Below are positions 1 through 64,000 of a stretch of DNA of 64,000 bases, piece by piece. The stretch spans positions 1 to 64,000 of the IMG/VR virus record IMGVR_UViG_3300023184_000048. One strand, written 5' to 3'. Source of the DNA: a virus. Position 1 is the first letter of the stretch; each line of letters begins with the position of its first letter. Below the pieces are notes generated by a model. The model was not told where the DNA came from and searched no databases. It saw nothing but the letters and a program-made list of their open reading frames with translations. The position numbers were made by a program, and so were the translations under genes.

Positions 1-357
1 ATTAAACATATATGTGAGCAGGTTAGAGCCATGTCATATGTGTTTAAATGTCCTGTTATATCAGCAGTTCAGCTTGCCAGAGGTTCTTTTGGCAAGGATA
101 ATCCCGGAATGGAAGGAATTGCAGAATCGATTGGTGTTGCAGCTACAGCAGATGTGATTATGTCTATTTTCCAATCAGAAGAAGATATGGAAATGGCTTT
201 AATCAAGTTGGGGATGATGAAAAACAGATTTGGGCCAAGAGGAATGATCCAAGCAATGAAAATTGACTACCCAACACTTAGTATTTCCCAATCCTCAGAA
301 GAGGAAGAGATTATGGATGATGAAGAACTTACTTTACTTGAAAAATTTAGCAGTTGA
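1..357 (+). CDS. gp41: Replicative DNA helicase, C-terminal part (T4 gp41/DnaB type), cut by window start
   Basis: Reading is open from base 1, so only the last 118 residues are seen. They match the end of the RecA-fold motor of DnaB-type helicases: a VISAVQLARG segment like the sensor strand ending in Q, then GIAESIGVAATADV and, about 25 residues on, KNRFGPRG, which is the usual K-x-R end of this fold. The protein unwinds DNA 5'-3' at the fork and partners the primase in T4-like phages. The tail is acidic (EEEEIMDDEE). It is first in a string of tightly packed rightward genes that includes gp32, clamp and primase. Family identity is clear; the N-terminal domain lies outside the window. Confidence 0.88.
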   Translation: MKHICEQVRAMSYVFKCPVISAVQLARGSFGKDNPGMEGIAESIGVAATADVIMSIFQSEEDMEMALIKLGMMKNRFGPRGMIQAMKIDYPTLSISQSSEEEEIMDDEELTLLEKFSS

Positions 358-361
358 AATT

Positions 362-556
362 ATGAGAACCATACAAGAGCACAACGAAGAAGTTAGAAAC
401 TATTACAGGTCCACTAAAAATAATATTGAGTGTCCGAACTGTAAATCCGAGATGGATGATGTTGATCGAGGGGTGTTATACTTGTCAAATCCTCCCCAAA
501 CAGATATCAAATGTTTTAATTGTGGGTATACATCCAAAAGATATGTAATATGTTGA
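362..556 (+). CDS. Small zinc-ribbon protein
   Basis: A 64-residue protein starting 4 nt after the helicase stop. Two CxxC pairs (CPNC and CFNC, 25 residues apart) are the classic spacing of a zinc ribbon. The N-terminus (MRTIQEHNEEVRNYY) looks helical. An upstream in-frame ATG at 263 exists, but it would overlap the helicase by 95 nt, so the ATG at 362 is preferred. It probably binds nucleic acid or protein in the replication operon; the exact role is unknown. Confidence 0.65.
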   Translation: MRTIQEHNEEVRNYYRSTKNNIECPNCKSEMDDVDRGVLYLSNPPQTDIKCFNCGYTSKRYVIC

Positions 557-1446
557 CTTTTATGATAAATGATCTAAATGTTTCTGTGTCTAAAGTCTTT
601 ATCTGGTCAACTTCAACCTTAGATGGTGCTACATCTACCATTATTCTTGGAAATATATTCAAGAATATGGAATATCAACATGCATTCTTTGGTGACTTTG
701 AAAATCAATATAAAAATTGGTCAGAAGATCATTTGGAAAACTATGACAAGGTGTTTGTAGTTGGAATGTCACTTACACAATCACTAATCAATAAAATCGA
801 TGACCCCAGAGTGGTATTCATTTCAAATAAGAAAGAAAACCTTAATGTTTTCGATTCTTCCATGATTTCCGAAGATTGTTCATCTTGTTCTAAGCTAATT
901 TATAAGAAATTCAAGGAAAAGGTCAAATTTACAGTTCCTCTGAAACAATTAATTGCTTATATTGATGATTATAATGGTAATACTCTGAAACATGAGGAAT
1001 CATCTTACCTAAATGCTGTTTATCGCAAGTCTGGATATAAAAAGTTTTCTACTTTTGTAAATCGTTTTTGGAATGGATTTGATGGGTTTACGAATGGTGA
1101 ATTAAAATTAGCTGAATCATTTTTTAAAGAAATTGACAGAGAGTGTGAAGGTCTTGACCTATTCAAAGGTGAATTTAAGAAATGGAAAGTGATTTTGACA
1201 TTCTCCAAGTGTCCAGTGACCGAAATTGCGAACAAGCTACTTGACAATTACGAAACCGATGTCATTATAGTGGTCAATACAGACAGTAAGTATGTTTCAT
1301 TTCGACGTAAACAAGTATCTGATGTTGATTTGAAATTTATGGCTGAACATTTGTGTGATGGTGGAGGAACAGAATCCTCAAGTGGTGGAACACTTACGAA
1401 AAAGTTTTTAGAATTCTCAGAACAACTTACCGAATATAAATCATGA
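550..1446 (+). CDS. DHH/DHHA1-like phosphoesterase superfamily protein, degenerate
   Basis: A 298-residue protein. The N-terminus has a strand followed by TLDGATST, resembling motif I of DHH phosphoesterases (RecJ, NrnA, Orn-like), where the Asp binds metal. The C-terminus reads YVSFRRKQVSDVDLKFMAEHLCDGGG followed by SSSGG in outline, which is the DHHA1 substrate-binding pattern (R...A...GGG...A.GG). The DHH triad itself is not visible; the position where it would fall reads VVFISNKKE. Fold membership is inferred and activity is doubtful. The start is ATG at 550, overlapping the previous stop; 562 is an alternative. The next gene starts within its stop (ATGA). Confidence 0.5.
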   Translation: MLTFMINDLNVSVSKVFIWSTSTLDGATSTIILGNIFKNMEYQHAFFGDFENQYKNWSEDHLENYDKVFVVGMSLTQSLINKIDDPRVVFISNKKENLNVFDSSMISEDCSSCSKLIYKKFKEKVKFTVPLKQLIAYIDDYNGNTLKHEESSYLNAVYRKSGYKKFSTFVNRFWNGFDGFTNGELKLAESFFKEIDRECEGLDLFKGEFKKWKVILTFSKCPVTEIANKLLDNYETDVIIVVNTDSKYVSFRRKQVSDVDLKFMAEHLCDGGGTESSSGGTLTKKFLEFSEQLTEYKS

Positions 1447-1736
1447 ATAATTTAGGAGATTCGGGTAGTCAACACTGTCATAGTAATTGGTATTGTCCAT
1501 CCTGTAGAGTGTTTGGTTACAATAAACCACATAAAGATGACTGTAATGAAAAGAAACTTCAAATTAGTGCTACTGCGAGAATCCCTAGAAAAAACGCATC
1601 CAAAAAGATTTGGAGTAAATTTTATAAAAAGTTTGTTCTTCAAGAAGATTTAAAAGAACATTTTAGTAAACCTAAAAAAGAGTCTAAAGAGATAAAGACT
1701 TGGAGAATAAGAAGAAAATTAAAGATTAAATTATGA
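1443..1736 (+). CDS. Hypothetical basic protein with Cys/His N-terminus
   Basis: 97 residues, starting by ATGA overlap with the gene before and ending by ATGA overlap with the gene after, so it is translationally coupled on both sides. The first third is Cys/His-rich (CHSNWYCPSC, then HKDDC), suggesting one bound zinc. The last two thirds are strongly basic (RRKLKIKL end). A nucleic-acid-binding accessory protein is likely but not proven; no family is recognised. Confidence 0.6.
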   Translation: MNNLGDSGSQHCHSNWYCPSCRVFGYNKPHKDDCNEKKLQISATARIPRKNASKKIWSKFYKKFVLQEDLKEHFSKPKKESKEIKTWRIRRKLKIKL

Positions 1737-2299
1737 AAAGAAGAAATTTTATAGGAGGAATATTATCCGCAATTGGCCTAAGTATTGTCTCCCTAAAAGC
1801 CACAGAGACAATCCCACCAGAATCATTTATTAGGTCGGACGATGATGAATTTTATTCATTTTTCTATAAGTTCAATGGGTTTCCAATTAGTGAACAGCAG
1901 AAAATGTTTTATGATTGGTATAAGAAAGATTATAAAATAATGACGATGAGTAGACAAACAGGGACCACTACATTTTTGATCACTTTGGCGGCATATAAAT
2001 CTCTTAAAAATGAAACCGTTTTCTATTTTACATTTGAGGGATATCATAGAAATCATTGTGTTGATATATACAAGAGAAACATGATCAACTTCAGAGAAAA
2101 TTTTCCCAAAAAAGTTTGGACACAGATGGAACCACGTTTCTTGACAAATTCTGATGGTATTAGAGGCAGCAATCCATCTATAGCATTGTTTGATAATTTC
2201 TCATATACGAGATACCCACATACAATTTTTAACTATTTCGATAGCAGAGATACTAAGGTATTTTGGATGGACACAGTAGAAACCAAAAACATATCATGA
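1733..2299 (+). CDS. Truncated terminase-like ATPase with broken Walker motifs and TAT-like leader
   Basis: 188 residues. Residues 1-23 (MKRRNFIGGILSAIG...) combine a twin arginine, Phe at +2 and a hydrophobic stretch, as in twin-arginine export leaders. Residues 52-180 follow the gp17 ATPase order seen in this phage's own terminase at 40178: an adenine-motif-like PISEQQKMFYDW, SRQTGTTT at 73-80 where the terminase has SRQIGKSS, SIALFDNF at 149-156 where it has FLAIDEAAW, then a KVFWMDT strand like its KIFMCST. The Walker A Lys is replaced by Thr and the catalytic Glu by Asn, so ATP hydrolysis is unlikely. No nuclease domain follows. It sits in the replication operon with ATGA overlaps. Function unknown; a decoy or regulator of packaging or helicase is one guess. 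Confidence 0.55.
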   Translation: MKRRNFIGGILSAIGLSIVSLKATETIPPESFIRSDDDEFYSFFYKFNGFPISEQQKMFYDWYKKDYKIMTMSRQTGTTTFLITLAAYKSLKNETVFYFTFEGYHRNHCVDIYKRNMINFRENFPKKVWTQMEPRFLTNSDGIRGSNPSIALFDNFSYTRYPHTIFNYFDSRDTKVFWMDTVETKNIS

Positions 2300-2568
2300 T
2301 AGACCCAAGTTCAGCAATTATCGAAGACGAAAGCTCGCACCTATTTCTATGTTATTGCACATTTATCAATAACATAACAGGTAAGAAGCTTTCAACACAA
2401 AATGTTTTCATTGAGACATTGAACAATGAGAAGTATAAAAAAATCCTAAAGGAGATCTTGAATCTTGAAACAGATTATGAAATTGTGAGAGTGTTTCTAG
2501 ATTTTGACGCATCTATCGCCAAATCAAAAATTGTGACTAAGATGATTAATAGCAAAGATAAGAAATAA
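2296..2568 (+). CDS. Hypothetical protein
   Basis: 90 residues from an ATG that overlaps the preceding stop (ATGA). The pattern alternates hydrophobic strands (LFLCYCTFI, VRVFLDFDASI) with helices, suggesting a small alpha/beta domain. The strand ending DFDAS could hold a metal-binding acidic pair. It directly follows the degenerate terminase-like gene, so it could be a remnant of that protein's C-terminal RNase H-like half; the similarity is too weak to claim. Confidence 0.55.
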   Translation: MIDPSSAIIEDESSHLFLCYCTFINNITGKKLSTQNVFIETLNNEKYKKILKEILNLETDYEIVRVFLDFDASIAKSKIVTKMINSKDKK

Positions 2569-2975
2569 TGTTTAATACATATAATTTAAGAGGTGGAAGC
2601 ACGGATGTTTATGTCAAACAAACAGTCACGGAGAAAAGAGCACCAACTGATGACTCAGTTAGACTGCTTATGGAGATGGAAGACAAAGCTCTGGATAAGT
2701 TGGTTTCAATCACAAAATTAGAAAACAACTTCTTCAAAGCTACTTGGCACACATTTGATGATTATATGAATGGTGGCCTTAATATCATTTGTAGGTTTGA
2801 ATTGAATGGGAAAGAAGAAAAGTTTGATTTTAAAATATGTAAATTCGAATGTAGAAACGATCAAGAGTTGATTGAAAAGGTGAGAGAGAAGGTTTTGGAA
2901 AGATTAAGTAGAATATTTACATATGAGCTTTTTAGTCATGGTTTAAAACCATTTGAGGGTCTTAGAAGAAGATGA
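2568..2975 (+). CDS. Hypothetical protein
   Basis: 135 residues; its ATG shares one base with the upstream stop (TAATG). It starts MFNTYNLRGGSTDVYV and has a central beta-rich part and a C-terminal helix rich in Glu/Lys/Arg. No family is recognised. Its place between coupled genes of the replication operon suggests early or middle expression. Confidence 0.6.
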   Translation: MFNTYNLRGGSTDVYVKQTVTEKRAPTDDSVRLLMEMEDKALDKLVSITKLENNFFKATWHTFDDYMNGGLNIICRFELNGKEEKFDFKICKFECRNDQELIEKVREKVLERLSRIFTYELFSHGLKPFEGLRRR

Positions 2976-3304
2976 GAAACATAACCGTAAGTCAAATTGA
3001 TTTGAAGAATGGATGTGAGCATGTCAAATTACACATATTTCCATTACCACAAATTAAAGATCCCGGATTTTACAGAACTATGATCTCATATTCAGCATTT
3101 TTTGAAAGTTGTAAATCTAGAAATAGGAGTAAGAATTATCTCTATTATCAAACAGACTTCAGGGATGGCGATTTGAGGGGTGAATACGAAAAACATAGGG
3201 ATTCTCAACTTCCAGTGGTTGAATATAAAAGCTTGCTTGATTTCTTTGAAGGTATAGGCTATGATAGAGCCACTAAGAGGTATATTGATGATCACAAAGC
3301 TTGA
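2972..3304 (+). CDS. Hypothetical protein
   Basis: 110 residues, ATGA-coupled to the gene before. Tyr/Phe- and Arg/Lys-rich with no visible motif apart from a helical C-terminus (SLLDFFEGIGYDRATKRYIDD). The following gene starts 17 nt inside its end. Unrecognised. Confidence 0.58.
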   Translation: MRNITVSQIDLKNGCEHVKLHIFPLPQIKDPGFYRTMISYSAFFESCKSRNRSKNYLYYQTDFRDGDLRGEYEKHRDSQLPVVEYKSLLDFFEGIGYDRATKRYIDDHKA

Positions 3305-3923
3305 ACAAAAAATCTATAATTCACATTTAGCTACATCTAGAAAGGCTCAAAATAAACCTTTTCAAATTAGAAAGCAATTTGATGATCTGGATGAAGACAA
3401 GGTTGCAATTCTTCAAAGACTTTCAAGATTTTTCAATGAATATAAAAATTTAGACATTGACACATTCTTTCTGGCACCTCACAAGATATATCCAGATGAA
3501 ACGTATTATCCTTTGGAATATTTCTTAACCAGAAAGGCTATTTCATGTTACACACAATATGTAAAGCAACTAGAAACCCAAGATCCCGATAATAATGATT
3601 CATTGGAGCGGTTACAGAAGTCTTTGAAATTTGTTTTCAACTATTGCAAGGAACACCAGTTGACTTTCGAGGATTATAAGGTATATCTAGAACCAGAGAC
3701 AACCCTGCCGATCTTCATCGACCATCTCAAAAATCACAAAATAAATTTTTACACACTTCACGCCTTGAATTTCTCACAACCTAAGATAGAATCCAGAATA
3801 TTGGATTTCATCTTCAACAATTTCTATACAACTTTCCAAACGACAAAGAACAAGTTTCAATTCTCCAAGAAGATGAAAGAATTCTCAAAACTAGCAACAA
3901 TTAAATTAAAACAAAAATTATGA
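3288..3923 (+). CDS. Possible helicase loader (gp59-like)
   Basis: 211 residues, all-helical by pattern. T4 gp59 is 217 residues and lies just upstream of gene 32; this gene has almost the same size and lies one small gene and one pseudogene upstream of gp32. The order of hydrophobic and aromatic positions is similar: an RKQFDDL...LQRLSRFF part, then a DxxFF helix, a YTQYVKQLE helix, KFVFNYCKEH, and IDHLKNHKINFYTLHAL, where gp59 has IFKLLQSNIISFETFILL. This is pattern similarity from memory, not an alignment. If right, it loads the gp41-type helicase onto gp32-coated DNA. The start at 3288 is preferred over 3261 to reduce overlap. Confidence 0.42.
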   Translation: MITKLEQKIYNSHLATSRKAQNKPFQIRKQFDDLDEDKVAILQRLSRFFNEYKNLDIDTFFLAPHKIYPDETYYPLEYFLTRKAISCYTQYVKQLETQDPDNNDSLERLQKSLKFVFNYCKEHQLTFEDYKVYLEPETTLPIFIDHLKNHKINFYTLHALNFSQPKIESRILDFIFNNFYTTFQTTKNKFQFSKKMKEFSKLATIKLKQKL

Positions 3924-4138
3924 AAGACAAGCTCACAGCATCGGAAGCAGTATTTGGATTTGCCGCGTGGTTGACAACCAGACCGGAACCTGTAACTTTT
4001 GGAAGTTCTTTTGAATGTTCAAATATCTGTAATCTAGTTAAAATTTTTATAGATGAAAATAAATTGGATTTCCCCAGAGATGGGTGGGAAAATAATTTAA
4101 TCCACCCATCTGGAGAATGTAGTTTTGGAAATATCTAA
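3920..4138 (+). CDS. Small conserved phage protein upstream of gp32
   Basis: 72 residues, ATGA-coupled to the gene before. The N-terminus (LTASEAVFGFAAWLTTRPEPV) followed by a short helix with FIDENKLDFPRDGW is a pattern I associate with small proteins encoded near gene 32 in T4-like phages, but I cannot name a function. Soluble and compact, with two Cys (CSNIC). Confidence 0.6.
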   Translation: MKDKLTASEAVFGFAAWLTTRPEPVTFGSSFECSNICNLVKIFIDENKLDFPRDGWENNLIHPSGECSFGNI

Positions 4139-4160
4139 TCAAAAGAAAATAAAATAAATT

Positions 4161-4367
4161 ATGAGTAATAGCACAACAACATCAAGTGGGGGCATCGGAT
4201 TTACCGGACTCCTTGCAATTCTATTCATTGGACTTAAATTGGGAGGAGTGATTACATGGCCATGATTATGGGTCTTGTCACCACTCTGGATTTCACTAGC
4301 ATTGGTCCTTACCATTATCACAATCACCTTTATTATAGTTGCATTGGTGGCTATGATTGCTAAATAA
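4161..4367 (+). pseudogene. Small two-TM protein (Fragile-X-F-like) interrupted by an in-frame TGA
   Basis: From ATG 4161 the frame reads MSNSTTTSSGGIGFTGLL, a hydrophobic helix, then VITWP and a TGA at 4263-4265. After it the same frame continues LWVLSPLWISLAL with a second hydrophobic helix, ending at TAA 4365. The small phage membrane family this resembles (from memory) reads GGIGFxGLL...WSWWWVLxPLW, so the stop sits where Trp is expected and one TGG-to-TGA transition explains it. TGA is used as a real stop throughout the window. So this is either a nonsense allele, a 34-residue truncated single-TM product, or a read-through site. Confidence 0.6.
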
Positions 4368-4372
4368 CTTTG

Positions 4373-4401
4373 CCTATAATTGAACTAATTCTAATTATAG
4401 G
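4373..4401 (+). promoter_or_regulatory. RNA hairpin in the gp32 leader, candidate translational operator
   Basis: CCTATAATT (4373-4381) pairs perfectly with AATTATAGG (4393-4401). The loop adds GAA:TTC around a CTAA tetraloop with one bulged T, giving about 12 pairs. It ends 39 nt before the gp32 ATG, and an A-rich unstructured stretch without G lies between. T4 gp32 represses its own translation through a pseudoknot about 40 nt upstream plus an unstructured operator. This layout is the same in outline. There is no T-run, so a terminator is unlikely. Confidence 0.5.
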
Positions 4402-4440
4402 TTCTTAAACACAAAAACAACAAACTGAAAAACAAACAAA

Positions 4441-5331
4441 ATGGCTAAAACTAATAAATTCGCAAACGCATTTGAAAAAATTAAAGGTGCTCTGGCTAAA
4501 CCAGAGAGTTCGGGTGGATCATATGATAACTTCATGAAGTTTCCTGCGGGAAGCACATATGTTATTAAGCTTCTGCCCACATTGGAGGAAGGAAAGGAAC
4601 CTCTGTTCCATCACTTCGTGAACGGTTTTACTTCTAAGTCTACTGGAAAGTATTTCAGTGTTCTGAGTCGTAAGACATTCGGTGAAAATGATCCAATTGA
4701 GAATCTTCGTTGGAAGCAGTGGAAGGCTTGGAAAGAAGCTAATCCAAAGGCTGATAACAAGGATTATGAAGGAGAAATCCAAAGTTCTGAAAACTGGTTG
4801 ATCAATGCCTATTGGGTTGATAATCCAGCTAATCCAGATCTTAATGGAACAGTTCAAATTCTAAAGATGGGTCCACAGATTAAGAAGCTTGTGGATGCTG
4901 CTACAGAAGGTGATAGGGCTGATGAATTGGGTTGGGATATTTTCGATCCTACCAAGGGATTTGATCTTAAGATTGTTGCTGCTAAACAAGGCATCTACAC
5001 AACCTATAAGGATTCATTCTTCTCTACCAAGTCCAAGAAGAATCTGAAGGATGAGGAAGTTGATGCTCTTTATGAAAATCTGCATGATTTGACTCAGGTT
5101 TATGCCGTCAAGACTGTAGAAGAGATTGAAGAAATTCTAGTTACTCATTACTTTACTGGAGATAATGAAAAGTCTGAATCTAAGGAGGAAAGGAAACAAC
5201 TTCCTAAGAAGGAATCGAAGAAGAAAGAGGAGAAGGTTGAAGATCCCGATCCTGATGATGAAATTCCAATGGAGTTTGATTCATCCGACGACGAAGTTAA
5301 TGCCCTTCTTGAAGGTTTAGACGAAGACTAA
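4441..5331 (+). CDS. gp32: Single-stranded DNA-binding protein gp32
   Basis: 296 residues in the T4 gp32 pattern. A short basic N-terminus (MAKTNKFANAFEKIKG) serves cooperative self-binding. The OB-fold core includes YVIKLLPTLEEGKEPLFHH, the aromatic ENLRWKQWKAW segment, ENWLINAYWVDNPANP and DPTKGFDLKI. The C-terminal tail is acidic, ending SSDDEVNALLEGLDED; in T4 this tail recruits replication proteins. T4 gp32 holds zinc with three Cys and one His in the core, but this protein has no cysteine at all, so the core must be stabilised without it. It coats ssDNA at forks. A leader hairpin suggests autoregulation. No Shine-Dalgarno is seen before the ATG. Confidence 0.9.
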   Translation: MAKTNKFANAFEKIKGALAKPESSGGSYDNFMKFPAGSTYVIKLLPTLEEGKEPLFHHFVNGFTSKSTGKYFSVLSRKTFGENDPIENLRWKQWKAWKEANPKADNKDYEGEIQSSENWLINAYWVDNPANPDLNGTVQILKMGPQIKKLVDAATEGDRADELGWDIFDPTKGFDLKIVAAKQGIYTTYKDSFFSTKSKKNLKDEEVDALYENLHDLTQVYAVKTVEEIEEILVTHYFTGDNEKSESKEERKQLPKKESKKKEEKVEDPDPDDEIPMEFDSSDDEVNALLEGLDED

Positions 5332-5332
5332 T

Positions 5333-5863
5333 ATGGAAGAACAACTACCACCAATGTCTCCAGATGATTTAGCTGCCCTTATGGGATTTGCTGGACCAAT
5401 TTTTGGAGAGACAAGACAAATCGAAAACATGACTTCTGAAAATCCAAATGTTGGGAGTCATGTTCAGGATGGTAGTATGAAGATCAGACAGGCACTTGCA
5501 CAAGCAGAAAATCAAGTGCGTATGCAAGTGCCTGTTCATGTTCCTCATGTGCCAATTCCAGTAATCCCGTTTATTCCAGAGACTATAAATCAACAAGGTG
5601 AAATGTTTCCCGTTAGTTCTGGTGGTTATGTTCAACCCACGACTACCGATTTCCCACATATTCAAAATGTGTTACAGATCAATACGCCTTCGAATGAACA
5701 ACAAATGGAGTTTTCGTTTGATCCGAATAAACATGACATTACAAATAATCATCTCCGAGATATTTCAAACACCTTGAAAAAGATTTTGAAGTATTATGAA
5801 GATGATTCAAAGACAAAAAAGACTAAAGAAGTAATTAAGTTAGTTGCAAATGGAAAATCATAA
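5333..5863 (+). CDS. Hypothetical protein with Pro/His/Val-rich linker
   Basis: 176 residues, 1 nt after the gp32 stop, so co-translated with it. It has an acidic N-terminal helix (SPDDLAALMGFAG), a low-complexity central linker (VPVHVPHVPIPVIPFIP), and a C-terminal helix with a Lys-rich end. The two-helices-plus-linker build suggests an adaptor binding two partners in the replication or transcription machinery. No family is recognised. Confidence 0.6.
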   Translation: MEEQLPPMSPDDLAALMGFAGPIFGETRQIENMTSENPNVGSHVQDGSMKIRQALAQAENQVRMQVPVHVPHVPIPVIPFIPETINQQGEMFPVSSGGYVQPTTTDFPHIQNVLQINTPSNEQQMEFSFDPNKHDITNNHLRDISNTLKKILKYYEDDSKTKKTKEVIKLVANGKS

Positions 5864-6068
5864 CAACGATAAAACCAGACCTGCTGAAAATATACAAGAA
5901 TTATTGATGTGTGCGGTAGGATCTACAGAAGATCTGCTTAGTTCTTTGGTGATTCTGAGAGATTCTAAAAAGGATGTTGGGCTATCTATGAATTTATTGA
6001 ATAATAAAATTTATGAGATCGATAATATGAGATCATTATTCGAATCATATCAAATAAATGTCCGATAA
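5850..6068 (+). CDS. Hypothetical small helical protein
   Basis: 72 residues from ATG 5850, overlapping the gene before by 14 nt and the clamp gene after by 11 nt. Mostly helical (NIQELLMCAVGSTEDLLSSLVILRD). Location directly before the clamp suggests co-translation. Unrecognised. Confidence 0.55.
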   Translation: MENHNNDKTRPAENIQELLMCAVGSTEDLLSSLVILRDSKKDVGLSMNLLNNKIYEIDNMRSLFESYQINVR

Positions 6069-6774
6069 ATTAAAACTAAACAAGAAGGAATTCAAAAAGT
6101 TCCTAGATAGTCTAGCAAAGATTAATGATTCTGCTATTCTTGATGTTAAAAAGGATAATATACATGCCCTATCTTCATCCGAGGATAGGAGCATGTTCCT
6201 TTGGTCATCATTAGATGGTGACTTTGATTTTGAGAGGACTCTAAACATCCAATCATTGCAGAAATTATCCAAATCTTTGGATTTGATAACAGCAGATAAT
6301 ATTGAATTGACTGTAAATTCCAATAATATTGAATATATTGGGAACAGCATCAAGTTCAAGTGTCATTTATACGATGATGGTATTTTACCAAAGCCTAAAT
6401 TGACTCTGGAAAAGATCAAAAGCTTCAAATATGATTATGAATTTGAATTCACTAAAGAATTTTTAGATTCGGTTCTCAAAAAAGCCGCAATCTTCAAAGA
6501 AGTAAGTAAATTGTATCTTTACACAGAAGATGATCATTTAGTTTGGGGTCTGATGGATAAAGCAATGACAAATACTGACTCAATTGTGATGGTTGGTGGT
6601 GATATTGATTTTGAAATGGATGAATTTATTTTAAATTTGGATAATGTAAGACTATGGAACTTAAATGGTGATAATGCTGTAAAGTTTAGAATTAATAAGA
6701 TGGGAATCGGAAATATTCAAGTAATATCTGGACAAACGGAATTGAACTATGTTGTAACTTCACTTACAAAATAA
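6058..6774 (+). CDS. gp45: Sliding clamp (DNA polymerase processivity factor) gp45
   Basis: 238 residues against 228 in T4. The fold pattern is that of the trimeric gp45 clamp: an N-terminal helix after a short strand (KLNKKEFKKFLDSLAKIND), a repeated strand-helix layout in two halves, and the end strand GQTELNYVVTS, which matches the ANYVVAL end of T4 gp45. The ring tethers the polymerase to DNA and in T4-like phages also activates late transcription as a mobile enhancer, so it links to the late boxes in this window. The loader subunit gp44 is encoded at 28005, far from here. A homing endonuclease lies immediately downstream. Confidence 0.85.
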   Translation: MSDKLKLNKKEFKKFLDSLAKINDSAILDVKKDNIHALSSSEDRSMFLWSSLDGDFDFERTLNIQSLQKLSKSLDLITADNIELTVNSNNIEYIGNSIKFKCHLYDDGILPKPKLTLEKIKSFKYDYEFEFTKEFLDSVLKKAAIFKEVSKLYLYTEDDHLVWGLMDKAMTNTDSIVMVGGDIDFEMDEFILNLDNVRLWNLNGDNAVKFRINKMGIGNIQVISGQTELNYVVTSLTK

Positions 6775-6783
6775 GTTGATTTG

Positions 6784-6790
6784 TTAAATA
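6784..6790 (+). promoter_or_regulatory. Late-type box TTAAATA before the GIY-YIG gene
   Basis: TTAAATA 5 nt before ATG 6796. It would give the homing endonuclease its own late transcript inside an otherwise early operon, as T4 seg and I-Tev genes have late promoters. Confidence 0.5.
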
Positions 6791-6795
6791 TATGA

Positions 6796-7497
6796 ATGAG
6801 AAAACATATATTATATCCAAAATTGGCCGGTATTTATAAATTAACATGTATTGACAATGGAAAAATCTATATAGGAAAATCAGTCAATATAAGAAATAGA
6901 TTATCTACATATAAAGGACAGGCCAAACAATCTAAAAGTAATTGGTATTTTGGGAAAGCCCTTATAAAGTATGGGTGGAACTCTTTTACAGTTGAAATAT
7001 TAGAAATTTTTGAACCGTTTGATAAATTAAAAGATAATCATGCTCTTTTAGATAGGGAGGCTTATTATATAGAATTATATGACGCAACTAATACTAAAAT
7101 TGGTTATAATATTTGCAAATATTCTAATGATGGGACAGGGATACCGAGTAGACCGATCACAGAAGAACACCGAGCAAATCTAAGAAAGGCCAGAGCATTA
7201 CAAGTGAGAGGACCGCTGACCGAAGAGCAGAAACAAAAGATGAGGGGAAGGGTTTGTAGTGAAGAGACAAAGGAGAAAATTAGAAACACCAAAAAGGGAA
7301 CAACATTATCCGAAGAGCATAAGGAGAAAATAAGGCAGAGTTGTATGGGAAATACACACACTGAAGAGTCTATAGAAAAAATGAGACAGGCAAAAAGAGG
7401 TGGTAAACATTCCGAAGAGGCAAAACAAAAAATGAGAAATTCCAGATTACTATATTTGGAAAATAAAAAAATAAAAAAATATGAAAAAAGAATTTAA
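6796..7497 (+). CDS. GIY-YIG homing endonuclease with NUMOD3 repeats (Seg-like)
   Basis: 233 residues. GIYKLTCIDNGKIYIGKS at 12-29 is the GIY-YIG catalytic signature, followed by the Arg of the second motif (NIRNRL) and a Glu-bearing REAYYIELYD helix. Residues about 137-215 hold three to four copies of the NUMOD3 DNA-binding pattern (SEExKEKIRxxxxG). Such enzymes cut a specific site in phage lacking the gene and spread by repair. Inserted between the clamp and a hypothetical gene. An alternative ATG lies at 6792 in another frame. The C-terminus is Lys-rich and overlaps the next gene by 17 nt. Confidence 0.92.
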   Translation: MRKHILYPKLAGIYKLTCIDNGKIYIGKSVNIRNRLSTYKGQAKQSKSNWYFGKALIKYGWNSFTVEILEIFEPFDKLKDNHALLDREAYYIELYDATNTKIGYNICKYSNDGTGIPSRPITEEHRANLRKARALQVRGPLTEEQKQKMRGRVCSEETKEKIRNTKKGTTLSEEHKEKIRQSCMGNTHTEESIEKMRQAKRGGKHSEEAKQKMRNSRLLYLENKKIKKYEKRI

Positions 7498-8302
7498 AGA
7501 ATTAAAAGATTTACAATTGAAAGGTATAGTCGAATTATACGAGTCTTCAAATTTGGAAGATACCAAATCGGTCACTGGTAGTAATATACCTTATAGGATT
7601 TTAAAATTAAGTTGGAACAATGATCAGCCAGAACTCCTGATACAATACCCAGATTCTCCACATTTTTTAGAAATTCCGAGAGCAAGAGGTTCATCTTCTT
7701 GTGGTAATACTATTCACGTTAATTTCTCAAATCCTTTTTATAAAAATATATTGGATGAGAATGATAGGGTTGAGGATCTATACATCCAAAGGCCAAATGC
7801 GATGTTGAAAAATGATTGTTTATATCATAATTTCCTAACCACAATTTCCAGAATTGTGACTGATCCATATTCAAAGTTGGAGGATATCAACCCAACATTA
7901 TTGATTGACATTATTGAACATGGGTATTATGAATGTGTTCCAAAAATTCAAGTTCCTGAATATGTCATGAATATTGAACATATTACAGAAATTCCATTTG
8001 ATTATCTTTTAATTACCCATGACAAATATGTTTATAGTTATGACACTATGAGAGCATTTTTTTGTAAACTTAATGGAAGTCATAAACAATTAAAAGTTGA
8101 AAAGTTTAATAGAATGAGAGATGGAGGAACTACTAGGATTAAATTAGGGTGTGGTTATGGATTAGATGATCAGAAATATGAATTTTATAGTCCAACACCT
8201 TTTAAGCCAGAGCTTAAATGTTCTTTGGATGGTTGGGAAATTGATCGTATTGATAAAAATACAGAATTGGTTGAAAAGGTCATGAAGTCTGTTATATTTT
8301 AA
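7481..8302 (+). CDS. Hypothetical protein
   Basis: 273 residues, alpha/beta by pattern, with no recognised motif. Several Cys (SSSCGN, LKNDCLY, YYECVP, LGCGYG) are scattered rather than paired. It starts inside the end of the homing endonuclease gene and ends overlapping the next ATG by one base. The resident operon gene into whose 5' side the endonuclease inserted is probably this one. Confidence 0.6.
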   Translation: MKKEFKELKDLQLKGIVELYESSNLEDTKSVTGSNIPYRILKLSWNNDQPELLIQYPDSPHFLEIPRARGSSSCGNTIHVNFSNPFYKNILDENDRVEDLYIQRPNAMLKNDCLYHNFLTTISRIVTDPYSKLEDINPTLLIDIIEHGYYECVPKIQVPEYVMNIEHITEIPFDYLLITHDKYVYSYDTMRAFFCKLNGSHKQLKVEKFNRMRDGGTTRIKLGCGYGLDDQKYEFYSPTPFKPELKCSLDGWEIDRIDKNTELVEKVMKSVIF

Positions 8303-8640
8303 TGAATCCTAAAAATAAAATCACTACTTGCGGCTACTTCCTTAAACGATTAAGGGATTCCGACTTCATTGCTATTAGATTATTTGGAGAGTATGGTAAA
8401 CATGATCCAAGATCTTGGACTATTTGTGTAGATCCAACTGGACATTCATTAATGATCACTTGTTATGAGAATAAAGATTATAATGGTGATATTATGTTTG
8501 AATTTAATGATGGTGGAAACAAATTTCCCAAGAATTACAATTTACTAACAGATTCGATGGAAATAGTCATTACTACGATGATTGAAAGAGGCATACAACA
8601 GAAAACAGAAGATAGCATTTTTATCAAGACTAGACAATAA
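8302..8640 (+). CDS. Hypothetical protein
   Basis: 112 residues; ATG shares a base with the preceding stop (TAATG). Small alpha/beta pattern with strands SWTICVDPTG and SLMITCYEN and a C-terminal helix. No family recognised. Confidence 0.58.
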   Translation: MNPKNKITTCGYFLKRLRDSDFIAIRLFGEYGKHDPRSWTICVDPTGHSLMITCYENKDYNGDIMFEFNDGGNKFPKNYNLLTDSMEIVITTMIERGIQQKTEDSIFIKTRQ

Positions 8641-8651
8641 TCCAAATAGTC

Positions 8652-8658
8652 TTAAATA
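8652..8658 (+). promoter_or_regulatory. Late-type box TTAAATA before a GTG-start gene
   Basis: TTAAATA 6 nt before GTG 8665. It marks the GTG as the first codon of a predicted leaderless mRNA. Confidence 0.5.
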
Positions 8659-8664
8659 ATTTAT

Positions 8665-8961
8665 GTGGACGACGAAGAACCAATTCAAGACTTCTCAGAT
8701 GTTGAAATAACCAAGATTCTTAAAGAAGCACTTAAGGTGAAGCTTGAAGAAAAAAAGAAAATCCCAACCAGAGTTCAACTTAATAGAGCATTAGTTTCTA
8801 CTCTTGGTGAATTTCTGGGTTGTTACAAGCTTATGGGTTATGATCTTGATGGAAACCCAATCAGTATGACTGTTTATAATAATAAATTACAAAAATCTGC
8901 ACTAGAAAATCGATTTATGCAAGAAATTGGCGTTTTTATGAGCACCAGAGAAGAATTATGA
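8665..8961 (+). CDS. Conserved-looking small phage protein
   Basis: 98 residues from GTG 8665; the ATG two bases earlier is in another frame that closes quickly. The sequence is compact and well ordered: an acidic start (DDEEPIQDFSDVE), a helix with KKKIPTRVQLNRALVSTLGEFLGCYKLMGYDLDGNPI, and a C-terminal helix ending in MSTREEL. The PTRxQLxxALVSxLGEFL...GYDxDGN pattern seems familiar from T4-like cyanophage proteins of unknown role. It may be a transcription accessory, but I cannot support that. The next gene is ATGA-coupled. Confidence 0.6.
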   Translation: MDDEEPIQDFSDVEITKILKEALKVKLEEKKKIPTRVQLNRALVSTLGEFLGCYKLMGYDLDGNPISMTVYNNKLQKSALENRFMQEIGVFMSTREEL

Positions 8962-9224
8962 ACATTTTCCACCAATTATTCAAAGTTGGCAATTCCTATG
9001 CAGTTACTCAAGGTGATCTACTGGGCCAAATCCTGATCTATGTCGAGTCCACAAAGACGCACAAGTGCTTTGTCACCATCCCAAAGCTGGAAAATCTTGA
9101 AATTCCGAAAGAAATCTTTGACTCTGGGTTGAAATCTGGTATAGTCGAGTTTATTGAACGTGTGCCGAATGAATTTAGAAAAACGATTGCGCTCCAGTTT
9201 GAGCAAAACAAAAAAGAACTTTGA
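8958..9224 (+). CDS. Hypothetical protein
   Basis: 88 residues, ATGA-coupled to the gene before and overlapping the primase start by about 56 nt. The N-terminal half is beta-rich (VGNSYAVTQGDLLGQILIYVE), the C-terminal half a helix. Possible small SH3-like fold. Unrecognised. Confidence 0.55.
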   Translation: MNIFHQLFKVGNSYAVTQGDLLGQILIYVESTKTHKCFVTIPKLENLEIPKEIFDSGLKSGIVEFIERVPNEFRKTIALQFEQNKKEL

Positions 9225-10239
9225 TTTACCGGAAGATTATGTAGTTTCTAAGTTCTATGAGCTTGGGTATAAAATATACCACAATCGGTATAATAATACA
9301 TATCAAAGTTGTTGCCCAATCTGTCATGAAGGTAAGTCTTGGGGTAGAAAGCAAAGATGTTACTATATACCAGAGAATAAAAACATTTTTTGTCATAATT
9401 GTGGTGCCTCACACACACCCTACAATTGGATCAGAGAGGTGTCAGGAATGTCCGACACTGAATTGTGGCAGGACTTCAGTAAAGGTTCCTACGAATACCT
9501 AGACGCTGATCCTGTGACTAAAGAGAAGCCAAAACAACCTACTCTTCCAGTTGATTGTATTAATTTATTTGATCCTAATCAAATTAGGTATTATATTGAT
9601 AATACTATCGTCCAATATGCTTGGAATTATGTTCAATCTAGAAGATTGAATACTGCAATCAATAGACCACATGCTGTTTACATATCTTTGAAGGATTACA
9701 CGCATGGTAATCGTTTGGTTATACCATTTAAAGAAGAATCAGATCAAATTGTATTCTATCAATCTAGAAAAATCTTTGATAAGGATGAAAAAGAGAATTA
9801 TATCTCTAAAATGGATTCCGAGAAGACCATTTATGGTATTGAAAGAGTTTCTACTGATATAGACACTGTATTTCTATTTGAAGGACCGATTGATGCCTCA
9901 TTTATTAAGAATGGGCTTGGGGTTGCAGGTATTACTAAAGGTGCTCAAAGATTCACCCAAAAACAAGAAGAACAACTTGAATCAGTTCGATTCTTTGATA
10001 AGATTTGGTTCCTCGATAGTCAATGGTTGGATGAAACATCCAGAATCAAAACAGAAATGTTATTGAAGATGGGTGAGAAGGTATTCATCTGGCCTGAAGC
10101 TTATGGTAAGAAGTTCAAAGACCTTAATGAAATGTGTATTCATCATGGATTGGATCAAATATCACCAAAGTTTGTAAAACAACACTCTATTAGCGGGGAT
10201 GGATCTGTTTTAAAGTTTAAATCAATGATGAAAATTTAG
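9169..10239 (+). CDS. gp61: DNA primase (T4 gp61/DnaG type)
   Basis: 356 residues from ATG 9169. The N-terminal zinc-binding domain has CPIC at 49-52 and CHNC at 75-78. After a linker comes the Toprim core: VFLFEGPIDASFI at 234-246 supplies the catalytic Glu, and IWFLDSQWLD at 279-288 the acidic pair. It makes RNA primers for lagging-strand synthesis and works with the gp41 helicase, whose end opens this window. The length is close to T4 gp61 (342). TTG 9154 is in frame but less likely. It ends in a 4-nt convergent overlap with a leftward gene and closes the replication operon. Confidence 0.87.
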   Translation: MNLEKRLRSSLSKTKKNFDLPEDYVVSKFYELGYKIYHNRYNNTYQSCCPICHEGKSWGRKQRCYYIPENKNIFCHNCGASHTPYNWIREVSGMSDTELWQDFSKGSYEYLDADPVTKEKPKQPTLPVDCINLFDPNQIRYYIDNTIVQYAWNYVQSRRLNTAINRPHAVYISLKDYTHGNRLVIPFKEESDQIVFYQSRKIFDKDEKENYISKMDSEKTIYGIERVSTDIDTVFLFEGPIDASFIKNGLGVAGITKGAQRFTQKQEEQLESVRFFDKIWFLDSQWLDETSRIKTEMLLKMGEKVFIWPEAYGKKFKDLNEMCIHHGLDQISPKFVKQHSISGDGSVLKFKSMMKI

Positions 10240-10571
10240 TCTTCTCCCCTATCGAAAGCTCCACCAGTGTTGGCTTTAAATCTTGGATTAACTCCCAATT
10301 CTTGCATAGCATCCAAAATCTTATTTTTATCACCAGCATTTATTGATAAAATACTTTTCCAAACCAAACGATCATCCATATTACGAAGCTCATTAACTAA
10401 AGCTGCGACACTTTGGTATTCTTCACTGTTAATTAGATCTGATTCCCAAGTATCTTGATATGCATGATCATCTTGACCATCAGTAGATCCATTATGACCA
10501 CCCGAATGGTCATCAAAGGCTTCTGTATACAGTTTAGCGAGTGCTTCTTGATCTTCTTTAATTAATTTCAT
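10236..10571 (-). CDS. Small putative virion/internal head protein
   Basis: 111 residues on the minus strand. The N-terminus MKLIKEDQEALAKLYTEAF closely resembles that of the protein at 46482 (MIRLNREDQLLLEELYLDV), suggesting a shared targeting helix. The middle is Asp/His/Gly-rich (DDHSGGHNGSTDGQDDH), the end helical. A TATAAAA sequence lies upstream but only 2 nt from the ATG, so the promoter is uncertain. Function unknown; internal head or virion role inferred from the N-terminus. Confidence 0.6.
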   Translation of the reverse strand: MKLIKEDQEALAKLYTEAFDDHSGGHNGSTDGQDDHAYQDTWESDLINSEEYQSVAALVNELRNMDDRLVWKSILSINAGDKNKILDAMQELGVNPRFKANTGGAFDRGED

Positions 10572-10600
10572 ATTTTTATAAGTTGTTGATTGTCAGTAAT

Positions 10601-11032
10601 TTATACGTTGCGGTAACGTGGATTGCTTGTTTGAGCCATGAATCCTAAAAAGTTTTGATGGAGAGAAGCCAAGTCAGAAGCAACTCTAGAAATTTTGGAT
10701 TGTTGGGATTGTTTCATCTTATCCATAACAGTATCAGGTTCAGCAGCAGCCAAACGAGATTGAATTGAATCTGGTTGTTCACTATTGAGAAAGGTTAAGA
10801 ATTCTTGAACTTTATCAGTCCATCCTTGAAGTTCTTGCACCATTTGAGCATTTCTGCGACTCATTGCATCCGCAACTTCACTTGTTTGTGCATCTTGAGC
10901 ACCAATAGAAGTATCTACATCGAAATCGGTAGGATCTGTTCCATCGTCAAGACTTGCTTCCATGGCTCTGCGCTCCATATCAGCACTATCCTCTTTGAGA
11001 ACCTTCATAAATTGTTTAGCGAATAAACTCAT
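10601..11032 (-). CDS. Putative virion protein with helical tail
   Basis: 143 residues. The start at 11032 (MSLFAKQFMKVLKEDS) is fixed by a late box 5 nt upstream; an in-frame extension to 11119 would run through a divergent promoter. The N-terminal amphipathic helix fits the series of targeting-like N-termini in this phage. Residues 20-60 are acidic and the rest is helical and Gln/Ser-rich (MKQSQQSKISRVASDLASLHQNF), a coiled-coil pattern. Function unknown. Confidence 0.62.
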   Translation of the reverse strand: MSLFAKQFMKVLKEDSADMERRAMEASLDDGTDPTDFDVDTSIGAQDAQTSEVADAMSRRNAQMVQELQGWTDKVQEFLTFLNSEQPDSIQSRLAAAEPDTVMDKMKQSQQSKISRVASDLASLHQNFLGFMAQTSNPRYRNV

Positions 11033-11037
11033 ACGTT

Positions 11038-11044
11038 TATTTAG
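11038..11044 (-). promoter_or_regulatory. Late-type box CTAAATA (minus), half of a divergent pair
   Basis: CTAAATA on the minus strand, 5 nt before ATG 11032. Paired head-to-head with the box at 11052, only 7 bp apart. Confidence 0.6.
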
Positions 11045-11051
11045 CTCAGAG

Positions 11052-11058
11052 TTAAATA
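11052..11058 (+). promoter_or_regulatory. Late-type box TTAAATA (plus), half of a divergent pair
   Basis: TTAAATA 5 nt before ATG 11064. The whole divergent control region between the two start codons is 31 bp. Confidence 0.6.
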
Positions 11059-11063
11059 TAATC

Positions 11064-11438
11064 ATGGCAAATACCGGAGCATCTCCATATTCAACTTCAT
11101 TTTTGAGTAAGAACATCAAAATGGATTTAGATCCAAGTTCTCAAATGCGTGAGTATAAGAAAAGAGAAGAAGATGCGATTCCTAAAAATACTTTACCATT
11201 TGAATTATCAAACCTCCCAAACCATTTTGCAAATATGGTTGACTGCGGTATTCAAGCTTGTAAAACACTTGAAGACATTTCTAAAACTCCTGATTATGAA
11301 GATTCTGAGGACTTGGCTAAGTTGAAAAGGAATGTTGAGAAGATGGTTGTCTATTTGGTGCAGAATGTAGACCATATTCTTGAAAAATACACGATTGGTG
11401 CTAGGCATGATAAGGATATTGAAGAAAATGATGATTGA
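11064..11438 (+). CDS. Hypothetical, probable late protein
   Basis: 124 residues from ATG 11064, set by the late box. The N-terminus is flexible (MANTGASPYSTSFLSKN), followed by a charged segment and a long helix (DLAKLKRNVEKMVVYLVQNVDHILEKY), ending acidic (DIEENDD). Upstream in-frame codons exist but would lie in the opposite gene. Probably a structural or head-related protein by its promoter type; no family recognised. Confidence 0.58.
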   Translation: MANTGASPYSTSFLSKNIKMDLDPSSQMREYKKREEDAIPKNTLPFELSNLPNHFANMVDCGIQACKTLEDISKTPDYEDSEDLAKLKRNVEKMVVYLVQNVDHILEKYTIGARHDKDIEENDD

Positions 11439-11462
11439 CATTCAGATGTGGTAGCATAGCAT
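11435..11462 (+). promoter_or_regulatory. Weak early-type promoter TTGACA-N16-TAGCAT
   Basis: TTGACA (11435-11440) and TAGCAT (11457-11462) lie 16 bp apart, 7 nt before ATG 11470. Same geometry as the ACTAG-spacer promoters but without that spacer sequence. Confidence 0.4.
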
Positions 11463-11469
11463 TCATAAT

Positions 11470-11670
11470 ATGAATGCCAATAAGAAGACAATCGAGGTTG
11501 ATGTGGGATCTTTACAAGATTTAAAATTTTTTATCTTAAAGCTTGAGAGATGTATAGATAATTCAAAATTGGGTCATGAAAGGTATATGAAACAAGTTTT
11601 GACACTTTTAGATTCTATTATAACGTATGGTGAATGTAGATATGATATTGATCAAATTATTACCAAATAA
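11470..11670 (+). CDS. Hypothetical small protein
   Basis: 66 residues. A short strand (TIEVDVGSLQDL), then two helices. The ATG sits 7 nt after a possible -10 element; a second ATG four bases on is out of frame. Likely an early accessory protein; unrecognised. Confidence 0.5.
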   Translation: MNANKKTIEVDVGSLQDLKFFILKLERCIDNSKLGHERYMKQVLTLLDSIITYGECRYDIDQIITK

Positions 11671-11710
11671 AAGACTTCTATTTGAATCAGAATTGAAGTT
11701 TAATCGAAGA

Positions 11711-11917
11711 ATGGCTGTGAAATATGAATTGGATTTTGAAGTTGGGTGTATATTTGACAGATCCTTAAAATATTATGGGAATGCAAATAATAAAGTTCTC
11801 TGTAGAATACAGATGAAATCTGGAAGGGTTGCTGAATATCTACCGACCATAACAAAATATTGGGGTGATACGGGGCAAAAGAGTTGGAAGTTTGAATTCA
11901 TCCGATATTTGGATTGA
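11711..11917 (+). CDS. Hypothetical small protein
   Basis: 68 residues from ATG 11711, beta-rich (MAVKYELDFEVGCIFDRS, NKVLCRIQMKSGRVAEYLPT). The frame extends upstream to 11627 but that overlaps the previous gene. Unrecognised accessory gene. Confidence 0.48.
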   Translation: MAVKYELDFEVGCIFDRSLKYYGNANNKVLCRIQMKSGRVAEYLPTITKYWGDTGQKSWKFEFIRYLD

Positions 11918-11941
11918 TTAATCCACTCCATGTGCTAAATT
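11914..11941 (+). promoter_or_regulatory. Possible early promoter TTGATT-N16-TAAATT
   Basis: TTGATT (11914-11919) and TAAATT (11936-11941), 16 bp apart, 6 nt before ATG 11948, the same distances as in the ACTAG promoters. It could instead be read as a late-like CTAAATT. Confidence 0.35.
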
Positions 11942-11947
11942 ACTCAT

Positions 11948-12430
11948 ATGGAGTTTCTAAAAAGTAAAGAATTTAAGACTGGTGTGTTGTTTTGCCTAAT
12001 TGCTGTATCGTTGTCGTTTGGTTTGAGCGGGATTTTGAATTTCTGGAAATCTTTGGCGATTTTCCTTGCCATTGAGACAACAATCTATTATTTTGTATTC
12101 TTCAACGAAGAAGTTCCTGTGATTCAAGACAATACTGAATTTGACAAGATTGTGGCCGAATTGGGAGGAATGGTTGAGGAACAAGGAGAAGTCATTATGG
12201 AATATGAAGCAATTTTTGATTCTCAATTAGTTGAATTGCCTTGTGTATGTGGTGGAAACACCTTTCAGGGATTATTTTCACCAAAAGTTGAGAATATCGT
12301 AGAGTGTGAGAAGTGTGAAAGTAAGTATCGAGTGAATGTTTCGTATCAATCAGTGCTTATTTCAGAACCTCTTGATATTGATAACAATGATATGATTGAA
12401 AAAATTAAAAGTGTGGAGAAACCAGAATAA
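11948..12430 (+). CDS. Membrane protein with cytoplasmic zinc ribbon
   Basis: 160 residues. Residues 10-31 and 34-52 are two hydrophobic helices separated by a tight turn, so both ends should lie on the same side, probably cytoplasmic. Residues 55-85 are acidic and helical. CVCGGN around 97 and CEKC around 119 give a four-Cys zinc ribbon. A small membrane-anchored zinc-ribbon protein could bind a host inner-membrane target; the role is unknown. The next gene starts 1 nt after its stop. Confidence 0.6.
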   Translation: MEFLKSKEFKTGVLFCLIAVSLSFGLSGILNFWKSLAIFLAIETTIYYFVFFNEEVPVIQDNTEFDKIVAELGGMVEEQGEVIMEYEAIFDSQLVELPCVCGGNTFQGLFSPKVENIVECEKCESKYRVNVSYQSVLISEPLDIDNNDMIEKIKSVEKPE

Positions 12431-12431
12431 T

Positions 12432-12839
12432 ATGAGAGAAATTAAATTTAGATTTTGGAATAAAGATCAAAAAAAGTTTTATTATGCTGATACTCTAGAA
12501 TCTATTTCTACTATTGGGAAATTGGCTGGAAATATTCCATTAAATTGGATGGATTATCAACAATACACAGGGCTAAAAGACAAAAACAGTAAAGATGTTT
12601 ATGAAGGTGATATTCTCAAGGCTTATGCAAATAATACTGGTGGGTGGGGTGTAGATCAAGGACAATATGATTATTATTTGAAAAATGGTTTGAAGATTGT
12701 AACATTTAAAGATAATAGAATGTGTTTAGTTGATGCAGATAAGAATAATATATCCAATATGACATATGGGTTGAATGAAAACGTTGAAGTGGTTGGTAAT
12801 ATTTTTGAAAATCCTGAATTACTCATTGACATTAATTAA
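12432..12839 (+). CDS. YopX-like protein, copy 1
   Basis: 135 residues with the typical YopX-family frame: start MREIKFRFWNKD, centre QQYTGLKDKNSKDVYEGD, end VVGNIFENPELL. The family is common in phages of many hosts, and its function is unresolved. Copies 2 and 3 are at 53576 and 62818. An in-frame start at 12396 exists inside the gene before, but MREIKF is the family start. The ACTAG-type promoter for the next gene lies inside its 3' end. Confidence 0.85.
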   Translation: MREIKFRFWNKDQKKFYYADTLESISTIGKLAGNIPLNWMDYQQYTGLKDKNSKDVYEGDILKAYANNTGGWGVDQGQYDYYLKNGLKIVTFKDNRMCLVDADKNNISNMTYGLNENVEVVGNIFENPELLIDIN

Positions 12840-12854
12840 AAACTAGACCATAAT
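12826..12854 (+). promoter_or_regulatory. Early promoter, ACTAG-spacer family
   Basis: TTGACA (12826-12831), 17-bp spacer with ATTAAAAACTAG, CATAAT (12849-12854). ATG 12864 follows 9 nt later. Lies over the stop of the YopX gene. Confidence 0.7.
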
Positions 12855-12863
12855 CACCTCAAC

Positions 12864-13127
12864 ATGAAAAACATGATTGAAATAAACAGAAATGACGGTT
12901 CCATCGAGGAAATGACGATTGAGGAGTTCACAAGATGGATGTGTTTGGTGGAGGCATTTGATTTTATCGAGAAAAAGGCGAAAGATTTGGGGGTGGATTG
13001 GTTGAATATGATCAAACCATTGGCAATTGAGACATATATTCATGGGAATGTGTCTCAGGGTGTTGATGGGAGATATTTATCAATGTTACACGATGTGGAG
13101 TGTGAGCATAAAATGGGCCTAATTTAA
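12864..13127 (+). CDS. Hypothetical small protein
   Basis: 87 residues, helical, acidic N-terminus (GSIEEMTIEEFTRWM), then FIEKKAKDLGVDWLNMIKPLAIETY. It has its own early promoter and a start codon 9 nt after the -10. An alternative ATG follows three codons later. Unrecognised early gene. Confidence 0.58.
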   Translation: MKNMIEINRNDGSIEEMTIEEFTRWMCLVEAFDFIEKKAKDLGVDWLNMIKPLAIETYIHGNVSQGVDGRYLSMLHDVECEHKMGLI

Positions 13128-13130
13128 TTT

Positions 13131-13340
13131 ATGGCTACTGAAATCAGAGATTGGAACTCTAGATGTAAACATCTTAAAAATGTTTATTGGTTGGAGGAGG
13201 GAACTATAGATATCTATAAAGATTTGATTAATGATATTGATTATGCTTGCTATGATACTGAAAATGCATCACCCCAAGTAAAAATTGATAGGATTGTCGA
13301 AGCGTTTTATAAAAATGGTTATCAAATAACAAAAAAATAA
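13131..13340 (+). CDS. Hypothetical small protein
   Basis: 69 residues, 3 nt after the gene before. Aromatic-rich middle (LKNVYWLEEGTIDIYKDLIND), helical end. Its stop overlaps the next ATG. Unrecognised; in the same early unit as its neighbours. Confidence 0.55.
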   Translation: MATEIRDWNSRCKHLKNVYWLEEGTIDIYKDLINDIDYACYDTENASPQVKIDRIVEAFYKNGYQITKK

Positions 13341-14158
13341 TGAACATTCTATTCCAAAACGATTATTTCCCAGAAGAACAAGCAATTTGGGAAAAATATG
13401 GAGCAAAAGTTATCCATGGATTATGCCCAGAGAAAGTTATCAAAGAATTTTCTCCAGTTGTAGCCAGAGGAACCATTGCTTTTGATCGAAGTGTTAAACA
13501 ATCATTGAAGTATAATGGTTGGCCCAATATCATGTGGCCTTTTAATAATGATTGGAAGGTTTATAATTATGACTATCTGATGAATTTTAATGATTTGTTG
13601 AATGATGATGCTGAAATTATCATAGATACTGAATGGTCAAATGATCCTATAGATGATGTCTGGTCAGCGATTACACATTCAGAGGGTAAAAAGCTTTGGG
13701 TGAGGTCCAATTCAGGCAGTAAACAATTTTCTGGTGGTGTCTTCACAGAAGAAGAATTTCTCAAAGAGCGTGATTACCTTAAACAAAAAGGTATTAACTT
13801 GGATTTTGTCATAGCATCACCCAAAAAGATTTATAAAGAGTGGAGGTGTGTCATTATTAATCATGAAGTCATTTCTTCATCTCAATATATGAAGAATTGT
13901 GAACCAGAAACCAAATCATACACTGAAACACCAGAAGGAGTCATAAAATTCGCAAACTATTGGGCAAAGAAACACATGTTTATGTTCCCAGACTCATATG
14001 TTTTAGACGTATGTGATGTTGGTAAACTGGTTGGTGGTTATTATGAAGATGATTATCGTGTATGTGAGGTGAATTCATTACTTTCATCAGGGTGGTATGA
14101 ATGTGATATTGAAAGAATTGTGGATATTATTGTGAATCAATTAGAACAAATTGGATGA
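13340..14158 (+). CDS. ATP-grasp-fold protein
   Basis: 272 residues. The C-terminal two thirds show the ATP-grasp signature in order: KKLWVRSNSGSKQFSG at 117-131 (ATP-binding strand and Lys), EWRCVIINHEVISSSQY at 167-183, the strand YVLDVCDVG at 220-228 with the metal-site Asp, and CEVNSLLSSGWYECD at 242-256, where E-x-N binds Mg and the SGWY tail is typical. Such small phage ATP-grasp proteins form amide or ester bonds between a carboxylate and an amine or other group. The substrate is unknown. It is ATGA-coupled to a glycosyltransferase and precedes a Thr-rich fibre protein, which suggests modification of a surface polymer or virion protein. Confidence 0.75.
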   Translation: MNILFQNDYFPEEQAIWEKYGAKVIHGLCPEKVIKEFSPVVARGTIAFDRSVKQSLKYNGWPNIMWPFNNDWKVYNYDYLMNFNDLLNDDAEIIIDTEWSNDPIDDVWSAITHSEGKKLWVRSNSGSKQFSGGVFTEEEFLKERDYLKQKGINLDFVIASPKKIYKEWRCVIINHEVISSSQYMKNCEPETKSYTETPEGVIKFANYWAKKHMFMFPDSYVLDVCDVGKLVGGYYEDDYRVCEVNSLLSSGWYECDIERIVDIIVNQLEQIG

Positions 14159-15006
14159 GAAAATTAACTATAGGATTTGCTACACATGATGACTACGATG
14201 GTCTGTTTTTCAGTATTCAGAGCATCAGAATGCACCATAAAGAAGTTTTAGATGATATCGAATGGGTGATTATTGATAATAATCCCGGAAGTGCTCATGG
14301 AAAAGCTATTCAAAGCTTCCTAAGCAACTTAAAAGAACCATTTCAATACTTACCATTCACAAAATATCAATCAACTACTGTAAAAAATAAAGTTTTCGAG
14401 CTTGCTGATACTCCGTATGTATTATGTATGGATAGTCATGTATTATTAGTTCCCGGATGTCTTAAGAAACTTATAGATTTTTATGATGCTGGTAAAGATG
14501 CTGGTAATCTCCTGCAAGGACCATTATTATACGATGATATGGTGTCTATAAGCACACATTTTAATCTTGGCAAATGGTCAAGTCATATGTGGGGGACTTG
14601 GGATACTGATGAACGTGGTAGAGATCCTAATAATGATCCATTTGAAATACCAGCACAAGGAATGGGTTTATTTTCATGTAGGAAAGATGTTTGGCCGGGA
14701 TTTAACAAAGAATTTAGGGGATTTGGAGGAGAAGAGGGATATATCCATGAAAAGTTTAGAAAAAGAGGCAGAAAAACATTATGCCTACCATTTCTAAGAT
14801 GGAATCATCGCTTCGCAAGACCGAATGGGATTTCATATCCTAATAATTTGGAGGAAAGGTTCACAAATTATATTATAGGATTCAGAGAGCTTGGATTAGA
14901 CCCATCGGAATTAATTGATCACTTTTCCGATTCCTTGGGTAAGGATAAGATATCCAACATTGTCAAAAATTTAGAGGACCAGACCAGACCACACAATTCT
15001 CATTAG
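14155..15006 (+). CDS. Family 2-type (GT-A) glycosyltransferase
   Basis: 283 residues. TIGFATHDDYDGLFFSIQSI at 5-24 is the nucleotide-sugar-binding start of GT-A enzymes. DIEWVIIDNNPGS at 34-46 is the second strand, and YVLCMDSHVLL at 88-98 carries the DxD-like D-S-H metal motif. WGTWDTDERG and GFGGEEGYIHEKFRKRG at 189-205 match the acceptor/catalytic region of polypeptide-transferase-like GT-A proteins. It transfers a sugar from a nucleotide donor; the acceptor is unknown. ATGA-coupled to the ATP-grasp gene; its 3' end overlaps the Thr/Pro-rich gene on the other strand by 44 nt. A virion-protein O-glycosylation role is inference. Confidence 0.82.
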   Translation: MRKLTIGFATHDDYDGLFFSIQSIRMHHKEVLDDIEWVIIDNNPGSAHGKAIQSFLSNLKEPFQYLPFTKYQSTTVKNKVFELADTPYVLCMDSHVLLVPGCLKKLIDFYDAGKDAGNLLQGPLLYDDMVSISTHFNLGKWSSHMWGTWDTDERGRDPNNDPFEIPAQGMGLFSCRKDVWPGFNKEFRGFGGEEGYIHEKFRKRGRKTLCLPFLRWNHRFARPNGISYPNNLEERFTNYIIGFRELGLDPSELIDHFSDSLGKDKISNIVKNLEDQTRPHNSH

Positions 15007-15445
15007 TTTTTGAGGATTGTTTATTTATAACAATTGGTGCTTGGGTAGTTGAAGTTGTTGTTAGGGTAGTCGAAGTGGTGGTCGTAGTTGTCACAACACT
15101 TCCCAACTCATTCAACTGATATACATTTGGTATTGTGGTTGTTGAAATCTTGATGTTATCTGGTGGTGTTCTTGTTGTTGGGAGTGTTACAATTGGGGGG
15201 AATTGAGGTATTTCTGGAACATCGGGATAACAAGGAACACAATCCGTCGTGGTCGGGTATTGAGTTGTGGATGATGTGGTTGTAGTTGTGGAGGATGTGG
15301 TCGTCGTTGGTGTAAGCGTCGTTGGATTTGGTGTAAGCGTAGTTGGTGTTGAGGTTAGTGGGGGAGTAAGCGTAGTTGGAGTAAGCGTAGTTGGAGTAAG
15401 CGTAGTTGGAGTAAGCGTAGTTGGTGGAAATGTTGTTTCGGGCAT
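14963..15445 (-). CDS. Thr/Pro-rich mucin-like tail protein
   Basis: 160 residues on the minus strand. Low complexity: a TPTTL pentapeptide array near the N-terminus, then runs of Thr/Ser, a short CVPCYPDVPEIPQFPP segment, more Thr runs, and a final globular-looking piece (NENCVVWSGPLNF). Such Thr/Pro tracts are flexible stalks and typical O-glycosylation substrates. It is last in the leftward fibre block; its ATG touches the stop of the lectin-like gene. Probably a fibre tip or accessory spike. Confidence 0.65.
   Translation of the reverse strand: MPETTFPPTTLTPTTLTPTTLTPTTLTPPLTSTPTTLTPNPTTLTPTTTTSSTTTTTSSTTQYPTTTDCVPCYPDVPEIPQFPPIVTLPTTRTPPDNIKISTTTIPNVYQLNELGSVVTTTTTTSTTLTTTSTTQAPIVINKQSSKTNENCVVWSGPLNF
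15366..15425 (+). repeat. 15-bp tandem repeat, four near-perfect copies
   Basis: GTAAGCGTAGTTGGA repeats at 15366, 15381, 15396 and 15411 (last base of the last copy T). Diverged copies are at 15312 and 15332. It encodes the TPTTL array on the minus strand; copy number can change by slippage without shifting frame. Confidence 0.9.
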
Positions 15446-16254
15446 TATAGTATTCCAGATAAAGTTTTATATTCTGTGATTATGTCCAAAATTGGATTAC
15501 AAGCAACAGTTTCGTAAGTAGGTAGATCTAAACAGCCTTGAGTATGAAAGTTTTTCAAGAAAATTGTTGATGATCCCTGAATATTTGTCGATATCGGGGA
15601 GCAAAATGTAAATCCGGGGTATAAATTATCATAATTATCCATATCATAGGATATTGGTAAATTTAAAAGATTTGTATATTGTGAATTCTCTCTCTTATCC
15701 AGATACAATCGTTTGCCACCATTAGAAAATCTAAATCTTAATGTTTTATATTCTTTTGTAGATGATGATAAGAAGAATGTGGAATCCAACGATGACAATG
15801 CTTCATTATATATGACTGTATTATTGGAATCTCTTATGATTAAAGAATTTTTCTTCAATTGATTGATTCCAACCCCAGAATTGTCTGTAGAAGATAAGGC
15901 AAATAATCCCGTGGAGTCAAATGCTATTGCAAGTATTCCTGTGGTGTCATATGAGGACAGATTTGATGAATCATTGAAGAGGATTCTATCACCTGTCTCG
16001 TTCAAGATAATGTTTCCATACTCATCGAGGAGATACTTGGAATTTCCTAAATATCCTAGATATTGACCCGGAATGGCACTGGTCAGAGACGATGTTGTTG
16101 TCAGAAATGTGCAAAAAGCATGTTGGTTAGTTCCAGTTAATGCATACGAGAAACTCCAAGTAATATCCCAATGAGGATTGTATGGTGTTTTGGTATCTAC
16201 AAAACCATAGTATTTTGAATTGATTGGTAATAATACATCAGAGGGATATGGCAT
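15445..16254 (-). CDS. Putative receptor-binding protein with lectin-like fold
   Basis: 269 residues. The N-terminal half pattern (HWDITWSFSYALTGTNQHAFCTFLTT) followed by FDSTGLFALSS and later YKTLRFRFSNGGKRLYLD and STIFLKNFHTQG resembles the beta-sandwich order of legume-lectin/concanavalin-like domains. A DEYGNIILNETGDRI segment is the same short motif seen in the PKD protein at 34473. It is likely a distal fibre or host-binding module. No late box of its own; overlaps its downstream neighbour by 1 nt. Confidence 0.5.
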   Translation of the reverse strand: MPYPSDVLLPINSKYYGFVDTKTPYNPHWDITWSFSYALTGTNQHAFCTFLTTTSSLTSAIPGQYLGYLGNSKYLLDEYGNIILNETGDRILFNDSSNLSSYDTTGILAIAFDSTGLFALSSTDNSGVGINQLKKNSLIIRDSNNTVIYNEALSSLDSTFFLSSSTKEYKTLRFRFSNGGKRLYLDKRENSQYTNLLNLPISYDMDNYDNLYPGFTFCSPISTNIQGSSTIFLKNFHTQGCLDLPTYETVACNPILDIITEYKTLSGIL

Positions 16255-16256
16255 TG

Positions 16257-17114
16257 TTAATATGAAATTGTGATGATTACATTTGCATCTGTGGTTGTGG
16301 TATTGTTACCACTTAATACCTTGACATAACACGCAGAATTATTTACTGATATGGTCCTAGCTTGAGCAGTAACAACATCTGATCCATATATGGTGACTAT
16401 GGGATATAGATTTGCTGTTGTCAGGGGGGTATAATTAAACTTATAATCCCCTGCCGATAATCTAGTTACGCTTGTTATGTTTCTGGAATATCTCAATGTT
16501 TGTCCAGATAATCCATCATATACTGCGTGTAACTGGTTACTGAGCAGAACTAAATTAGATGATAGGGTGTTCACACCAGATGATAGCTTATTACCATTGA
16601 CATAACCAGTCAAACCACTCGAAACAGTGATAGTTTTTGTTGATACCGATTGGAAAGGTATGTTAGCTGATAATGCCAATTTGCCAGAGTTCAAAATAAT
16701 AGATCCAGAAACAAGATCATTTGATAATGCATTTGCTGACAATGGGTTCAAAGAAATTTCGTTACTTAATCCTATAGTCAGGTATCCATCAGCCGATGAA
16801 TACACCCCAGCGACACATTCCCAGTCTGTGATTGTGGACCCGTCATTGACATTTAGTTGATAAAGCTTACTGTGGTCAGTATCATATGCAAAATCCCCAA
16901 TTTCGGCAGGTGCCAATGTTGTTATATTAACAGCTCTTCCAGCAAATTTATTACCCACAACATCGCCACCATTAGAGTATCCATTCCCGACAAAAAGTCT
17001 TCTCGTATCTGAAGAATAACCAAATTCTCCTGAATTTAGTAATACATTTTTTCTATCAGAGTCCGCACCCTGACGAGATATTAAGCGAATGATTGTATTT
17101 GATAAAATTTCCAT
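16257..17114 (-). CDS. Tail fibre protein (fibre paralogue A)
   Basis: 285 residues. The N-terminus has the R-rich/GE-Y-TDT-RLFVGNG pattern (SRQGADSDRK, NSGEFGYSSDTRRLFVGNG) common at the start of phage fibres and shared with the next upstream gene. A Gly/Ser/Asn-rich beta-repeat shaft follows (LSSGVNTLSSNLVLLSNQ), and the C-terminus is hydrophobic and beta-rich. Probably trimeric. TTTAAATT lies just upstream but does not match the late box well. Confidence 0.7.
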   Translation of the reverse strand: MEILSNTIIRLISRQGADSDRKNVLLNSGEFGYSSDTRRLFVGNGYSNGGDVVGNKFAGRAVNITTLAPAEIGDFAYDTDHSKLYQLNVNDGSTITDWECVAGVYSSADGYLTIGLSNEISLNPLSANALSNDLVSGSIILNSGKLALSANIPFQSVSTKTITVSSGLTGYVNGNKLSSGVNTLSSNLVLLSNQLHAVYDGLSGQTLRYSRNITSVTRLSAGDYKFNYTPLTTANLYPIVTIYGSDVVTAQARTISVNNSACYVKVLSGNNTTTTDANVIITISY

Positions 17115-17122
17115 AATTTAAA

Positions 17123-18367
17123 TTAGTATGCGAAGATAGGAATTGCAAATCTTCCTACAGAAGATCCATTTCTGGTGGTCGTCGGTCCTTCAAATGTGAT
17201 AAATCCAGCACTGGAGAGAGTCACAGTGTAACCGTTTATATCAGTTGCTGTAAATCTAGCGATTTGAAGCCCCGGAATACCCCCAGAGAGAGTTTGTGAA
17301 GGTGTTCCATTGAATATACTGGACAACGAGTTGGACACGTTGAGTGAGCTTAGGGCTGAGTTGCCTGTTAATGCTCCGTAGATTGATGAAACTTGATTTG
17401 TAACCCTTCCAAATTGATCAACAGTGATTTTGGCGAGTTGATTTGTTCCTGAAACGGCATCATTCTTAATACTGATACCTCCGGTAAGATTTCTGACCAA
17501 TGAAACATTATCAACATCAACTAAAGTGGTTGATAATCTTGTTGTTGATAAATTATATGATAATCCTGATCCAAAAATAGAAGGATTTATCGAAATCCCA
17601 CCAGAAACAGTTTTACTTATTGAGGTTCCATGTGTATCAGTGAGGGTTGCATAAATCTTTTGTAAACCAGTGCTATAATTTAACCCATCTCCAAACCATG
17701 ATGCGCTCAAATCTTCAAAAGTCATAGTGAAAGTTGGGAGATTTGATAAACTGAGAGTATTATTCGAGAAGTAGAAGTAATAAGGGTCAACATTTAGGGA
17801 TATCTTTGATCCAGAACCACCAGTCAGACCATTTCCAAGTGTTGTTGAGTTGATTTCTCTCTCATCTATACCATTAGCTTTGAGCGATAGTTGAAAAGCT
17901 GATATTTCAAAGCTTTTTGTATTATAATCTGACTGTAATACACCATTTTCAATTTTAATTCCATTATATACAGTGGATGATTTTATATATTTTGCTGAAA
18001 TAGAGTCAGTATTCAGATCCAAACGATTCTGAGAATCATAATTAAAGAATAATGAATTATATCTTAAACTCACATCAGCCCAAGACCCAACATTTGTATA
18101 ATCACTTGCTGTTAATTGATAAAATTTGTTATTAACATTACAAATATCACCAACTTCAGCATTTATGTTCGAAATGGAGTAATAATTTGTTGTAATTGGA
18201 TGTATTTTCGATCCAACAACTGAACCACCACTCAGAGTTCCAGTTCCGATGAACAATCTTTTTGTGTCAACTGTGTAAATTGGTTCACCCTGATCAAAAA
18301 TTTGAAATTTTCTTTGATCATCTGATCCTCTTCTGAGTTTAATTTTTGAAATTTTTACGTTTGGCAT
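17123..18367 (-). CDS. Tail fibre protein (fibre paralogue B)
   Basis: 414 residues. It starts with ISKIKLRRGSDDQRK and GEPIYTVDTKRLFIGTG, the same module as the gene after it. Then a Ser/Asn/Leu-rich shaft with repeated GGxSIxxxxxGSGLxYNLSTTRLS-type units, ending with SGGIPGLQIARFTATDIN and a beta-rich tip. The shared N-terminus implies both fibres attach to the same site or each other. Confidence 0.72.
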   Translation of the reverse strand: MPNVKISKIKLRRGSDDQRKFQIFDQGEPIYTVDTKRLFIGTGTLSGGSVVGSKIHPITTNYYSISNINAEVGDICNVNNKFYQLTASDYTNVGSWADVSLRYNSLFFNYDSQNRLDLNTDSISAKYIKSSTVYNGIKIENGVLQSDYNTKSFEISAFQLSLKANGIDEREINSTTLGNGLTGGSGSKISLNVDPYYFYFSNNTLSLSNLPTFTMTFEDLSASWFGDGLNYSTGLQKIYATLTDTHGTSISKTVSGGISINPSIFGSGLSYNLSTTRLSTTLVDVDNVSLVRNLTGGISIKNDAVSGTNQLAKITVDQFGRVTNQVSSIYGALTGNSALSSLNVSNSLSSIFNGTPSQTLSGGIPGLQIARFTATDINGYTVTLSSAGFITFEGPTTTRNGSSVGRFAIPIFAY

Positions 18368-18372
18368 ATAAA

Positions 18373-19251
18373 TTATTCTTGGTATCCAATTATCCAGATA
18401 TCAATACTTGGAAGAGTCCCAACTACTTCACCCGGCCTATTATTTATAAGACCCTCGATATCACTAACCATTGCAACATAAAACTTTTTAGTAGTTGTAT
18501 TTAAAAGACAAGCAAATTGATTTCCATCTTGTTGGATATTTGACCCCCAGCCGTTATGAATCAAGTTCCAACGTTTTGGTGTTATTGTATTATCGTGAGT
18601 TGCTCCAATAGCAAGTTTAGTGTTATTGCTGGTGGTTGCTAATATGGTGACATATCCTATAATAGCCTTGGCTGTAGAGGGAACAACATCCAAAACACTT
18701 ACTTCTTTTGGGTTATTACTATAATCAATTTCAATATTATCCCATATTTTTTGAGGTTTTTTGAAGTAATAGGTTTTAGACACACCAATAGTTCCCGGAT
18801 GTTTTGTTTTTGGGTCGGTATCCTGATCATCACTTGGATCTTCGGATAATGCTATAGAAGTCACCAATCCTTTGGAATTTATATTAATACTATCAATAAC
18901 ACCACCACTATAAGTCCCATAAGGACTTGGGTTTAAGTCTTTCAAATACTCATTAGAGAGATTTCCTTTATCCAATCTACCAATTTTCTTACTGGATTCT
19001 TGATAAAGCAATGCGTTTTCATTTCCTGCGGTGCTTGGATATTCTAATGCGCCCACATTTAAGGTATCGGATGATAAATTTCCAGTGATAGTGACTCCAA
19101 CACCCTGTCTGCCCAAAGATAGGGCTGATTTGTTGCCCACACCATCATACACGATACCAACACCAGAAGATGGTAATGGATCTCCCTGCATGTGTAATAA
19201 TCCATCAAAAGTATCATCAATATATTGATTGCTTAAGTCACTGTCACTCAT
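18373..19251 (-). CDS. Tail fibre/collar-like structural protein
   Basis: 292 residues. The first half is Ser/Asn/Gly-rich with shaft-like segments (SDTLNVGALEYPSTAGNENALLYQ). The second half looks globular (KAIIGYVTILATTSNNTKLAIGATHD, WNLIHNGWGSNIQQDGNQFACLLN) and may be a jelly-roll tip domain. It leads the fibre A/B subcluster and has its own late box. Confidence 0.62.
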   Translation of the reverse strand: MSDSDLSNQYIDDTFDGLLHMQGDPLPSSGVGIVYDGVGNKSALSLGRQGVGVTITGNLSSDTLNVGALEYPSTAGNENALLYQESSKKIGRLDKGNLSNEYLKDLNPSPYGTYSGGVIDSININSKGLVTSIALSEDPSDDQDTDPKTKHPGTIGVSKTYYFKKPQKIWDNIEIDYSNNPKEVSVLDVVPSTAKAIIGYVTILATTSNNTKLAIGATHDNTITPKRWNLIHNGWGSNIQQDGNQFACLLNTTTKKFYVAMVSDIEGLINNRPGEVVGTLPSIDIWIIGYQE

Positions 19252-19257
19252 TGAAAC

Positions 19258-19264
19258 TATTTAA
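19258..19264 (-). promoter_or_regulatory. Late-type box TTAAATA (minus)
   Basis: TTAAATA on the minus strand 6 nt before ATG 19251; drives the distal fibre genes. Confidence 0.6.
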
Positions 19265-19273
19265 TAGCAAAAA

Positions 19274-21076
19274 TTAATTTTCAACTGATACAGGCAATAA
19301 TCTCGATTGTATTTGAGTGATCAATATAAAGATTCTCTGGAGAGTGATTATATTAATAGTTTCATTACCGTTAATATAAAGATTACTCACATCATATAAT
19401 ATGTCTTCCAATTCTCTGTTGATCACTGTATATTCAGAAATTTCAAAAGAACCAGAAGATTTGTTGAATATATTAAGAGTATCCTTTACAAGATTAGATA
19501 TTGCAGTATTGAAATACAATCCTAGAGAAGATTCTGAACATATGACCCCCGTAAAAAATTTCTCCAAGTCGTTTGGGATATTTTCAAGGTTTCTATTTTC
19601 CAAATTTTGTGATATGGCGTATAATCTTCCGACATTGTGGTGTAGAATATACATTTTGTTATTCTTTACAAGTTCAGATGATGCTAAATTATTGTAATAA
19701 TTTGATTTTTTCTTCGAATAGTTCCAACTATAATTGAAATATTTCCATATATGATCTAATTCACCCCATTTATATTTTTTTGGATAAAATAAGTCACAAG
19801 ATTCCAATCTACCCGATGGATATTCGGGATTTGATATGTATCGGGATTGATATTCGTATTCGGTATATACATTGAATATATTTGAATCAAATTCAGAAAA
19901 TTTGATAGTATATTTTTGAGCATTATTTGATATGCTTTTCAATACACTTGTTTTGAAATCAGAGACATTAGCACTGTCGATAAAGGTTACAAATAACTCA
20001 GAGTCCATCTTGTGTAAAATAACAATATAATCGTCAAGATTTCTTATATTCAAGGTTAATACGTTTTTGATATCGTAACTTGATAAATTTATGGATTTGA
20101 ACACATCCGAAGAATATTTATTTGATAAATGTAAGACATTTTGAGATATTCCAGTCCTAAAATCTTTACCAAATTTTATAAATTCTGGATTATTTGTATT
20201 TGTTATTTTGAATCTTGTGGTCCAATATTCTTTCAGATCATTCCATTTTATATGCGTCCTATTCCAAATATAATCTATAGTATCAGTCTCCTTTAGACTT
20301 ATTTGATCGATTAGATTTGATGTCAGAAGATTGTCACAATATTGATAATTTGAAGCATCATATATGTTTATACTCTCGGTGTTGACTGTAATTATCTTCT
20401 CATTCTCCAAATCATATTCAATATTATATGTATAATCGGGTTTGAATGTTGGAGGCTGTTTTGTCAGATCCGGGTGTTGATCAACAGATTCAAGTATTTT
20501 TATTGGATTTTTGTTGAGAAAACTCCCACCGATCACAAAGTTTTTCGTCCCTGTTGAACAGATGTATTTAAAATTTTCAAAACTATCGATCAAAAAGGTT
20601 CCCGACTGGATTTCATCCATGAAACTCCAATCCTCAGATATTGCAAAAGGCTCGATGTTAAATTTTGTCAATTTTCCAGATGGATAATCAGTTGAAGAGG
20701 ATAATGAGTAAAAATGAGCATTATTTTCTTCAAATTTGTATATTGTGGGGTAATTTAATATCAAACTTTTGAATATTATTAAATTATTATGGTTTATTGA
20801 TCCAAGAGAACTATCCAATCCCTGTTTGTTCAAAATATCAAAGCTATTTGAGTAATATGGTGATATGGATGATATATTATTGTAATTTGTATCAGTCTCA
20901 TATCCAGAGGAGTTGATCTCCCCCATAAATGTATTTTTCGGAATTAATAATAGGCTTTCCTCGGTGTGTGATGCCCCGGAATAACTCAATCCATCATATA
21001 TATGAAATGGACCCACATAATCATAATTATCAATAACGTATGATTCACCGTTTGTGTATTTTGAATATGTGATCAT
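19274..21076 (-). CDS. Large structural (tail/fibre) protein
   Basis: 600 residues, rich in Ser, Asn, Tyr and Ile, with irregular beta-strand patterns. Trp-rich pieces (TIDYIWNRTHIKWNDLKEYW, WGELDHIWKYFNYSWNYS) recur, and the C-terminus is helical. It overlaps the preceding 758-residue gene by 4 nt, so the two are co-translated. No family recognised; assigned to the virion surface by composition and context. Confidence 0.6.
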   Translation of the reverse strand: MITYSKYTNGESYVIDNYDYVGPFHIYDGLSYSGASHTEESLLLIPKNTFMGEINSSGYETDTNYNNISSISPYYSNSFDILNKQGLDSSLGSINHNNLIIFKSLILNYPTIYKFEENNAHFYSLSSSTDYPSGKLTKFNIEPFAISEDWSFMDEIQSGTFLIDSFENFKYICSTGTKNFVIGGSFLNKNPIKILESVDQHPDLTKQPPTFKPDYTYNIEYDLENEKIITVNTESINIYDASNYQYCDNLLTSNLIDQISLKETDTIDYIWNRTHIKWNDLKEYWTTRFKITNTNNPEFIKFGKDFRTGISQNVLHLSNKYSSDVFKSINLSSYDIKNVLTLNIRNLDDYIVILHKMDSELFVTFIDSANVSDFKTSVLKSISNNAQKYTIKFSEFDSNIFNVYTEYEYQSRYISNPEYPSGRLESCDLFYPKKYKWGELDHIWKYFNYSWNYSKKKSNYYNNLASSELVKNNKMYILHHNVGRLYAISQNLENRNLENIPNDLEKFFTGVICSESSLGLYFNTAISNLVKDTLNIFNKSSGSFEISEYTVINRELEDILYDVSNLYINGNETINIITLQRIFILITQIQSRLLPVSVEN

Positions 21077-23349
21077 TTAAAATTTTGGAAATTGATATTA
21101 TGAATATTAGTATTTATGGGCAGGAATTCTTTAATTGATGTTTTCACAGAATCTTCGATTCCTTTTAATATATTTGGGTTTGAAACGTTTAAGTTCTTCA
21201 ATATAATGTTTATGTTATTTGATTTGAATGTTGAAGAACCACATACAGACTGTAGATATTCTATATTGTCGAAACTATTTCTCATACCACAAGGTAATGT
21301 CACATGAATTTCATCGACTTTCATTTTCCCATTCAATATGGGAAGTATGAAAGTTAAGTTTTGGTCTATATACTGATCCACTACAAAAAATCCCGTAATG
21401 TCTACACCAGAATAATATAATAGATTGTTTTTTGATTGATTATACAAGAAAAAATCTCCATATAGTAATTGTTTTCTAACATATTGATATATGGGAATTT
21501 TAAAACTCTTCACAACATTATTATTCAAGAAGAAGTAACCAATACCTTTCAATGAGTCTATGGAAACACATACAAAATTTTCCTTCAAGATCTTTATGTT
21601 TTCAACCTGATCAAAAATCAAATGACTTTGATCTGATGGGTCATATAAATTATATGTTATTTGAATTTGTGTCTGGGTTTTTGTGATTTTTAACCCAGAC
21701 TCTATAGCATTGTGATCACTTTTTACTGTCCATGAAGATTCATCACCCTTGAAATAAAATGCTACAGTGAACTGATTTGAATTGTTTATTTGTTTAAAAT
21801 AATTCACAGGGATATTCCCGTCAGGATAATTGCAGTATGTTATGTTTGATGATATTGATGGGAAACCAGATTCGGATATTCTCTCATATGAATACCTTTT
21901 ATTTGGTTCAAATACAAGATCACTTATTTTATCAAAAAATTTCTTATCATCTATACTGGCTTTTATTTCAGAATTATTTGCTATCAACTGCTCAATATAA
22001 TCGTCATAGGTTGATGTATATGATGATCTTGAGCTTAAGGCTTGAAGTTTTTCAATTCTATCTGGATAATAATACCTATCAACCCATACCTTACTCCCAG
22101 AGGTGGGTGATCCAGACAACCAAGTGCATAATAAATATTGACCACCCTCATAATTCTGAGGATTTTCTGATAGGGAATATACTTTATCAGAGTATTGTGG
22201 AGTGTCGAATGAAAAGGAACCGGAATCCACAAATTTTGAATCATTTATGTTCAATTTTTGAAAAGGATACATGCTGGAAGGACTTGTGAAGTAATTGGTC
22301 CCCGGAGATATTTTATATGATTTGTTGTAAAATACATAATTCAATTCAAGATCTTCTGATGTTTCCTCTTTTATATCTTGAAGAATTGATGTATATTCTC
22401 TCAAACCATTCACAGCTATTTTATTATTGACAGATGATAAAAGATTATCCGATGATGAAAATATATCCTCCTGTAATAGTTGGTTCTTTAAAGGTATAAT
22501 ATCCACCAAAGATATATCATTTTCATATTTTTTATTCAAAAGAAAATTGTTTGACAAATCAAACATACTTTTTGGATGATCAATATTATTATCATTTTGA
22601 TAAGTTATAAATGAGGTATTGAGCGAAGTCTTTGGATATGTATATATGTTCCTATCCAATTTGAATGGTGGTTTTGCCACATATGTTGCCACATTATCAT
22701 CATAAATTTGAAACATTTTCAAATTAAATCCGTCTTTGGTTATGAAAAAGTTTCCTCCTTCTGATTCTTTAAATATGTGAATTGATTTTTCATCTTCGGA
22801 GAAAATGTATTTAAAATTCTGCGGTAATAAATACCCAGATTCAAAATTTAACACTGTATCCTTAACAAAATATAGATTATTATTAATATCCGCAGATAAG
22901 TAATATTTTTTGTATTCATATGTGTGATATATCTGACATATATTATTATCAAGGATGATAATTGTCATTTTCACACCAGAATCTTCAATATTTGAGGAGA
23001 ATGACACATCCCCATAATTTAGATAATCATAATATCTATTCGCCTCTGCGTATGGACCGGATTTCGAAAGGGAGAATTTGACATATTCTTGACCATATTG
23101 CAAATGAGTGTTTATCACAGTCGATTTCAATCTTTTGTTATCAAAATCAAAAACATCCGAAAATACAAAATTATTACTTAGATAGAAATTTGTAAAATTT
23201 TTGATTTTGAAATCATTAAACGCTGATAAACATTTTGAAAAATTTAAAGTGTAATTTCCGGGGTATGTTCTTTGAAATTGTTTAATATTCACCCCAGCCA
23301 TATTTGAACTGAGTGTTGGAGAATATAAAAAAGATAAATTTGAAATCAC
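21073..23349 (-). CDS. Large structural protein with LamG/concanavalin-like domain
   Basis: 758 residues from GTG 23349, which lies 5 nt after a late box. A central segment (NQFTVAFYFKGDESSW ... ENFVCVSIDSLKGIGYFFLNNNVVKSFKIP) follows the strand order of LamG-like sandwich domains, where xYxxNG-type hairpins are typical. The rest is Tyr/Ser/Asn-rich with beta pattern. Likely an adhesin-type fibre component. Start as GTG is supported by the box; no nearby ATG. Confidence 0.62.
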   Translation of the reverse strand: MISNLSFLYSPTLSSNMAGVNIKQFQRTYPGNYTLNFSKCLSAFNDFKIKNFTNFYLSNNFVFSDVFDFDNKRLKSTVINTHLQYGQEYVKFSLSKSGPYAEANRYYDYLNYGDVSFSSNIEDSGVKMTIIILDNNICQIYHTYEYKKYYLSADINNNLYFVKDTVLNFESGYLLPQNFKYIFSEDEKSIHIFKESEGGNFFITKDGFNLKMFQIYDDNVATYVAKPPFKLDRNIYTYPKTSLNTSFITYQNDNNIDHPKSMFDLSNNFLLNKKYENDISLVDIIPLKNQLLQEDIFSSSDNLLSSVNNKIAVNGLREYTSILQDIKEETSEDLELNYVFYNKSYKISPGTNYFTSPSSMYPFQKLNINDSKFVDSGSFSFDTPQYSDKVYSLSENPQNYEGGQYLLCTWLSGSPTSGSKVWVDRYYYPDRIEKLQALSSRSSYTSTYDDYIEQLIANNSEIKASIDDKKFFDKISDLVFEPNKRYSYERISESGFPSISSNITYCNYPDGNIPVNYFKQINNSNQFTVAFYFKGDESSWTVKSDHNAIESGLKITKTQTQIQITYNLYDPSDQSHLIFDQVENIKILKENFVCVSIDSLKGIGYFFLNNNVVKSFKIPIYQYVRKQLLYGDFFLYNQSKNNLLYYSGVDITGFFVVDQYIDQNLTFILPILNGKMKVDEIHVTLPCGMRNSFDNIEYLQSVCGSSTFKSNNINIILKNLNVSNPNILKGIEDSVKTSIKEFLPINTNIHNINFQNFK

Positions 23350-23354
23350 TAAAA

Positions 23355-23361
23355 TATTTAA
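23355..23361 (-). promoter_or_regulatory. Late-type box TTAAATA (minus) before a GTG start
   Basis: TTAAATA on the minus strand 5 nt before GTG 23349. It overlaps the stop region of the 166-residue gene. Confidence 0.6.
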
Positions 23362-23858
23362 TAGCTTATCATCTCAATCAATTGCTTGTTGATTGTTGAT
23401 TCTAATTGATACTCTACAGGATTCCCACTGATCGGTAGAATATTCGTATTTAATATTTTCAAATCACCCAAAGATTCAAAATAATCATATGTTCTTATCT
23501 TTATTGGAATCACAAACCAATTATTATCACCATTTGTGTAATTCACCAACACTTGAGCACTTAAACTTTTATACAATGCGTATGAAGAAGGTTTATATTC
23601 ATTTGAATACAGATTAGTCAAAACTGGACTGAAATTTAAAGCATTTACGTTATCTCTTCCGGTTCGGTAGATATTGTTATCATAAAGTTCAACGACATCA
23701 CCTAAACCCCAGTCTATTTTTACATATACGGGGATTATAGTATCCGAGATACCACTCAAATCTATGTTCAGCTTGGTATAATCCTGAAATTCCAACAATT
23801 TCACATGTGATGTAAAATTTGTAGTATTTGAAGATAATGATAAGTTATACGTGTTCAA
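23358..23858 (-). CDS. Small structural protein
   Basis: 166 residues, beta-rich throughout (TIIPVYVKIDWGLGDVVELYDNN, AQVLVNYTNGDNNWFVIPIKIRTY), consistent with one Ig-like or jelly-roll domain. Overlaps the 899-residue gene by 4 nt, implying a joint complex with it. Unrecognised. Confidence 0.58.
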   Translation of the reverse strand: MNTYNLSLSSNTTNFTSHVKLLEFQDYTKLNIDLSGISDTIIPVYVKIDWGLGDVVELYDNNIYRTGRDNVNALNFSPVLTNLYSNEYKPSSYALYKSLSAQVLVNYTNGDNNWFVIPIKIRTYDYFESLGDLKILNTNILPISGNPVEYQLESTINKQLIEMISY

Positions 23859-26554
23859 ATTATTAGTTCTTGGGTTTGAGTATTTATGGTGATTGCTGAT
23901 CCTGATAAGAATGGGGTGACTGTCAACACATCAGTATCAAAAGTATTGGAGTAATTGGATACACCAGAATTTAAGATTTTGTTTTCAGCAAAAATAACAT
24001 CAGGATTTAAGTAAAAACTATATGAATACACACGAACCATATCATTTTGGTCTTTCAGCAAGAAAGATATATTGAATGTATTGTTTCTGCTGCTATATGA
24101 TATTTTTGGAGTTTCTGATTTGACATATCTAACATCACCACCTGAAATATTGAAAAAATCTGTCAAGTCAGATTCATGAAGTGGAAATATTTTATTGTTT
24201 ATGAAGTTGATGGAATCAAATCTATAAATTTCGGGATACAATAAGAAATTATTAGATGATATCGCATTTTGTGTAGTATTCAACTTATAATAGAAAATGT
24301 CATTTTCTTTCTTTATTCTATTTGAAATTTTATCAAATTCGGTATTGGAATGTGTTTTATATGTTGGATTTGTCTTTGGATCTTCAAAAACTCCATCTGA
24401 TACTGATATTTTGTTTATTGTCAGATAATTTGGGGTTTCTATAAAGATAATATCGTTACTCATATCAAAAGATATAACATTCGAAGATATTTGTTGGATT
24501 ATGTCATTGGAATATTTTGATTCCAAATAAGGAAGCATTTCCAATATAGGTAAAACTTGTTGAGTGTAAGAATTCTTTACTAATATTGAACCACTCAATG
24601 CATAATTCGGATAGTCCAATGGTTCCAAAGATGTAACATCATACACTGTCGGGTTTGTGGTTATTGGAGAATATTGATAATCATTGGTGTTGAACTGAAA
24701 GGAATTATCGAAGGGTAGTTCATATCTAGAACCATCTACAATATTAACATCCGATCCTCTTATGTATTTACCCAAGTTTGCGGTTAGAGTTGGAAAATTT
24801 GAATCCAGCAACGCTCTTTGTGTTGGGGATGATGTAGCTAAAGCGCATTCCACCAAATCCGTGTAATAATAAGAACCATTATCATATTCAAAACTTGACA
24901 AATCCGAAGATATAGTGTCGTCATACAACGTATAATCAGACTTTGACACATAGCCACACTCTACAATATTATAGGTAGTGACCAAGTTGGATTCTGTGGG
25001 TTCTATGAGTTCGTTATATGGAGAGAATTGTCCAAAATAAAGAATCAAATCAGCATCTTGAGGAGTGAAATCTGTCGTAAAGGTCGATAAACCAGATCTC
25101 TTGGTTTCTAAAAACGTAGAGTCGTCAACTATAGAATAATTAAAATTCAAACCTTCTCCATAAAAATCATCATAAAATTCATAACCATTTACGACAACAT
25201 TCTCCAAAGTTGTCATATCTATGTTTTCTATCCGTTTTTTAAATCTGAAATCGTTTTTGAATAATCCGTAGATATTGTTGTAGATATCCCTTTTGGAATC
25301 TTCGACAAACCCTTTATCAAACACCGAATCTATATATTTCTGAGTGTTTGAGTCTATCTTGGAAGTATATCCATAGTATTTGGTATCATACTGATTTGTG
25401 GATGGTTGATTATTAGCAAAACCAGACGAGAAATTTCTTTTCAGATAAGAATCATCCACATTAAAGGTGAAAACATCACCATTATTCCCTACGATATTTG
25501 GATCTGGGTAGAAGTATAAAGTATTTGGTTTTAAATTTGGTATATTAACACTATATGATACATTGATACCATCAACCAATATGATTGATGTGTTTGATGG
25601 TTTGAAAAACCCCTTTTCTCTTTCTGTGATGAGATTACTGGAGAGTTCAGTCGAAACTGTGGTTGGATAATTTCGGTTTAAAAAGTTGAAAACCTTATTA
25701 TCAGACTCGAAAAGTTTACCAGACAAAAATGACGATGTTGTATTGCCAGTTGATAGGTAATAAAAATCTGTGAATGTGTATTTCTGGGTCAACAATCTTT
25801 TATTTTCTAAAAGATTATCAATTTCTTTAATCTTTTTTAATTCTTCACTGATGCCAGACAATCTATATGTAATAGTTTCATTGTCAGGTGTCAGGAAGAG
25901 ATTGTAGCCATAGTCTAAATCCTTGTTATCATAAATTTTTGGGTCTGGTAGTTTATTGAAGTATAGAGGATATCCATCATATAATTCCTCAATCTCAACC
26001 TCTAATTTGTTTTTGATTTTTTCAAAATCATATAACATCTTACCATCATCCAGAGATTTTAGATAGGATAATGCTATCTCTGATATTGTTTTCTCTGAAC
26101 CGAAATTTGTCCCCCTTAATTTGTTCCGAACTACGTTAAACTTTACATCATTTCTCTTATTATTATAAAATTGTGATATTTCCTTTAACTTTTTTCCATA
26201 AAACCCTATGACTGTATCCAAATCATAAGGGTCATTAAAGTCTATTTTTGTTAAAAAGTCTTTCTCCTCTTTTGTTGTGTAATTCAAAGATAAATCTTTG
26301 ATAAAATCTCTATATCTATCAGCTATGATAATTTGCTCATTGGAGGATTTGCCTTGATTTATGGTATTCCAAGTTTTAATATAGAAATTATAATAACCCT
26401 GAAGAGAATCAGGTTCAAAGCTTACATTTATTATCTTTATAAATGTAAGGAATGGCATTGGATAACTAACATCCAATGCATTCTCTCTATAAACATTTGG
26501 ATTTGTTATAGATTTGGGGATGTCGGGATACCCCAACTGTAATGATAATGCCAT
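23855..26554 (-). CDS. Large virion structural protein, helical N-terminus
   Basis: 899 residues, the longest in the window. Residues about 50-250 are helical and charged (ADRYRDFIKDLSLNYTTKEEKDFL, FYGKKLKEISQFYNNKR). The rest is Tyr/Ser/Thr/Asn-rich beta. The helical start suggests a docking part and the long beta part a fibre or adhesin arm. It leads a co-translated set of four large proteins. A late box and ATG 26554 define the start. Confidence 0.62.
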   Translation of the reverse strand: MALSLQLGYPDIPKSITNPNVYRENALDVSYPMPFLTFIKIINVSFEPDSLQGYYNFYIKTWNTINQGKSSNEQIIIADRYRDFIKDLSLNYTTKEEKDFLTKIDFNDPYDLDTVIGFYGKKLKEISQFYNNKRNDVKFNVVRNKLRGTNFGSEKTISEIALSYLKSLDDGKMLYDFEKIKNKLEVEIEELYDGYPLYFNKLPDPKIYDNKDLDYGYNLFLTPDNETITYRLSGISEELKKIKEIDNLLENKRLLTQKYTFTDFYYLSTGNTTSSFLSGKLFESDNKVFNFLNRNYPTTVSTELSSNLITEREKGFFKPSNTSIILVDGINVSYSVNIPNLKPNTLYFYPDPNIVGNNGDVFTFNVDDSYLKRNFSSGFANNQPSTNQYDTKYYGYTSKIDSNTQKYIDSVFDKGFVEDSKRDIYNNIYGLFKNDFRFKKRIENIDMTTLENVVVNGYEFYDDFYGEGLNFNYSIVDDSTFLETKRSGLSTFTTDFTPQDADLILYFGQFSPYNELIEPTESNLVTTYNIVECGYVSKSDYTLYDDTISSDLSSFEYDNGSYYYTDLVECALATSSPTQRALLDSNFPTLTANLGKYIRGSDVNIVDGSRYELPFDNSFQFNTNDYQYSPITTNPTVYDVTSLEPLDYPNYALSGSILVKNSYTQQVLPILEMLPYLESKYSNDIIQQISSNVISFDMSNDIIFIETPNYLTINKISVSDGVFEDPKTNPTYKTHSNTEFDKISNRIKKENDIFYYKLNTTQNAISSNNFLLYPEIYRFDSINFINNKIFPLHESDLTDFFNISGGDVRYVKSETPKISYSSRNNTFNISFLLKDQNDMVRVYSYSFYLNPDVIFAENKILNSGVSNYSNTFDTDVLTVTPFLSGSAITINTQTQELII

Positions 26555-26560
26555 TATGGT

Positions 26561-26567
26561 TATTTAA
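26561..26567 (-). promoter_or_regulatory. Late-type box TTAAATA (minus)
   Basis: TTAAATA on the minus strand, 6 nt before ATG 26554 and touching the last codon of the repeat-fibre gene. Confidence 0.6.
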
Positions 26568-27637
26568 ACATAGAGGGGAATCTTAAGATTTGTTCCGTTT
26601 AATCGAATCACTAGATATTTTCCTGTTGGGGTTCCAGTTCCAGATGTTAAAAATGGATAAGCGGTTGACCCTAAAGCGATTGTGTTATTTTGTGTTGCGG
26701 TGGCATTACGCCCGACAACTAAACATCCTGAGAGTGTTAATGGATTTAATGTTGAAGAAGCTCCAATGATGATATTATCTGACCCAGTGACTCCACCGCC
26801 CCCACTCTGGGAACCAATAAAAATAGAATAGTTTGCATTTATAGCTGAATCACCAGCACCGTCGCCAATAAAGGTGGAATTAAAAGCGTCTGTAGCACCA
26901 CCCCCAGCACCATTTCCAATAAAATTGGATTGAGTCGCATTTGTGGCACCTGCTCCAGCATTATCACCAATAAAAACAGAATATGATGCATCTGTAGCAC
27001 CATCCCCAGCACCACTTCCAATAAAATTAGAGTTGGTTGCAATAGTGGCACCCGACCCAGCATTAAGCCCTATAAAGTTTGAATATGCTGCATCTGAAGC
27101 AGCACCACCAGCCCCAACTCCAATAAAATTAGAGTATGAGGCGTTTGTAGCATTATATCCAGCATTCGTGCCGACTACGAATAGAGCCACCGCACTGCCA
27201 CTGGTTTCATGATTAGTTATACCTACCGAAGAAGCATTAGACCCTATCGATTGTAAGGATAAAATCTTACCAGAAAGAGAAACAGATGATGATGTCAATG
27301 CTCCGTAGATGGTTTGACTAGATGTGAAATTATTATTAATATTTTTGGCTGCAAAATTCGAAGATACACCTTTAAATGTAGTGTAAGTATTTTGCCAATT
27401 TGATGAAAGACTTGAAACATTTGAACCACCCCAATTAGATGATAATGATTTTACTGTATTAAAAGTATTCTGCCAATTAGCAGATAATCCAGAAACATCA
27501 GAACCACCACTTCCTGTATATTTCTTAATTACACTTAATGGGGTTGTTACTGTGACACCATTTTGATTCATCACAACAGTTTCACCACCAGATAAGGGTT
27601 GAGCAGCAGAACCCAAAGCAGAAATTTTAACAGACAT
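26564..27637 (-). CDS. Fibre with 17-residue beta-roll repeats (YadA-head-like)
   Basis: 357 residues. The N-terminus (ISALGSAAQPLSGGETVVMNQNG) resembles that of the protein at 36695 and is a common phage fibre start. Residues 50-100 repeat LSSNWQNTxxTxKxxSSN, a coiled-coil-like stalk. Residues 152-270 hold seven 17-residue repeats of the form SNFIGxGAGxGATxAxx, similar to the left-handed beta-roll of YadA-type trimeric adhesin heads. A short beta-rich end follows. Likely a trimeric fibre; the repeat set predicts a stiff head domain. Confidence 0.75.
   Translation of the reverse strand: MSVKISALGSAAQPLSGGETVVMNQNGVTVTTPLSVIKKYTGSGGSDVSGLSANWQNTFNTVKSLSSNWGGSNVSSLSSNWQNTYTTFKGVSSNFAAKNINNNFTSSQTIYGALTSSSVSLSGKILSLQSIGSNASSVGITNHETSGSAVALFVVGTNAGYNATNASYSNFIGVGAGGAASDAAYSNFIGLNAGSGATIATNSNFIGSGAGDGATDASYSVFIGDNAGAGATNATQSNFIGNGAGGGATDAFNSTFIGDGAGDSAINANYSIFIGSQSGGGGVTGSDNIIIGASSTLNPLTLSGCLVVGRNATATQNNTIALGSTAYPFLTSGTGTPTGKYLVIRLNGTNLKIPLYV
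26828..27184 (-). repeat. 51-bp tandem repeat, seven diverged copies
   Basis: Encodes the seven 17-residue units of the fibre. Units share FIG and AG positions but differ in codons, so it is an old array rather than a recent slippage product. Confidence 0.8.
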
Positions 27638-27642
27638 AAACT

Positions 27643-27649
27643 TATTTAA
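27643..27649 (-). promoter_or_regulatory. Late-type box TTAAATA (minus)
   Basis: TTAAATA on the minus strand 5 nt before ATG 27637; first promoter of the leftward fibre block. Confidence 0.62.
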
Positions 27650-27766
27650 CCAACATTTTGGATTTTTCCGTTTTTAAAATTTGCCCACTTTCTGCTGTGA
27701 TGTATTTTTTGCGTTTAAAATAATTGTATATTTTTTCCCAAAACATGTTGATATTTAGGGATATTA

Positions 27767-27774
27767 TATAAATA
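27767..27774 (+). promoter_or_regulatory. Late promoter box TATAAATA (exact T4 consensus)
   Basis: TATAAATA 6 nt before ATG 27781. The 143 bp between the two divergent genes otherwise hold only AT-rich sequence with T-runs. Confidence 0.65.
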
Positions 27775-27780
27775 GCCTTG

Positions 27781-27993
27781 ATGAGTGCCAAACTGCTTAA
27801 GAAACTTAAAATCCAAGAAGAAAAACTATTAGACGCTATTTATGAATTCCAAGAATTCCTAGACGCTACCGAAGATCCCGAAGTCTCATCAATGGGTGCA
27901 GAATTTTGTGAGATTTTGGTTGATTTTATCCACGATAATGATACAGTGTCCCTAAATGACATACGCACATTTATCGAAGAAGAAATGGAATAA
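27781..27993 (+). CDS. Hypothetical small acidic protein
   Basis: 70 residues from ATG 27781 (a TTG one codon earlier is in frame). Helical and acidic (IQEEKLLDAIYEFQEFLDATEDPE, ending IEEEME). It precedes the clamp loader by 11 nt. T4 pairs gp44 with gp62, but this protein is far shorter than gp62 and not similar, so it is left unnamed. Confidence 0.6.
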   Translation: MSAKLLKKLKIQEEKLLDAIYEFQEFLDATEDPEVSSMGAEFCEILVDFIHDNDTVSLNDIRTFIEEEME

Positions 27994-28004
27994 GGAGGCG
28001 ATCA

Positions 28005-28928
28005 ATGGGTGATCGGTTTCAGAACATATGGATTGAAAAATTCCGCCCACGATCATTGGATGATCTCTGCATCAACGAAAAAACCAAGAAAAAGATAATT
28101 TCTTGGGGTCAGGATATACCACATCTACTTTTTACATCCACTCCGGGTCAAGGGAAAACCACACTTTCACAAATTTTGGTGAAAGATATATTGAAGTGTG
28201 ACTACATTTATATCAATGCGTCTGATGAGAATGGTATCGATACTGTTCGAAATAAAATAAGTGGATTTATTCAGACTAAAAGTTTTGATGGCAATTTGAA
28301 GGTAGTGATTTTGGATGAGATTGATCACTTTTCAAATTCTGGTCAATCAGCCTTGAGGAATATGATGGAATCTTATGCTGATAATGCGAGGTTCATCCTC
28401 ACCGGAAATTTCAAACATAAAATCATGACGGCAATTCGATCCAGATGCCAGTCTATTGACATAAACCCAACAATCACACAAGCATTGAAAAGATGTTTGG
28501 AAATTTTAAAACTTGAGAATATTCAAGTATCCAAAGAACAGAAAAAATTACTGGCCAATCTGGTAAAAACAAATTTTCCAGATATTCGTAAGTGTATCGG
28601 TGAAATGCAAAAAAATTGCATTGATGGGATTCTTGATATTTCGGAGAGGAATAATACCAATATTATACTTGAACATATTATGAATAATGTTTCAGATAAA
28701 CAATCATTATTGACACGAAAATATCTGATCGAGAATGACGAGTCTTTTAATTCAGATTGGGAGCAACTTTTGGTTGACTTGTTGAACTATGTGTATAAAA
28801 TGACTCTTGTTGATGACAAGAAAAAGGCAATGATCTTAACAATTGCTGACCATTTAGAAAAATGTAGCAGAGTCAATGATAAAGAAATTAATTTCTTTGC
28901 TTGCCTACTTAACTTAGAACAGATCTAA
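28005..28928 (+). CDS. gp44: Clamp loader ATPase subunit gp44
   Basis: 307 residues; T4 gp44 is 319. WIEKFRPRSLDDL near 9-21 is the RFC box II pattern. STPGQGKTT at 45-53 is Walker A, VVILDEID at 100-107 Walker B, FILTGNFKHKI sensor 1, and SRC at 146-148 the arginine-finger motif. The C-terminal collar is helical. The pentameric AAA+ loader opens the gp45 ring and closes it around primer ends. A good Shine-Dalgarno (AAGGAGG) lies 7 nt before ATG, one of the few clear ones in the window. No gp62 gene follows; the next gene is convergent. Confidence 0.9.
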   Translation: MGDRFQNIWIEKFRPRSLDDLCINEKTKKKIISWGQDIPHLLFTSTPGQGKTTLSQILVKDILKCDYIYINASDENGIDTVRNKISGFIQTKSFDGNLKVVILDEIDHFSNSGQSALRNMMESYADNARFILTGNFKHKIMTAIRSRCQSIDINPTITQALKRCLEILKLENIQVSKEQKKLLANLVKTNFPDIRKCIGEMQKNCIDGILDISERNNTNIILEHIMNNVSDKQSLLTRKYLIENDESFNSDWEQLLVDLLNYVYKMTLVDDKKKAMILTIADHLEKCSRVNDKEINFFACLLNLEQI

Positions 28929-28931
28929 GTT
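28911..28931. other. Inverted repeat at convergent gene ends
   Basis: AACTTAGA (28911-28918) pairs with TCTAAGTT (28924-28931) over a 5-nt loop, spanning the stop of gp44 and the end of the leftward gene. No T-run follows on either strand, so any terminator role is weak. Confidence 0.35.
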
Positions 28932-29565
28932 AGGATTGGAATCCCTGACGAAATGCATTGCCAGCACCACCAGTGAATCCTTTGCGTTGAGCACTACCAG
29001 CAAAACTTTGGCGACCCTTTGTGGCAAGTTGAAGTTCATCGATGATGTCACCCAAAGACATGGAATTGATATCACCTGTATGGGTTAGTAATCCTTGTTG
29101 TTGAGCCTTTTCCAGTTGATCTCTAAGAGCATTAACATATTGTTCAGCTTTTTTGGCGAAGTTTTCAGACTTCGCAGCTTCATCACCAGTATTATACATG
29201 TCTTTGGTGTTTTGAACAACTTCTTTACCAGCAGCAAGAGCACCTTTTCCGACATTTTGCCCAAATTCTTTTGCTCCTTGAGCAGCATTTTTAATACCTT
29301 GGCCCAACCTAGAACCAGCACCGCCCAACGCCTTTGCAGAACCACTCGCCGCTTGTTTTCCACCACCGAAAATATTCTTGATACCACCAAAAAATTCATT
29401 AAGAATTCTTTCATTAACTTGACATACATATTCAAGTTGTGATTCTGACATAAGATCTAAATTGTTCAGAGTTTGTGAAATGCTCATATCTTGATATGAT
29501 TCTTTCAAAAGTTGAAGTTCAAAAGCTTCTGTGAGGAGTTGATTATCTCTACTGGAGTATGACAT
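28930..29565 (-). CDS. Putative internal virion protein, Gly/Ala/Lys-rich
   Basis: 211 residues. The N-terminus (SRDNQLLTEAFELQLLKESY) belongs to the LLTEAF/KEDQ-type leader seen in several late genes here. Residues about 60-115 are Gly/Ala/Lys-rich (GGGKQAASGSAKALGGAGSR, KGALAAGKEVVQ), unlike its neighbours and similar to DNA- or membrane-interacting segments. Then a coiled coil (FAKKAEQYVNALRDQLEKAQQQ) and a Gly-rich end. Likely packed in the head or associated with DNA; inferred. Confidence 0.6.
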   Translation of the reverse strand: MSYSSRDNQLLTEAFELQLLKESYQDMSISQTLNNLDLMSESQLEYVCQVNERILNEFFGGIKNIFGGGKQAASGSAKALGGAGSRLGQGIKNAAQGAKEFGQNVGKGALAAGKEVVQNTKDMYNTGDEAAKSENFAKKAEQYVNALRDQLEKAQQQGLLTHTGDINSMSLGDIIDELQLATKGRQSFAGSAQRKGFTGGAGNAFRQGFQS

Positions 29566-29570
29566 ATTAT

Positions 29571-29577
29571 TATTTAG
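29571..29577 (-). promoter_or_regulatory. Late-type box CTAAATA (minus)
   Basis: CTAAATA on the minus strand 5 nt before ATG 29565, between two leftward virion-type genes. Confidence 0.6.
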
Positions 29578-29594
29578 TTAAAGTTATTAAATTA

Positions 29595-30494
29595 TTACGA
29601 AGCATAAGCAACGACTTCAATTCCGGGTCTGCCTAAGTTTTCCCAGTTGAAAGAGATTCTGCTATTTTCAATTTCAGGTTCTTCTGTATATGGATCGCCC
29701 GACAAGTTCTTGCGTCTAAAAGTTAAAGATTCATTACCTTTAGCTCCGGGTGTGTGATGTGCCGAAGCAATGGCATGATTTCCTGTCACAGCATCTAAAC
29801 TATAACCTAATCCATCCAAAGCTTGTGTCAAAGCGTTTAAGGCTTGTCCTACAGTCTGAAATCGACCATTCCCATCCAGTCCATGTTGAGTTACAACATT
29901 TGTAATTCTATGTCTATCCTTATCTGTAATTCTATCAGATTTTTGAATAGCTTCTTCAAATAACATGGCCATCGAAGCATTATCTTTAGTTACTTGTGTT
30001 CCATAAGACTCATTCAACTTATTTGGTGTGGCTTTCCCATTACCTTTATCAGTTAGACGAGTGATATTCTGTTGATCAGTCACATATTCAACTGGTTTTA
30101 AATCAACTTTTGAATTATGATAAAATTTTTCGGGAACTTTGACAGTAAAATCACTTTGATCAACTAAGTCAATCATATTAGGTGTAACTGTATAGGAATT
30201 ATAATAACGTCCACCACCTTGATCAGCCGCAACGGTAACGACCACCATATCAGCAGACTTGTGTTGATTACCAGCAGACGCACCAGACATTTTATCACCA
30301 ACTTGAATCACTCTGATATTAAGTCCGCTCTTAATAAGCTCGTCAATTTCCTTCTGCATTGCTGAATTCATTGATTTAAAACAATCAGTTGATTTATATG
30401 ATGGTCGGAATGCCACAACATCGCCGGGAAGATAACCACCCACCTGATAACGTGAAACAACACTTTCAAAAATTTTGTCAAATCTAGCACCCAT
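29595..30494 (-). CDS. Putative virion protein
   Basis: 299 residues. Starts MGARFDKIFESVVSRY, an amphipathic leader like those of other late genes here. The middle is beta-rich (YLPGDVVAFRPSY, GLNIRVIQVGDKMSG, ADMVVVTVAADQGGGRYYNSYTVTP), then helical with VTQHGLDGNGRFQTVGQALNALTQALDGLGY, and a beta end. Unrecognised; promoter and leader suggest an internal or capsid-associated protein. Confidence 0.58.
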   Translation of the reverse strand: MGARFDKIFESVVSRYQVGGYLPGDVVAFRPSYKSTDCFKSMNSAMQKEIDELIKSGLNIRVIQVGDKMSGASAGNQHKSADMVVVTVAADQGGGRYYNSYTVTPNMIDLVDQSDFTVKVPEKFYHNSKVDLKPVEYVTDQQNITRLTDKGNGKATPNKLNESYGTQVTKDNASMAMLFEEAIQKSDRITDKDRHRITNVVTQHGLDGNGRFQTVGQALNALTQALDGLGYSLDAVTGNHAIASAHHTPGAKGNESLTFRRKNLSGDPYTEEPEIENSRISFNWENLGRPGIEVVAYAS

Positions 30495-30500
30495 ACACTT

Positions 30501-30507
30501 TATTTAA
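30501..30507 (-). promoter_or_regulatory. Late-type box TTAAATA (minus), half of a divergent pair
   Basis: TTAAATA on the minus strand 6 nt before ATG 30494; 7 bp from the plus-strand box. Confidence 0.62.
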
Positions 30508-30514
30508 TAAAGGA

Positions 30515-30521
30515 TTAAATA
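30515..30521 (+). promoter_or_regulatory. Late-type box TTAAATA (plus), half of a divergent pair
   Basis: TTAAATA 5 nt before ATG 30527. The divergent control region is only 32 bp. Confidence 0.62.
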
Positions 30522-30526
30522 TATTC

Positions 30527-32143
30527 ATGGAATTTCAAGATCTGTATAGATTGGTTACTGAGGCAAAGGGGACGAAGCCCGGTGAACGCTTTAATAGTGT
30601 TAAAAATACTAATGGACCAGCGGGAGTATCCTCAAGCCCTATTGGGAAATCTAATTATAATCCAGAACTTCCAGAACGAAGAGATACCGGACCACGGGAT
30701 ATTGGATTTTCTAATGTTCAAGTTTTGGTTAGACTATTATCTAAAGGTTTAGCTCTATTAAAAGATGATGAGACATTTGAAGATCAAATTAAAGGCGCAC
30801 TTTTAGGATTCAAGAGAAATAGAAAACAGATTTCAATTGAACAAGAAAGTATTTTGAAAAATTATGAGAAAATCATCGATAAGTATGATGGTCAGATTTC
30901 ACAATATACTAAAAGATTATTCTCAGCGAAAGACACCTTCTACCATACGGATGTAGTCAAAGGTAAAAATAAAAAAGGTGAAGATACCGCTTCAATGAAT
31001 GTGCAATCATATACCTCTAGTGGATCACAAGAGTCTTCAAGAGCTGAATTAGAAGAAAAACTAGAAGAAATCAAGGCTAAACGTGCAGAGTATTCAGAAA
31101 TTTTGGAAAATACCAGAAATGATACCGATATGATTACTCAGGAAAATGAAGAACTGAACAATGAATATCTTGATCAGGTATTGACTGCTGTGAAATACAC
31201 ATCAAAAAGACTATACAAGATCGCGGTTACTGCTATGGGTGAGGAAAAGCCAGAATTTAAAACAATAGTTCCAATTCATGAATTAGATGTTGATATGATC
31301 GAAATGAAATCCACCAAGGATCTGCAAATTCAATTGCAATTACTTGAAATGTTGATGTCGGAAGATGAAAATATCAATCCTCTTATTAAATTTTTAGCAT
31401 TAGAAGAAATTAATTATGACTCTATGAAGGATCGGGCATTTGAATTGAAACATGGTGATAACTATTCAATTACTATTGAACTTCTTTACAAAACACTTCC
31501 ACTTTTTAAGCTTTCTAATTTCTACTATAGTGTTATTATGAAGAAAGCTTCTATTCCACTGAATATGAAACAAGCTAAGTCATTAAATTCTAAAACCGCT
31601 GATGGTGGAATTTTAGGTAAACTTGATTCGGTCAAGAGCGAACTTCAATTTGATAACATCAAACCAGAATTGATTGAATACATTCAAGGGTTGGAAGTTT
31701 CAGACACTTATAGAAGCGCATTGATGAGTATTGTGAATGGTAAGTTTGAGACTCGTAAGGGATCTCCAAATGCCGCATTTAAAATAAAAAGTTCTCTAAA
31801 GTCAATGAATTTGACTGAATCGTTTGATGATTATGCTTCGAGAATTTTAAGTTCATATCAAATTGATGAAGATGATTTCAAAATTGATCTGGTTGAGATG
31901 ATTTCCGAGAAATGTGATGGTCCCACTAAGAAAGCTTCAAGTGATCGCAAAGGTAAGAAGTGGATGAAATGCGCTAAACAGTCTGATGGATCATATAAGA
32001 AGATACATTGGGGGCAAGCAGGAGTAAGAGTTACTGGCAAATCAGGAAATACTAAAAGGAAAAAATCATTCAAGGCTAGGCACAACTGCGCCAATGCTAA
32101 ACCGGGATCGCCAAATTCCGAAAGCTGTAAAGATTGGAATTAA
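30527..32143 (+). CDS. Coiled-coil late protein with basic C-terminal Cys domain
   Basis: 538 residues. The N-terminus MEFQDLYRLVTEAK is a targeting-type leader. Residues 90-240 are a long coiled coil (LEEKLEEIKAKRAEYSEILEN). The last 80 residues are a distinct basic, Cys/His/Trp-rich domain: CDGPTKKASSDRKGKKWMKC, then IHWGQAGVRVTGKSGN, ARHNCANAKPG and ESCKDWN. This end pattern is a recurring small domain in large phages (DUF5872/DUF6321-like, from memory). Probably an internal head or DNA-linked structural protein; family role unknown. Confidence 0.68.
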   Translation: MEFQDLYRLVTEAKGTKPGERFNSVKNTNGPAGVSSSPIGKSNYNPELPERRDTGPRDIGFSNVQVLVRLLSKGLALLKDDETFEDQIKGALLGFKRNRKQISIEQESILKNYEKIIDKYDGQISQYTKRLFSAKDTFYHTDVVKGKNKKGEDTASMNVQSYTSSGSQESSRAELEEKLEEIKAKRAEYSEILENTRNDTDMITQENEELNNEYLDQVLTAVKYTSKRLYKIAVTAMGEEKPEFKTIVPIHELDVDMIEMKSTKDLQIQLQLLEMLMSEDENINPLIKFLALEEINYDSMKDRAFELKHGDNYSITIELLYKTLPLFKLSNFYYSVIMKKASIPLNMKQAKSLNSKTADGGILGKLDSVKSELQFDNIKPELIEYIQGLEVSDTYRSALMSIVNGKFETRKGSPNAAFKIKSSLKSMNLTESFDDYASRILSSYQIDEDDFKIDLVEMISEKCDGPTKKASSDRKGKKWMKCAKQSDGSYKKIHWGQAGVRVTGKSGNTKRKKSFKARHNCANAKPGSPNSESCKDWN

Positions 32144-32148
32144 TCAAC

Positions 32149-32155
32149 TTAAATA
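32149..32155 (+). promoter_or_regulatory. Late-type box TTAAATA before the GTG of gp25
   Basis: TTAAATA 5 nt before GTG 32161. A box fixed at this distance supports GTG as the true start. Confidence 0.63.
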
Positions 32156-32160
32156 ATTGA

Positions 32161-32649
32161 GTGGCGAACATCAAAATTAAATCACTTGCAGTTGATAAAC
32201 ATTCCGAAAAATCAATTTCTAAGGGATTTTTGTATAAAGATATTGCTTTTGATTTATCTCAAACTGTTTCATTTAATGCTCAATTAAACAAAAAAGAGTA
32301 TTTGAAGGATGTTTCTCCATTATATGACATTGAAGCTGTTAAAAATAGTATCAAAACTGCATTCTTGACTGCTCCGGGTCAAAATATCATGAGTCCTACT
32401 TATGGGGTTGACTTGAGACAGTATCTATTTGAACCTATCGATGATTTTACTACTGAAATTATAAAAGATGACATTGAAGTGAAATTACCCAGAATGGAAC
32501 CAAGAATTAATGTCAAGAATGTGACTGTTATTGGCGACGAAGATAATAATCAATACAATATTACATTACAGATTGATGTTCCAAGTTTAGATGTGTATGG
32601 CTTAAGTATTAAATCTGAATTGAATTCAACTGGTTATAGTATTCTTTGA
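32161..32649 (+). CDS. gp25: Baseplate wedge subunit gp25
   Basis: 162 residues from GTG. The core matches the gp25/lysozyme-like wedge family: IKTAFLTAPGQNIMSPTYGVDLRQYLFEP, where the family has a T-x-PGE-R-x-x-x-P-x-FG...LFEP pattern, then FTTEIIKDDIEVKLPRMEPRI and the strand VKNVTVIGD. gp25 is a universal contractile-machine wedge protein that nucleates sheath assembly. T4 gp25 is 132 residues; the extra part is an N-terminal extension. Followed 15 bp later by gp6, its wedge partner. Confidence 0.88.
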   Translation: MANIKIKSLAVDKHSEKSISKGFLYKDIAFDLSQTVSFNAQLNKKEYLKDVSPLYDIEAVKNSIKTAFLTAPGQNIMSPTYGVDLRQYLFEPIDDFTTEIIKDDIEVKLPRMEPRINVKNVTVIGDEDNNQYNITLQIDVPSLDVYGLSIKSELNSTGYSIL

Positions 32650-32651
32650 TA

Positions 32652-32658
32652 TTAAATA
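32652..32658 (+). promoter_or_regulatory. Late-type box TTAAATA before gp6
   Basis: TTAAATA 6 nt before ATG 32665, starting 2 bp after the gp25 stop. Confidence 0.63.
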
Positions 32659-32664
32659 GTTTTA

Positions 32665-34476
32665 ATGGATCAGAACCTTGAGTATAACCTTCCTCAAAAT
32701 GCTTACACAAATTTTGACGCGACATCATTGAAGTCATTCATGATCCAACAGCTTAATGCTGAAGGTAGATTCACTGATCAAAACTATGAAGGTAGTAATA
32801 TATCATCTCTGGTCAATGTTTTGGCATATTACACTCATGTTTTGATGTTCTATCTCAACCAAACATCATCTGAGTCGATGTTTTCACAAGCTTCGATTTA
32901 TGAAAACATGAATAAGATCGTCAAACTGATTGGATACAAGCCGACAGGCAAACAGACATCACTTTCGCCTATTAATTGTGTGGCTTCTGCTGATTTAGCT
33001 CTTGGTAACTATGTCATTCGTAAGTATAGTTATTTTTTAATTGATAATATCCAATATACCTTCATAAGTGACCAGTCTTTTGAGAAATCGACAGCATCAT
33101 CTGAAAATATCGGGGCAATTAATAATAATTCTATCATTTATCAAGGAACTGTTGGGGAATATCCAATTTATGATGCTGAAGGTATTGAATATGAGACATT
33201 GCCCATCGTTGTTGATAATTTGATTGATTCGAAAGATACTAGATTCATATCGCATGGCACTATTTCAGTATATGTCAAAGAAAGTGATAACTCACTGTGG
33301 CATGAGTATGATGAGGTTGATAGTTTATTTTTATCAGATTCAACAAGCAGAGTGTTTGATCTGAGGCTTAATGAAAATGGTCATTATGAAGTTAAGTTTG
33401 GTAATGGTGTGTTTGGAAGATCACTCAAGTCTGGGGATCAGGTTGCAATTTTCTACATATTAAGTGATGGTGATAAGGGACAGATTTCCAAAAATGCTAT
33501 CAACGGTAACAAATTATTTGTGTATAATAGCCAAAGATTTAATGAAGTTTATATTGATGTGAACTCGGGATCTATCTCAACACAAATAGATCAGACAAAT
33601 ACAGGACTGTTAACATTTAATAATCCTTCAAATTCCACTCTTTTACAAGATGCTGAAACCGTTGATCAAATTAGAGAAAACAGTCCTACATTTTTGTCAA
33701 GTCAATTAAGACTTGTGACTGAAAATGATTATGAAAAATTTTTAAAGAAAAGTATTCCAAATATTTTAAATTCGGTCAAGGTCGTGAATAACAAAACATT
33801 CATATCAGAGTATATTGATTATTTTTATCAAATATCTGTTGATCCAAACAAAGTTAATAGAGTCATTCTTAATCAGGTTAATTTTGCTGATTCTTGTGAC
33901 TTCAACAATATTAATGTGTTTTGTGTTCCGACATTTAACATAACAACAGATGGACAATATCCAGAATTTTTGACAAACAGCTTCAAGGGACTAATAAGAA
34001 CTCTGACAAATGATAAGAAAATAATCTCGAATGAAATTGTCCCGAGAGATCCGGTATACACTGCATTTGATATAGGATTTAGTAATTTAACACCTAACAA
34101 ATCTGTCTATGATAAGACAAAATTGATAATTACTAGAGAGACAAACAATAAAACAAATAAAGAAACTCTTAAAAAAAGAGTCTCCAATGTTATTTTGGAT
34201 TATTTCAACCCAAAAAATATGAGCTTGGGTCAAACCATCAACATATCAGATTTAGCCTCCAGTATATTATCTCTGGATGGTGTAAAAAATATAAAGACCA
34301 AAAATTTTGAAGAGAATATATATTTCAATGGTATATCGTTTATCACTTGGAATCCAGCATTTGATGGTGTCGATGAGACGTTGATAAATCAAACAACAAC
34401 ACTACCATTCTTCAAATTTCCTTATTTCTACAGACCAAATTCTCTAATCAACCGCATTGAAATAACAGACGAATGA
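32665..34476 (+). CDS. gp6: Baseplate wedge subunit gp6
   Basis: 603 residues; T4 gp6 is 660. The N-terminus has FDATSLKSFMIQQLNAEG, YEGSNISSLVNVLAYYTHVLMFYLNQTSSESM and IGYKPTGKQTS, the typical gp6/gpJ start. DSTSRVFDLRLNENGHYEVKFGNGVFGRSLKSGD gives the central beta domain with the FGNGxFG turn. DAETVDQIRENSPTFLSSQLRLVTENDYEKFL is the family's conserved helix pair. gp6 dimers form the inner baseplate ring around the hub. Coupled by 4 nt to the next gene. Confidence 0.88.
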   Translation: MDQNLEYNLPQNAYTNFDATSLKSFMIQQLNAEGRFTDQNYEGSNISSLVNVLAYYTHVLMFYLNQTSSESMFSQASIYENMNKIVKLIGYKPTGKQTSLSPINCVASADLALGNYVIRKYSYFLIDNIQYTFISDQSFEKSTASSENIGAINNNSIIYQGTVGEYPIYDAEGIEYETLPIVVDNLIDSKDTRFISHGTISVYVKESDNSLWHEYDEVDSLFLSDSTSRVFDLRLNENGHYEVKFGNGVFGRSLKSGDQVAIFYILSDGDKGQISKNAINGNKLFVYNSQRFNEVYIDVNSGSISTQIDQTNTGLLTFNNPSNSTLLQDAETVDQIRENSPTFLSSQLRLVTENDYEKFLKKSIPNILNSVKVVNNKTFISEYIDYFYQISVDPNKVNRVILNQVNFADSCDFNNINVFCVPTFNITTDGQYPEFLTNSFKGLIRTLTNDKKIISNEIVPRDPVYTAFDIGFSNLTPNKSVYDKTKLIITRETNNKTNKETLKKRVSNVILDYFNPKNMSLGQTINISDLASSILSLDGVKNIKTKNFEENIYFNGISFITWNPAFDGVDETLINQTTTLPFFKFPYFYRPNSLINRIEITDE

Positions 34477-36686
34477 GCAGCACAACAACCACAATTAACT
34501 TCTCATGTGTCGATTACAGGGGTGAACAATCCCTATCGTCTTATGCTATTCCGATAACTCCTTTTTTTCTAACTCCCGATTTATCAGAACTGGCGTTGAG
34601 CGCAATTAACAGCCATAAAGTTATTTGGGATTTTGGTGACGGCACAACATCAAAATCATTCTCAGCGGTTAAGTCATATGAATTTCCCGGAATATATGAC
34701 ATTAATCTTGTCATCTATGATTGCAACAATAATGCACTCATATCAACCCAGACAAAAATAGTTCAGGTGTATGATTATTTGCCATATACATTTAATATTA
34801 GGGCTTATGGTAGATTTCTGACAGAGGATGGTTCATATATTATTTCGGAGGACGGATCATATATTGTCAGTGAGGTTCCAGTGATTGAAATAAAAGCAGG
34901 AAAAATTGAGGGATCATTTAACTTTGAATCTACCTACCCAGCGTATCAGCCTCCAACAAGCATATATTACGAAGTGTCTGGATCTGACAGTAATAATTAT
35001 TGGGAGATATATAAAAATAAGTTCGAGCATTTGGATAATAGCTATGCTATATACGAACAAACGTATAATTTTAGCATATCAGCAAATCAATATCATCAAT
35101 TGAAAAATATACAATTTGATGTATCTGATATTTATGCCAAAGTATCTGAAGGTTCGGTCATCAGATGTTCAAAAGAAGACATCAATTCTTGTTTGGTTGG
35201 TAGATCTGGGAATAAAGATGTATATATCAAAGATGATGCCCCATCTCAAAATTCAAAATGGAAATTCTTTTTCGATAAAACGAAAAATAAGTTACCTTTT
35301 TACAATGGTAACACAAATCATCTGAATAATTTAGCTATAGTTATGAGTCTGAGCGTCTTAGAAAACACTCCAGATCATTTATCCATTACTTCTAATGGTC
35401 TTGATGGTGAGGGTGTGACTGTTGACTCTTTTAATATAAATCCCATAAAATATTTTGATACTAAAATACCATTTGTGATTAGGATCAAAGATATTGATAA
35501 TTTTTCTATAAAAGACTTTCAAACTATACAATTGTCCGCATTATCAATAACATTATCTGCGATTGGCAATGTTCAAATCGTCGATGAAAATGGTCAATTT
35601 TTATTGAACGAAAATGGGGAAGAGATTTATGCGACTGGAGTAAATTATCTGCTATCGAATACACAATATAGTATATCTTCTTTGAATTATACATTATCAT
35701 CACAGGATTCTGGTGGATCTTTTAGAGGATATATACAATTCTCAACCAATCCAGAGAATACAATTTTACAAAATGTAAAAATATACACATCAGCCACGGT
35801 CATCAGTAATCAATTAAGCTCATATGAATTATCTGGAAGTTCATCATTTTTTAACGTTTATTCAAAAAATTATTTTGATTTGTATAAAAAGAATGAGGAT
35901 TTCAATCCAGAGCAGACATTGAAAGATTTAAGATTTCAAGAAACTCTTTTAGATAAAGAAGTATTGTTTGGAGATTTTCTTGGTGGATTATTGGGTAATG
36001 AAAATTCTGATCATGAAGGTATCGGCTTGAAGATTTATGAAAAAATAGCAAACTTTGTTGGAAATACCCAAGATATTGACACTTGTGAAGAGGATCATAT
36101 AGAATCTTTGGGATTATTTTTAGGATATAATAACAAAAATGAGGAGAACTACACATATCCAGAAAAGATAAAGAGAATACTTAACTTAGCGTCAATCGAT
36201 AAAACCAAACTTGTAGGAATTGATAATAAGTTTGCAGAAAATTTTGATATTAAGGGAAGATCATCCAAAGATGAATACGGAATCAATACAGGAGATATTA
36301 TAGATCCAAATACATATATAGTCACTGCTGGTATCCCTATAGTAGCTCTCGAAAAGTTTAGTAATACCTATTCCCTATTAAACACATTCCAACCCGTTTC
36401 GGCTGTTGGGTCATTCACATATCCCCTCAGTTTATATAATTCTGACTTTGGTTGGCCATTGGTCCTTCCAAGCGATTTTGATTATAAAGATTTTTCAAAA
36501 TATTATATATTTTTTGAATACGTTGATCAATATGATGGTAGTGTGGTTGGTTCTCTGGGAGATTTTGTAAATGATAAAACAACAATAGATTCAAGTTCGT
36601 CAAGTTCTGACTTATACGGAGAAAGTGGTATATTCCAGAATATGTTCATGGATACTTTATATCAATCACTCTCTTTGATTAATTAA
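34473..36686 (+). CDS. Baseplate-associated protein with PKD domain
   Basis: 737 residues. Residues about 45-95 are a PKD-type Ig domain: KVIWDFGDGTTSKSFSAVKSYEFPGIYDINLVIYD in outline, with the WDFGDG and Y..PG.Y..L hallmarks. Around 115-140 and 370-390 are LTEDGSYIISEDGSYIVSE and VDENGQFLLNENGEEI motifs. The C-terminal 250 residues look helical then mixed (LKDLRFQETLLDKEVLFGDFLGGLLG). It follows gp6 by ATGA overlap, the place of gp7 in T4 wedges, though no gp7 similarity can be asserted. Probably a wedge-peripheral or fibre-attachment protein. Confidence 0.62.
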   Translation: MSSTTTTINFSCVDYRGEQSLSSYAIPITPFFLTPDLSELALSAINSHKVIWDFGDGTTSKSFSAVKSYEFPGIYDINLVIYDCNNNALISTQTKIVQVYDYLPYTFNIRAYGRFLTEDGSYIISEDGSYIVSEVPVIEIKAGKIEGSFNFESTYPAYQPPTSIYYEVSGSDSNNYWEIYKNKFEHLDNSYAIYEQTYNFSISANQYHQLKNIQFDVSDIYAKVSEGSVIRCSKEDINSCLVGRSGNKDVYIKDDAPSQNSKWKFFFDKTKNKLPFYNGNTNHLNNLAIVMSLSVLENTPDHLSITSNGLDGEGVTVDSFNINPIKYFDTKIPFVIRIKDIDNFSIKDFQTIQLSALSITLSAIGNVQIVDENGQFLLNENGEEIYATGVNYLLSNTQYSISSLNYTLSSQDSGGSFRGYIQFSTNPENTILQNVKIYTSATVISNQLSSYELSGSSSFFNVYSKNYFDLYKKNEDFNPEQTLKDLRFQETLLDKEVLFGDFLGGLLGNENSDHEGIGLKIYEKIANFVGNTQDIDTCEEDHIESLGLFLGYNNKNEENYTYPEKIKRILNLASIDKTKLVGIDNKFAENFDIKGRSSKDEYGINTGDIIDPNTYIVTAGIPIVALEKFSNTYSLLNTFQPVSAVGSFTYPLSLYNSDFGWPLVLPSDFDYKDFSKYYIFFEYVDQYDGSVVGSLGDFVNDKTTIDSSSSSSDLYGESGIFQNMFMDTLYQSLSLIN

Positions 36687-36689
36687 ATA
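36683..36689 (+). promoter_or_regulatory. Late-type box TTAAATA
   Basis: TTAAATA 5 nt before ATG 36695, overlapping the stop of the PKD gene. Confidence 0.62.
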
Positions 36690-36694
36690 TACTA

Positions 36695-37204
36695 ATGGAA
36701 GTCAAACTGTCAGAACTTAATCATTTAACAGGAGGATTATCTGCTAATAGTCTTGTCCCCATTCTACAAAATGGTTATAACTATATAACACCAGTAAGTT
36801 CATTTATTGTAAACTCTCCTGTATTATCAGTGTCTGGAAAAACAGGAGCTATCACATTATCTGCATCAGATATTCAAACACCCTACATAACAATACAGAC
36901 CTTATTTCCAATTGTCACCACTCTATCATCCACAAATAACCAAACAGTTTCATCAAATAATGTTTATTTTGATGAAACTTTCTTTATAACACCTGTCGGA
37001 TCTTTATCGGCATTGACTTGGAAACTTCCACTATCATCTGAATGTAGAGTTGGTCAAATAAAAACATTTCTATCTACGCAAAATATAACAACATTTTCTG
37101 TCAGTGGGTGTAAAATAGGAGCAGCTTTGACAACTGCATATGCTAATGAAGCATATTCTTATCAATGCATTTTACCAAATGGAACCTTTTTAAGATTAGC
37201 ATAA
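36695..37204 (+). CDS. Short fibre-like structural protein
   Basis: 169 residues. The N-terminus MEVKLSELNHLTGGLSANSLVPILQNG is the fibre-type start also seen in the beta-roll fibre at 26564. SVSGKTGAITLSASDI is the collagen-free 'GKTGxVTLxxxDI' tail-fibre motif. The rest is Thr/Ser/beta-rich. Its stop overlaps the protease ATG. Likely a short tail fibre or spike. Confidence 0.68.
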   Translation: MEVKLSELNHLTGGLSANSLVPILQNGYNYITPVSSFIVNSPVLSVSGKTGAITLSASDIQTPYITIQTLFPIVTTLSSTNNQTVSSNNVYFDETFFITPVGSLSALTWKLPLSSECRVGQIKTFLSTQNITTFSVSGCKIGAALTTAYANEAYSYQCILPNGTFLRLA

Positions 37205-38025
37205 TGCCATTGACTTCAATTACATCCTCCAAACGGAATAGACTCAATAAGGTAAATCGTGTGATAGACAATATGGTCAATTCTATTGATTCTAGAATTG
37301 CAGGAAAAGACCCAGCATCTACAATAAAAATATACGATAGTTATAATGTTCCTTATGGAACTGTTGGGAGTAGAAATAGTAATTTTTGGTGTTCTAGCTT
37401 ATCTGCAATTACATGCATTAGTCCGCGGAATTCTTACGAAGATTACGCAAGAGCTGGAACTTTAATAGCCCCAGATATGGTAGTATTCTCTAACCATTTT
37501 CCTATTTTAAGTGGTAATAGCATAGACTTTTACACCATGGGTGGGTCAGTGGTGACAAGGACAATTATAGCACAGCGAAGAATACAAACTACAGATTTAA
37601 TGTTGGGTAAATTGGATAGTGATGTCCCAAACACAATAGCATACGCAAAAGTCTTACCTAAAACTTTTTATCCATTATTCTCGGAAGTGTTAAATAATGG
37701 ATCAGTAAAAGTGCCTATAATGAGTCTTGATCAACAAGAACATGCATCAGTTACCGACACATATGTTCAATCACAAAATTCATTTTTTTCGATTCCTACA
37801 GATTCTACAAGATTATCATTCTACGAAGGAACTTATGAATATGATTCAGGCAATCCATCTTTATGGGTATATAACAATGATTTAATCATTATAAGCGTTT
37901 GGTTTGGTGGTGGCTTAGGATCTCCGGGGAGTGGTCCCTCGTTTCATTATTATAGAGATGATATAAACTCTACCATGACCGCATTAAGTAGTCCTTATCA
38001 ATTGACCGAAGTAGTTGTTCAATAA
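37204..38025 (+). CDS. Trypsin/chymotrypsin-fold serine protease-like protein
   Basis: 273 residues from ATG 37204 (overlapping the stop before). The catalytic triad of S1-type proteases is visible in order: AGTLIAPDMVVFSNHF with His98 (family AGTLIxxxxVxxAAHC), TTDLMLGKLDSD with Asp131 (family NDIALLKL), and YDSGNPSLWVYNNDLIIISVWFG with Ser215 (family GDSGGPxxxxxxxLxGIxS). The N-terminus is basic and helical. No secretion signal. A protease next to a fibre gene could mature virion proteins, degrade surface layers, or be a dead structural fold. Convergent with the neck gene. Confidence 0.68.
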   Translation: MPLTSITSSKRNRLNKVNRVIDNMVNSIDSRIAGKDPASTIKIYDSYNVPYGTVGSRNSNFWCSSLSAITCISPRNSYEDYARAGTLIAPDMVVFSNHFPILSGNSIDFYTMGGSVVTRTIIAQRRIQTTDLMLGKLDSDVPNTIAYAKVLPKTFYPLFSEVLNNGSVKVPIMSLDQQEHASVTDTYVQSQNSFFSIPTDSTRLSFYEGTYEYDSGNPSLWVYNNDLIIISVWFGGGLGSPGSGPSFHYYRDDINSTMTALSSPYQLTEVVVQ

Positions 38026-38795
38026 TATTTTCCATATAGATCGGTATCATTCCTCTCCATATCATACACTTCATTTTGACTGATGGTATCTATATCAAAT
38101 GGATACACTTTTTCGACTGATGTCAATGATGGAAACAATACAGATGAGAGTTTCCCAGAGAATGAATTATCATACACCTGATCATTACCAAGTTCTTGTG
38201 GAGCATTTGTGGTATAGTCGTATTCATAACGTTTTGCTGCTATCTTCCATACATAACTACCCATCATAGGATTTATACCCGCAGCAACATCTTGGTCCAA
38301 TACTTCAGTAATTCTGAATATTTTCGAACCTCTATTTCCGGGTCGGTTGCATCCCAAAGCATCTACCCTAATCAAATCATCTGATTTTGGTTCAACTCTT
38401 TGACCATTCAATTGAAAAAATGTCGCACTTACAGTATCTGTAAATGTTTTTATTGATATATAAGCAGTCAGTTCATCGGAAGAGTCCATACCATATTGGG
38501 ATAATGATACACCCTCTTGTAACTCCAAATATGCCTTAATTTCAAATGGTTCTGAATATTCCAGAGTCGAGTGTTCTCCATAAAGAATGTTCATCGCACT
38601 CAGATTGAATCCATTGACAAAATAACTGATATTAACTCCAAAATTATTAATCAATTCAGAAAATCCACTTTTGAATATGGCTTGTTCCGCTTGGAAATTG
38701 CTAGGATCACCAAACCCACCACAATGAGGATTATACACACCTGCGAAAATATTAGATGGATCTAGGCAGGACATTGGAATCATGTTACAACTCAT
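38019..38795 (-). CDS. gp14: Probable neck/head-completion protein (gp14-like)
   Basis: 258 residues; T4 gp14 is 256. Segments in gp14 order: AEQAIFKSGFSELINNFGVNISYFVNGFN, where the family has E-x-IQMxGV-x-x-YYxPR; NILYGEHSTLEYSEPFEIKAYLELQEG; SLSQYGMDSSDELTAYISIKTF; and VEPKSDDLIRVDALG with a later FRITEVLD strand and VWKIAAKRYEYDY. In T4 it seals the portal after packaging and joins head to tail. Some family residues (the Tyr-Tyr-Pro-Arg) are not conserved. Similarity judged by eye only. Confidence 0.55.
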   Translation of the reverse strand: MSCNMIPMSCLDPSNIFAGVYNPHCGGFGDPSNFQAEQAIFKSGFSELINNFGVNISYFVNGFNLSAMNILYGEHSTLEYSEPFEIKAYLELQEGVSLSQYGMDSSDELTAYISIKTFTDTVSATFFQLNGQRVEPKSDDLIRVDALGCNRPGNRGSKIFRITEVLDQDVAAGINPMMGSYVWKIAAKRYEYDYTTNAPQELGNDQVYDNSFSGKLSSVLFPSLTSVEKVYPFDIDTISQNEVYDMERNDTDLYGKYY

Positions 38796-39139
38796 TTTGT
38801 CTTGATAATCCTCCCTGTTGGTTGTCCCTGAGCATTCATATACATCTGAATAGCCATTGGTGAATTTTTGATTTGTGAAGTCTTACCATCTTTAAATTCC
38901 AAATTATAATCAGATAATACATTTGCTAATTGCTGACCCATGAACATTGCACCCACACGATGCATTTGATTATTCATGGGTTTGTATGGTCCTACTGTGT
39001 GAAGATTCTTTTTGTTAATAATGTTGGGGTTCTTTCCATTATGGGCTTCTATAGATGGTGCCGATGTTCCGTCTGCCAAATTATGGCGATATTCCAAAAT
39101 TGGATTGTTCAAATTGAAATATTCCTTAAAAGAAACCAT
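38792..39139 (-). CDS. Small putative virion protein
   Basis: 115 residues from ATG 39139, fixed by a late box; the frame is open further to 39178 but through the terminator hairpin. The N-terminus MVSFKEYFNLNNPILEY is a targeting-type leader (M-x-F-K-E-Y/F). The middle is Asn/His-rich, then a helix (MHRVGAMFMGQQLANVLSDY). Coupled by 4 nt to the neck gene. Function unknown. Confidence 0.6.
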   Translation of the reverse strand: MVSFKEYFNLNNPILEYRHNLADGTSAPSIEAHNGKNPNIINKKNLHTVGPYKPMNNQMHRVGAMFMGQQLANVLSDYNLEFKDGKTSQIKNSPMAIQMYMNAQGQPTGRIIKTK

Positions 39140-39144
39140 AATAA

Positions 39145-39151
39145 TATTTAA
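39145..39151 (-). promoter_or_regulatory. Late-type box TTAAATA (minus)
   Basis: TTAAATA on the minus strand 5 nt before ATG 39139; lies directly downstream of a terminator. Confidence 0.62.
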
Positions 39152-39155
39152 TAAA

Positions 39156-39183
39156 AAAGGATGACCGATTAAAGTCATCCTTT
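39156..39183 (-). terminator. Rho-independent terminator, likely bidirectional
   Basis: AAAGGATGAC pairs with GTCATCCTTT over an 8-nt loop. Read leftward the stem is followed by TTTTTTA, ending the acidic-protein transcript; read rightward it is followed by CTTTT. Confidence 0.82.
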
Positions 39184-39210
39184 CTTTTAATTGTTTATGT
39201 TAAGGTTTAC

Positions 39211-40140
39211 TTATTTGAAGTAATCAGCTTTTGCTTTGAGGGTTGATCCGGGAACTTGATTGGATTTACCTTGGAGAGCAGTGATAGGAGGAGCACCATC
39301 TTTGGTTCCAACTTCATCAGTCACATCAGTTTTAGCGGAATGGGAACCTTTAGGTGTCACACGACCACCAACCTTGTTGGACTTGCCTTGGAAAGCACCT
39401 TTCTTATCAGGAGCAACTTTGGTTCCTTGAACTTCTTCGTCTTCGTCAAAATCCATACCATCATCATCTTCTTCAAAATCCATACCTTCATCATCACCAC
39501 CATATTCATCTTCTCCTTCGCTTTCGTCATGTTCTTGGCCCATAGCGGCACCAATAACATCCATAAGCTTTTCGGCAGTTGCACGATCAAGAGTAAAGGT
39601 GATAGAGTCTCCTTCGTCGTCTCCACCGAAGTCATCGCCCATTTCATCATCAGTGGATGCATCGTCAAGACCGAGAGCACCGAGGTCATCACCTTCATCT
39701 TCGAATCCTTGTCCGAAGTTCTCGTTGAGACATTTTGCATATAGAGTGTCAAAAATTGATTTTTTAGCCATACCTTTATTTAGCGTTTTCTTCATAATTT
39801 TTGTAGATTCTTGAATTTGTTCTTCATCTTCATCCTTGTCATCATCTTTTTCCCAAGGTGGAGTCCACTTCTTTTTACCATCCTCATCTTTCTCTTCATC
39901 CTCATCTTTTTCATCACACTCATCACAATCTTCTTCTTCATCTTCTTCATTATCAATGACAGAATCCGCAAGATCATTTAAAGTTTTCTTGTAGCCACCT
40001 TTAACAGCATTATCCTTTTCAACTGGAAGCGCATTTTTATCTGTGAAAGTATTACCACCTTTTTTAATAGACTCATTTACAACAGGAGAGTAAAATTCAT
40101 CCATAATATCTCCTAAACTCAATTCACTATTTTTGCTCAT
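39211..40140 (-). CDS. Highly acidic prohead-core-like protein
   Basis: 309 residues. Long Asp/Glu tracts (DNEEDEEEDCDECDEKDEDEE region, and residues about 145-245). The leader is SLGDIMDEFYSPVVNESI, and an internal FDTLYAKCLNENFGQGF repeats that leader pattern. The C-terminus has two QGKSNxV motifs. Such charge, size and position, one gene from the terminase, fit a prohead core or internal protein (T4 gp67/68/IP type), cut by a head protease at LNE-like sites. That role is inference. Own late box and terminator. Confidence 0.6.
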   Translation of the reverse strand: MSKNSELSLGDIMDEFYSPVVNESIKKGGNTFTDKNALPVEKDNAVKGGYKKTLNDLADSVIDNEEDEEEDCDECDEKDEDEEKDEDGKKKWTPPWEKDDDKDEDEEQIQESTKIMKKTLNKGMAKKSIFDTLYAKCLNENFGQGFEDEGDDLGALGLDDASTDDEMGDDFGGDDEGDSITFTLDRATAEKLMDVIGAAMGQEHDESEGEDEYGGDDEGMDFEEDDDGMDFDEDEEVQGTKVAPDKKGAFQGKSNKVGGRVTPKGSHSAKTDVTDEVGTKDGAPPITALQGKSNQVPGSTLKAKADYFK

Positions 40141-40145
40141 GTGAT

Positions 40146-40152
40146 TATTTAG
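40146..40152 (-). promoter_or_regulatory. Late-type box CTAAATA (minus), half of a divergent pair
   Basis: CTAAATA on the minus strand 5 nt before ATG 40140. Confidence 0.62.
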
Positions 40153-40164
40153 TATTGATGTAGT

Positions 40165-40171
40165 TTAAATA
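40165..40171 (+). promoter_or_regulatory. Late-type box TTAAATA before terminase
   Basis: TTAAATA 6 nt before ATG 40178. It selects this ATG over TTG 40175 and the out-of-frame ATG 40171. Confidence 0.62.
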
Positions 40172-40177
40172 TGATTG

Positions 40178-41941
40178 ATGGCTTCTAAACGAAAAGAAAA
40201 GTTTTATTTAAATAATCCGAATTTACCTGCAAAGGGCGCGGAATTTGAATATACCCCAGAAATGGTAGCTGAGATAGAAAAATGTAAAAACAATATTTTA
40301 CATTTTGCTGAAAATTATTTCTTTATTCTCAATATTGATGAAGGAAAACAAAAAATTAAATTATATCCCGCTCAGAAAAGAATATTGAGAGGTATTCGGG
40401 ATAATCGTTTCTTCATTTTAACTGCTAGTAGACAAATTGGCAAGAGTTCTATAGCTACTATATATTTGTTATGGTTGGCTATTTTCTTCGAAGATCAGAA
40501 GATATTACTTGTAGCCAACAAAGAATCAACAGCTATAGAAATTTTTGGTAGAGTTAGAATGGCATATGAACAATTACCAAACTGGTTGAAATCTCCAATT
40601 GATGGAAGTTATGGTAAGACTTCTATGGAGTTAGAAAATGGCAGTAGAATAGGTATTACTACTACTACCGGAACTGCTGGTCGTGGTAGTAGTTGCACAT
40701 TTCTTGCAATTGACGAAGCGGCGTGGATCGATTCATTTTTGCTTGAAGGGTTCTGGGCATCAGTGTTCCCTATTATTTCATCATCCAAAAAAGCTAAGAT
40801 TTTTATGTGTTCTACTCCCAATGGAACTGGAAATTTATTTCATTCATTATATCAAGGTGCTATAGATGGTAAAAACAATTGGGGACATGATAAAATTTTA
40901 TGGAATGAAGTTCCCGGAAGGACAGAGAAATGGGCAGAAGAAATTAAAGCTGGTTTGGCATCTCAAGAAAAATGGGATGTAGAATTTAATTGCATGTTCC
41001 TAAATTCAGGAACATCATCTATGAATAAGGATTTATATGATAAGCTCGTAAAACTTATACAAAAACCTATAGAAACTTTAATGGATGAAAGATATCTAAT
41101 CTACGAACATCCAAATCCAGATAGATTATATGTAGCGGGTGTGGATACTGCTGAAGGTGTTGGGGGTGATTCTTCTGTAATTAAAATAATGGATATTACT
41201 GAGTTGGATGATATTAAAGAAGTGGCCGAATACTGTAATAATACTATACCAGTCGCTGAATTTTCTAATGTTGTTTATGAAATTTTAGGTCATTGGGGAA
41301 ATCCTTTGGTGTGTATTGAAAGAAATAATCAAGGTGGTCAGGTAGCAGATAGATTAGGAATCGACTTAGCATATCCGAAAATAGTAAACTGGGGATCAAA
41401 ACTTGCGGGACGTAAGAGTGTTGAGCTTTTGGGTATGGTTTCATCTAGAAACACCAAATATAGAGCTGTAGCCAATGCTCGTTATTATTATAATGATAAG
41501 GAAGCCGTAACATTCAGAAATGAACATGGATTAGAAGAATTATTTAAAGATTTCGTAAAAGTTAATGACACATGGCAAGCAGTTTCTGGTAAACATGATG
41601 ATAGAACAATGGCTATGATCTGGGCGTTGATGGTTCTTGATAAAGAATTATGTGAAAGGTGGTTCGAGATTATTGAAGTTGATGAATGTGGTAAACCATC
41701 CAAGATTGCTCCATTAGATTATGGTATAAAATATTTTGAAAATCCCACATCAATCTATACTAATGAACAAGTTGAAAAAATCGAAAATTCTGGACTATTA
41801 CCCATGTCATTTGGAGGATATTCAGAACAAACTGGTGAGGTTGCAAGTTTATTAGCTGATGGTTGGTCATTTTTAGGTGGTAGAGGTAATAATGTAGATC
41901 AGGGTGATTACAATTTGGATTTTGATAAGTATTTCGGATAA
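40178..41941 (+). CDS. gp17: Terminase large subunit gp17
   Basis: 587 residues; T4 gp17 is 610. Motor domain: LYPAQKRILRGI (adenine/Q motif), SRQIGKSS at 84-91 (Walker A of the T4 SRQLGKTT type), TFLAIDEAAWI at 174-184 (Walker B plus Glu), CSTPNGTGN at 211-219 (coupling motif C). Nuclease domain: YVAGVDTAEGVGGDSS with Asp323, VCIERNNQGGQVADRL, and KHDDRTMAMIWALM with the last acidic pair. It cuts concatemers and pumps DNA into the prohead. The small subunit candidate is at 56251, 15 kb away on the other strand, unlike T4 where genes 16 and 17 adjoin. Confidence 0.95.
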   Translation: MASKRKEKFYLNNPNLPAKGAEFEYTPEMVAEIEKCKNNILHFAENYFFILNIDEGKQKIKLYPAQKRILRGIRDNRFFILTASRQIGKSSIATIYLLWLAIFFEDQKILLVANKESTAIEIFGRVRMAYEQLPNWLKSPIDGSYGKTSMELENGSRIGITTTTGTAGRGSSCTFLAIDEAAWIDSFLLEGFWASVFPIISSSKKAKIFMCSTPNGTGNLFHSLYQGAIDGKNNWGHDKILWNEVPGRTEKWAEEIKAGLASQEKWDVEFNCMFLNSGTSSMNKDLYDKLVKLIQKPIETLMDERYLIYEHPNPDRLYVAGVDTAEGVGGDSSVIKIMDITELDDIKEVAEYCNNTIPVAEFSNVVYEILGHWGNPLVCIERNNQGGQVADRLGIDLAYPKIVNWGSKLAGRKSVELLGMVSSRNTKYRAVANARYYYNDKEAVTFRNEHGLEELFKDFVKVNDTWQAVSGKHDDRTMAMIWALMVLDKELCERWFEIIEVDECGKPSKIAPLDYGIKYFENPTSIYTNEQVEKIENSGLLPMSFGGYSEQTGEVASLLADGWSFLGGRGNNVDQGDYNLDFDKYFG

Positions 41942-41942
41942 A

Positions 41943-41949
41943 GTAAATA
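41943..41949 (+). promoter_or_regulatory. Late-type box GTAAATA
   Basis: GTAAATA 6 nt before ATG 41956, 2 nt after the terminase stop. A one-base variant of the common box. Confidence 0.5.
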
Positions 41950-41955
41950 ATTACA

Positions 41956-42528
41956 ATGAGTGAGGTCAAGCAAAGCCATCTTAATAAAGCGAAACAGGAT
42001 AAATTCCTGTTGGTCTTCGACATTCCACCCATCCTGAAAGGAATCACCAGAAAATATGAAAGGAATAATAAAACAATTATTCCCGATAGTGTTCAATTCT
42101 CGGTTTTTGGTTCATTGATACCAGAAATTACTGTGAAAGGTGTTTTGGCTAAATTTGCAGGATCTGGTTTATATCAATCAAGTTTTGCCAAGGATGCACC
42201 ACCCCCAGTCAATATTAAATTCAATGTTGACTCTCAATATAATAACTATTGGGTGATTTACTCTTGGTTGAATCTATTACATGATCAAAAAACTGGTGTA
42301 TATAACCAAAGCAATATTCCAGTGGATGGTAATTTCAATGATTACCAAACAGATTTGACAATTTATGGTTTGGATGAATATCTCGAAAAAAAGGTAAAAT
42401 TTACATACAAGAAAGCATTTCCCACAACTTTGGACTCCATCACCTATTCCCAGAAAGGTGAATCCGGTGAAGAAATTGAATCAGGGTTCACCTTTCTTTA
42501 TTCTCAGATGCATGTTGAATTATTATAA
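41956..42528 (+). CDS. Tail-tube-superfamily protein (gp19-like fold)
   Basis: 190 residues. Start DKFLLVFDIPPILKGI, then SVQFSVFGSLIPEITVKGVLAKFAG, NIKFNVDSQYNNYWVIYSWLNLLHDQKTG and a beta end. The order of strands with one NYWVIYSWLNLL helix is that of tube-like proteins such as gp19/gp54. It lies upstream of sheath and true tube. It may be a tube variant, a tail-terminator partner or a tube-initiator. A homing endonuclease gene follows 19 bp later. Confidence 0.5.
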   Translation: MSEVKQSHLNKAKQDKFLLVFDIPPILKGITRKYERNNKTIIPDSVQFSVFGSLIPEITVKGVLAKFAGSGLYQSSFAKDAPPPVNIKFNVDSQYNNYWVIYSWLNLLHDQKTGVYNQSNIPVDGNFNDYQTDLTIYGLDEYLEKKVKFTYKKAFPTTLDSITYSQKGESGEEIESGFTFLYSQMHVELL

Positions 42529-42535
42529 CCTTAAA

Positions 42536-42542
42536 ATAAATA
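42536..42542 (+). promoter_or_regulatory. Late-type box ATAAATA before a GIY-YIG gene
   Basis: ATAAATA 5 nt before ATG 42548, giving the mobile gene its own late start. Confidence 0.55.
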
Positions 42543-42547
42543 ACCAC

Positions 42548-43405
42548 ATGATTAAGAAAGATGTTTTTGGATATTTGTATAAACATACTAGATTAGATAA
42601 TAATGAAGTGTTTTATATAGGTATTGGAACATCTAAAAACTATGCAAGAGCTTATAATAAAACTAGGAGAAATCGCCTCTGGGTCAATATAGCAAATAAA
42701 ACTAATTACGTAGTTGAGATAGTTTTGGATAATATTCCTTATTCCGATTTATTGGAAAGAGAAAAAGAATTTATCAAATTATATGGTAGGAAAAATAAAA
42801 ATGAGGGAACTCTCGCCAATCTGACTGATGGTGGAGAAGGGGTGTTGGGTGCTATAAAGCCTCATGGTGGGAAAGGTAAGAGTTGGGATGAGATTTGCAA
42901 CAATCCCGAACAAGTTAGAATAAACAGAGAAAATAGAAGCAACCCATACAATATAAGTATACATTCTCCAGATGGAAATATTGAGGAAATAAGATGTGAA
43001 AATGTTGGAGACTTTAATAGGAAACTTAAATTAACATCTAAATACCTCAATATTTTAAAGAAAGAAAAATCCATAATAATCAAAAGGATAAGACTGGAGA
43101 CTAAACACAATTTTCAAACAGGGACAATATTATCATATCAACCAATTTATAGAGAAAAACAAACATTTATATACCCCAAGCCAAAACTTGGAGACAGACG
43201 TAAGCCTTTTACAGTATCAATAAAACAACCAGATAAGGATTCGGTAGATGTTTATTGTGAAAGCTATGATGATTTTTATAAAAAGATACCAGTGGCATCC
43301 AACATCTTAAAATCAATTATCAGAAATAAATTTGCAATTATTCAAAAAATAAAGAAAGAGGCGAGACATAACTTTTCTGTGGGAACGACTTTAACTTTAA
43401 TATGA
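42548..43405 (+). CDS. GIY-YIG homing endonuclease with duplicated C-terminal domain
   Basis: 285 residues. GYLYKHTRLDNNEVFYIGIG is the GIY-YIG motif with the slightly changed first half (GYLY), as in the copy at 59127. LLEREKEFIKLYGRKNKNEGTLANLTDGGEG supplies the catalytic Glu and the family's usual NxTDGG. Residues about 135-205 and 215-285 are two copies of one ~70-residue domain (each with PYN/PFT-x-SI, a CEN/CES-x-x-DF segment and RHNFxxGT), probably DNA-contacting. Inserted in the late operon between a tube-like gene and the sheath gene. Confidence 0.88.
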   Translation: MIKKDVFGYLYKHTRLDNNEVFYIGIGTSKNYARAYNKTRRNRLWVNIANKTNYVVEIVLDNIPYSDLLEREKEFIKLYGRKNKNEGTLANLTDGGEGVLGAIKPHGGKGKSWDEICNNPEQVRINRENRSNPYNISIHSPDGNIEEIRCENVGDFNRKLKLTSKYLNILKKEKSIIIKRIRLETKHNFQTGTILSYQPIYREKQTFIYPKPKLGDRRKPFTVSIKQPDKDSVDVYCESYDDFYKKIPVASNILKSIIRNKFAIIQKIKKEARHNFSVGTTLTLI

Positions 43406-43445
43406 AGAGTTGTGTGGGTTAATATATTGAATTATGAAATGTGTT

Positions 43446-43484
43446 ATTTAATCAAATAAATTTTCATCCTAAATTTGATTAAAT
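43446..43484. repeat. 12-bp inverted repeat carrying two opposed late boxes
   Basis: ATTTAATCAAAT (43446-43457) and ATTTGATTAAAT (43473-43484) are exact reverse complements around a 15-nt centre. The right arm holds the gp18 late box; the left arm holds the same box on the minus strand. It could be an operator-like palindrome, a hairpin, or a duplicated promoter. Confidence 0.7.
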
Positions 43485-43485
43485 A
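43479..43485 (+). promoter_or_regulatory. Late-type box TTAAATA before gp18
   Basis: TTAAATA 5 nt before ATG 43491, in the right arm of a 12-bp inverted repeat. Confidence 0.65.
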
Positions 43486-43490
43486 GGATT

Positions 43491-45812
43491 ATGGCTAGAA
43501 CAATCCAATCACCAAATGTAGAAATCCAAGAAAGAGACTTATCTCTCATCGCTCCTCAAAATGTCGGAACTAACGTGTTTATAACAGGTTATGCATCTCA
43601 AGGATATACTGATGAAGTGATCAAGATCTCTTCTAAGGATGAACTAGAAGCAATTTATGGCATTCCAACCAACTCCGCTGAAAGATATTTTTATCATGGT
43701 ATCAAAGAATTAATCAATTCCCCTGCAAATATCTATACTTATAGATTGCCTTATGGTGCGGGGACTGGGACAGGATTTGGATCTGAATACTCCGCACTTG
43801 TCTACCCAGCACTTACATACAATCCAACATTATCAACTGTTGAAAAAAGACTTGTTGTTGATTCTTTGAGTTCTGCGGTTTATGTTCTTGGATCTCCTGT
43901 CCAAGTTAAACTTACAGAAGATCAATATAACTCTGCTCAAGCTGGAACTCTATTCACTTGGTCCCAATCTGGATGTGATCAAATCGGTCTTTCTTCTTAT
44001 GATTCTCTTGGACAAGCTGGATTAATCATTCTTAATAAATCCCAAACAACAATTAATAGTCAATTTGAAGGTTATTATGTCGGTGTTGCTGATAATAGCA
44101 ACATCAACCCTGCAAGTAACTTTAATGCAATTGTTGGCGCGAAGACAGTAAGCACCTCTGCTAGTTATGTTGGTCTTTCTGGTGGAACTGGATATACCTC
44201 AATTCCAACTGGAACATTCCAATTCTCATTATCGACCACCGCTTCGGGTCAAGGTAGTATCTCTCAAGTTATGGAAAACTTGACCGATTATAACATCGAT
44301 GGAAGAGATGATGATGATCTTCTCAACATTGGTGTGTTCAAGCTTCGCAAGAGCTTGTATGCAGATCAGGCTTATAAGCTTGATTATGTTCTCGACAGTG
44401 CTGTGGTCGGATCTATTGATTCATTCAGACAACAACAAAACCCAACGGGTGGGCCAAGTGTTTCGTTCTTCTTGGAAAATAGAGACAACAACAGTAGAAA
44501 TATTGAAGTTCTTGTTAACCCATATATTTCCAACAAGTTTGGATCTACTGCGGTTGATGCTGGTGGACTTCCAAAGAAAAAAATCAGAGTTCTGACAAAT
44601 GAACTGGTCAATAATAATAATCTATCCAAATCTGGAATTCATAATGCTTCTCTGCTTACTCTTGCTGGTCGTTTGGGATATGCTGATAATATCTACCCAG
44701 TCGGAACATTCTCAGATGCTCAAGTGTCTTCTAAAGAACTTGGAAGCATTCCTTCCAAAATCGAACGTGCTCTTGAAGCTGTTAAGAATGATGAAATCTA
44801 TGATATCGATGTTGTGGTCGAAGCTGGACTTGGAACCATCTACAGTATGTCAGAAGCTGCGGGAACAACTTACTATGACGACACGGTATACACCAGTGCT
44901 CTGTCTGGTAAATTAGCCTCTCTAAGAACATCACAAACTCTTGATGCAACTGGTGAAGATATTCGTGGTGATTATTCAACAATTTTCAACGCATTTGAAA
45001 ATTTCTGCAATCTTCCAAGTAATACAGGTGGTCGTGGTGACTGTATGTTCATCGCTGATCCAATTCGTCAAATTATGGTTGTTGGTAAGAACACTAAAGT
45101 TCTTTCTGATAGATCCAAGAATTTCACAACCGATATTTATTGGGCTATGAGACATCAATTCGAGCTTGAGAATACTTCTTATGCTGCTGTCTATGGAAAC
45201 TGGGCGCAAACATACGATGAGTTCTTGGGTGATAAGATCTGGGTGCCATTCTCAAGTGTCGCTGGTGCTGCATTCGCTCGCAATGATGCTGCTGAATTCC
45301 CTTGGTCTGCTCCTGCTGGTTATACTAGAGGATTGGTCAGTGGTAATGTTGTAGACCTTGCAATCACACCTAACCAAAAGCAACGTGATGATCTATACAA
45401 GACAAGTATCAACCCTGTTCTGTTCAGTCCATCACAAGGTATGGCAATCTTTGGTCAAAAAACACTTAGTCGTAAACCAAGTGCATTTGATAGAATCAAT
45501 GTTCGTAGATTGTTCTTGGCACTCGAAAGACCAACCAAAAAAGCTTCTATCTTCTTTGTGTTTGAGCCAAATACAGAGTTCACAAGAACCAGACTGGTTA
45601 ATACTTTGACTCCTATCTTTGAATATGCTAAACAAAATCAAGGAGTTTATGATTATCTGATCATCTGTGATGAAAGAAATAATACTCCAGAAGTGATTGA
45701 TTCCAATGAATTAAAAGTTGATATCTATCTGAAAGCTGTGAGAACAGGTGAATTCATAATCGTAACGTTTACAAGTTCTAGATCCGACGCAAACTTCTTG
45801 GAGCTAATCTAA
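43491..45812 (+). CDS. gp18: Tail sheath protein gp18
   Basis: 773 residues; T4 gp18 is 659. Starts TIQSPNVEIQERDLSLI, the family's PGVxVxExDxS start. C-terminal contractile core: KIWVPFSSVAGAAFARNDAAEFPWSAPAGYTRGLV (family xxPSAxVAGxxAxxDxxxxPWxSPAGxxRG), NVRRLFLALERPTKKASIFFVFEPN and EYAKQNQGVYDYLIICDERNNTPEVIDSNELKVDIYLKAVR. It forms the contracting helix around the tube. The extra central part (about 150-400) is an outer domain. Codon use is visibly smoother than its neighbours, fitting high expression. A strong terminator follows. Confidence 0.94.
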   Translation: MARTIQSPNVEIQERDLSLIAPQNVGTNVFITGYASQGYTDEVIKISSKDELEAIYGIPTNSAERYFYHGIKELINSPANIYTYRLPYGAGTGTGFGSEYSALVYPALTYNPTLSTVEKRLVVDSLSSAVYVLGSPVQVKLTEDQYNSAQAGTLFTWSQSGCDQIGLSSYDSLGQAGLIILNKSQTTINSQFEGYYVGVADNSNINPASNFNAIVGAKTVSTSASYVGLSGGTGYTSIPTGTFQFSLSTTASGQGSISQVMENLTDYNIDGRDDDDLLNIGVFKLRKSLYADQAYKLDYVLDSAVVGSIDSFRQQQNPTGGPSVSFFLENRDNNSRNIEVLVNPYISNKFGSTAVDAGGLPKKKIRVLTNELVNNNNLSKSGIHNASLLTLAGRLGYADNIYPVGTFSDAQVSSKELGSIPSKIERALEAVKNDEIYDIDVVVEAGLGTIYSMSEAAGTTYYDDTVYTSALSGKLASLRTSQTLDATGEDIRGDYSTIFNAFENFCNLPSNTGGRGDCMFIADPIRQIMVVGKNTKVLSDRSKNFTTDIYWAMRHQFELENTSYAAVYGNWAQTYDEFLGDKIWVPFSSVAGAAFARNDAAEFPWSAPAGYTRGLVSGNVVDLAITPNQKQRDDLYKTSINPVLFSPSQGMAIFGQKTLSRKPSAFDRINVRRLFLALERPTKKASIFFVFEPNTEFTRTRLVNTLTPIFEYAKQNQGVYDYLIICDERNNTPEVIDSNELKVDIYLKAVRTGEFIIVTFTSSRSDANFLELI

Positions 45813-45827
45813 AATAAATATATCTAC

Positions 45828-45863
45828 AAAAACCCCTCAAGTGTAAAATCTTGAGGGGTTTTT
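45828..45863 (+). terminator. Strong Rho-independent terminator after gp18
   Basis: AAAAACCCCTCAAG pairs with CTTGAGGGGTTTTT (14 bp, 8-nt loop), then GTTTTTC. The CCCCTC/GAGGGG core is the strongest hairpin noticed in the window. Confidence 0.93.
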
Positions 45864-45881
45864 GTTTTTCATATCAAAAGA

Positions 45882-45888
45882 TTAAATA
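45882..45888 (+). promoter_or_regulatory. Late-type box TTAAATA before gp19
   Basis: TTAAATA 5 nt before ATG 45894, restarting transcription after the gp18 terminator. Confidence 0.65.
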
Positions 45889-45893
45889 GTATT

Positions 45894-46460
45894 ATGGCTA
45901 TTGACATCAATACTTTCTTCAATATCGCTGGACAGAAGCAATTTTCCAGAGACTTCTTCATGCGTGTTAAACAAATCAACGCAGTTGGTATTTCTCTTGA
46001 TGGAGAAAATGAATTGGTCTATGCCAGAACTGCTGCTTTACCCGGAAGAGATATCGAAGATAAAGTTGTAAAATATTCTGGACAAGATTTCCACTTAAAT
46101 GGAAAATCAAATTATCCGGGGTCAGAGTCTTATGCGATTGAATTTTATCACGATCAAGATTTGGATCTGAGATCTAAATTGGAGAAAATGTCTAGAGCTA
46201 GTTTTGATAATGAAACTACCTCTGGTCAAATGTGTATGCCGGGACCGGAAAGTTATATCATTCTTGATGTTTTAAAAGCTCCATGCGGTCAAGGTAATCA
46301 AGGTGGTCAAGGATTTGAAACAGTCAAAACCATCAAGCTTGTGGGTGTCAACCTCAGAACAATTGGAGAAGTTGGATATCAAATTGCTGATGGTTCTGGT
46401 GAAATCCTGACATTGAATTCAACGTGGAGTTTTCATTTCTACGAAAACTTCGCCAAGTAA
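45894..46460 (+). CDS. gp19: Tail tube protein gp19
   Basis: 188 residues; T4 gp19 is 163. Segments AGQKQFSRDFFMRVKQI, LVYARTAALPGRDIEDKVVKYSGQDFHLNGKSNYPGSESYAIEFYHDQDLDLRSKLEKMSR and IKLVGVNLRTIGEVGYQIADGSGEILTLNSTWSFHFYE follow the tube family: the PGR...V.Y.G..F.....YPGS pattern, the surface helix, then the IxLxGVxxxxxGxxxYxxxGxGxxxxxxxxFxYxxY end. It stacks as hexamers to make the DNA-conducting tube. Confidence 0.93.
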   Translation: MAIDINTFFNIAGQKQFSRDFFMRVKQINAVGISLDGENELVYARTAALPGRDIEDKVVKYSGQDFHLNGKSNYPGSESYAIEFYHDQDLDLRSKLEKMSRASFDNETTSGQMCMPGPESYIILDVLKAPCGQGNQGGQGFETVKTIKLVGVNLRTIGEVGYQIADGSGEILTLNSTWSFHFYENFAK

Positions 46461-46469
46461 TTGTTGATT

Positions 46470-46476
46470 CTAAATA
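46470..46476 (+). promoter_or_regulatory. Late-type box CTAAATA
   Basis: CTAAATA 5 nt before ATG 46482; picks this ATG. Confidence 0.62.
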
Positions 46477-46481
46477 ATATC

Positions 46482-46898
46482 ATGATCAGATTAAACAGGG
46501 AGGACCAACTTCTACTAGAAGAATTGTATCTGGATGTAATTAGTGAAGGGTGGAAGAGTAAAGCTGTTGGTGCTGCTGCTGGACTGGGTTTACTTGGGTT
46601 GATTCCCATTCCCTATAATAAGGAATCGGCCCAAGATGAAAAAGGAAATACTAGGATTTCAAATGTTGACATACATGATTCATTCAAAGATACAAACAAC
46701 ATAAAAAGATTAATAACCACTTATTTCAAATCACAAGGAAAAGAAGTAGGTGTGAACATCAACGGAGATGTTATAACTATCCGATCTGATAAAGGATCAA
46801 AAACTTTGAATATTTCTACTTTAAAGTTGGCGGTTGATACAGCTAAAGAAAATGGTGATAGTTCTAAATTATCTGGATACTTAGCACAAAATTTATAA
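46482..46898 (+). CDS. Small putative virion protein with KEDQ-type leader
   Basis: 138 residues. Leader MIRLNREDQLLLEELYLDVI is nearly the same design as that of the minus-strand gene at 10571. Then a short hydrophobic Ala/Gly/Leu stretch (GAAAGLGLLGLIPIPY) that could touch a membrane or be a cleavage region, and a small alpha/beta domain (YFKSQGKEVGVNINGDVITIRS). The next gene starts right after its stop. Unknown role. Confidence 0.62.
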   Translation: MIRLNREDQLLLEELYLDVISEGWKSKAVGAAAGLGLLGLIPIPYNKESAQDEKGNTRISNVDIHDSFKDTNNIKRLITTYFKSQGKEVGVNINGDVITIRSDKGSKTLNISTLKLAVDTAKENGDSSKLSGYLAQNL

Positions 46899-47489
46899 AT
46901 GACCAACATTAATCAATTCTTAGCTGCATTCTCAGGTGATAGAAAATTCTTTTTGCATCTACCTGTATTGTGGACCGTTACAATTGATGGAGTCTCTACA
47001 GGTTCTATCAATAGTGTGTTGGGTGATGCTGGTGAAAAATGGTCAGCTAAAATTGATCCGGGTTCTATGACTAAAGGTGATGATATACTTGTTGCTCAAG
47101 AGGTGACAATCCCCGGAGAATCTTCTAATTTTGCAGCAATGGAGTCAGGATCAGGTATGGGTGGTTTTTTGCCCGGATATGGTTTGAATTCTAGATCTAA
47201 CTTTTTGGAAAGAGGATTCAGTATCAATTTCTTGGAAACTGAAGTGGATCTGGAGCATAATTTTGTTAGACCTTGGATGATTGCAGTGGGTATCAATGGA
47301 TTGGTTGGTTCAAGTTTGAAAGGTAACATTGAAGTTAGACAATTCACAAATTCTGGTCAATTGATGAAAGGTTATAAATTTAAGAAGTGTTTTCCTACTA
47401 ATGTTGAAGGTATTACCTTAAACTATGATTCAACAGATTTCAAGATTAAATCAGTTACATTTGGATGTGAAAACTATGAACAGCTCTAA
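46899..47489 (+). CDS. Tail-tube-like/baseplate junction protein
   Basis: 196 residues. The N-terminus NINQFLAAFSGDRKFFLHLPVLWTVTIDG, then VAQEVTIPGESSNFAAME, GFLPGYGLNSRSNFLERGFSINFLETEVDLEHNFVRPWMIAVG and YKFKKCFPTNVEGITLNYDSTDFKIKSVTFGCENYE match the tube superfamily order: the PGE turn, the R-W-helix and the FPTxVxxxxLxYD end strands. T4 has gp54 as tube initiator of similar fold; this may fill that job. Overlaps the next gene by 14 nt. Confidence 0.55.
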   Translation: MTNINQFLAAFSGDRKFFLHLPVLWTVTIDGVSTGSINSVLGDAGEKWSAKIDPGSMTKGDDILVAQEVTIPGESSNFAAMESGSGMGGFLPGYGLNSRSNFLERGFSINFLETEVDLEHNFVRPWMIAVGINGLVGSSLKGNIEVRQFTNSGQLMKGYKFKKCFPTNVEGITLNYDSTDFKIKSVTFGCENYEQL

Positions 47490-48192
47490 GGTTACATTCT
47501 CTAAGTTGAGAGAGATAACAGAACAATTACAAAAATCAAATGATAAACCTCTAATTGATTTTTGTAATTCATTTGAGGGTGATAATGTCTATGATAAATT
47601 TAAGAATTTGTTAATATCTTGGAATAATGATGTTGCTTATGAATTAAATGTCAACTTGAATGACAAACCCACCAAACTCTCCTTTTCTTATATTATTTCT
47701 CAAATTAAAGAAATTTCAAATCTGGACTTGACAATCTCGGATGATGACATTACAATTAATTTAGGAATTCCAAAAAACTTTAGTAATAATAGTGATATAT
47801 TACCAATATATGAAATGATCTATTATATTAATATTTCTGGTATAAGTATTAATTTATTAAATTTGGATAATTATAATAAGAAACTAATATTGGACAATTT
47901 ACCTGCTAAAGTCTATAATTTACTATTGAATGATATTATCAAAGATAAAACTAAAATACTAGACTTTGACAATCCATTATTATCAACTATTAAGTTAAAT
48001 TTTTTAACATTAGAACCTTATATGTTTATTAAAGGACTATTTTCCAATTATAATGAAGATTATTTCAGGGATGTGATCTTTCATTTGTCAAAAAGGATTG
48101 ATGGTCAATTATTACTTGACAGCACACCCTTAGACATCGAGTATTACATCGAAAAATACTCAAAAGAGATGGAAAATCAGAATAATGGTTGA
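47476..48192 (+). CDS. Putative baseplate hub-related protein
   Basis: 238 residues from ATG 47476 (an earlier in-frame start overlaps the tube-like gene more). Helical and Ile/Leu/Asn/Asp-rich, with DILPIYEMIYYINISGISINLLNLDNYNKKLILDNLPAKVYNLL and a final SKRIDGQLLLDSTPLDIEYYIEKYSKEM. The position between tube-like and gp26-type genes suggests the hub-assembly set (gp26/gp28/gp51 in T4). No individual name can be defended. Confidence 0.5.
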   Translation: MNSSKVTFSKLREITEQLQKSNDKPLIDFCNSFEGDNVYDKFKNLLISWNNDVAYELNVNLNDKPTKLSFSYIISQIKEISNLDLTISDDDITINLGIPKNFSNNSDILPIYEMIYYINISGISINLLNLDNYNKKLILDNLPAKVYNLLLNDIIKDKTKILDFDNPLLSTIKLNFLTLEPYMFIKGLFSNYNEDYFRDVIFHLSKRIDGQLLLDSTPLDIEYYIEKYSKEMENQNNG

Positions 48193-48224
48193 TTAAGTCG
48201 ATTTGTGTGGTAAATATCAAATAT

Positions 48225-48953
48225 ATGGAAGAATCCACCAAAACATTTCTCGAAAAGCTTCAGGAACTCAAAGAAAAGAAGATCAAAGTTGATGTATTAT
48301 CAACTAAAAAACAAATTGATGCTTCTCCACTCTCATTCAAACAACAAAAAGATCTAATTTCGACTATTGCTGATGGATCGATTGGTTCTTTGAAATTCCA
48401 GAAGTTTATCAATGATATTATCATCCAAAATACTGGAGATTCTACTCTCAAAGTTACCGATAAGCTTCCGATCATTGTTCAACTTAGAGTTGATTCGATT
48501 GGTAATAAAATCAAGTTTGGTGAGGATGAGGTTGAAATTTCTCTTGATAAGATTCTTAAACTTAAACCAAAGAATTCAAAAACACTTAAGGGTGATATTT
48601 CGATTGAATTGGAAGTTCCTACCTTATCAGAAGAGAATGAGATTATCCTAGCAACTATTCAAACCTTGAAAAAAGATGGTGAGCAAGAGGTTGGTAAAAA
48701 TGTGGGTAGTATTTATACTTATGAGATTGTGAAGTATGTTAAGACTATCAAATTTGGTGATCAAACTCTTGACTTCAAAGAAGTCTCAATCAGGGATCGT
48801 GTCAAAATTGTAGATAATCTACCACTATCTACAAATAAAGAAATCATCTCATTTATTCAAGAGATTAAGAAACTTGAATCGGAAGCTTTGGTTGTTCAGG
48901 TTGATGGGCAGGACAAATATTTTGATATTGATGTAAGTTTCTTTGATTCATAA
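48225..48953 (+). CDS. Baseplate hub assembly protein (gp26-type), tentative
   Basis: 242 residues from ATG 48225; an earlier TTG 48189 is in frame but less likely. The segment LSTKKQIDASPLSFKQQKDLISTIADGSIGSLKFQKFIND and NTGDSTLKVTDKLPIIVQLR is a pattern I associate with T4-like baseplate hub assembly proteins that act as chaperones, not virion parts. A GTAAATA sequence lies 8 nt upstream, off the usual spacing. Confidence 0.5.
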   Translation: MEESTKTFLEKLQELKEKKIKVDVLSTKKQIDASPLSFKQQKDLISTIADGSIGSLKFQKFINDIIIQNTGDSTLKVTDKLPIIVQLRVDSIGNKIKFGEDEVEISLDKILKLKPKNSKTLKGDISIELEVPTLSEENEIILATIQTLKKDGEQEVGKNVGSIYTYEIVKYVKTIKFGDQTLDFKEVSIRDRVKIVDNLPLSTNKEIISFIQEIKKLESEALVVQVDGQDKYFDIDVSFFDS

Positions 48954-48960
48954 TTCCTTC

Positions 48961-48967
48961 TTAAATA
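48961..48967 (+). promoter_or_regulatory. Late-type box TTAAATA before the tape measure gene
   Basis: TTAAATA 6 nt before ATG 48974; the ATG itself is preceded by GGG. Confidence 0.63.
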
Positions 48968-48973
48968 ATAGGG

Positions 48974-50941
48974 ATGGATGAAGTTATCCTTAAATTATTA
49001 GGCTTATTGGAACAACTCGTAGAAGAGAAAGGTGTTCCAAAGACTGATAATTTGGCTGATAAGAACATTGTTAACAATGAGGATAATCAGAAGGGTAAAT
49101 CTGCTGGACTAACGAACATTGAAAAGAAAAGACTTGAGCAATCTTTTACAATTTTCAACAAGTTGTTTTTTGAATATCAAAAGAAAGTAATGCCTGATGA
49201 AAAGGAGAAAACATTAGTTCAGGATATCGCGAAGAAACAAAACACAACAGTAATACCAGCAGAACAATATCAAGAGAAGAAAGGTTCTGGTATGTTATCA
49301 ATGCTTTTAGGTGGATTGGCTTTATTAGGAGCATCTGTTGGAGGCATCATAGCTTCATTATCTGGGTTCTTTGGTGATGCTGGTAGTAAAGTGTTGGAGG
49401 CTGTTGGCAAACTTGGCTTTATGGGAGCACTGAAAATGCTGAGTAAAACAATCCTCAAAAAATTATCTTTAAAAGTTTTGAAGAGATTGCCATTCATTGG
49501 TGGTATCATAGGATTGTATTTTGCTTACGATGCTTTCAAGCAAGGTAATATTTTTAAAGGTGTTGCTGAATTGATATCTGCATTACTTAATTTTGTTCCC
49601 GGTATTGGTCCTATATTGTCCATAGGAGCAGATTTGTTGATTGCTTGGGCTGATAGTAAGGGAATGTTCTCCGAAGGTGGTTCATTGAGTCCTGAGAACG
49701 GTTGGAATACGATTAAGGGTTGGGTTAGTAGTATTGGTAAGGTTATTTCTGATAATGCTTTATATCTTCCAATCATTGGAACATTTATGAGATTTGGAAT
49801 GGCTATTGATTCATTCAAATCTGGAAATATCGGAGAAGGCTTGAAACAAGTTGGTCTTGGACTATTTACATTGATTCCGGGTGGTGGATTATTGATCAAA
49901 GGTATTGAAGTCCTTTCAGGATTTCTAAACTCTGATAAATCACCAGAACCTAATATTACTGCTGATAGTTCTTGGGGTGAAAGAATCATGGGTTGGATCA
50001 GATCCAAGTTAAAAGACCTTCCATGGTTTATCAAAAAGCCATTAGCATGGTTTGGTATTATTTCTGATGATCAGGTCGGTGAACCTTCTGGAATGTGGAA
50101 TAGTGTCACTGATGGTGTTAAAAAAGGATTTGAAAGCACTAAGCAATTTGTTGGTGGTATTTGGGATAAAGTTAAAGGACCAATGGGTGATGCTGTTGGT
50201 GTCATAGGTGAATTTGCTACTGATGCTTGGACCAACACTAAAGAATATGCTTCACAAGCATGGGACATGGTTAAGGAGCAGGCACCGAAGATTTGGGACT
50301 CTATCAAGAACACTTCAAAAGAAGCTTGGGACTTGGTTGCTGAATATGCGCCGAAGGCTTGGAACTCTGTTAAAGAAGTATCATCTAAAGCTTGGGAGGT
50401 TACTAAACAGGCTGGATCATGGTTTGCTGATACGATAAGTGAAATGGCAACCAAGACAAAAAATCTAATCAATGATTGGATACCCGGAATTGTGAATGTT
50501 ATATCTGGTATTGCTGATGGAGCTATGAACGTTCTCAAGAGTATTGCTGATAAGATTGGTGGCTGGATTGCTGGTCTATTTTCATCTGATGACCAAAGCA
50601 AATTAAAAGAAGTCACCAAACAAGCTTCGGAAAAACAAAAATTGATAGCTGATACATCTTTGTCCAATATGAATATAGAGAATCTGGTGAAGGGTTCAAT
50701 TATTCAAAATAATTGGATGGAGAATCTACACAAGGCATCTCTTGAACAAGTTAGACTTCTCGGTAATCTTGTTAATATCGGATCAAGCTCATTACAAGAG
50801 TTGAAGAGAATATCTGGTAATAATTCTGGAGGTGGAACTACAATCATTCAACAATCATCCAATCAATCGGAAAAAACTCCATTAATTCCAGTTGGGAATA
50901 ATAGAGGAGGCTTCAGTTCTAGCTCATATGCGCTTTCTTAA
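48974..50941 (+). CDS. Tail tape measure protein (gp29 equivalent)
   Basis: 655 residues. N-terminal coiled helix; hydrophobic Gly-rich segments at about 110-135 (MLSMLLGGLALLGASVGGIIASL) and 175-225, typical of tape measures that enter the membrane. Residues about 418-484 carry at least six 11-residue repeats with Trp every 11th position (AWDMVKEQAPK, IWDSIKNTSKE, AWDLVAEYAPK, AWNSVKEVSSK), the hendecad W/F pattern of tape measure proteins. The end is Ser/Gly/Gln-rich. In T4 gp29 sets tail length from the hub; sequence similarity to gp29 is not visible, so the name rests on build and position. Confidence 0.75.
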   Translation: MDEVILKLLGLLEQLVEEKGVPKTDNLADKNIVNNEDNQKGKSAGLTNIEKKRLEQSFTIFNKLFFEYQKKVMPDEKEKTLVQDIAKKQNTTVIPAEQYQEKKGSGMLSMLLGGLALLGASVGGIIASLSGFFGDAGSKVLEAVGKLGFMGALKMLSKTILKKLSLKVLKRLPFIGGIIGLYFAYDAFKQGNIFKGVAELISALLNFVPGIGPILSIGADLLIAWADSKGMFSEGGSLSPENGWNTIKGWVSSIGKVISDNALYLPIIGTFMRFGMAIDSFKSGNIGEGLKQVGLGLFTLIPGGGLLIKGIEVLSGFLNSDKSPEPNITADSSWGERIMGWIRSKLKDLPWFIKKPLAWFGIISDDQVGEPSGMWNSVTDGVKKGFESTKQFVGGIWDKVKGPMGDAVGVIGEFATDAWTNTKEYASQAWDMVKEQAPKIWDSIKNTSKEAWDLVAEYAPKAWNSVKEVSSKAWEVTKQAGSWFADTISEMATKTKNLINDWIPGIVNVISGIADGAMNVLKSIADKIGGWIAGLFSSDDQSKLKEVTKQASEKQKLIADTSLSNMNIENLVKGSIIQNNWMENLHKASLEQVRLLGNLVNIGSSSLQELKRISGNNSGGGTTIIQQSSNQSEKTPLIPVGNNRGGFSSSSYALS

Positions 50942-50944
50942 ATA
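50938..50944 (+). promoter_or_regulatory. Late-type box TTAAATA overlapping a stop codon
   Basis: TTAAATA shares TAA with the tape measure stop and ends 5 nt before ATG 50950. Confidence 0.63.
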
Positions 50945-50949
50945 ATTAC

Positions 50950-51801
50950 ATGGCAAAATATGATGTAGTTAAAGATTATGATTGGACAAGTGCTCCAAGA
51001 GGATCTGCTATTCGCAAAAAAGCCCCAAGAGTTTGGGTGAAGTCATATCAATTAAAATCTAATCAAATTCTTCAAATGATTGAAGGATATACAAATATTA
51101 AAGATGGTGTTGGTGGAGATGCAAAATCTTTTTATGATAAGATGTATGCTAAAGCTACTTCACCAGAAGATGATTTCAATTTTCCATTTTTTAATGATAA
51201 TGTCAGATCATTTAGTAATACTTTCGGTGATACTTTCCAAGATGGATTTGGTGGCGGTGGTGGTATAGGGACTACTGCTAATGAATTGATGAAATCTGCA
51301 TTAGGGACATCTGCTCAAGTAGCAGGAGTTGTAGGTGTTGATAATGGCATAGCAGCAGCCAAACAAGCTTTAGGTGGAGATTTTTCAGGTGCAATCAATA
51401 CTATTGTTGGGGGAGTTAAGTCTGGTGGCGATCCCGGAACATATATCGAAACTCCTATGTTTTATCAATTTGAAAAAAATGATGGACCTCTTGAAGTATC
51501 TTTCATGTTATCAAATACTATAAATGATGATTATGATAAAAATTTAAAATTGGTTCAATATCTCACAAGAATTAATAGACCATTGAGAAAAAATAGTATT
51601 GCAGTAGATCCTCCTAGAATTTTCCAAGTTAAAGTCCCCGGACATCGATTTATCAAATGGGCATCATGTGAAAGTTTTAGTGTTAGTTTTGTTGGAACAA
51701 GAAGACTTATCGATGATAAAATTATTCCAGAAGGATTTCAAATTTCTATGAGTTTCAAAAGTTTGACGTTAGAACATTCAGGTTTTATGGACCTCGTTTA
51801 A
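50950..51801 (+). CDS. gp48: Baseplate tail-tube cap (gp48-like)
   Basis: 283 residues; T4 gp48 is 364. The C-terminal half matches the gp48 pattern: DPGTYIETPMFYQFEKNDGPLEVSFMLSNTINDDYDKNLKLVQYLTRINRPLRKNSIAVDPPRIFQVKVPGHRFIKWASCESFSVSFVGTRRL in outline (ETPxFYQF, NRPxRxNxI-DPPRI, VPGxRxxxWA). The Gly-rich centre is a linker. gp48 caps the hub and starts tube and sheath polymerisation with gp54. T4 order 29-48 is kept here. Confidence 0.75.
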   Translation: MAKYDVVKDYDWTSAPRGSAIRKKAPRVWVKSYQLKSNQILQMIEGYTNIKDGVGGDAKSFYDKMYAKATSPEDDFNFPFFNDNVRSFSNTFGDTFQDGFGGGGGIGTTANELMKSALGTSAQVAGVVGVDNGIAAAKQALGGDFSGAINTIVGGVKSGGDPGTYIETPMFYQFEKNDGPLEVSFMLSNTINDDYDKNLKLVQYLTRINRPLRKNSIAVDPPRIFQVKVPGHRFIKWASCESFSVSFVGTRRLIDDKIIPEGFQISMSFKSLTLEHSGFMDLV

Positions 51802-51809
51802 TCAATTAT

Positions 51810-52211
51810 ATGAGCATCATCACAGGACAATACCAAAACGAAATTCCTTCTTTATCTGCATTACAGATTCAGAATTATGAAAGAATTTTCAAAGTATTCC
51901 AAGAATCAGTAAACAATAAAGATTTTTACATTTATAATATTTTGAAAAGAATTGATTTTCCTGAAATTGATTCACAATATATTGAATATTATAATGTTGA
52001 AAGTAAAATGGCTTTGACAATACTTTCTTATAAAATTTATGAAGATATTCAAAGTTGGTGGATATTATATCTTTTGAATAAAGATAAATTTGAAGGTGCT
52101 CCATTTTATGTGAATGGCGGAACTCAAATCAAGTATATTTCTGATTCAGTGAGAACAGCAATTTATACTGATATAACCAATTCTACAGTTTACGGAGGAA
52201 GGCACTACTAA
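51810..52211 (+). CDS. gp53: Baseplate wedge subunit gp53
   Basis: 133 residues. YIYNILKRIDFPEID, then KMALTILSYKIYEDIQSWWILYLLNKDKFEGAPFYVNGGTQIKYIS match the gp53/LysM-like wedge pattern (SYxxYGxxxxWWIIxxxN......G..L..P). gp53 clips wedges together in the baseplate. T4 gp53 is 196 residues. No late box; a TTTAATC-like remnant lies upstream. Confidence 0.72.
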   Translation: MSIITGQYQNEIPSLSALQIQNYERIFKVFQESVNNKDFYIYNILKRIDFPEIDSQYIEYYNVESKMALTILSYKIYEDIQSWWILYLLNKDKFEGAPFYVNGGTQIKYISDSVRTAIYTDITNSTVYGGRHY

Positions 52212-52219
52212 TTATAATA

Positions 52220-53545
52220 ATGGCTGAAGTTTATAAAATCAATGATATTGAATATGAGGCAGAATTCAAATTATCGAATCCTGACAAACAAGAAGTATCA
52301 TTCACGAAATCAGCCGTAAGAGGCATGACCTTATCAGACAATGTGTTTGATCCATTCATGTCTGGAACTATTTCAATCGCAAACCCTTATGACTTCATTG
52401 AAAAGGATTATTTCCTAAGAGGTGATGGTAGGGATGAATTTTTGATTAAATTCAAGCCAAAAGATTCCAAAGATAAACTTGATAAATTTGAACAGACTTT
52501 TGTAGTTATTGATGATTCGGATATGGTTAATCCCGTGGTCAGATCTGAGAATATCAAAACATTTACACTGGTTGCTAAAGAAGCTATTAAATTTTCTGAT
52601 CAGATTCCTTATGGCAAAGTTTATTCTGGTAAAGTTGGTAAGATTCTAAAAGATATATTCAAAGAAGTTTTAGGAGAAGACAAAGTTGATAAGGATAATT
52701 GGGAAGAGGGAGATTTTATCATTGATTCATACATTCCACCAGCAACATTTAGGTATGTCGATGTTATGCGATATTTCCTTAAGCTTTATTATGCCAAGGA
52801 TGGCGAAATTTATGTGAAAGGGTTTATCAGTCATGATGACGAAACTGATAAGTTTAGACTCGACCTACTTTCTAAAATTTATTCCGAGAATGACAAGAAT
52901 ACAATTGAAGCATTTGCTTTGGGTGACTTGACGGATAAGATTGATACAAATAATCCAAATAATCCTCAATCTGGTCCTCCAGTTGGTGAGTATATCGGCG
53001 CAATGAAAAACTTAGGATATTCCACACCATTTTATGGATGGACTTCTGATTATTTTATTAATAGTCTTGTTTTTGGTTATGATCAGATTCTTGGTGAACA
53101 TAAGATTCTTAAGATTAAATTTGAAGATATTAAGAAAAAATGGCAAACAAAATTCGTAGATGTGTTTAAGAGTATTTCGGGAGCACCAAAACCATTTGCT
53201 ATCAAGAATAATTCTACTGATGAAAAGTTCAAAAGATATAAATTTCCTTATCCGGTGGAGGATGGTGTGAAAATGGTCGAGGCTGATATTCATAATGCTT
53301 TGACATTCTACAACTTGCAAGCATCCTTCTCAAATATTGGAAGCACTTTGAGAAGATCTGGAAAATTTGTGGACATTTTCTCGACAAGAGGTGAACAACA
53401 CCTTAAAAGTGATGAGAAGATCCTTGGGAGGTGGTATGTCACCGAAGTTCGACACATTTTCTTTGCTGATCTTTACACCAACCAATTATTCTGTTGTAAG
53501 ACTTACGTAGGCCCAAATAATCTTTTGAATCATGAGGTCGATTGA
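52220..53545 (+). CDS. gp27: Baseplate hub protein gp27
   Basis: 441 residues; T4 gp27 is 391. The N-terminus VRGMTLSDNVFDPFMSGTISIANPYDFIEKDYFLRGDGRDEFLIKFKP in outline, then TFTLVAKEA, and the end FSTRGEQHLKSDEKILGRWYVTEVRHIFFADLYTNQLFCCKTYVGP follow the hub fold shared by gp27 and gpD/VgrG-like hubs. The final GRWxVxxVxHxFxxxxYxNxxxxxKTY is typical. It forms the trimeric ring that joins tube and spike. The gp5 spike is not in the window. Confidence 0.78.
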   Translation: MAEVYKINDIEYEAEFKLSNPDKQEVSFTKSAVRGMTLSDNVFDPFMSGTISIANPYDFIEKDYFLRGDGRDEFLIKFKPKDSKDKLDKFEQTFVVIDDSDMVNPVVRSENIKTFTLVAKEAIKFSDQIPYGKVYSGKVGKILKDIFKEVLGEDKVDKDNWEEGDFIIDSYIPPATFRYVDVMRYFLKLYYAKDGEIYVKGFISHDDETDKFRLDLLSKIYSENDKNTIEAFALGDLTDKIDTNNPNNPQSGPPVGEYIGAMKNLGYSTPFYGWTSDYFINSLVFGYDQILGEHKILKIKFEDIKKKWQTKFVDVFKSISGAPKPFAIKNNSTDEKFKRYKFPYPVEDGVKMVEADIHNALTFYNLQASFSNIGSTLRRSGKFVDIFSTRGEQHLKSDEKILGRWYVTEVRHIFFADLYTNQLFCCKTYVGPNNLLNHEVD

Positions 53546-53569
53546 CTTTATTAAAAACTAGAATATCAT
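53542..53569 (+). promoter_or_regulatory. Early promoter, ACTAG-spacer family
   Basis: TTGACT (53542-53547), 16-bp spacer with ATTAAAAACTAG, TATCAT (53564-53569), then 6 nt to ATG 53576. It lies on the end of gp27. Confidence 0.72.
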
Positions 53570-53575
53570 CAGGGC

Positions 53576-53932
53576 ATGGGTAAAATTAAATTCAGAGCTT
53601 GGACTGGTGAGAGATTCGTGGATGAAGATTATTTCTATATAAGATATGGAAAGGTTTACACGATTACAGAATTTGATGGACTGGTCGATAAAAAATGGAT
53701 TCCTCAACAATACACTGGATTAAAAGATCTTAATAAAAAGGAGATTTATGAGGGTGATGTTTTCGAAGGGTCTACTTATAAATGGGAAGCTGTAGAATTC
53801 AAAGATGGTAGGTTCCAAGTCAACCTCATGGGGGCTAGAGTATATTCTTTGGAAGAGTTGTGTTGTGATATGGATCATATGCCACCAACAGTGATTGGGA
53901 ATATTTTCGAAAATCCTGAGCTTCTTAAATAA
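53576..53932 (+). CDS. YopX-like protein, copy 2
   Basis: 118 residues. Start MGKIKFRAWTGERF, centre IPQQYTGLKDLNKKEIYEGDVFEG, end VIGNIFENPELL. The shortest of three copies. The predicted mRNA starts at or within a base of the ATG. Confidence 0.87.
   Translation: MGKIKFRAWTGERFVDEDYFYIRYGKVYTITEFDGLVDKKWIPQQYTGLKDLNKKEIYEGDVFEGSTYKWEAVEFKDGRFQVNLMGARVYSLEELCCDMDHMPPTVIGNIFENPELLK
53925..53931 (+). promoter_or_regulatory. Late-type box TTAAATA before a GTG start
   Basis: TTAAATA overlaps the YopX stop and ends 6 nt before GTG 53938. Confidence 0.6.
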
Positions 53933-53937
53933 TATAA

Positions 53938-54402
53938 GTGCTTCCTTTTAACAAAACATTCAATGATCTGATTTTGGAATATGCTCCAACCATGACATTG
54001 ACAACTGATCAATATTACTCAGAATTGAGTAATTATCTTGGACAGTTTGGAATGCATCTTGGTGAGAATAAATTCAATCCTGATTTAGATTATGTGAATC
54101 GTAAACAGATGGGAATTTATAAAGGTAAAGATCAAATCGGTAAAATTGAATTAAGAGTCATCAAAAATGTTTTAGTCCTTGATCATATTAAAAGTTATGG
54201 AAATTATTATAAAGAAAAGTTTGGACTGGTTGGAAAGATCTACCCATTCCATTATCAGATGGCTCTACTTCACAATCTTACAGTTAAATCGAATGCTGTG
54301 AATGATATTACTTATAATGCTTTCCTAAAAACATTTAAAGATTTCCAGATTAATAAAAAAGGCGCAAAATTAACAGCAATTCCGATAAACGATGAAATAT
54401 AA
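53938..54402 (+). CDS. Putative late virion protein
   Basis: 154 residues from GTG 53938, supported by the late box. The leader MLPFNKTFNDLILEYAP is of the targeting type. It then reads as a small alpha/beta protein (MGIYKGKDQIGKIELRVIKNVLVLDHIKSYGNYYKEKFG), with a helical and basic C-terminus (AFLKTFKDFQINKKGAKL). The core resembles small acyltransferase-like folds in outline only. Unrecognised. Confidence 0.57.
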   Translation: MLPFNKTFNDLILEYAPTMTLTTDQYYSELSNYLGQFGMHLGENKFNPDLDYVNRKQMGIYKGKDQIGKIELRVIKNVLVLDHIKSYGNYYKEKFGLVGKIYPFHYQMALLHNLTVKSNAVNDITYNAFLKTFKDFQINKKGAKLTAIPINDEI

Positions 54403-54404
54403 AA

Positions 54405-54656
54405 ATGAATGATAAACAAAGAGAGAAGAGACATAAAAAGAATCAAAAGTCCAAACTCAAAAAGAAACTATTGAAGGAGATTAGACTTGATAAGTTTATT
54501 TTATGTTGTAGGCATAATTTGGTGGAATGGGGTTGCGACTGCTTCGCTGGGTGTGATTCCTGTGATTATGATAAACAATGTTCAAAGTGTCAAAGTCTTT
54601 ACAGCCCATCAGATCGGGTAAACTTCTTAAATATTCTTTGTGATAAACACCATTGA
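54405..54656 (+). CDS. Small Cys-rich basic protein
   Basis: 83 residues, 2 nt after the gene before. The first 30 residues are a basic helix (REKRHKKNQKSKLKKKLLKEIR). The rest holds eleven Cys/His candidate ligands: CCRH, CDCFAGCDSC, CSKC and a final CDKHH. Probably a two-zinc nucleic-acid or ubiquitin-type binding module. Unrecognised. Confidence 0.57.
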   Translation: MNDKQREKRHKKNQKSKLKKKLLKEIRLDKFILCCRHNLVEWGCDCFAGCDSCDYDKQCSKCQSLYSPSDRVNFLNILCDKHH

Positions 54657-55560
54657 AATCCTCAGATCTATCCTTTTTACCAAGGAGGATTTAGCTGATA
54701 TCACAAATCTTGGTGATACTTTTTCCGATAAAGATATCGAGTTCATGATCGAGTTCAAAAAGATTTATGAACTTGGTTTGGGGCAACTCAAAAAATTTTT
54801 AACAAAGCTTGATGAGGAGGGAAAAGACCTTGATACATATTCGATTCTTTATTATGTAGATATTCTGAATAATGGCCCTCTTGGATCATATGTAAGAGAA
54901 TACACCAAAGATAAAAAGTATTTCAATAATACACCAGATACTTTGGGGATAAACGGTAACAATAACTATTCTCCAATGAACATAGCAATGATTGGTGATC
55001 AATCTTATTCATTAGGATGTCATAATGATACCTATAATAAATTGCCTAAATTTATCCAAGATGGGTTGAAAACAGCAGTATCAAAGACTGAAGATTTATT
55101 TAGAAGTTGTGTGAAGAGTTCCACAGTGGTAGATAACACTTTACCACTCGTTGACAAAGATGCACAATCAAGATCTGACCTAGAATCTAAAGGAGAATGG
55201 GTGAAAAAATCAATAGGTTCTTATTGTGTAAAAGATTCTTTTTATTATTTGGCGATTAAGAAGATCAATCAACAGATCTATGATAAGGTCAAAGAAGAAT
55301 TGGGTGAAGAAGATTTCAGAGTGTTCTCAGATAAGAAAAAATACGATCCATTCTCCTCTGAACAAAATGAATCAACATCAACCAATACGAAAATTGAAAA
55401 GAATTTTATTGATGGTGAAGACACTCAAAAGATTACTTTAGATCTTCTTGGTGATGTATTTGATTCTGAGGAGAAACGTAAGGCAAGTTTGAAAATTTCA
55501 AATGTTTCTAAAGACAAGTATTATAAATTGAACTCAAATGAGGGTGTTCTCGGAGTTTGA
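54640..55560 (+). CDS. Hypothetical protein
   Basis: 306 residues from GTG 54640; no ATG is available until codon 36, so the start is uncertain. Mostly helical (DIEFMIEFKKIYELGLGQLKKFLTKLDEEGKDL), with a Ser/Asp-rich middle, a helix-rich part (KKINQQIYDKVKEELGEEDF) and an acidic stretch. Possible internal head or assembly factor. No family recognised. Confidence 0.52.
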   Translation: MINTIEILRSILFTKEDLADITNLGDTFSDKDIEFMIEFKKIYELGLGQLKKFLTKLDEEGKDLDTYSILYYVDILNNGPLGSYVREYTKDKKYFNNTPDTLGINGNNNYSPMNIAMIGDQSYSLGCHNDTYNKLPKFIQDGLKTAVSKTEDLFRSCVKSSTVVDNTLPLVDKDAQSRSDLESKGEWVKKSIGSYCVKDSFYYLAIKKINQQIYDKVKEELGEEDFRVFSDKKKYDPFSSEQNESTSTNTKIEKNFIDGEDTQKITLDLLGDVFDSEEKRKASLKISNVSKDKYYKLNSNEGVLGV

Positions 55561-55564
55561 GTTC

Positions 55565-55592
55565 TTGACATTATTAAAAACTAGTTTATAAT
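55565..55592 (+). promoter_or_regulatory. Early promoter, ACTAG-spacer family (consensus copy)
   Basis: TTGACA, 16-bp spacer with ATTAAAAACTAG, TATAAT: the best copy. ATG 55617 is 24 nt downstream, so this is the one member with a real leader. A TAAAATA 5 nt before that ATG could be a second, late-type start. Confidence 0.75.
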
Positions 55593-55616
55593 TTGTCTTC
55601 TTGATAAAATAATACT

Positions 55617-56264
55617 ATGCCATATCTAAATCATAACATTCCAACAATCACTTGTTTGATGAGAAACCAATTTCTTTTCAATCATGAAAGTGGGTTCGGT
55701 GAATATACGCCATGCGATGTTCATAGTGTCGCATCAATCGAAAAAAGAGTTCCATTATTCGAAGCTTTTTTAACCAATGGGGTCAATTGGACAAGACGAC
55801 CAATCACAGCATTTTGTTGGAAAGAGTGTGATCCCGTGCCGTTACATCGTGCCATGTATTGGGATTGCTTTAGTCCATATATCGATGTCCAGATAAGAAC
55901 AAGATTAAAAGGTCTTAGAGCCAAACTGATTACACCAGATGGAGATAAAGAATGGGGTGAATATATGTTTACTCTTGATTGGGGTTGGGAGAATAAATCC
56001 ATTCTTGATACAAATTTTTCTGAAACACCAGAACATAAATGCGCCCATTTATTTAAAATGGATAATGGAAATTTTTATGCTTATCCCAATAATAGAATTA
56101 TCTGGCATGATAAAGCGTGGACCGACATCTTACTTGATAAAAATCCGGGTTACAGAATTGATATGAATGTGTATAGTGTAGAAAACAATTGTTTGCAAAA
56201 TACCGATTATAGTTATATGACTGAGTTCACCTCTCCAAAAAATTTAGAACTTAAACGTCAATAG
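55617..56264 (+). CDS. Hypothetical protein
   Basis: 215 residues, Trp/Tyr/Cys-rich (FCWKECDPVPLHRAMYWDCFSPYIDVQIRTRLKGLRAKL), mixed alpha/beta. Several conserved-looking aromatic and acidic clusters (DWGWENKS, NNRIIWHDKAW, YRIDMNVYSVEN) suggest a well-folded enzyme-like or binding domain. No family recognised. Early promoter upstream; convergent with the TerS candidate. Confidence 0.6.
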   Translation: MPYLNHNIPTITCLMRNQFLFNHESGFGEYTPCDVHSVASIEKRVPLFEAFLTNGVNWTRRPITAFCWKECDPVPLHRAMYWDCFSPYIDVQIRTRLKGLRAKLITPDGDKEWGEYMFTLDWGWENKSILDTNFSETPEHKCAHLFKMDNGNFYAYPNNRIIWHDKAWTDILLDKNPGYRIDMNVYSVENNCLQNTDYSYMTEFTSPKNLELKRQ

Positions 56265-56751
56265 CCGAAATCTTCTCAACTTCTTTTTCATCAACTTTAC
56301 TTCTCTTAAACATCTCCTTGAGAAGATCTTCTCTGGAAATGAATAATCCTGACTTATTACCAAGTAATTCATTTTCATTATCAGAAACTTTAGCTTCGAT
56401 TCTCATTTGCTCGATTTCCTTCTTGGTTTTATTTGAATTATCAGCAAGTTGAATCTTGGATAAAGTGTTGACAGCATTGACTAAAGCATTTACGAGAGTT
56501 GCAGTTGATTCAACCATTTTAGAATCTCCTCCAGCTTCTACATCAAGTTTCAAAGATTGAACCATATCCACACAATCATGAATAATCGTTGAAGTTTTTT
56601 GAATAACGAAATCTTCCAGTTCTTCTCTTTTGAGTTCGGGATGATCTTTTTTGACACGATTCAAAGAATTTGATTGATTTTTGATCTGGTTGATGATACT
56701 ATCAACATCACGGTCGAGTTCATCATCAAAGTCATCTTCAGCATTATTCAT
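56251..56751 (-). CDS. gp16: Terminase small subunit candidate (gp16-like)
   Basis: 166 residues; T4 gp16 is 164. Acidic N-terminus (DDFDDELDRDVD), then a long helix pair (IIHDCVDMVQSLKLDVEAGGDSKMVESTATLVNALVNAVNTLSKIQL) with the gp16-like order of alternating helices around a D/E-x-x-ATL-hairpin, then a charged C-terminus. TerS rings recognise DNA ends and tune the gp17 ATPase. Pattern and length support it; there is no catalytic motif to confirm. Confidence 0.55.
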   Translation of the reverse strand: MNNAEDDFDDELDRDVDSIINQIKNQSNSLNRVKKDHPELKREELEDFVIQKTSTIIHDCVDMVQSLKLDVEAGGDSKMVESTATLVNALVNAVNTLSKIQLADNSNKTKKEIEQMRIEAKVSDNENELLGNKSGLFISREDLLKEMFKRSKVDEKEVEKISAIDV

Positions 56752-56756
56752 AAAAA

Positions 56757-56763
56757 TATTTAA
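56757..56763 (-). promoter_or_regulatory. Late-type box TTAAATA (minus)
   Basis: TTAAATA on the minus strand 5 nt before ATG 56751. Confidence 0.62.
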
Positions 56764-56792
56764 TCTAAATATCCTTATATATCAACCCCTAT

Positions 56793-57854
56793 ATGAAAAA
56801 ACTACTTTTATCACTTTTGTTAATTTCACAAATCTACGCTGATGTCACAACATCTGGTATGAAGATTCTACCTAGACAAGATGCTCCGACTGATGGAACT
56901 ATCAAGACTTATGAAGTTTTGAAATCTCCCGATGGAACTAACTGGACTTCGGTTACAAACGGAACTCTTGTGAATGATAAAATCGAGAAAACTATAACCT
57001 TTCCACAAACAACTTCCAGATTCTTTAAATTAAAGGCTTTATCAGAAGCTAATGGAAGTAAAAACTGTGCTATTTCTGAAATCAACCTAGTATTCAATAA
57101 TACTAATTTGGATAGATCAAAATGGGTTGTATCAGCAGATTCAAGCACAGCACAAACTGGTAATAATTGGGGTGTTCCTAATTACGCCATTGATGGAAAT
57201 GTTAATACTTTTTGGATGACTAAGTGGGAGACAGGCGGGACACTTTATCCACATGAATTTATTATTGATACAGGAACTTCCACTGTCACACCACCAGTCA
57301 TTACGAACCCTAATGAATCTGGTCCGATTGTTACATTGACATGGAATCCAAATCCCGAGACAAATATAACAACATATATCGTATCTTGGGGAGAATCTAC
57401 CAAGAATTATACAAAGTCTTTGAATTCCTCAACAACCACTATAACAATTCCCGGATTTGTTGTTGATAAGACTTATTATTTTGTAATTAGAGCAAAGAAT
57501 GATAGAGGATTGGAGAGTTTAAATTCTGATGAATTGGCTGTTAAGATTATCGATAAGAATTTCCCAACAGCACCAATGCCTCCAGAAATTGCAAAGCCTG
57601 AAAGGTTTATTGAAGTCTCTATGACGATCAATAAATTGAATCCTATTTCATTGGGGAAAATTCCTTATCCAGAAATTACAGGACAAAAATATAAAACATT
57701 GATCATCACAGAGAACGATCCAAAGTTCCCATCAACCACAAGATTTGTAAATGTTTTGATGATACTTCCGGGTGAAATTGAATACAAATCTATTGGAAAA
57801 ATTCCATATCCAGTAGTGAAAGGACAGTCCTACACCTCCAAAATCACTAAATAA
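56793..57854 (+). CDS. Secreted discoidin/Fn3-type protein with Sec signal peptide
   Basis: 353 residues. Residues 1-17 (MKKLLLSLLLISQIYA, then D) form a clear Sec signal peptide. Residues about 85-160 match an F5/8 type C (discoidin) domain end: NYAIDGNVNTFWMTKW and YPHEFIIDTG, with the W-x-T-x-W/xDGxxxTxW hallmarks. Residues about 165-250 are a fibronectin type III domain (TLTWNPNPETNITTYIVSWG, YYFVIRAKNDRGLES). The end has a duplicated IxLGKIPYPxxxGQxY unit. Discoidin domains bind glycans. Export from an infected cell or display on its surface is predicted. CTAAATA at 56765 is too far from the ATG for the usual spacing. Confidence 0.72.
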   Translation: MKKLLLSLLLISQIYADVTTSGMKILPRQDAPTDGTIKTYEVLKSPDGTNWTSVTNGTLVNDKIEKTITFPQTTSRFFKLKALSEANGSKNCAISEINLVFNNTNLDRSKWVVSADSSTAQTGNNWGVPNYAIDGNVNTFWMTKWETGGTLYPHEFIIDTGTSTVTPPVITNPNESGPIVTLTWNPNPETNITTYIVSWGESTKNYTKSLNSSTTTITIPGFVVDKTYYFVIRAKNDRGLESLNSDELAVKIIDKNFPTAPMPPEIAKPERFIEVSMTINKLNPISLGKIPYPEITGQKYKTLIITENDPKFPSTTRFVNVLMILPGEIEYKSIGKIPYPVVKGQSYTSKITK

Positions 57855-57861
57855 TTTTATA

Positions 57862-58077
57862 ATGAATTTTAAAGTAAAATATGTCATCAAACCTAATCAT
57901 GTGGAGAAATCCTATGATATTTTTGAGAAAGATTGGAGGGGAGGGTTGACTTTCCACTCCCATCGTGATACTTATGAAGAAGCTCAGGAGGTTGTGGATG
58001 ATTTAAATACCAAACCTTCCAAGATCGAAACTCTAAAATTCCTCAAGGATTTGACGAGTAATCTAAAACAAAAATAA
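57862..58077 (+). CDS. Hypothetical small protein
   Basis: 71 residues. Beta start (FKVKYVIKPNHVEKSYDIFEKDWRG), then a helix (TYEEAQEVVDDLNT) and a basic helical end; looks like a compact beta-beta-alpha domain. 2 nt before the metallophosphoesterase gene. Unrecognised. Confidence 0.55.
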   Translation: MNFKVKYVIKPNHVEKSYDIFEKDWRGGLTFHSHRDTYEEAQEVVDDLNTKPSKIETLKFLKDLTSNLKQK

Positions 58078-58079
58078 TT

Positions 58080-59156
58080 ATGGATATCAAAAATCAGGTA
58101 ATAGCCGCAAGACACAATGGAATGACTTATTCTCAAATTTATGATGAATTTGGAATTGCCAAAAGCACAGCCCGAGATTGGTATTCTCGATACATTGAAG
58201 ATTCTTATCAAGAAATTATCAATGACTCAGACACACCTGTTGGTTATGTCAACGACAATTTGCAAAGAGATAAACCTTCCAGATTCAAAAAGACTGAGGA
58301 TGAAGTTCTTGAATTTTTGGCACAATTAGCTCCAATCAAGGTTACGCCAAAATATGAAAATCAATCGACAATTACTTTGAGTGATTATGCTGTTGTTGGG
58401 TCAGATTTCCACTTCGGTTGTCATGATCCAAAAGCGATTGATATTTTCTTGGAAACCATTTTTCAAATTAAACCCAAGACTATTATTCTTAATGGTGATA
58501 CCATGGATTTCTTAGCTATTTCAAAATATCCAAAGGATCTGAAACATAATTGGTCACTTCAAAAAGAGCGTGAAGAGTATCATGCATTCTTGGATGAATT
58601 GATTGGTGTATCTGGTGGTGCTGATATATATGAAACCGTCTCAAATCACTCAGGACAGTCCGTAGGTGGAAGATGGAGGCGTTACCTATCTGATAGAATT
58701 GGAGAGCTTGCTTGCCTACCAGAGATCACAGAAACACTAAGTTATGAGAATGTCTTCATGGGTGATTATAAGAACCGTATTAAGCATGTCGATTATGTTG
58801 ATCTAAATGGTCTAATTGTTACTCATGGTGAAACAGTTAGAAGTGCTGGTGGTGCTTCATGTCTAGCAGAAGTTAATAAATGGGGTGCTAGTATCTTACA
58901 TGGTCATACTCACAGGTTGGGAATGTCGGTAAAAAGAATTCCAGCTATTGGTAATAGAAGTGAACAACAATTATACGGATTTGAATCGGGGTGTCTTTGT
59001 TCATTAGATGCCGCATATGGTAGCGGAATGAACTGGAATCAAGGTTTTAGTATAGTAAGTCTTGATCAGGATGGTCATACTTTTGGGGTCGAGCAAGTTT
59101 CAATTATCGGTGGAGTTTCAAATATTTCAACTTTGGGAAAAACTATCAGAGTCTGA
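58080..59156 (+). CDS. HTH-fused calcineurin-like metallophosphoesterase
   Basis: 358 residues. Residues 1-40 are a helix-turn-helix (NGMTYSQIYDEFGIAKSTARDWYSRY) of transposase/terminase-small type. Residues 100-280 are a metallophosphoesterase core: SDFHFGCHD at 108-116, LNGDTMDF at 137-144, SNHSG at 188-192 in place of the usual GNHD, VTHGE at 247-251, and HGHTHR at 274-279. The Asn-His pair of the third motif is kept but Gly and Asp are changed. It hydrolyses phosphate esters, possibly of nucleic acid given the HTH. A second such enzyme begins at 63704. Confidence 0.82.
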   Translation: MDIKNQVIAARHNGMTYSQIYDEFGIAKSTARDWYSRYIEDSYQEIINDSDTPVGYVNDNLQRDKPSRFKKTEDEVLEFLAQLAPIKVTPKYENQSTITLSDYAVVGSDFHFGCHDPKAIDIFLETIFQIKPKTIILNGDTMDFLAISKYPKDLKHNWSLQKEREEYHAFLDELIGVSGGADIYETVSNHSGQSVGGRWRRYLSDRIGELACLPEITETLSYENVFMGDYKNRIKHVDYVDLNGLIVTHGETVRSAGGASCLAEVNKWGASILHGHTHRLGMSVKRIPAIGNRSEQQLYGFESGCLCSLDAAYGSGMNWNQGFSIVSLDQDGHTFGVEQVSIIGGVSNISTLGKTIRV

Positions 59157-59795
59157 ATAAATCCATTTAAACCCTTTGTGGGTTTTCTTTCTTCCCCGAC
59201 AGCAATGAACAATCATACTATGCATTGTCCCTAATTCATTACAGCATTCTTGAATAGAATTCCATTCTTTGATGAAAGAATTATCCAGTGTGAGTTGATG
59301 AATTTTTCTAGTTTTTGGTATTATATGATTCATACCTCTTCTCTTTAGAAATATTAGTTGACTCAATGATAAAGTCTTACCTTTATGGCTAATTGACATT
59401 TTATTTTTGGTTTCCGTGGAGTGTTTTTTGCCTATCATCTTTATTCGTTGATCTTCTGGCATTTTTCCTTTTATATAGTCGGCACCCACACCACCATCAG
59501 AAAAATTCACCAGAGTCCCCTCATTTGTATTCCTCTTTCCATATAGTTTAATAAAGTCTGTTTCTTTTGAAGAGATTTCGTCTTTTGAAAGATTTATACA
59601 CATGATTTCAACTTCATAAGCAGTTTTTGAGGTTATACTGTTCCAGAAAGCACTCCTACCTCTTGTTTCAAACGCTCTTTTAAATCTTTTATTTTCATTT
59701 TTAGCACTAACACCAACATAAAAAACTTCATTGGTGTCTAATCTAATGTGACGATACAAATATCCAGTATTTTGATTATCCCTTTTCAATTTCAT
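59127..59795 (-). CDS. GIY-YIG homing endonuclease with NUMOD3 and NUMOD1
   Basis: 222 residues. GYLYRHIRLDTNEVFYVGVS is the GIY-YIG motif, nearly the same as in the gene at 42548, with KETDFIKLYGKRNTNEGTLVNFSDGG following. KHSTETKNKMSISHKGKT is NUMOD3-like. The C-terminus (IHQLTLDNSFIKEWNSIQECCNELG...CCRGRKKTHKGFKW) is a NUMOD1 helix-turn-helix. It overlaps the convergent phosphoesterase gene by 30 nt and the HTH gene upstream by 4 nt. Confidence 0.92.
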   Translation of the reverse strand: MKLKRDNQNTGYLYRHIRLDTNEVFYVGVSAKNENKRFKRAFETRGRSAFWNSITSKTAYEVEIMCINLSKDEISSKETDFIKLYGKRNTNEGTLVNFSDGGVGADYIKGKMPEDQRIKMIGKKHSTETKNKMSISHKGKTLSLSQLIFLKRRGMNHIIPKTRKIHQLTLDNSFIKEWNSIQECCNELGTMHSMIVHCCRGRKKTHKGFKWIYSDSDSFSQS

Positions 59796-60007
59796 TGTTC
59801 ATCATCCTTTCTAATGATATAACCTTTACTTTTAAGAATATCACTTATATTAATCCAAATATCCTCATCTTCTTTAAAATTATTACTAATATAAATAGTT
59901 CCATTCTCTAGCTGAGATGCTTCAGGTATCAACCCTTGTTTGAAATGATTGTAAGCTGTTCTATAAGTTATTCCCTTCTCCTTCGCGTAATCCGATAATT
60001 TCATCAT
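59792..60007 (-). CDS. Small MerR/IS607-type HTH protein
   Basis: 71 residues. KLSDYAKEKGITYRTAYNHFKQGLIPEASQLENGTIYI in outline is the N-terminal helix-turn-helix of IS607-family serine recombinases and related excisionase-like proteins, including the G-T-I-x-I wing. The recombinase domain is absent. The late box fits the first of two adjacent Met codons (60007). It shares a transcript and an ATGA overlap with the GIY-YIG gene, so it may direct or control that endonuclease. Confidence 0.7.
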   Translation of the reverse strand: MMKLSDYAKEKGITYRTAYNHFKQGLIPEASQLENGTIYISNNFKEDEDIWINISDILKSKGYIIRKDDEQ

Positions 60008-60012
60008 ATAAT

Positions 60013-60019
60013 TATTTAG
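60013..60019 (-). promoter_or_regulatory. Late-type box CTAAATA (minus)
   Basis: CTAAATA on the minus strand 5 nt before ATG 60007; drives the HTH plus endonuclease pair. Confidence 0.62.
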
Positions 60020-60048
60020 TATATTTTACATATTTTTACATATTTTTC

Positions 60049-60076
60049 TTGAATTAATTAAAAACTAGAATACAAT
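60049..60076 (+). promoter_or_regulatory. Early promoter, ACTAG-spacer family
   Basis: TTGAAT (60049-60054), 16-bp spacer with ATTAAAAACTAG, TACAAT (60071-60076), then 6 nt to ATG 60083. Confidence 0.7.
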
Positions 60077-60082
60077 ACGGCT

Positions 60083-60544
60083 ATGTTAAATCAATTTCAT
60101 AAAAATAATTTGAAAGAGCAATGGGAAATCGATTTGGCTAATGATTTTCCCGAATTTTTCCTAGAACCTTCAGAAGAGGTTTTGAAAATATGGGAGGAAT
60201 ATCATGAGACTGGTGATATGCCTAGAAATAAAGAAGACCTATGCAACCTTAGATATGGTATGGAATTCAGGTCAGGTTGGTCAGGAATTGCTAGAGATCA
60301 TTTTGAATCTATCAGAAAACTTATCCAAAAGGCTAAGGATAATGGACATGATCTGGGTTATAAAGGTTTCATCATCAAACAAAAATGGCACACCTTGAGG
60401 GATCAGAGTGATCTTATTGGAGAAGATCGAAAGTTGTATTATAAGGAATATTCTAATTTGGTGGAAGATCTTTATGATAAATCAACCAAGGTTGATGAAA
60501 AAACAGGAGAACCAATTAATCAAGCTTTTGAACGATTATTTTAA
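60083..60544 (+). CDS. Hypothetical early protein
   Basis: 153 residues, helical, rich in aromatic and charged residues (FPEFFLEPSEEVLKIWEEYHETGDM, GWSGIARDHFESIRKLIQKAKDN). First gene of a unit read from an ACTAG promoter. Unrecognised. Confidence 0.58.
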   Translation: MLNQFHKNNLKEQWEIDLANDFPEFFLEPSEEVLKIWEEYHETGDMPRNKEDLCNLRYGMEFRSGWSGIARDHFESIRKLIQKAKDNGHDLGYKGFIIKQKWHTLRDQSDLIGEDRKLYYKEYSNLVEDLYDKSTKVDEKTGEPINQAFERLF

Positions 60545-60546
60545 TT

Positions 60547-60792
60547 ATGAAAAAGACTTATAGAGGATGTGAAATCTATTCCAACCGCGAAAAGTGCTTA
60601 GGTGGATGGTCGCAAGTTTATTGGGGTGCTTTCGATCTAAAGGATGGGTATCAAATTTCGTGTGATCACACTGAAGGACCAGTGAAAGACGGCGTGTTAT
60701 ATGCTAAGACATCAGTAGATGAATATCTAGATGAATATAAGTCTGATCAAGATAAACATTCTGATCGTTGGTCATCTCTTTATAAATATTAA
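60547..60792 (+). CDS. Hypothetical small early protein
   Basis: 81 residues. MKKTYRGCEIYSNREKCLGGWSQVYWGAFDLKDGYQI is beta-rich, with a helical acidic end. 2 nt after its neighbour. The late promoter of the metalloprotease gene lies over its stop. Unrecognised. Confidence 0.56.
   Translation: MKKTYRGCEIYSNREKCLGGWSQVYWGAFDLKDGYQISCDHTEGPVKDGVLYAKTSVDEYLDEYKSDQDKHSDRWSSLYKY
60781..60788 (+). promoter_or_regulatory. Late promoter box TATAAATA (exact T4 consensus)
   Basis: TATAAATA 5 nt before ATG 60794, inside the last codons of the gene before. Confidence 0.67.
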
Positions 60793-60793
60793 C

Positions 60794-61543
60794 ATGAATT
60801 TTAAAATGTTTTTTGAGAAAAATATTTCTAATCCTCTGAGGAAACAGCAGATCAAAGATGAAGGTGGTTACGAATTTCCAACTTCAGAAAATAAAAGAAC
60901 CAAGATTGATGGAAAGTATCGTAAGATATATGAACACCAAGGAATTCAAGTTTTCTTAGACAGAACAATTACTTCTGATTTCTCACAAAGTTCATATAAT
61001 ATGAGAATGGTGAGATATTCAGTAAATGCTCTTTTAAGAGAATTGAGAGGCATCATTCCTAATAAAAAAGGCAGGATAGTAATTACTGATGTGAGTCAAA
61101 ACCCACTTGTTGGAAATAACATGACTACTGGTAAATCTGGTGGATTTTATCGTGATCGTATTGTTTATATTGATGAGTTTAGTGTGGATGATCCCAACAT
61201 TTGGAAACATGAATATGCTCATTATGTTGCTGATTTGATCCCGAAACAAACTGAGCCGATGTTGTATAAGGCTTATCAAGAATTACTAGATTCTTATTGG
61301 AAAAAGGCTAAGAAGAAGAGAAGACCCAATTTAGAACCAGAAGACCCAAGTTTTGTGGTCAGTGTGATGAAGGCGGAAAATATGAGAAGGAATATTTCTA
61401 AGAAATTGGGATTTCCAAGTTACGGATTAATGAACGAACATGAATTTTTTGCAGTCCTTATAGAAAACTGGAGTTCTCTTAGAAATGATCGAAACACGTA
61501 TAAGTTTAAATCATTAGTGAAAGTTGTTCTTGGTAGATTGTGA
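60794..61543 (+). CDS. Late zinc metalloprotease-like protein
   Basis: 249 residues from ATG 60794, fixed by a perfect late box. Leader MNFKMFFEKNISNPL is of the targeting type. WKHEYAHYVADL at 137-147 is an HExxH zinc motif (His139, Glu140, His143), preceded by a strand RIVYIDEF. NEHEFFAVLIENW at 214-226 supplies a third ligand Glu in the manner of gluzincins and lethal-factor-like proteases. The leader suggests it is packaged or virion-linked and could be delivered to the host. No secretion signal. Confidence 0.65.
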   Translation: MNFKMFFEKNISNPLRKQQIKDEGGYEFPTSENKRTKIDGKYRKIYEHQGIQVFLDRTITSDFSQSSYNMRMVRYSVNALLRELRGIIPNKKGRIVITDVSQNPLVGNNMTTGKSGGFYRDRIVYIDEFSVDDPNIWKHEYAHYVADLIPKQTEPMLYKAYQELLDSYWKKAKKKRRPNLEPEDPSFVVSVMKAENMRRNISKKLGFPSYGLMNEHEFFAVLIENWSSLRNDRNTYKFKSLVKVVLGRL

Positions 61544-61597
61544 TTGACATTTTCAAAATTCGAATTAAATACATTTGAATCATAATTAATATGAGCA

Positions 61598-61792
61598 ATG
61601 AATAACGAAAAATACGAGGCAGTGGTTGGGGCATATACTTTTATGCTTGTGGACGATAATACGATTGAAATCTGGTCTGATGTATCAGCAGCCTATGCTG
61701 ATTCTTTCATTTATCTAAAGAATGGGGAAATAAAGAATAGAAAAGATTTTGACATGGAAATTATGTCTTGGTATTCGAGAAACAGTAATTGA
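61598..61792 (+). CDS. Hypothetical small protein
   Basis: 64 residues, beta-rich start (EAVVGAYTFMLVDDNTIEIWSD) and a helical end. Preceded by a TTGACA at 61544 without a convincing -10, so its promoter is unclear. The next unit's promoter overlaps its stop. Unrecognised. Confidence 0.5.
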   Translation: MNNEKYEAVVGAYTFMLVDDNTIEIWSDVSAAYADSFIYLKNGEIKNRKDFDMEIMSWYSRNSN

Positions 61793-61816
61793 CTTCATTA
61801 AAAACTAGGATATAAT
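61789..61816 (+). promoter_or_regulatory. Early promoter, ACTAG-spacer family
   Basis: TTGACT (61789-61794), 16-bp spacer with ATTAAAAACTAG, TATAAT (61811-61816), then 6 nt to ATG 61823. Confidence 0.74.
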
Positions 61817-61822
61817 GTGGGA

Positions 61823-62023
61823 ATGAAAGACATTAAATTTTCACTTTTTATTGCGCTCACCTTTTGGTCTGCGATCATATCCAATGGCTGTTGGATTTTA
61901 TTCACACAAACTCCAAAGTTAAATCAGTCAGTCTTCATTCTAATATTTTTGGTTACGCTTGGACTATCATTTGCATATGTTATTGTTTTAATTAATAAAT
62001 TTGTAGATGATCTTGGCGAATGA
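61823..62023 (+). CDS. Small two-TM membrane protein
   Basis: 66 residues from ATG 61823; GTG 61817 is in frame but lies within the 6-nt promoter gap. Two hydrophobic helices (FSLFIALTFWSAIISNGCWILF and VFILIFLVTLGLSFAYVIVLI) joined by a short loop. First gene of an early run of eight genes, most of them overlapping or closely spaced, to the window end. Confidence 0.6.
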   Translation: MKDIKFSLFIALTFWSAIISNGCWILFTQTPKLNQSVFILIFLVTLGLSFAYVIVLINKFVDDLGE

Positions 62024-62196
62024 AAATTATCAGAATCATAATAGCAATATTTCGTCTTAACAAGAGAATTGTATGCGAAGAATCCGCAGGCCGTTCGCTT
62101 GTAGATTTCCACGACTATCCAGATACTGAACATAAAACACCATGGCATTTCACGACGCATATCTGCGAAAGATGCCATAAGAAATTCATTATATGA
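62020..62196 (+). CDS. Small His/Cys protein
   Basis: 58 residues, ATGA-coupled on both sides. A basic hydrophobic start (MKIIRIIIAIFRLNKRIVC), then His-rich DFHDYPDTEHKTPWHFTTH and a final CERCHKKF. One zinc site (C...C-x-x-C-H) is plausible. Unrecognised; supported by tight overlaps. Confidence 0.55.
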   Translation: MKIIRIIIAIFRLNKRIVCEESAGRSLVDFHDYPDTEHKTPWHFTTHICERCHKKFII

Positions 62197-62405
62197 AACT
62201 TGAAATAGGAAAAACATATATTACACTTTCGGATTTAGATTACTATCAGTCTTTACAGCCGAAAGGAACCATTGTAAAATACATAGGAACCAAACAAGGG
62301 TCTGAATATAGACCGATATTTTATGTTTTTGAATTTCCAGATGGCAGTAAACGATATATCGGAGATACTGAAGATGATATGAGTCAAGAAGTTCAAGAGT
62401 ATTAA
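62193..62405 (+). CDS. Hypothetical small beta protein
   Basis: 70 residues. KLEIGKTYITLSDLDYYQ, GTIVKYIGTKQGSEYRPIFYVFEFPDGSKRYIGD reads as a small five-strand barrel (SH3-like). Acidic C-terminus. ATGA-coupled to the gene before. Confidence 0.55.
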   Translation: MKLEIGKTYITLSDLDYYQSLQPKGTIVKYIGTKQGSEYRPIFYVFEFPDGSKRYIGDTEDDMSQEVQEY

Positions 62406-62410
62406 TTATT

Positions 62411-62740
62411 ATGAAACCTGAAGAACAACAAATTGTGATTGCCGAGGCTTGCGGGTGGACTGAATTCTGGGAGACGGAACGCCAAGGTTGGCGTTCCCAA
62501 AACCCCGATGGTAGCGGGGACAACTTCCTCCCCGATTATCTGAGCGATCTCAACGCGATGCATGAAGCTGTAAAAACTTTACCGCAAAATATTAAACCGC
62601 GCTACTTTGCATGTCTTTGTTCTGTTGTCTCTGGCGCAATTTCTTTATATGGATATTCAGAAGCAACAGAAGCCACTGCCGCAAAACGCGCAGAAGCATT
62701 CCTCAAGGCCTTAGAACTTTGGGATGAGGCGCATCATTAA
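62411..62740 (+). CDS. Small phage protein, higher-GC codons
   Basis: 109 residues. IAEACGWTEFW, FLPDYLSDLNAMHEAVKTL and a helical Ala/Glu-rich end (AKRAEAFLKALELWDEAHH) match a widely spread phage protein type with the PDYLxDLNAMHEA core, of unknown function. Base composition is clearly richer in G+C than its neighbours, suggesting recent transfer. The last codons overlap a small membrane-peptide gene. Confidence 0.68.
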   Translation: MKPEEQQIVIAEACGWTEFWETERQGWRSQNPDGSGDNFLPDYLSDLNAMHEAVKTLPQNIKPRYFACLCSVVSGAISLYGYSEATEATAAKRAEAFLKALELWDEAHH

Positions 62741-62831
62741 GATAATCTTCGGTTGCATAATCTTATTCGGATGGGTAATCATGGAGGTGATCGAACTACT
62801 ATACAAAACAATTAAGCATGAGAGAAATTAA
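62724..62831 (+). CDS. Possible 35-residue membrane peptide
   Basis: Starts in the end of the gene before and ends 14 nt into the YopX gene. MRRIIKIIFGCIILFGWVIMEVIELL is one basic-ended hydrophobic helix. Fills an otherwise empty 77-bp gap with tight overlaps on both sides. Small size limits confidence. Confidence 0.42.
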   Translation: MRRIIKIIFGCIILFGWVIMEVIELLYKTIKHERN

Positions 62832-63294
62832 ATTTAGAGTCTGGCACAAAAAATATAAGAAGTGGTTGACTGATAACGATTATGGAACTCATGCTTCAAG
62901 TAATTGGATGATGGATGTGTTTACTGGCAAAATCATTGATTTTGTCGATGATAATAATTCATATTCACCTACATTTTATCCGAATTATTATATGGATGCG
63001 CATTGTATCATTGATGAATCCCCATTTGGTGTTCAACAATACACTGGGTTGAAGGATGCAAATGGTGTTGACATTTATGAAGGTGATATCGTAAAAATAA
63101 TATACGATAAAGCAATAGGAGAAGTTTATTTTGATTCTAATTTAGGTGCTTTTAGATTAAAAGATAAAAGCGGTAAATCCTACCCGATTACAACATATAG
63201 ATTTGATGAGACAAATAAACCTATCGGATTGATTAATGTTGCAGATGAAGTAGTTGGAAATATCTTCGAAAACCCTGAACTTTTAAAACAATGA
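62818..63294 (+). CDS. YopX-like protein, copy 3
   Basis: 158 residues, the longest copy. MREIKFRVWHKKYKKWL, GVQQYTGLKDANGVDIYEGDIVKI and EVVGNIFENPELL are the family marks; a VYFDSNLGAFRLKDKSG insertion lies before the end. ATGA-coupled to the next gene. Confidence 0.9.
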   Translation: MREIKFRVWHKKYKKWLTDNDYGTHASSNWMMDVFTGKIIDFVDDNNSYSPTFYPNYYMDAHCIIDESPFGVQQYTGLKDANGVDIYEGDIVKIIYDKAIGEVYFDSNLGAFRLKDKSGKSYPITTYRFDETNKPIGLINVADEVVGNIFENPELLKQ

Positions 63295-63707
63295 ATACAC
63301 AAGTTAAACTAATTATTGCAAACACGCAAACAGATACAGTCTATTTCAATTATGGTGATGATTATTCAGATATTACACGGATAATGATTGAAGATCATTC
63401 TCTATGGGAGGAAGTTGAGGACATTTATGAATTACAAGATTTTGTTGAAGATTATAATCGAAATAACAAGAAGACAGGCAGTTTCGCATTTTTGATAATT
63501 AAAGATGAACAAATTACAGCACAATCAGCAATTGAAAGCATTCGAAAGAAACGAAAAGATATTATTGAAAAAGCTGAAGCCAAAGAAGAAAAGCGTAAAG
63601 AATTGGCGGAAAAGAAAAAAGAAGAAGCTCGTCTTAAAAAATTAGCTAAAACACAAGAGCAAAAAAGGCTTCTTTTCGAACAACTCAAAAAAGAACTCAA
63701 TGAATGA
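63291..63707 (+). CDS. Hypothetical protein with long charged coiled coil
   Basis: 138 residues. The first 75 are a small alpha/beta domain (VKLIIANTQTDTVYFNYGDDY). The last 60 are a continuous Lys/Glu helix (KAEAKEEKRKELAEKKKEEARLKKLAK), an alpha-helical or coiled-coil arm. ATGA-coupled on both sides. Unrecognised. Confidence 0.6.
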   Translation: MNTQVKLIIANTQTDTVYFNYGDDYSDITRIMIEDHSLWEEVEDIYELQDFVEDYNRNNKKTGSFAFLIIKDEQITAQSAIESIRKKRKDIIEKAEAKEEKRKELAEKKKEEARLKKLAKTQEQKRLLFEQLKKELNE

Positions 63708-64000
63708 ATACCCTAGTTATTAGTGATATACATCTTGGAAGCGCAGTTAGTCAAAAAGAAGCAGTCTTGCGCGTTCTCAATCTGGACTTTCAAAAACTCG
63801 TTATTAACGGCGATTTATTCGACAGTTATTCATTCAAGCGATTTGATAAGAAGGATTGGGCGATTCTTTCTAAGATTCGAAAACTCAGCAAATCTCATGA
63901 AGTCATTCTTGTGCATGGCAATCACGATTCGGACGCACAATTTCTGAGTGCCATCACTGGCATGGACTTTGTTGAGAATTACTTAACCGTGATTAACGGC
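63704..64000 (+). CDS. Calcineurin-like metallophosphoesterase, cut by window end
   Basis: The first 99 residues, open to the last base. NTLVISDIHLGSAVSQKEAVL gives the first metal motif (D-x-H), LVINGDLFDSYSFKRFDKKDW the second (GDxxD), and VILVHGNHDSDAQFL the third (GNHD). The order and spacing resemble small LpxH/YfcE-type phosphoesterases. Start by ATGA overlap with the preceding stop. Unlike the HTH-fused copy at 58080 it keeps the full GNHD motif. Confidence 0.85.
   Translation, partial: MNTLVISDIHLGSAVSQKEAVLRVLNLDFQKLVINGDLFDSYSFKRFDKKDWAILSKIRKLSKSHEVILVHGNHDSDAQFLSAITGMDFVENYLTVING

Follow-up and report, generated by a model that had tools for sequence, protein, structure and literature searches.

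Promoters set against start codons predict leaderless early and late transcripts in a clade of uncultured T4-like phages

Does a T4-type late promoter that ends only a few nucleotides before a gene place the first base of the transcript on the start codon itself, and how widely does such an arrangement hold? The question is raised by a window of 64,000 nucleotides (positions 1 to 64,000 of IMG/VR record IMGVR_UViG_3300023184_000048), in which a first-pass annotation, made without database searches, had named genes on both strands with a late box ending 5 or 6 nt before the start codon. The box was present at every coordinate and strand that it had named (Table 1). Counting as starts those ATG or GTG codons that open an ORF of 60 or more codons, 27 of the 47 [CT]TAAATA boxes in the window lie at an end-to-start distance of 5 or 6 nt, where 0.45 would be expected (binomial p ~1e-42), and for NTAAATA the count is 31 of 71 (expected 0.68). 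The 7-mer [TC]TAAATA is the signal word; the full 8-mer TATAAATA, which had been counted with it, is not enriched (7 observed, 9.4 expected). This last result, together with a GC content of 33.5%, might suggest that TAAATA is merely frequent near ATG in AT-rich sequence. However, elsewhere within 0–39 nt each distance in the whole 116,741-bp record holds at most 2–3 boxes, close to zero, and the arrangement is kept in 80 relatives with a gp18 identity of 48–75%. The distance distribution rules out chance AT-richness, to which we assign a negligible probability. As had also been claimed, the box precedes GTG starts (Table 1) and can fix a start codon: on the minus strand it selects ATG 39139, whereas the longest ORF would open at 39178.

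Fixed-distance promoters had been attributed to late genes, and this attribution holds except for its restriction to that class. When 35 letter permutations of TTAAATA were compared, a comparable or stronger fixed-distance peak was found only for TATAATA/ATATAAT, and this peak belongs to a second promoter class. Another 50 or so genes of the record, most of them beyond the window at 64–116 kb, have this promoter at an equally fixed distance. Its sequence is ATTAAAAACTaRaTATAATA, with variants by lineage, and it occurs ahead of 24–62 genes per genome. In each of five marine genomes, and also in a relative from the gut, its TATAAT ends exactly 6 nt before the ATG, and the element upstream of TATAAT differs by lineage at a constant distance, being AAAAACTA, AAAACCGA or ACAGAAC at about −24 to −15. 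Across IMG/VR the exact early motif of G000 gave no more than isolated stray matches, in 8 contigs, since this element is not the same from one lineage to the next. TTGA(C) occurs where a host sigma70-type promoter would have TTGACA, 17 bp upstream of TATAAT, in several promoters (window 12838, 53553, 55576 and 61800) and is absent from the consensus. These early promoters fail the test for T4 middle promoters, since no word resembling the MotA box (TGCTTTA near −30) was enriched, and a search for extra sigma70 region-2 genes that might serve them returned none above the cut-off, gp55 itself being matched weakly. Two other calls of the early type, at positions 15452 and 59611 of the window, were chance hits and were excluded from the feature list. 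A few promoters have clear leaders (e.g., window 55564 and record position 90250). The material consists of metagenome assemblies with mechanical gene calls, and the record of the window is a fragment.

Table 1. Late boxes and early-type promoters of the window and the start codons that follow them
Feature	Position	Strand	Start codon	Distance	Remark
late box TTAAATA	6784..6790	+	ATG 6796	5 nt	GIY-YIG/NUMOD3 homing endonuclease
late box TTAAATA	8652..8658	+	GTG 8665	6 nt	
late box CTAAATA	11038..11044	-	ATG 11032	5 nt	divergent with 11052 box
late box TTAAATA	11052..11058	+	ATG 11064	5 nt	divergent with 11038 box
early-type promoter TTAAAAACTagaccATAATC	12832..12855	+	ATG 12864		ATG 3 nt past predicted +1
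late box TTAAATA	19258..19264	-	ATG 19251	6 nt	
late box TTAAATA	23355..23361	-	GTG 23349	5 nt	758 aa
late box TTAAATA	26561..26567	-	ATG 26554	6 nt	899 aa
late box TTAAATA	27643..27649	-	ATG 27637	5 nt	
late box TATAAATA	27767..27774	+	ATG 27781	6 nt	
late box CTAAATA	29571..29577	-	ATG 29565	5 nt	
late box TTAAATA	30501..30507	-	ATG 30494	6 nt	divergent with 30515 box
late box TTAAATA	30515..30521	+	ATG 30527	5 nt	divergent with 30501 box
late box TTAAATA	32149..32155	+	GTG 32161	5 nt	gp25-like baseplate wedge
late box TTAAATA	32652..32658	+	ATG 32665	6 nt	gp6-like baseplate wedge
late box TTAAATA	36683..36689	+	ATG 36695	5 nt	
late box TTAAATA	39145..39151	-	ATG 39139	5 nt	
late box CTAAATA	40146..40152	-	ATG 40140	5 nt	
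late box TTAAATA	40165..40171	+	ATG 40178	6 nt	gp17 terminase
late box GTAAATA	41943..41949	+	ATG 41956	6 nt	tail-tube family
late box ATAAATA	42536..42542	+	ATG 42548	5 nt	
late box TTAAATA	43479..43485	+	ATG 43491	5 nt	gp18 tail sheath
late box TTAAATA	45882..45888	+	ATG 45894	5 nt	
late box CTAAATA	46470..46476	+	ATG 46482	5 nt	
late box TTAAATA	48961..48967	+	ATG 48974	6 nt	tape-measure-like
late box TTAAATA	50938..50944	+	ATG 50950	5 nt	
early-type promoter ATTAAAAACTAGAATATCAT	53547..53570	+	ATG 53576		predicted +1 on A of ATG
late box TTAAATA	53925..53931	+	GTG 53938	6 nt	
late box TTAAATA	54627..54633	+	GTG 54640	6 nt	
early-type promoter TTGACATTATTAAAAACTAGTTTATAATT	55564..55592	+	ATG 55617 (ORF)		leader present; exception to rule
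late box TTAAATA	56757..56763	-	ATG 56751	5 nt	
late box CTAAATA	60013..60019	-	ATG 60007	5 nt	
early-type promoter ATTAAAAACTAGAATACAATA	60054..60077	+	ATG 60083		predicted +1 on A of ATG
late box TATAAATA	60781..60788	+	ATG 60794	5 nt	
early-type promoter ATTAAAAACTAGGATATAATG	61794..61817	+	ATG 61823		predicted +1 on A of ATG

In T4, the late box occupies positions −13 to −6 of the transcript (PMC1524935), and therefore a box ending 5 nt before an ATG sets +1 on its A. An initiator signature accompanies the predicted starts. Where the ATG after an early promoter is shifted 3 nt downstream, a pyrimidine at −1 and a purine at +1 of the promoter-defined start are found in 26 of 26 marine genes. 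The −1 pyrimidine precedes 77 of 81 early genes compared with 258 of 401 internal cistrons (p=2e-9), and in one genome (G002) 97% of the early genes have C at this position. The late class is weaker in this respect (176/232 against the same internal cistrons, p=0.003). Late boxes with leaders of 2–5 nt have a pyrimidine-purine step at bases 5/6 after the box in 34 of 70 cases, compared with 153 of 635 (p=4e-5), and when the box lies 6 nt from the start, base 6 is a purine only in 63%.

The geometry extends well beyond this record. Among the 80 IMG/VR relatives, 443 late boxes end 5 nt before the start and 114 end 6 nt before it, with about 9 per other position; in a gut relative, late leaders range across 0–5 nt. 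By contrast, T4 late boxes peak at 26–29 nt before starts, with Shine-Dalgarno (SD) sites, and those of cyanophages lie at about 20–30 nt, neither with a peak at 5–6 nt, whereas in the present clade the predicted +1 coincides with the start codon. No box-start distance peak was seen in the pelagiphage HTVC008M or in Mel-JY01. Among three clade genomes (G001, G002 and G005), most have late boxes for the homologues of gp6, 13, 17, 18, 20, 21, 23 and 25, standing either directly before the gene or before its upstream neighbour. Of 14 clade records, 9 encode gp55, among them all seven that exceed 150 kb (in relative G007, for example, at 93972–94337), and 8 encode gp45, among them 6 of those seven; neither gene was found in the window's own fragmentary record. 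The best named relatives are only 32–35% identical, and the clade has no cultured member. The predicted leaderlessness of late genes, as first annotated, is supported, but that account included neither the early genes nor the clade-wide extent.

It is conceivable that loss of intergenic sequence simply pushed promoters against starts, leaving leaderlessness as a by-product without any special need of translation; such genome compaction would compete with the reason for the layout, not with the mechanism. Short intergenic gaps are indeed common, and leaders of 0–5 nt are tolerated in the gut relative. However, compaction predicts a spread of short distances rather than a single-nucleotide peak at 5 nt (only 41 boxes lie at 7 nt), and T4 and the cyanophages are compact too, yet their boxes stay 20–30 nt away. 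We therefore regard compaction as a minor, rather unlikely possibility.

Promoters of the clade are concentrated at the heads of operons: one stands before 147 of 256 genes with an opposite-strand upstream neighbour (57%) and before 38 of 533 genes with a co-directional gap of at most 5 nt (7%). The comparison of SD sites in first and internal cistrons, which had been proposed as a check, gave SD-like words at 1 of 81 early-box, 6 of 232 late-box and 48 of 401 internal genes in five genomes. Enrichment of an SD word was not seen anywhere in the clade, and the same scan did recover the SD sites that had been ascribed to T4, as well as those of HTVC008M. The sequence upstream of internal cistrons is rich in A, which occupies −3 in 62%, and shows no SD enrichment. 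Searches for phage-encoded S21, a translation helper known from HTVC008M, and, in six genomes, for a phage initiator tRNA with an initiator-type anticodon stem found neither.

Since internal cistrons are A-rich and SD-less, TAAATA and the TATAAT-type motif might instead be translation signals, i.e., AT-rich ribosome-binding or enhancer elements within a leader, as in bacteria without SD. In a box at 5 nt the final A falls at −6, and A at −6 stimulates initiation in Flavobacterium johnsoniae and Escherichia coli (PMC6847099). However, a signal of this kind would not be expected to favour operon-first genes so strongly, the late word agrees with that of T4 late promoters and gp55 is encoded, the initiator shifts with the promoter and not with the ATG, and the −10 geometry is identical for two unrelated words. 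On these grounds we reject translation signals as the main explanation, and we consider this reading very improbable. Only slightly more credible, and still unlikely, is that the promoters are real but the relevant transcripts begin elsewhere, through upstream promoters, readthrough or processing, so that most translated mRNA carries a leader. Polycistronic readthrough is usual among T4-like phages, and co-directional boxed genes with gaps of 6–20 nt could be read from upstream too; however, many of the boxed genes form divergent pairs (11032/11064, 27637/27781, 30494/30527 and 40140/40178), leaving no co-directional gene upstream as a source of a leader, and neither an SD nor any other leader signal was found conserved ahead of boxed genes.

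Taken together, we hold with considerable confidence, although no RNA 5′ ends have been mapped, that there are two real promoter classes whose transcription start is the start codon, and that most mRNAs made from them are leaderless or have leaders of 1–3 nt. Placement of +1 on the start codon, already proposed for the late boxes, is supported by the fixed distance in the 80 relatives and its absence in other T4-like groups, and also by gp55/gp45 in relatives, the operon-first enrichment and the initiator that moves with the promoter; these features, with the clade-wide conservation, are established at the level of sequence. The factors reading each class, the early and late timing, the true 5′ ends and leaderless translation are inferred, and efficient translation of leaderless mRNA is likewise an inference made without RNA or protein data. 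In the proposed mechanism, host RNA polymerase with the phage sigma factor gp55 (and gp45) would read [T/C]TAAATA ending at −6 and begin on the first base (A or G) of ATG/GTG. For the early class, polymerase would read TATAAT at −12 to −7 together with the element directly upstream and begin on the A of ATG. Because +1 falls on the start codon in both classes, promoter-proximal mRNAs are predicted to be leaderless; ribosomes would initiate on the 5′-terminal start codon without leader or SD site, and downstream cistrons on the same mRNA may be initiated in an SD-less, A-rich context. More tentatively, and as a suggestion that could well prove wrong, a whole T4-like branch may have rebuilt its transcription, making early and late mRNAs leaderless as an adaptation to non-SD hosts (probably Bacteroidota), with a new lineage-specific early factor bound to the element immediately upstream of the −10.

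The clade shares the core word and the spacing from box end to +1 with the T4 late promoter (TATAAATA, gp55/gp33/gp45; PMC1524935), and the core word with the S-PM2 variant NATAAATA and the Aeh1 variant CTAAATA. The first letters of the 8-mer are unconserved in other T4-like phages too (PMC1524935). As in T4, late promoters stand ahead of structural genes and gp55 and gp45 are encoded in clade relatives; the tests of a T4-type late promoter (a −10 box like TATAAATA, position before structural genes, gp55 and gp45 in the clade) are thus met. Leaderless bacterial genes of Actinobacteria and Deinococcus-Thermus carry TANNNT some 12 bp upstream of the start (PMC3160421), a signature equal to the early-class TATAAT starting at −12 from the ATG. 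The sequence criteria for leaderless mRNA, a −10 element about 6 nt from the start (5 nt late, 6 nt early) and absence of SD, are fulfilled as well. The present case differs in being viral, in having two promoter classes at once, and in its lineage-specific element adjoining the −10. Leaderless phage gene classes would be shared with the Thermus phage P23-45, whose middle and late transcripts are leaderless; it is an unrelated phage of a host already rich in leaderless mRNAs and, to our knowledge, has no gp55-type promoter.

The cultured Far-T4 Rhodothermus phage RM378 has a fixed box, TTATTTAA, ahead of about 20 starts on the two strands, at a distance of mostly 6–9 nt, and carries a sigma-factor gene; its transcripts possibly have very short leaders. 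However, its box is another one and its A-rich spacer lacks the pyrimidine-purine start. In the portal tree, on well-supported branches, the present clade joins the gut phage while RM378, a long branch, groups with Mel-JY01, so that the clade does not fall with the RM378-like Far-T4. Marine T4-like/Far-T4 environmental genomes, for which Bacteroidetes hosts have been predicted (PMC7198788), are likewise uncultured aquatic T4-likes of 140–180 kb and 32–33% GC, but no promoter or leader analysis was found there. Within the open-access literature, we found no publication linking leaderless mRNA to T4-type late promoters, only a passing remark, in one paper, that transcripts of phages often lack a leader (PMC5312081).

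Each element is known, but the genome-wide combination in T4-like phages appears to be new. Outside Actinobacteria, Deinococcus-Thermus and archaea, mRNAs without a leader usually make up a minority. If the preferred reading is true, a large part of a lytic programme can run on leaderless initiation, with promoter and start codon fused in anything from dozens of genes to more than a hundred in each genome of a lytic T4-like clade. Several hundred leaderless versus internal starts would form a natural comparison set, many start codons are fixed to the base, which gives a simple annotation rule for a widespread uncultured group, and the promoter signature (lineage-specific element, TATAAT, 6 nt, ATG) could be used to classify or bin such phages.

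A Bacteroidota host is inferred and likely, but not shown; it would have a direct bearing on start choice by ribosomes that ignore SD. The MAG bins of two distant gut relatives, one Lachnospiraceae and one Paludibacteraceae, disagree, and therefore no host call was drawn from them. A cyanobacterial host was rejected, psbA being absent from 14 records and no photosynthesis family being among the 25 listed for 54 proteins of G002. In F. johnsoniae, 87% of mRNAs have a leader over 10 nt (PMC6847099), and in F. psychrophilum 5.5% are leaderless (PMC9723704); if the hosts are Bacteroidota, the mostly leadered host mRNAs are a point against the preferred reading. The early TATAAT, being unlike the TAnnTTTG box of Bacteroidota hosts, is another.

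The first-pass annotation held that late boxes stand a fixed 5–6 nt before start codons, and this spacing was borne out, as 27 of the 47 [CT]TAAATA words in the window end 5 or 6 nt upstream of an ATG or GTG (counting ORFs of at least 60 codons), against 0.45 expected. Every box position it named was correct, although the 8-mer TATAAATA that it included as a signal is not enriched, and the working word is [TC]TAAATA. Box distances in 80 relatives show the same peak: 5 nt accounts for 443 boxes and 6 nt for 114, whereas the remaining distances average about 9. The start codons at 5 nt are ATG (527), GTG (64) and TTG (only 6), a rarity of TTG that fits expectation if +1 must be a purine. By the same count, boxes peak at 26–29 nt in T4 and at about 20–30 nt in P-SSM2, AG-345 and S-RSM4, and no distance peak was found in HTVC008M or Mel-JY01; therefore, close spacing is a property of this clade rather than of T4-like phages in general. 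Since the T4 late box covers transcript positions −13 to −6 (PMC1524935), at a distance of 5 nt the start codon's first base falls at +1.

An unbiased count of each 6-mer at each distance upstream of ORF starts yielded a signal stronger than the late box and absent from the earlier account, ATTAAAAACTaRaTATAATA, whose TATAAT ends 6 nt before the ATG of about 50 genes of the full record, mostly at 64–116 kb. The upstream element is TAATTAAAACCG in the marine relatives G001 and G006 and TTAAAAACTA[CG]A in G002 and G005, and in both cases a TATAAT-like −10 follows at an unchanged distance; in the gut relative G014 it is ACAGAAC in the same place, with TATAAT 6 nt before ATG and exact spacing in 62 genes. 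This element varies across lineages while geometry and position remain constant. In the window's record, the class precedes numerous small genes along with an rIIA homologue and RNA ligases, and we therefore call it early, a timing that is inferred. A few promoters have real leaders.

Bacterial RNA polymerase favours initiation at a purine (+1) preceded by a pyrimidine (−1). C or T directly precedes ATG in 77 of 81 early genes, compared with 258 of 401 internal cistrons (p = 2e-9), and in G002 C does so in 97% of early genes. The decisive control for initiator position comes from early genes with the ATG displaced 3 nt downstream: in 26/26 marine cases, the pyrimidine-purine step remains where the promoter sets +1. 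Initiator evidence for the late class as a whole is weaker, but where late boxes have leaders of 2–5 nt the step is enriched at the fifth and sixth bases past the box (34/70 vs. 153/635, p = 4e-5); in the gut phage, late leaders span 0–5 nt. The initiator tracks the promoter, not the codon, which supports the leaderless interpretation first proposed from the window alone.

Both box types are best read as promoters rather than ribosome sites. In six phage genomes, one or the other precedes 147 of 256 genes with an opposite-strand upstream neighbour and 38 of 533 genes lying no more than 5 nt behind a co-directional one, and late boxes stand at, or just above, the starts of structural homologues. 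Among seven relatives longer than 150 kb, all encode gp55 and six encode gp45; neither was found in the window's record, which is a fragment. G001 carries, in addition to its main gp55, a second and shorter gp55-like match, which could be a paralogous sigma factor.

Shine-Dalgarno-like words stand upstream of early starts in 1/81 cases, of late starts in 6/232 and of internal starts in 48/401, whereas the same k-mer scan detects Shine-Dalgarno sites in T4 and HTVC008M. A occupies −3 in 62% of internal starts, and in F. johnsoniae an A at that position acts as a positive determinant (PMC6847099). Taken together, these features suggest that mRNAs of both classes should be read leaderless at the first cistron and without Shine-Dalgarno sites at later ones, although no RNA, proteome or culture data are available. 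Leaderless translation is known in bacteria, with GUG functional in some species and poor in E. coli (PMC9031893). The absent Shine-Dalgarno sites and the A at −3 also favour a host in Bacteroidota, as do published predictions that aquatic T4-like genomes infect Bacteroidetes (PMC7198788) and the cultured phage RM378 of Rhodothermus marinus (NC_004735). RM378 has its own box, TTATTTAA, which lies on either strand mostly 6–9 nt before about 20 starts, with an A-rich spacer in between. However, the early −10 is TATAAT and not TAnnTTTG (PMC9723704), flavobacterial mRNAs are largely leadered, and two gut MAG bins disagree. On balance we lean modestly toward Bacteroidota; a cyanobacterial host is unlikely.

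The window spans positions 1–64,000 of a 116,741-bp IMG/VR virus record, which encodes T4-type proteins, including gp25-like and gp6-like baseplate proteins, the gp44 clamp loader and a tape-measure-like protein. The best matches of gp17 or the relatives' gp23 among 50,697 named phage records have only 32–35% identity over most of their length, hence no close cultured member is among those records; at least 116 IMG/VR stretches encode gp18 relatives. In a portal-protein tree, G001, G002, G005 and the gut phage fall together with strong support, separate from T4, cyanophages and pelagiphages and also from RM378 and Mel-JY01, although RM378 is a long branch and its placement is less sure. The window's record lacks a portal gene and was placed by gp18. 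The gut relative G014, a phage contig of 238 kb within a goat-gut MAG, has 31% gp18 identity. All genomes are metagenome contigs with mechanical gene calls. T4-type late boxes and leaderless mRNAs are each known; a T4-like clade joining both promoter classes to start codons appears undescribed as far as the open-access literature searched shows.

Positions of features in the window and in related genomes
Feature	Position	Remark
gp18 sheath	window 43491-45812	
gp17 terminase	window 40178-41941	
Early-type promoter	window 53547	motif at fixed distance from ATG
Early-type promoter	window 60054	motif at fixed distance from ATG
Early-type promoter	window 61794	motif at fixed distance from ATG
Early-type promoter	window 55564	TTGACA at −35; leader roughly 20–25 nt
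Ferredoxin family ORF (phrog_3704)	window 55617	follows 55564 promoter; exception to leaderless rule
GIY-YIG homing endonuclease with NUMOD3	window 6796-7497	immediately after a late box
Second gp55-like match	G001:24741-24983 (L112)	
tRNA cluster	G001 (L118:1470-12161)	21 genes
gp55 homologue with in-frame TAG	G015:C113:361416-361892 (L164)	gut contig, Paludibacteraceae MAG

One tRNA of the G001 cluster has anticodon CTA (reported as tRNA-Pyl), which may point to amber suppression in this relative. The in-frame TAG in the gp55 homologue of the Paludibacteraceae contig resembles what is seen in TAG-recoded gut phages.
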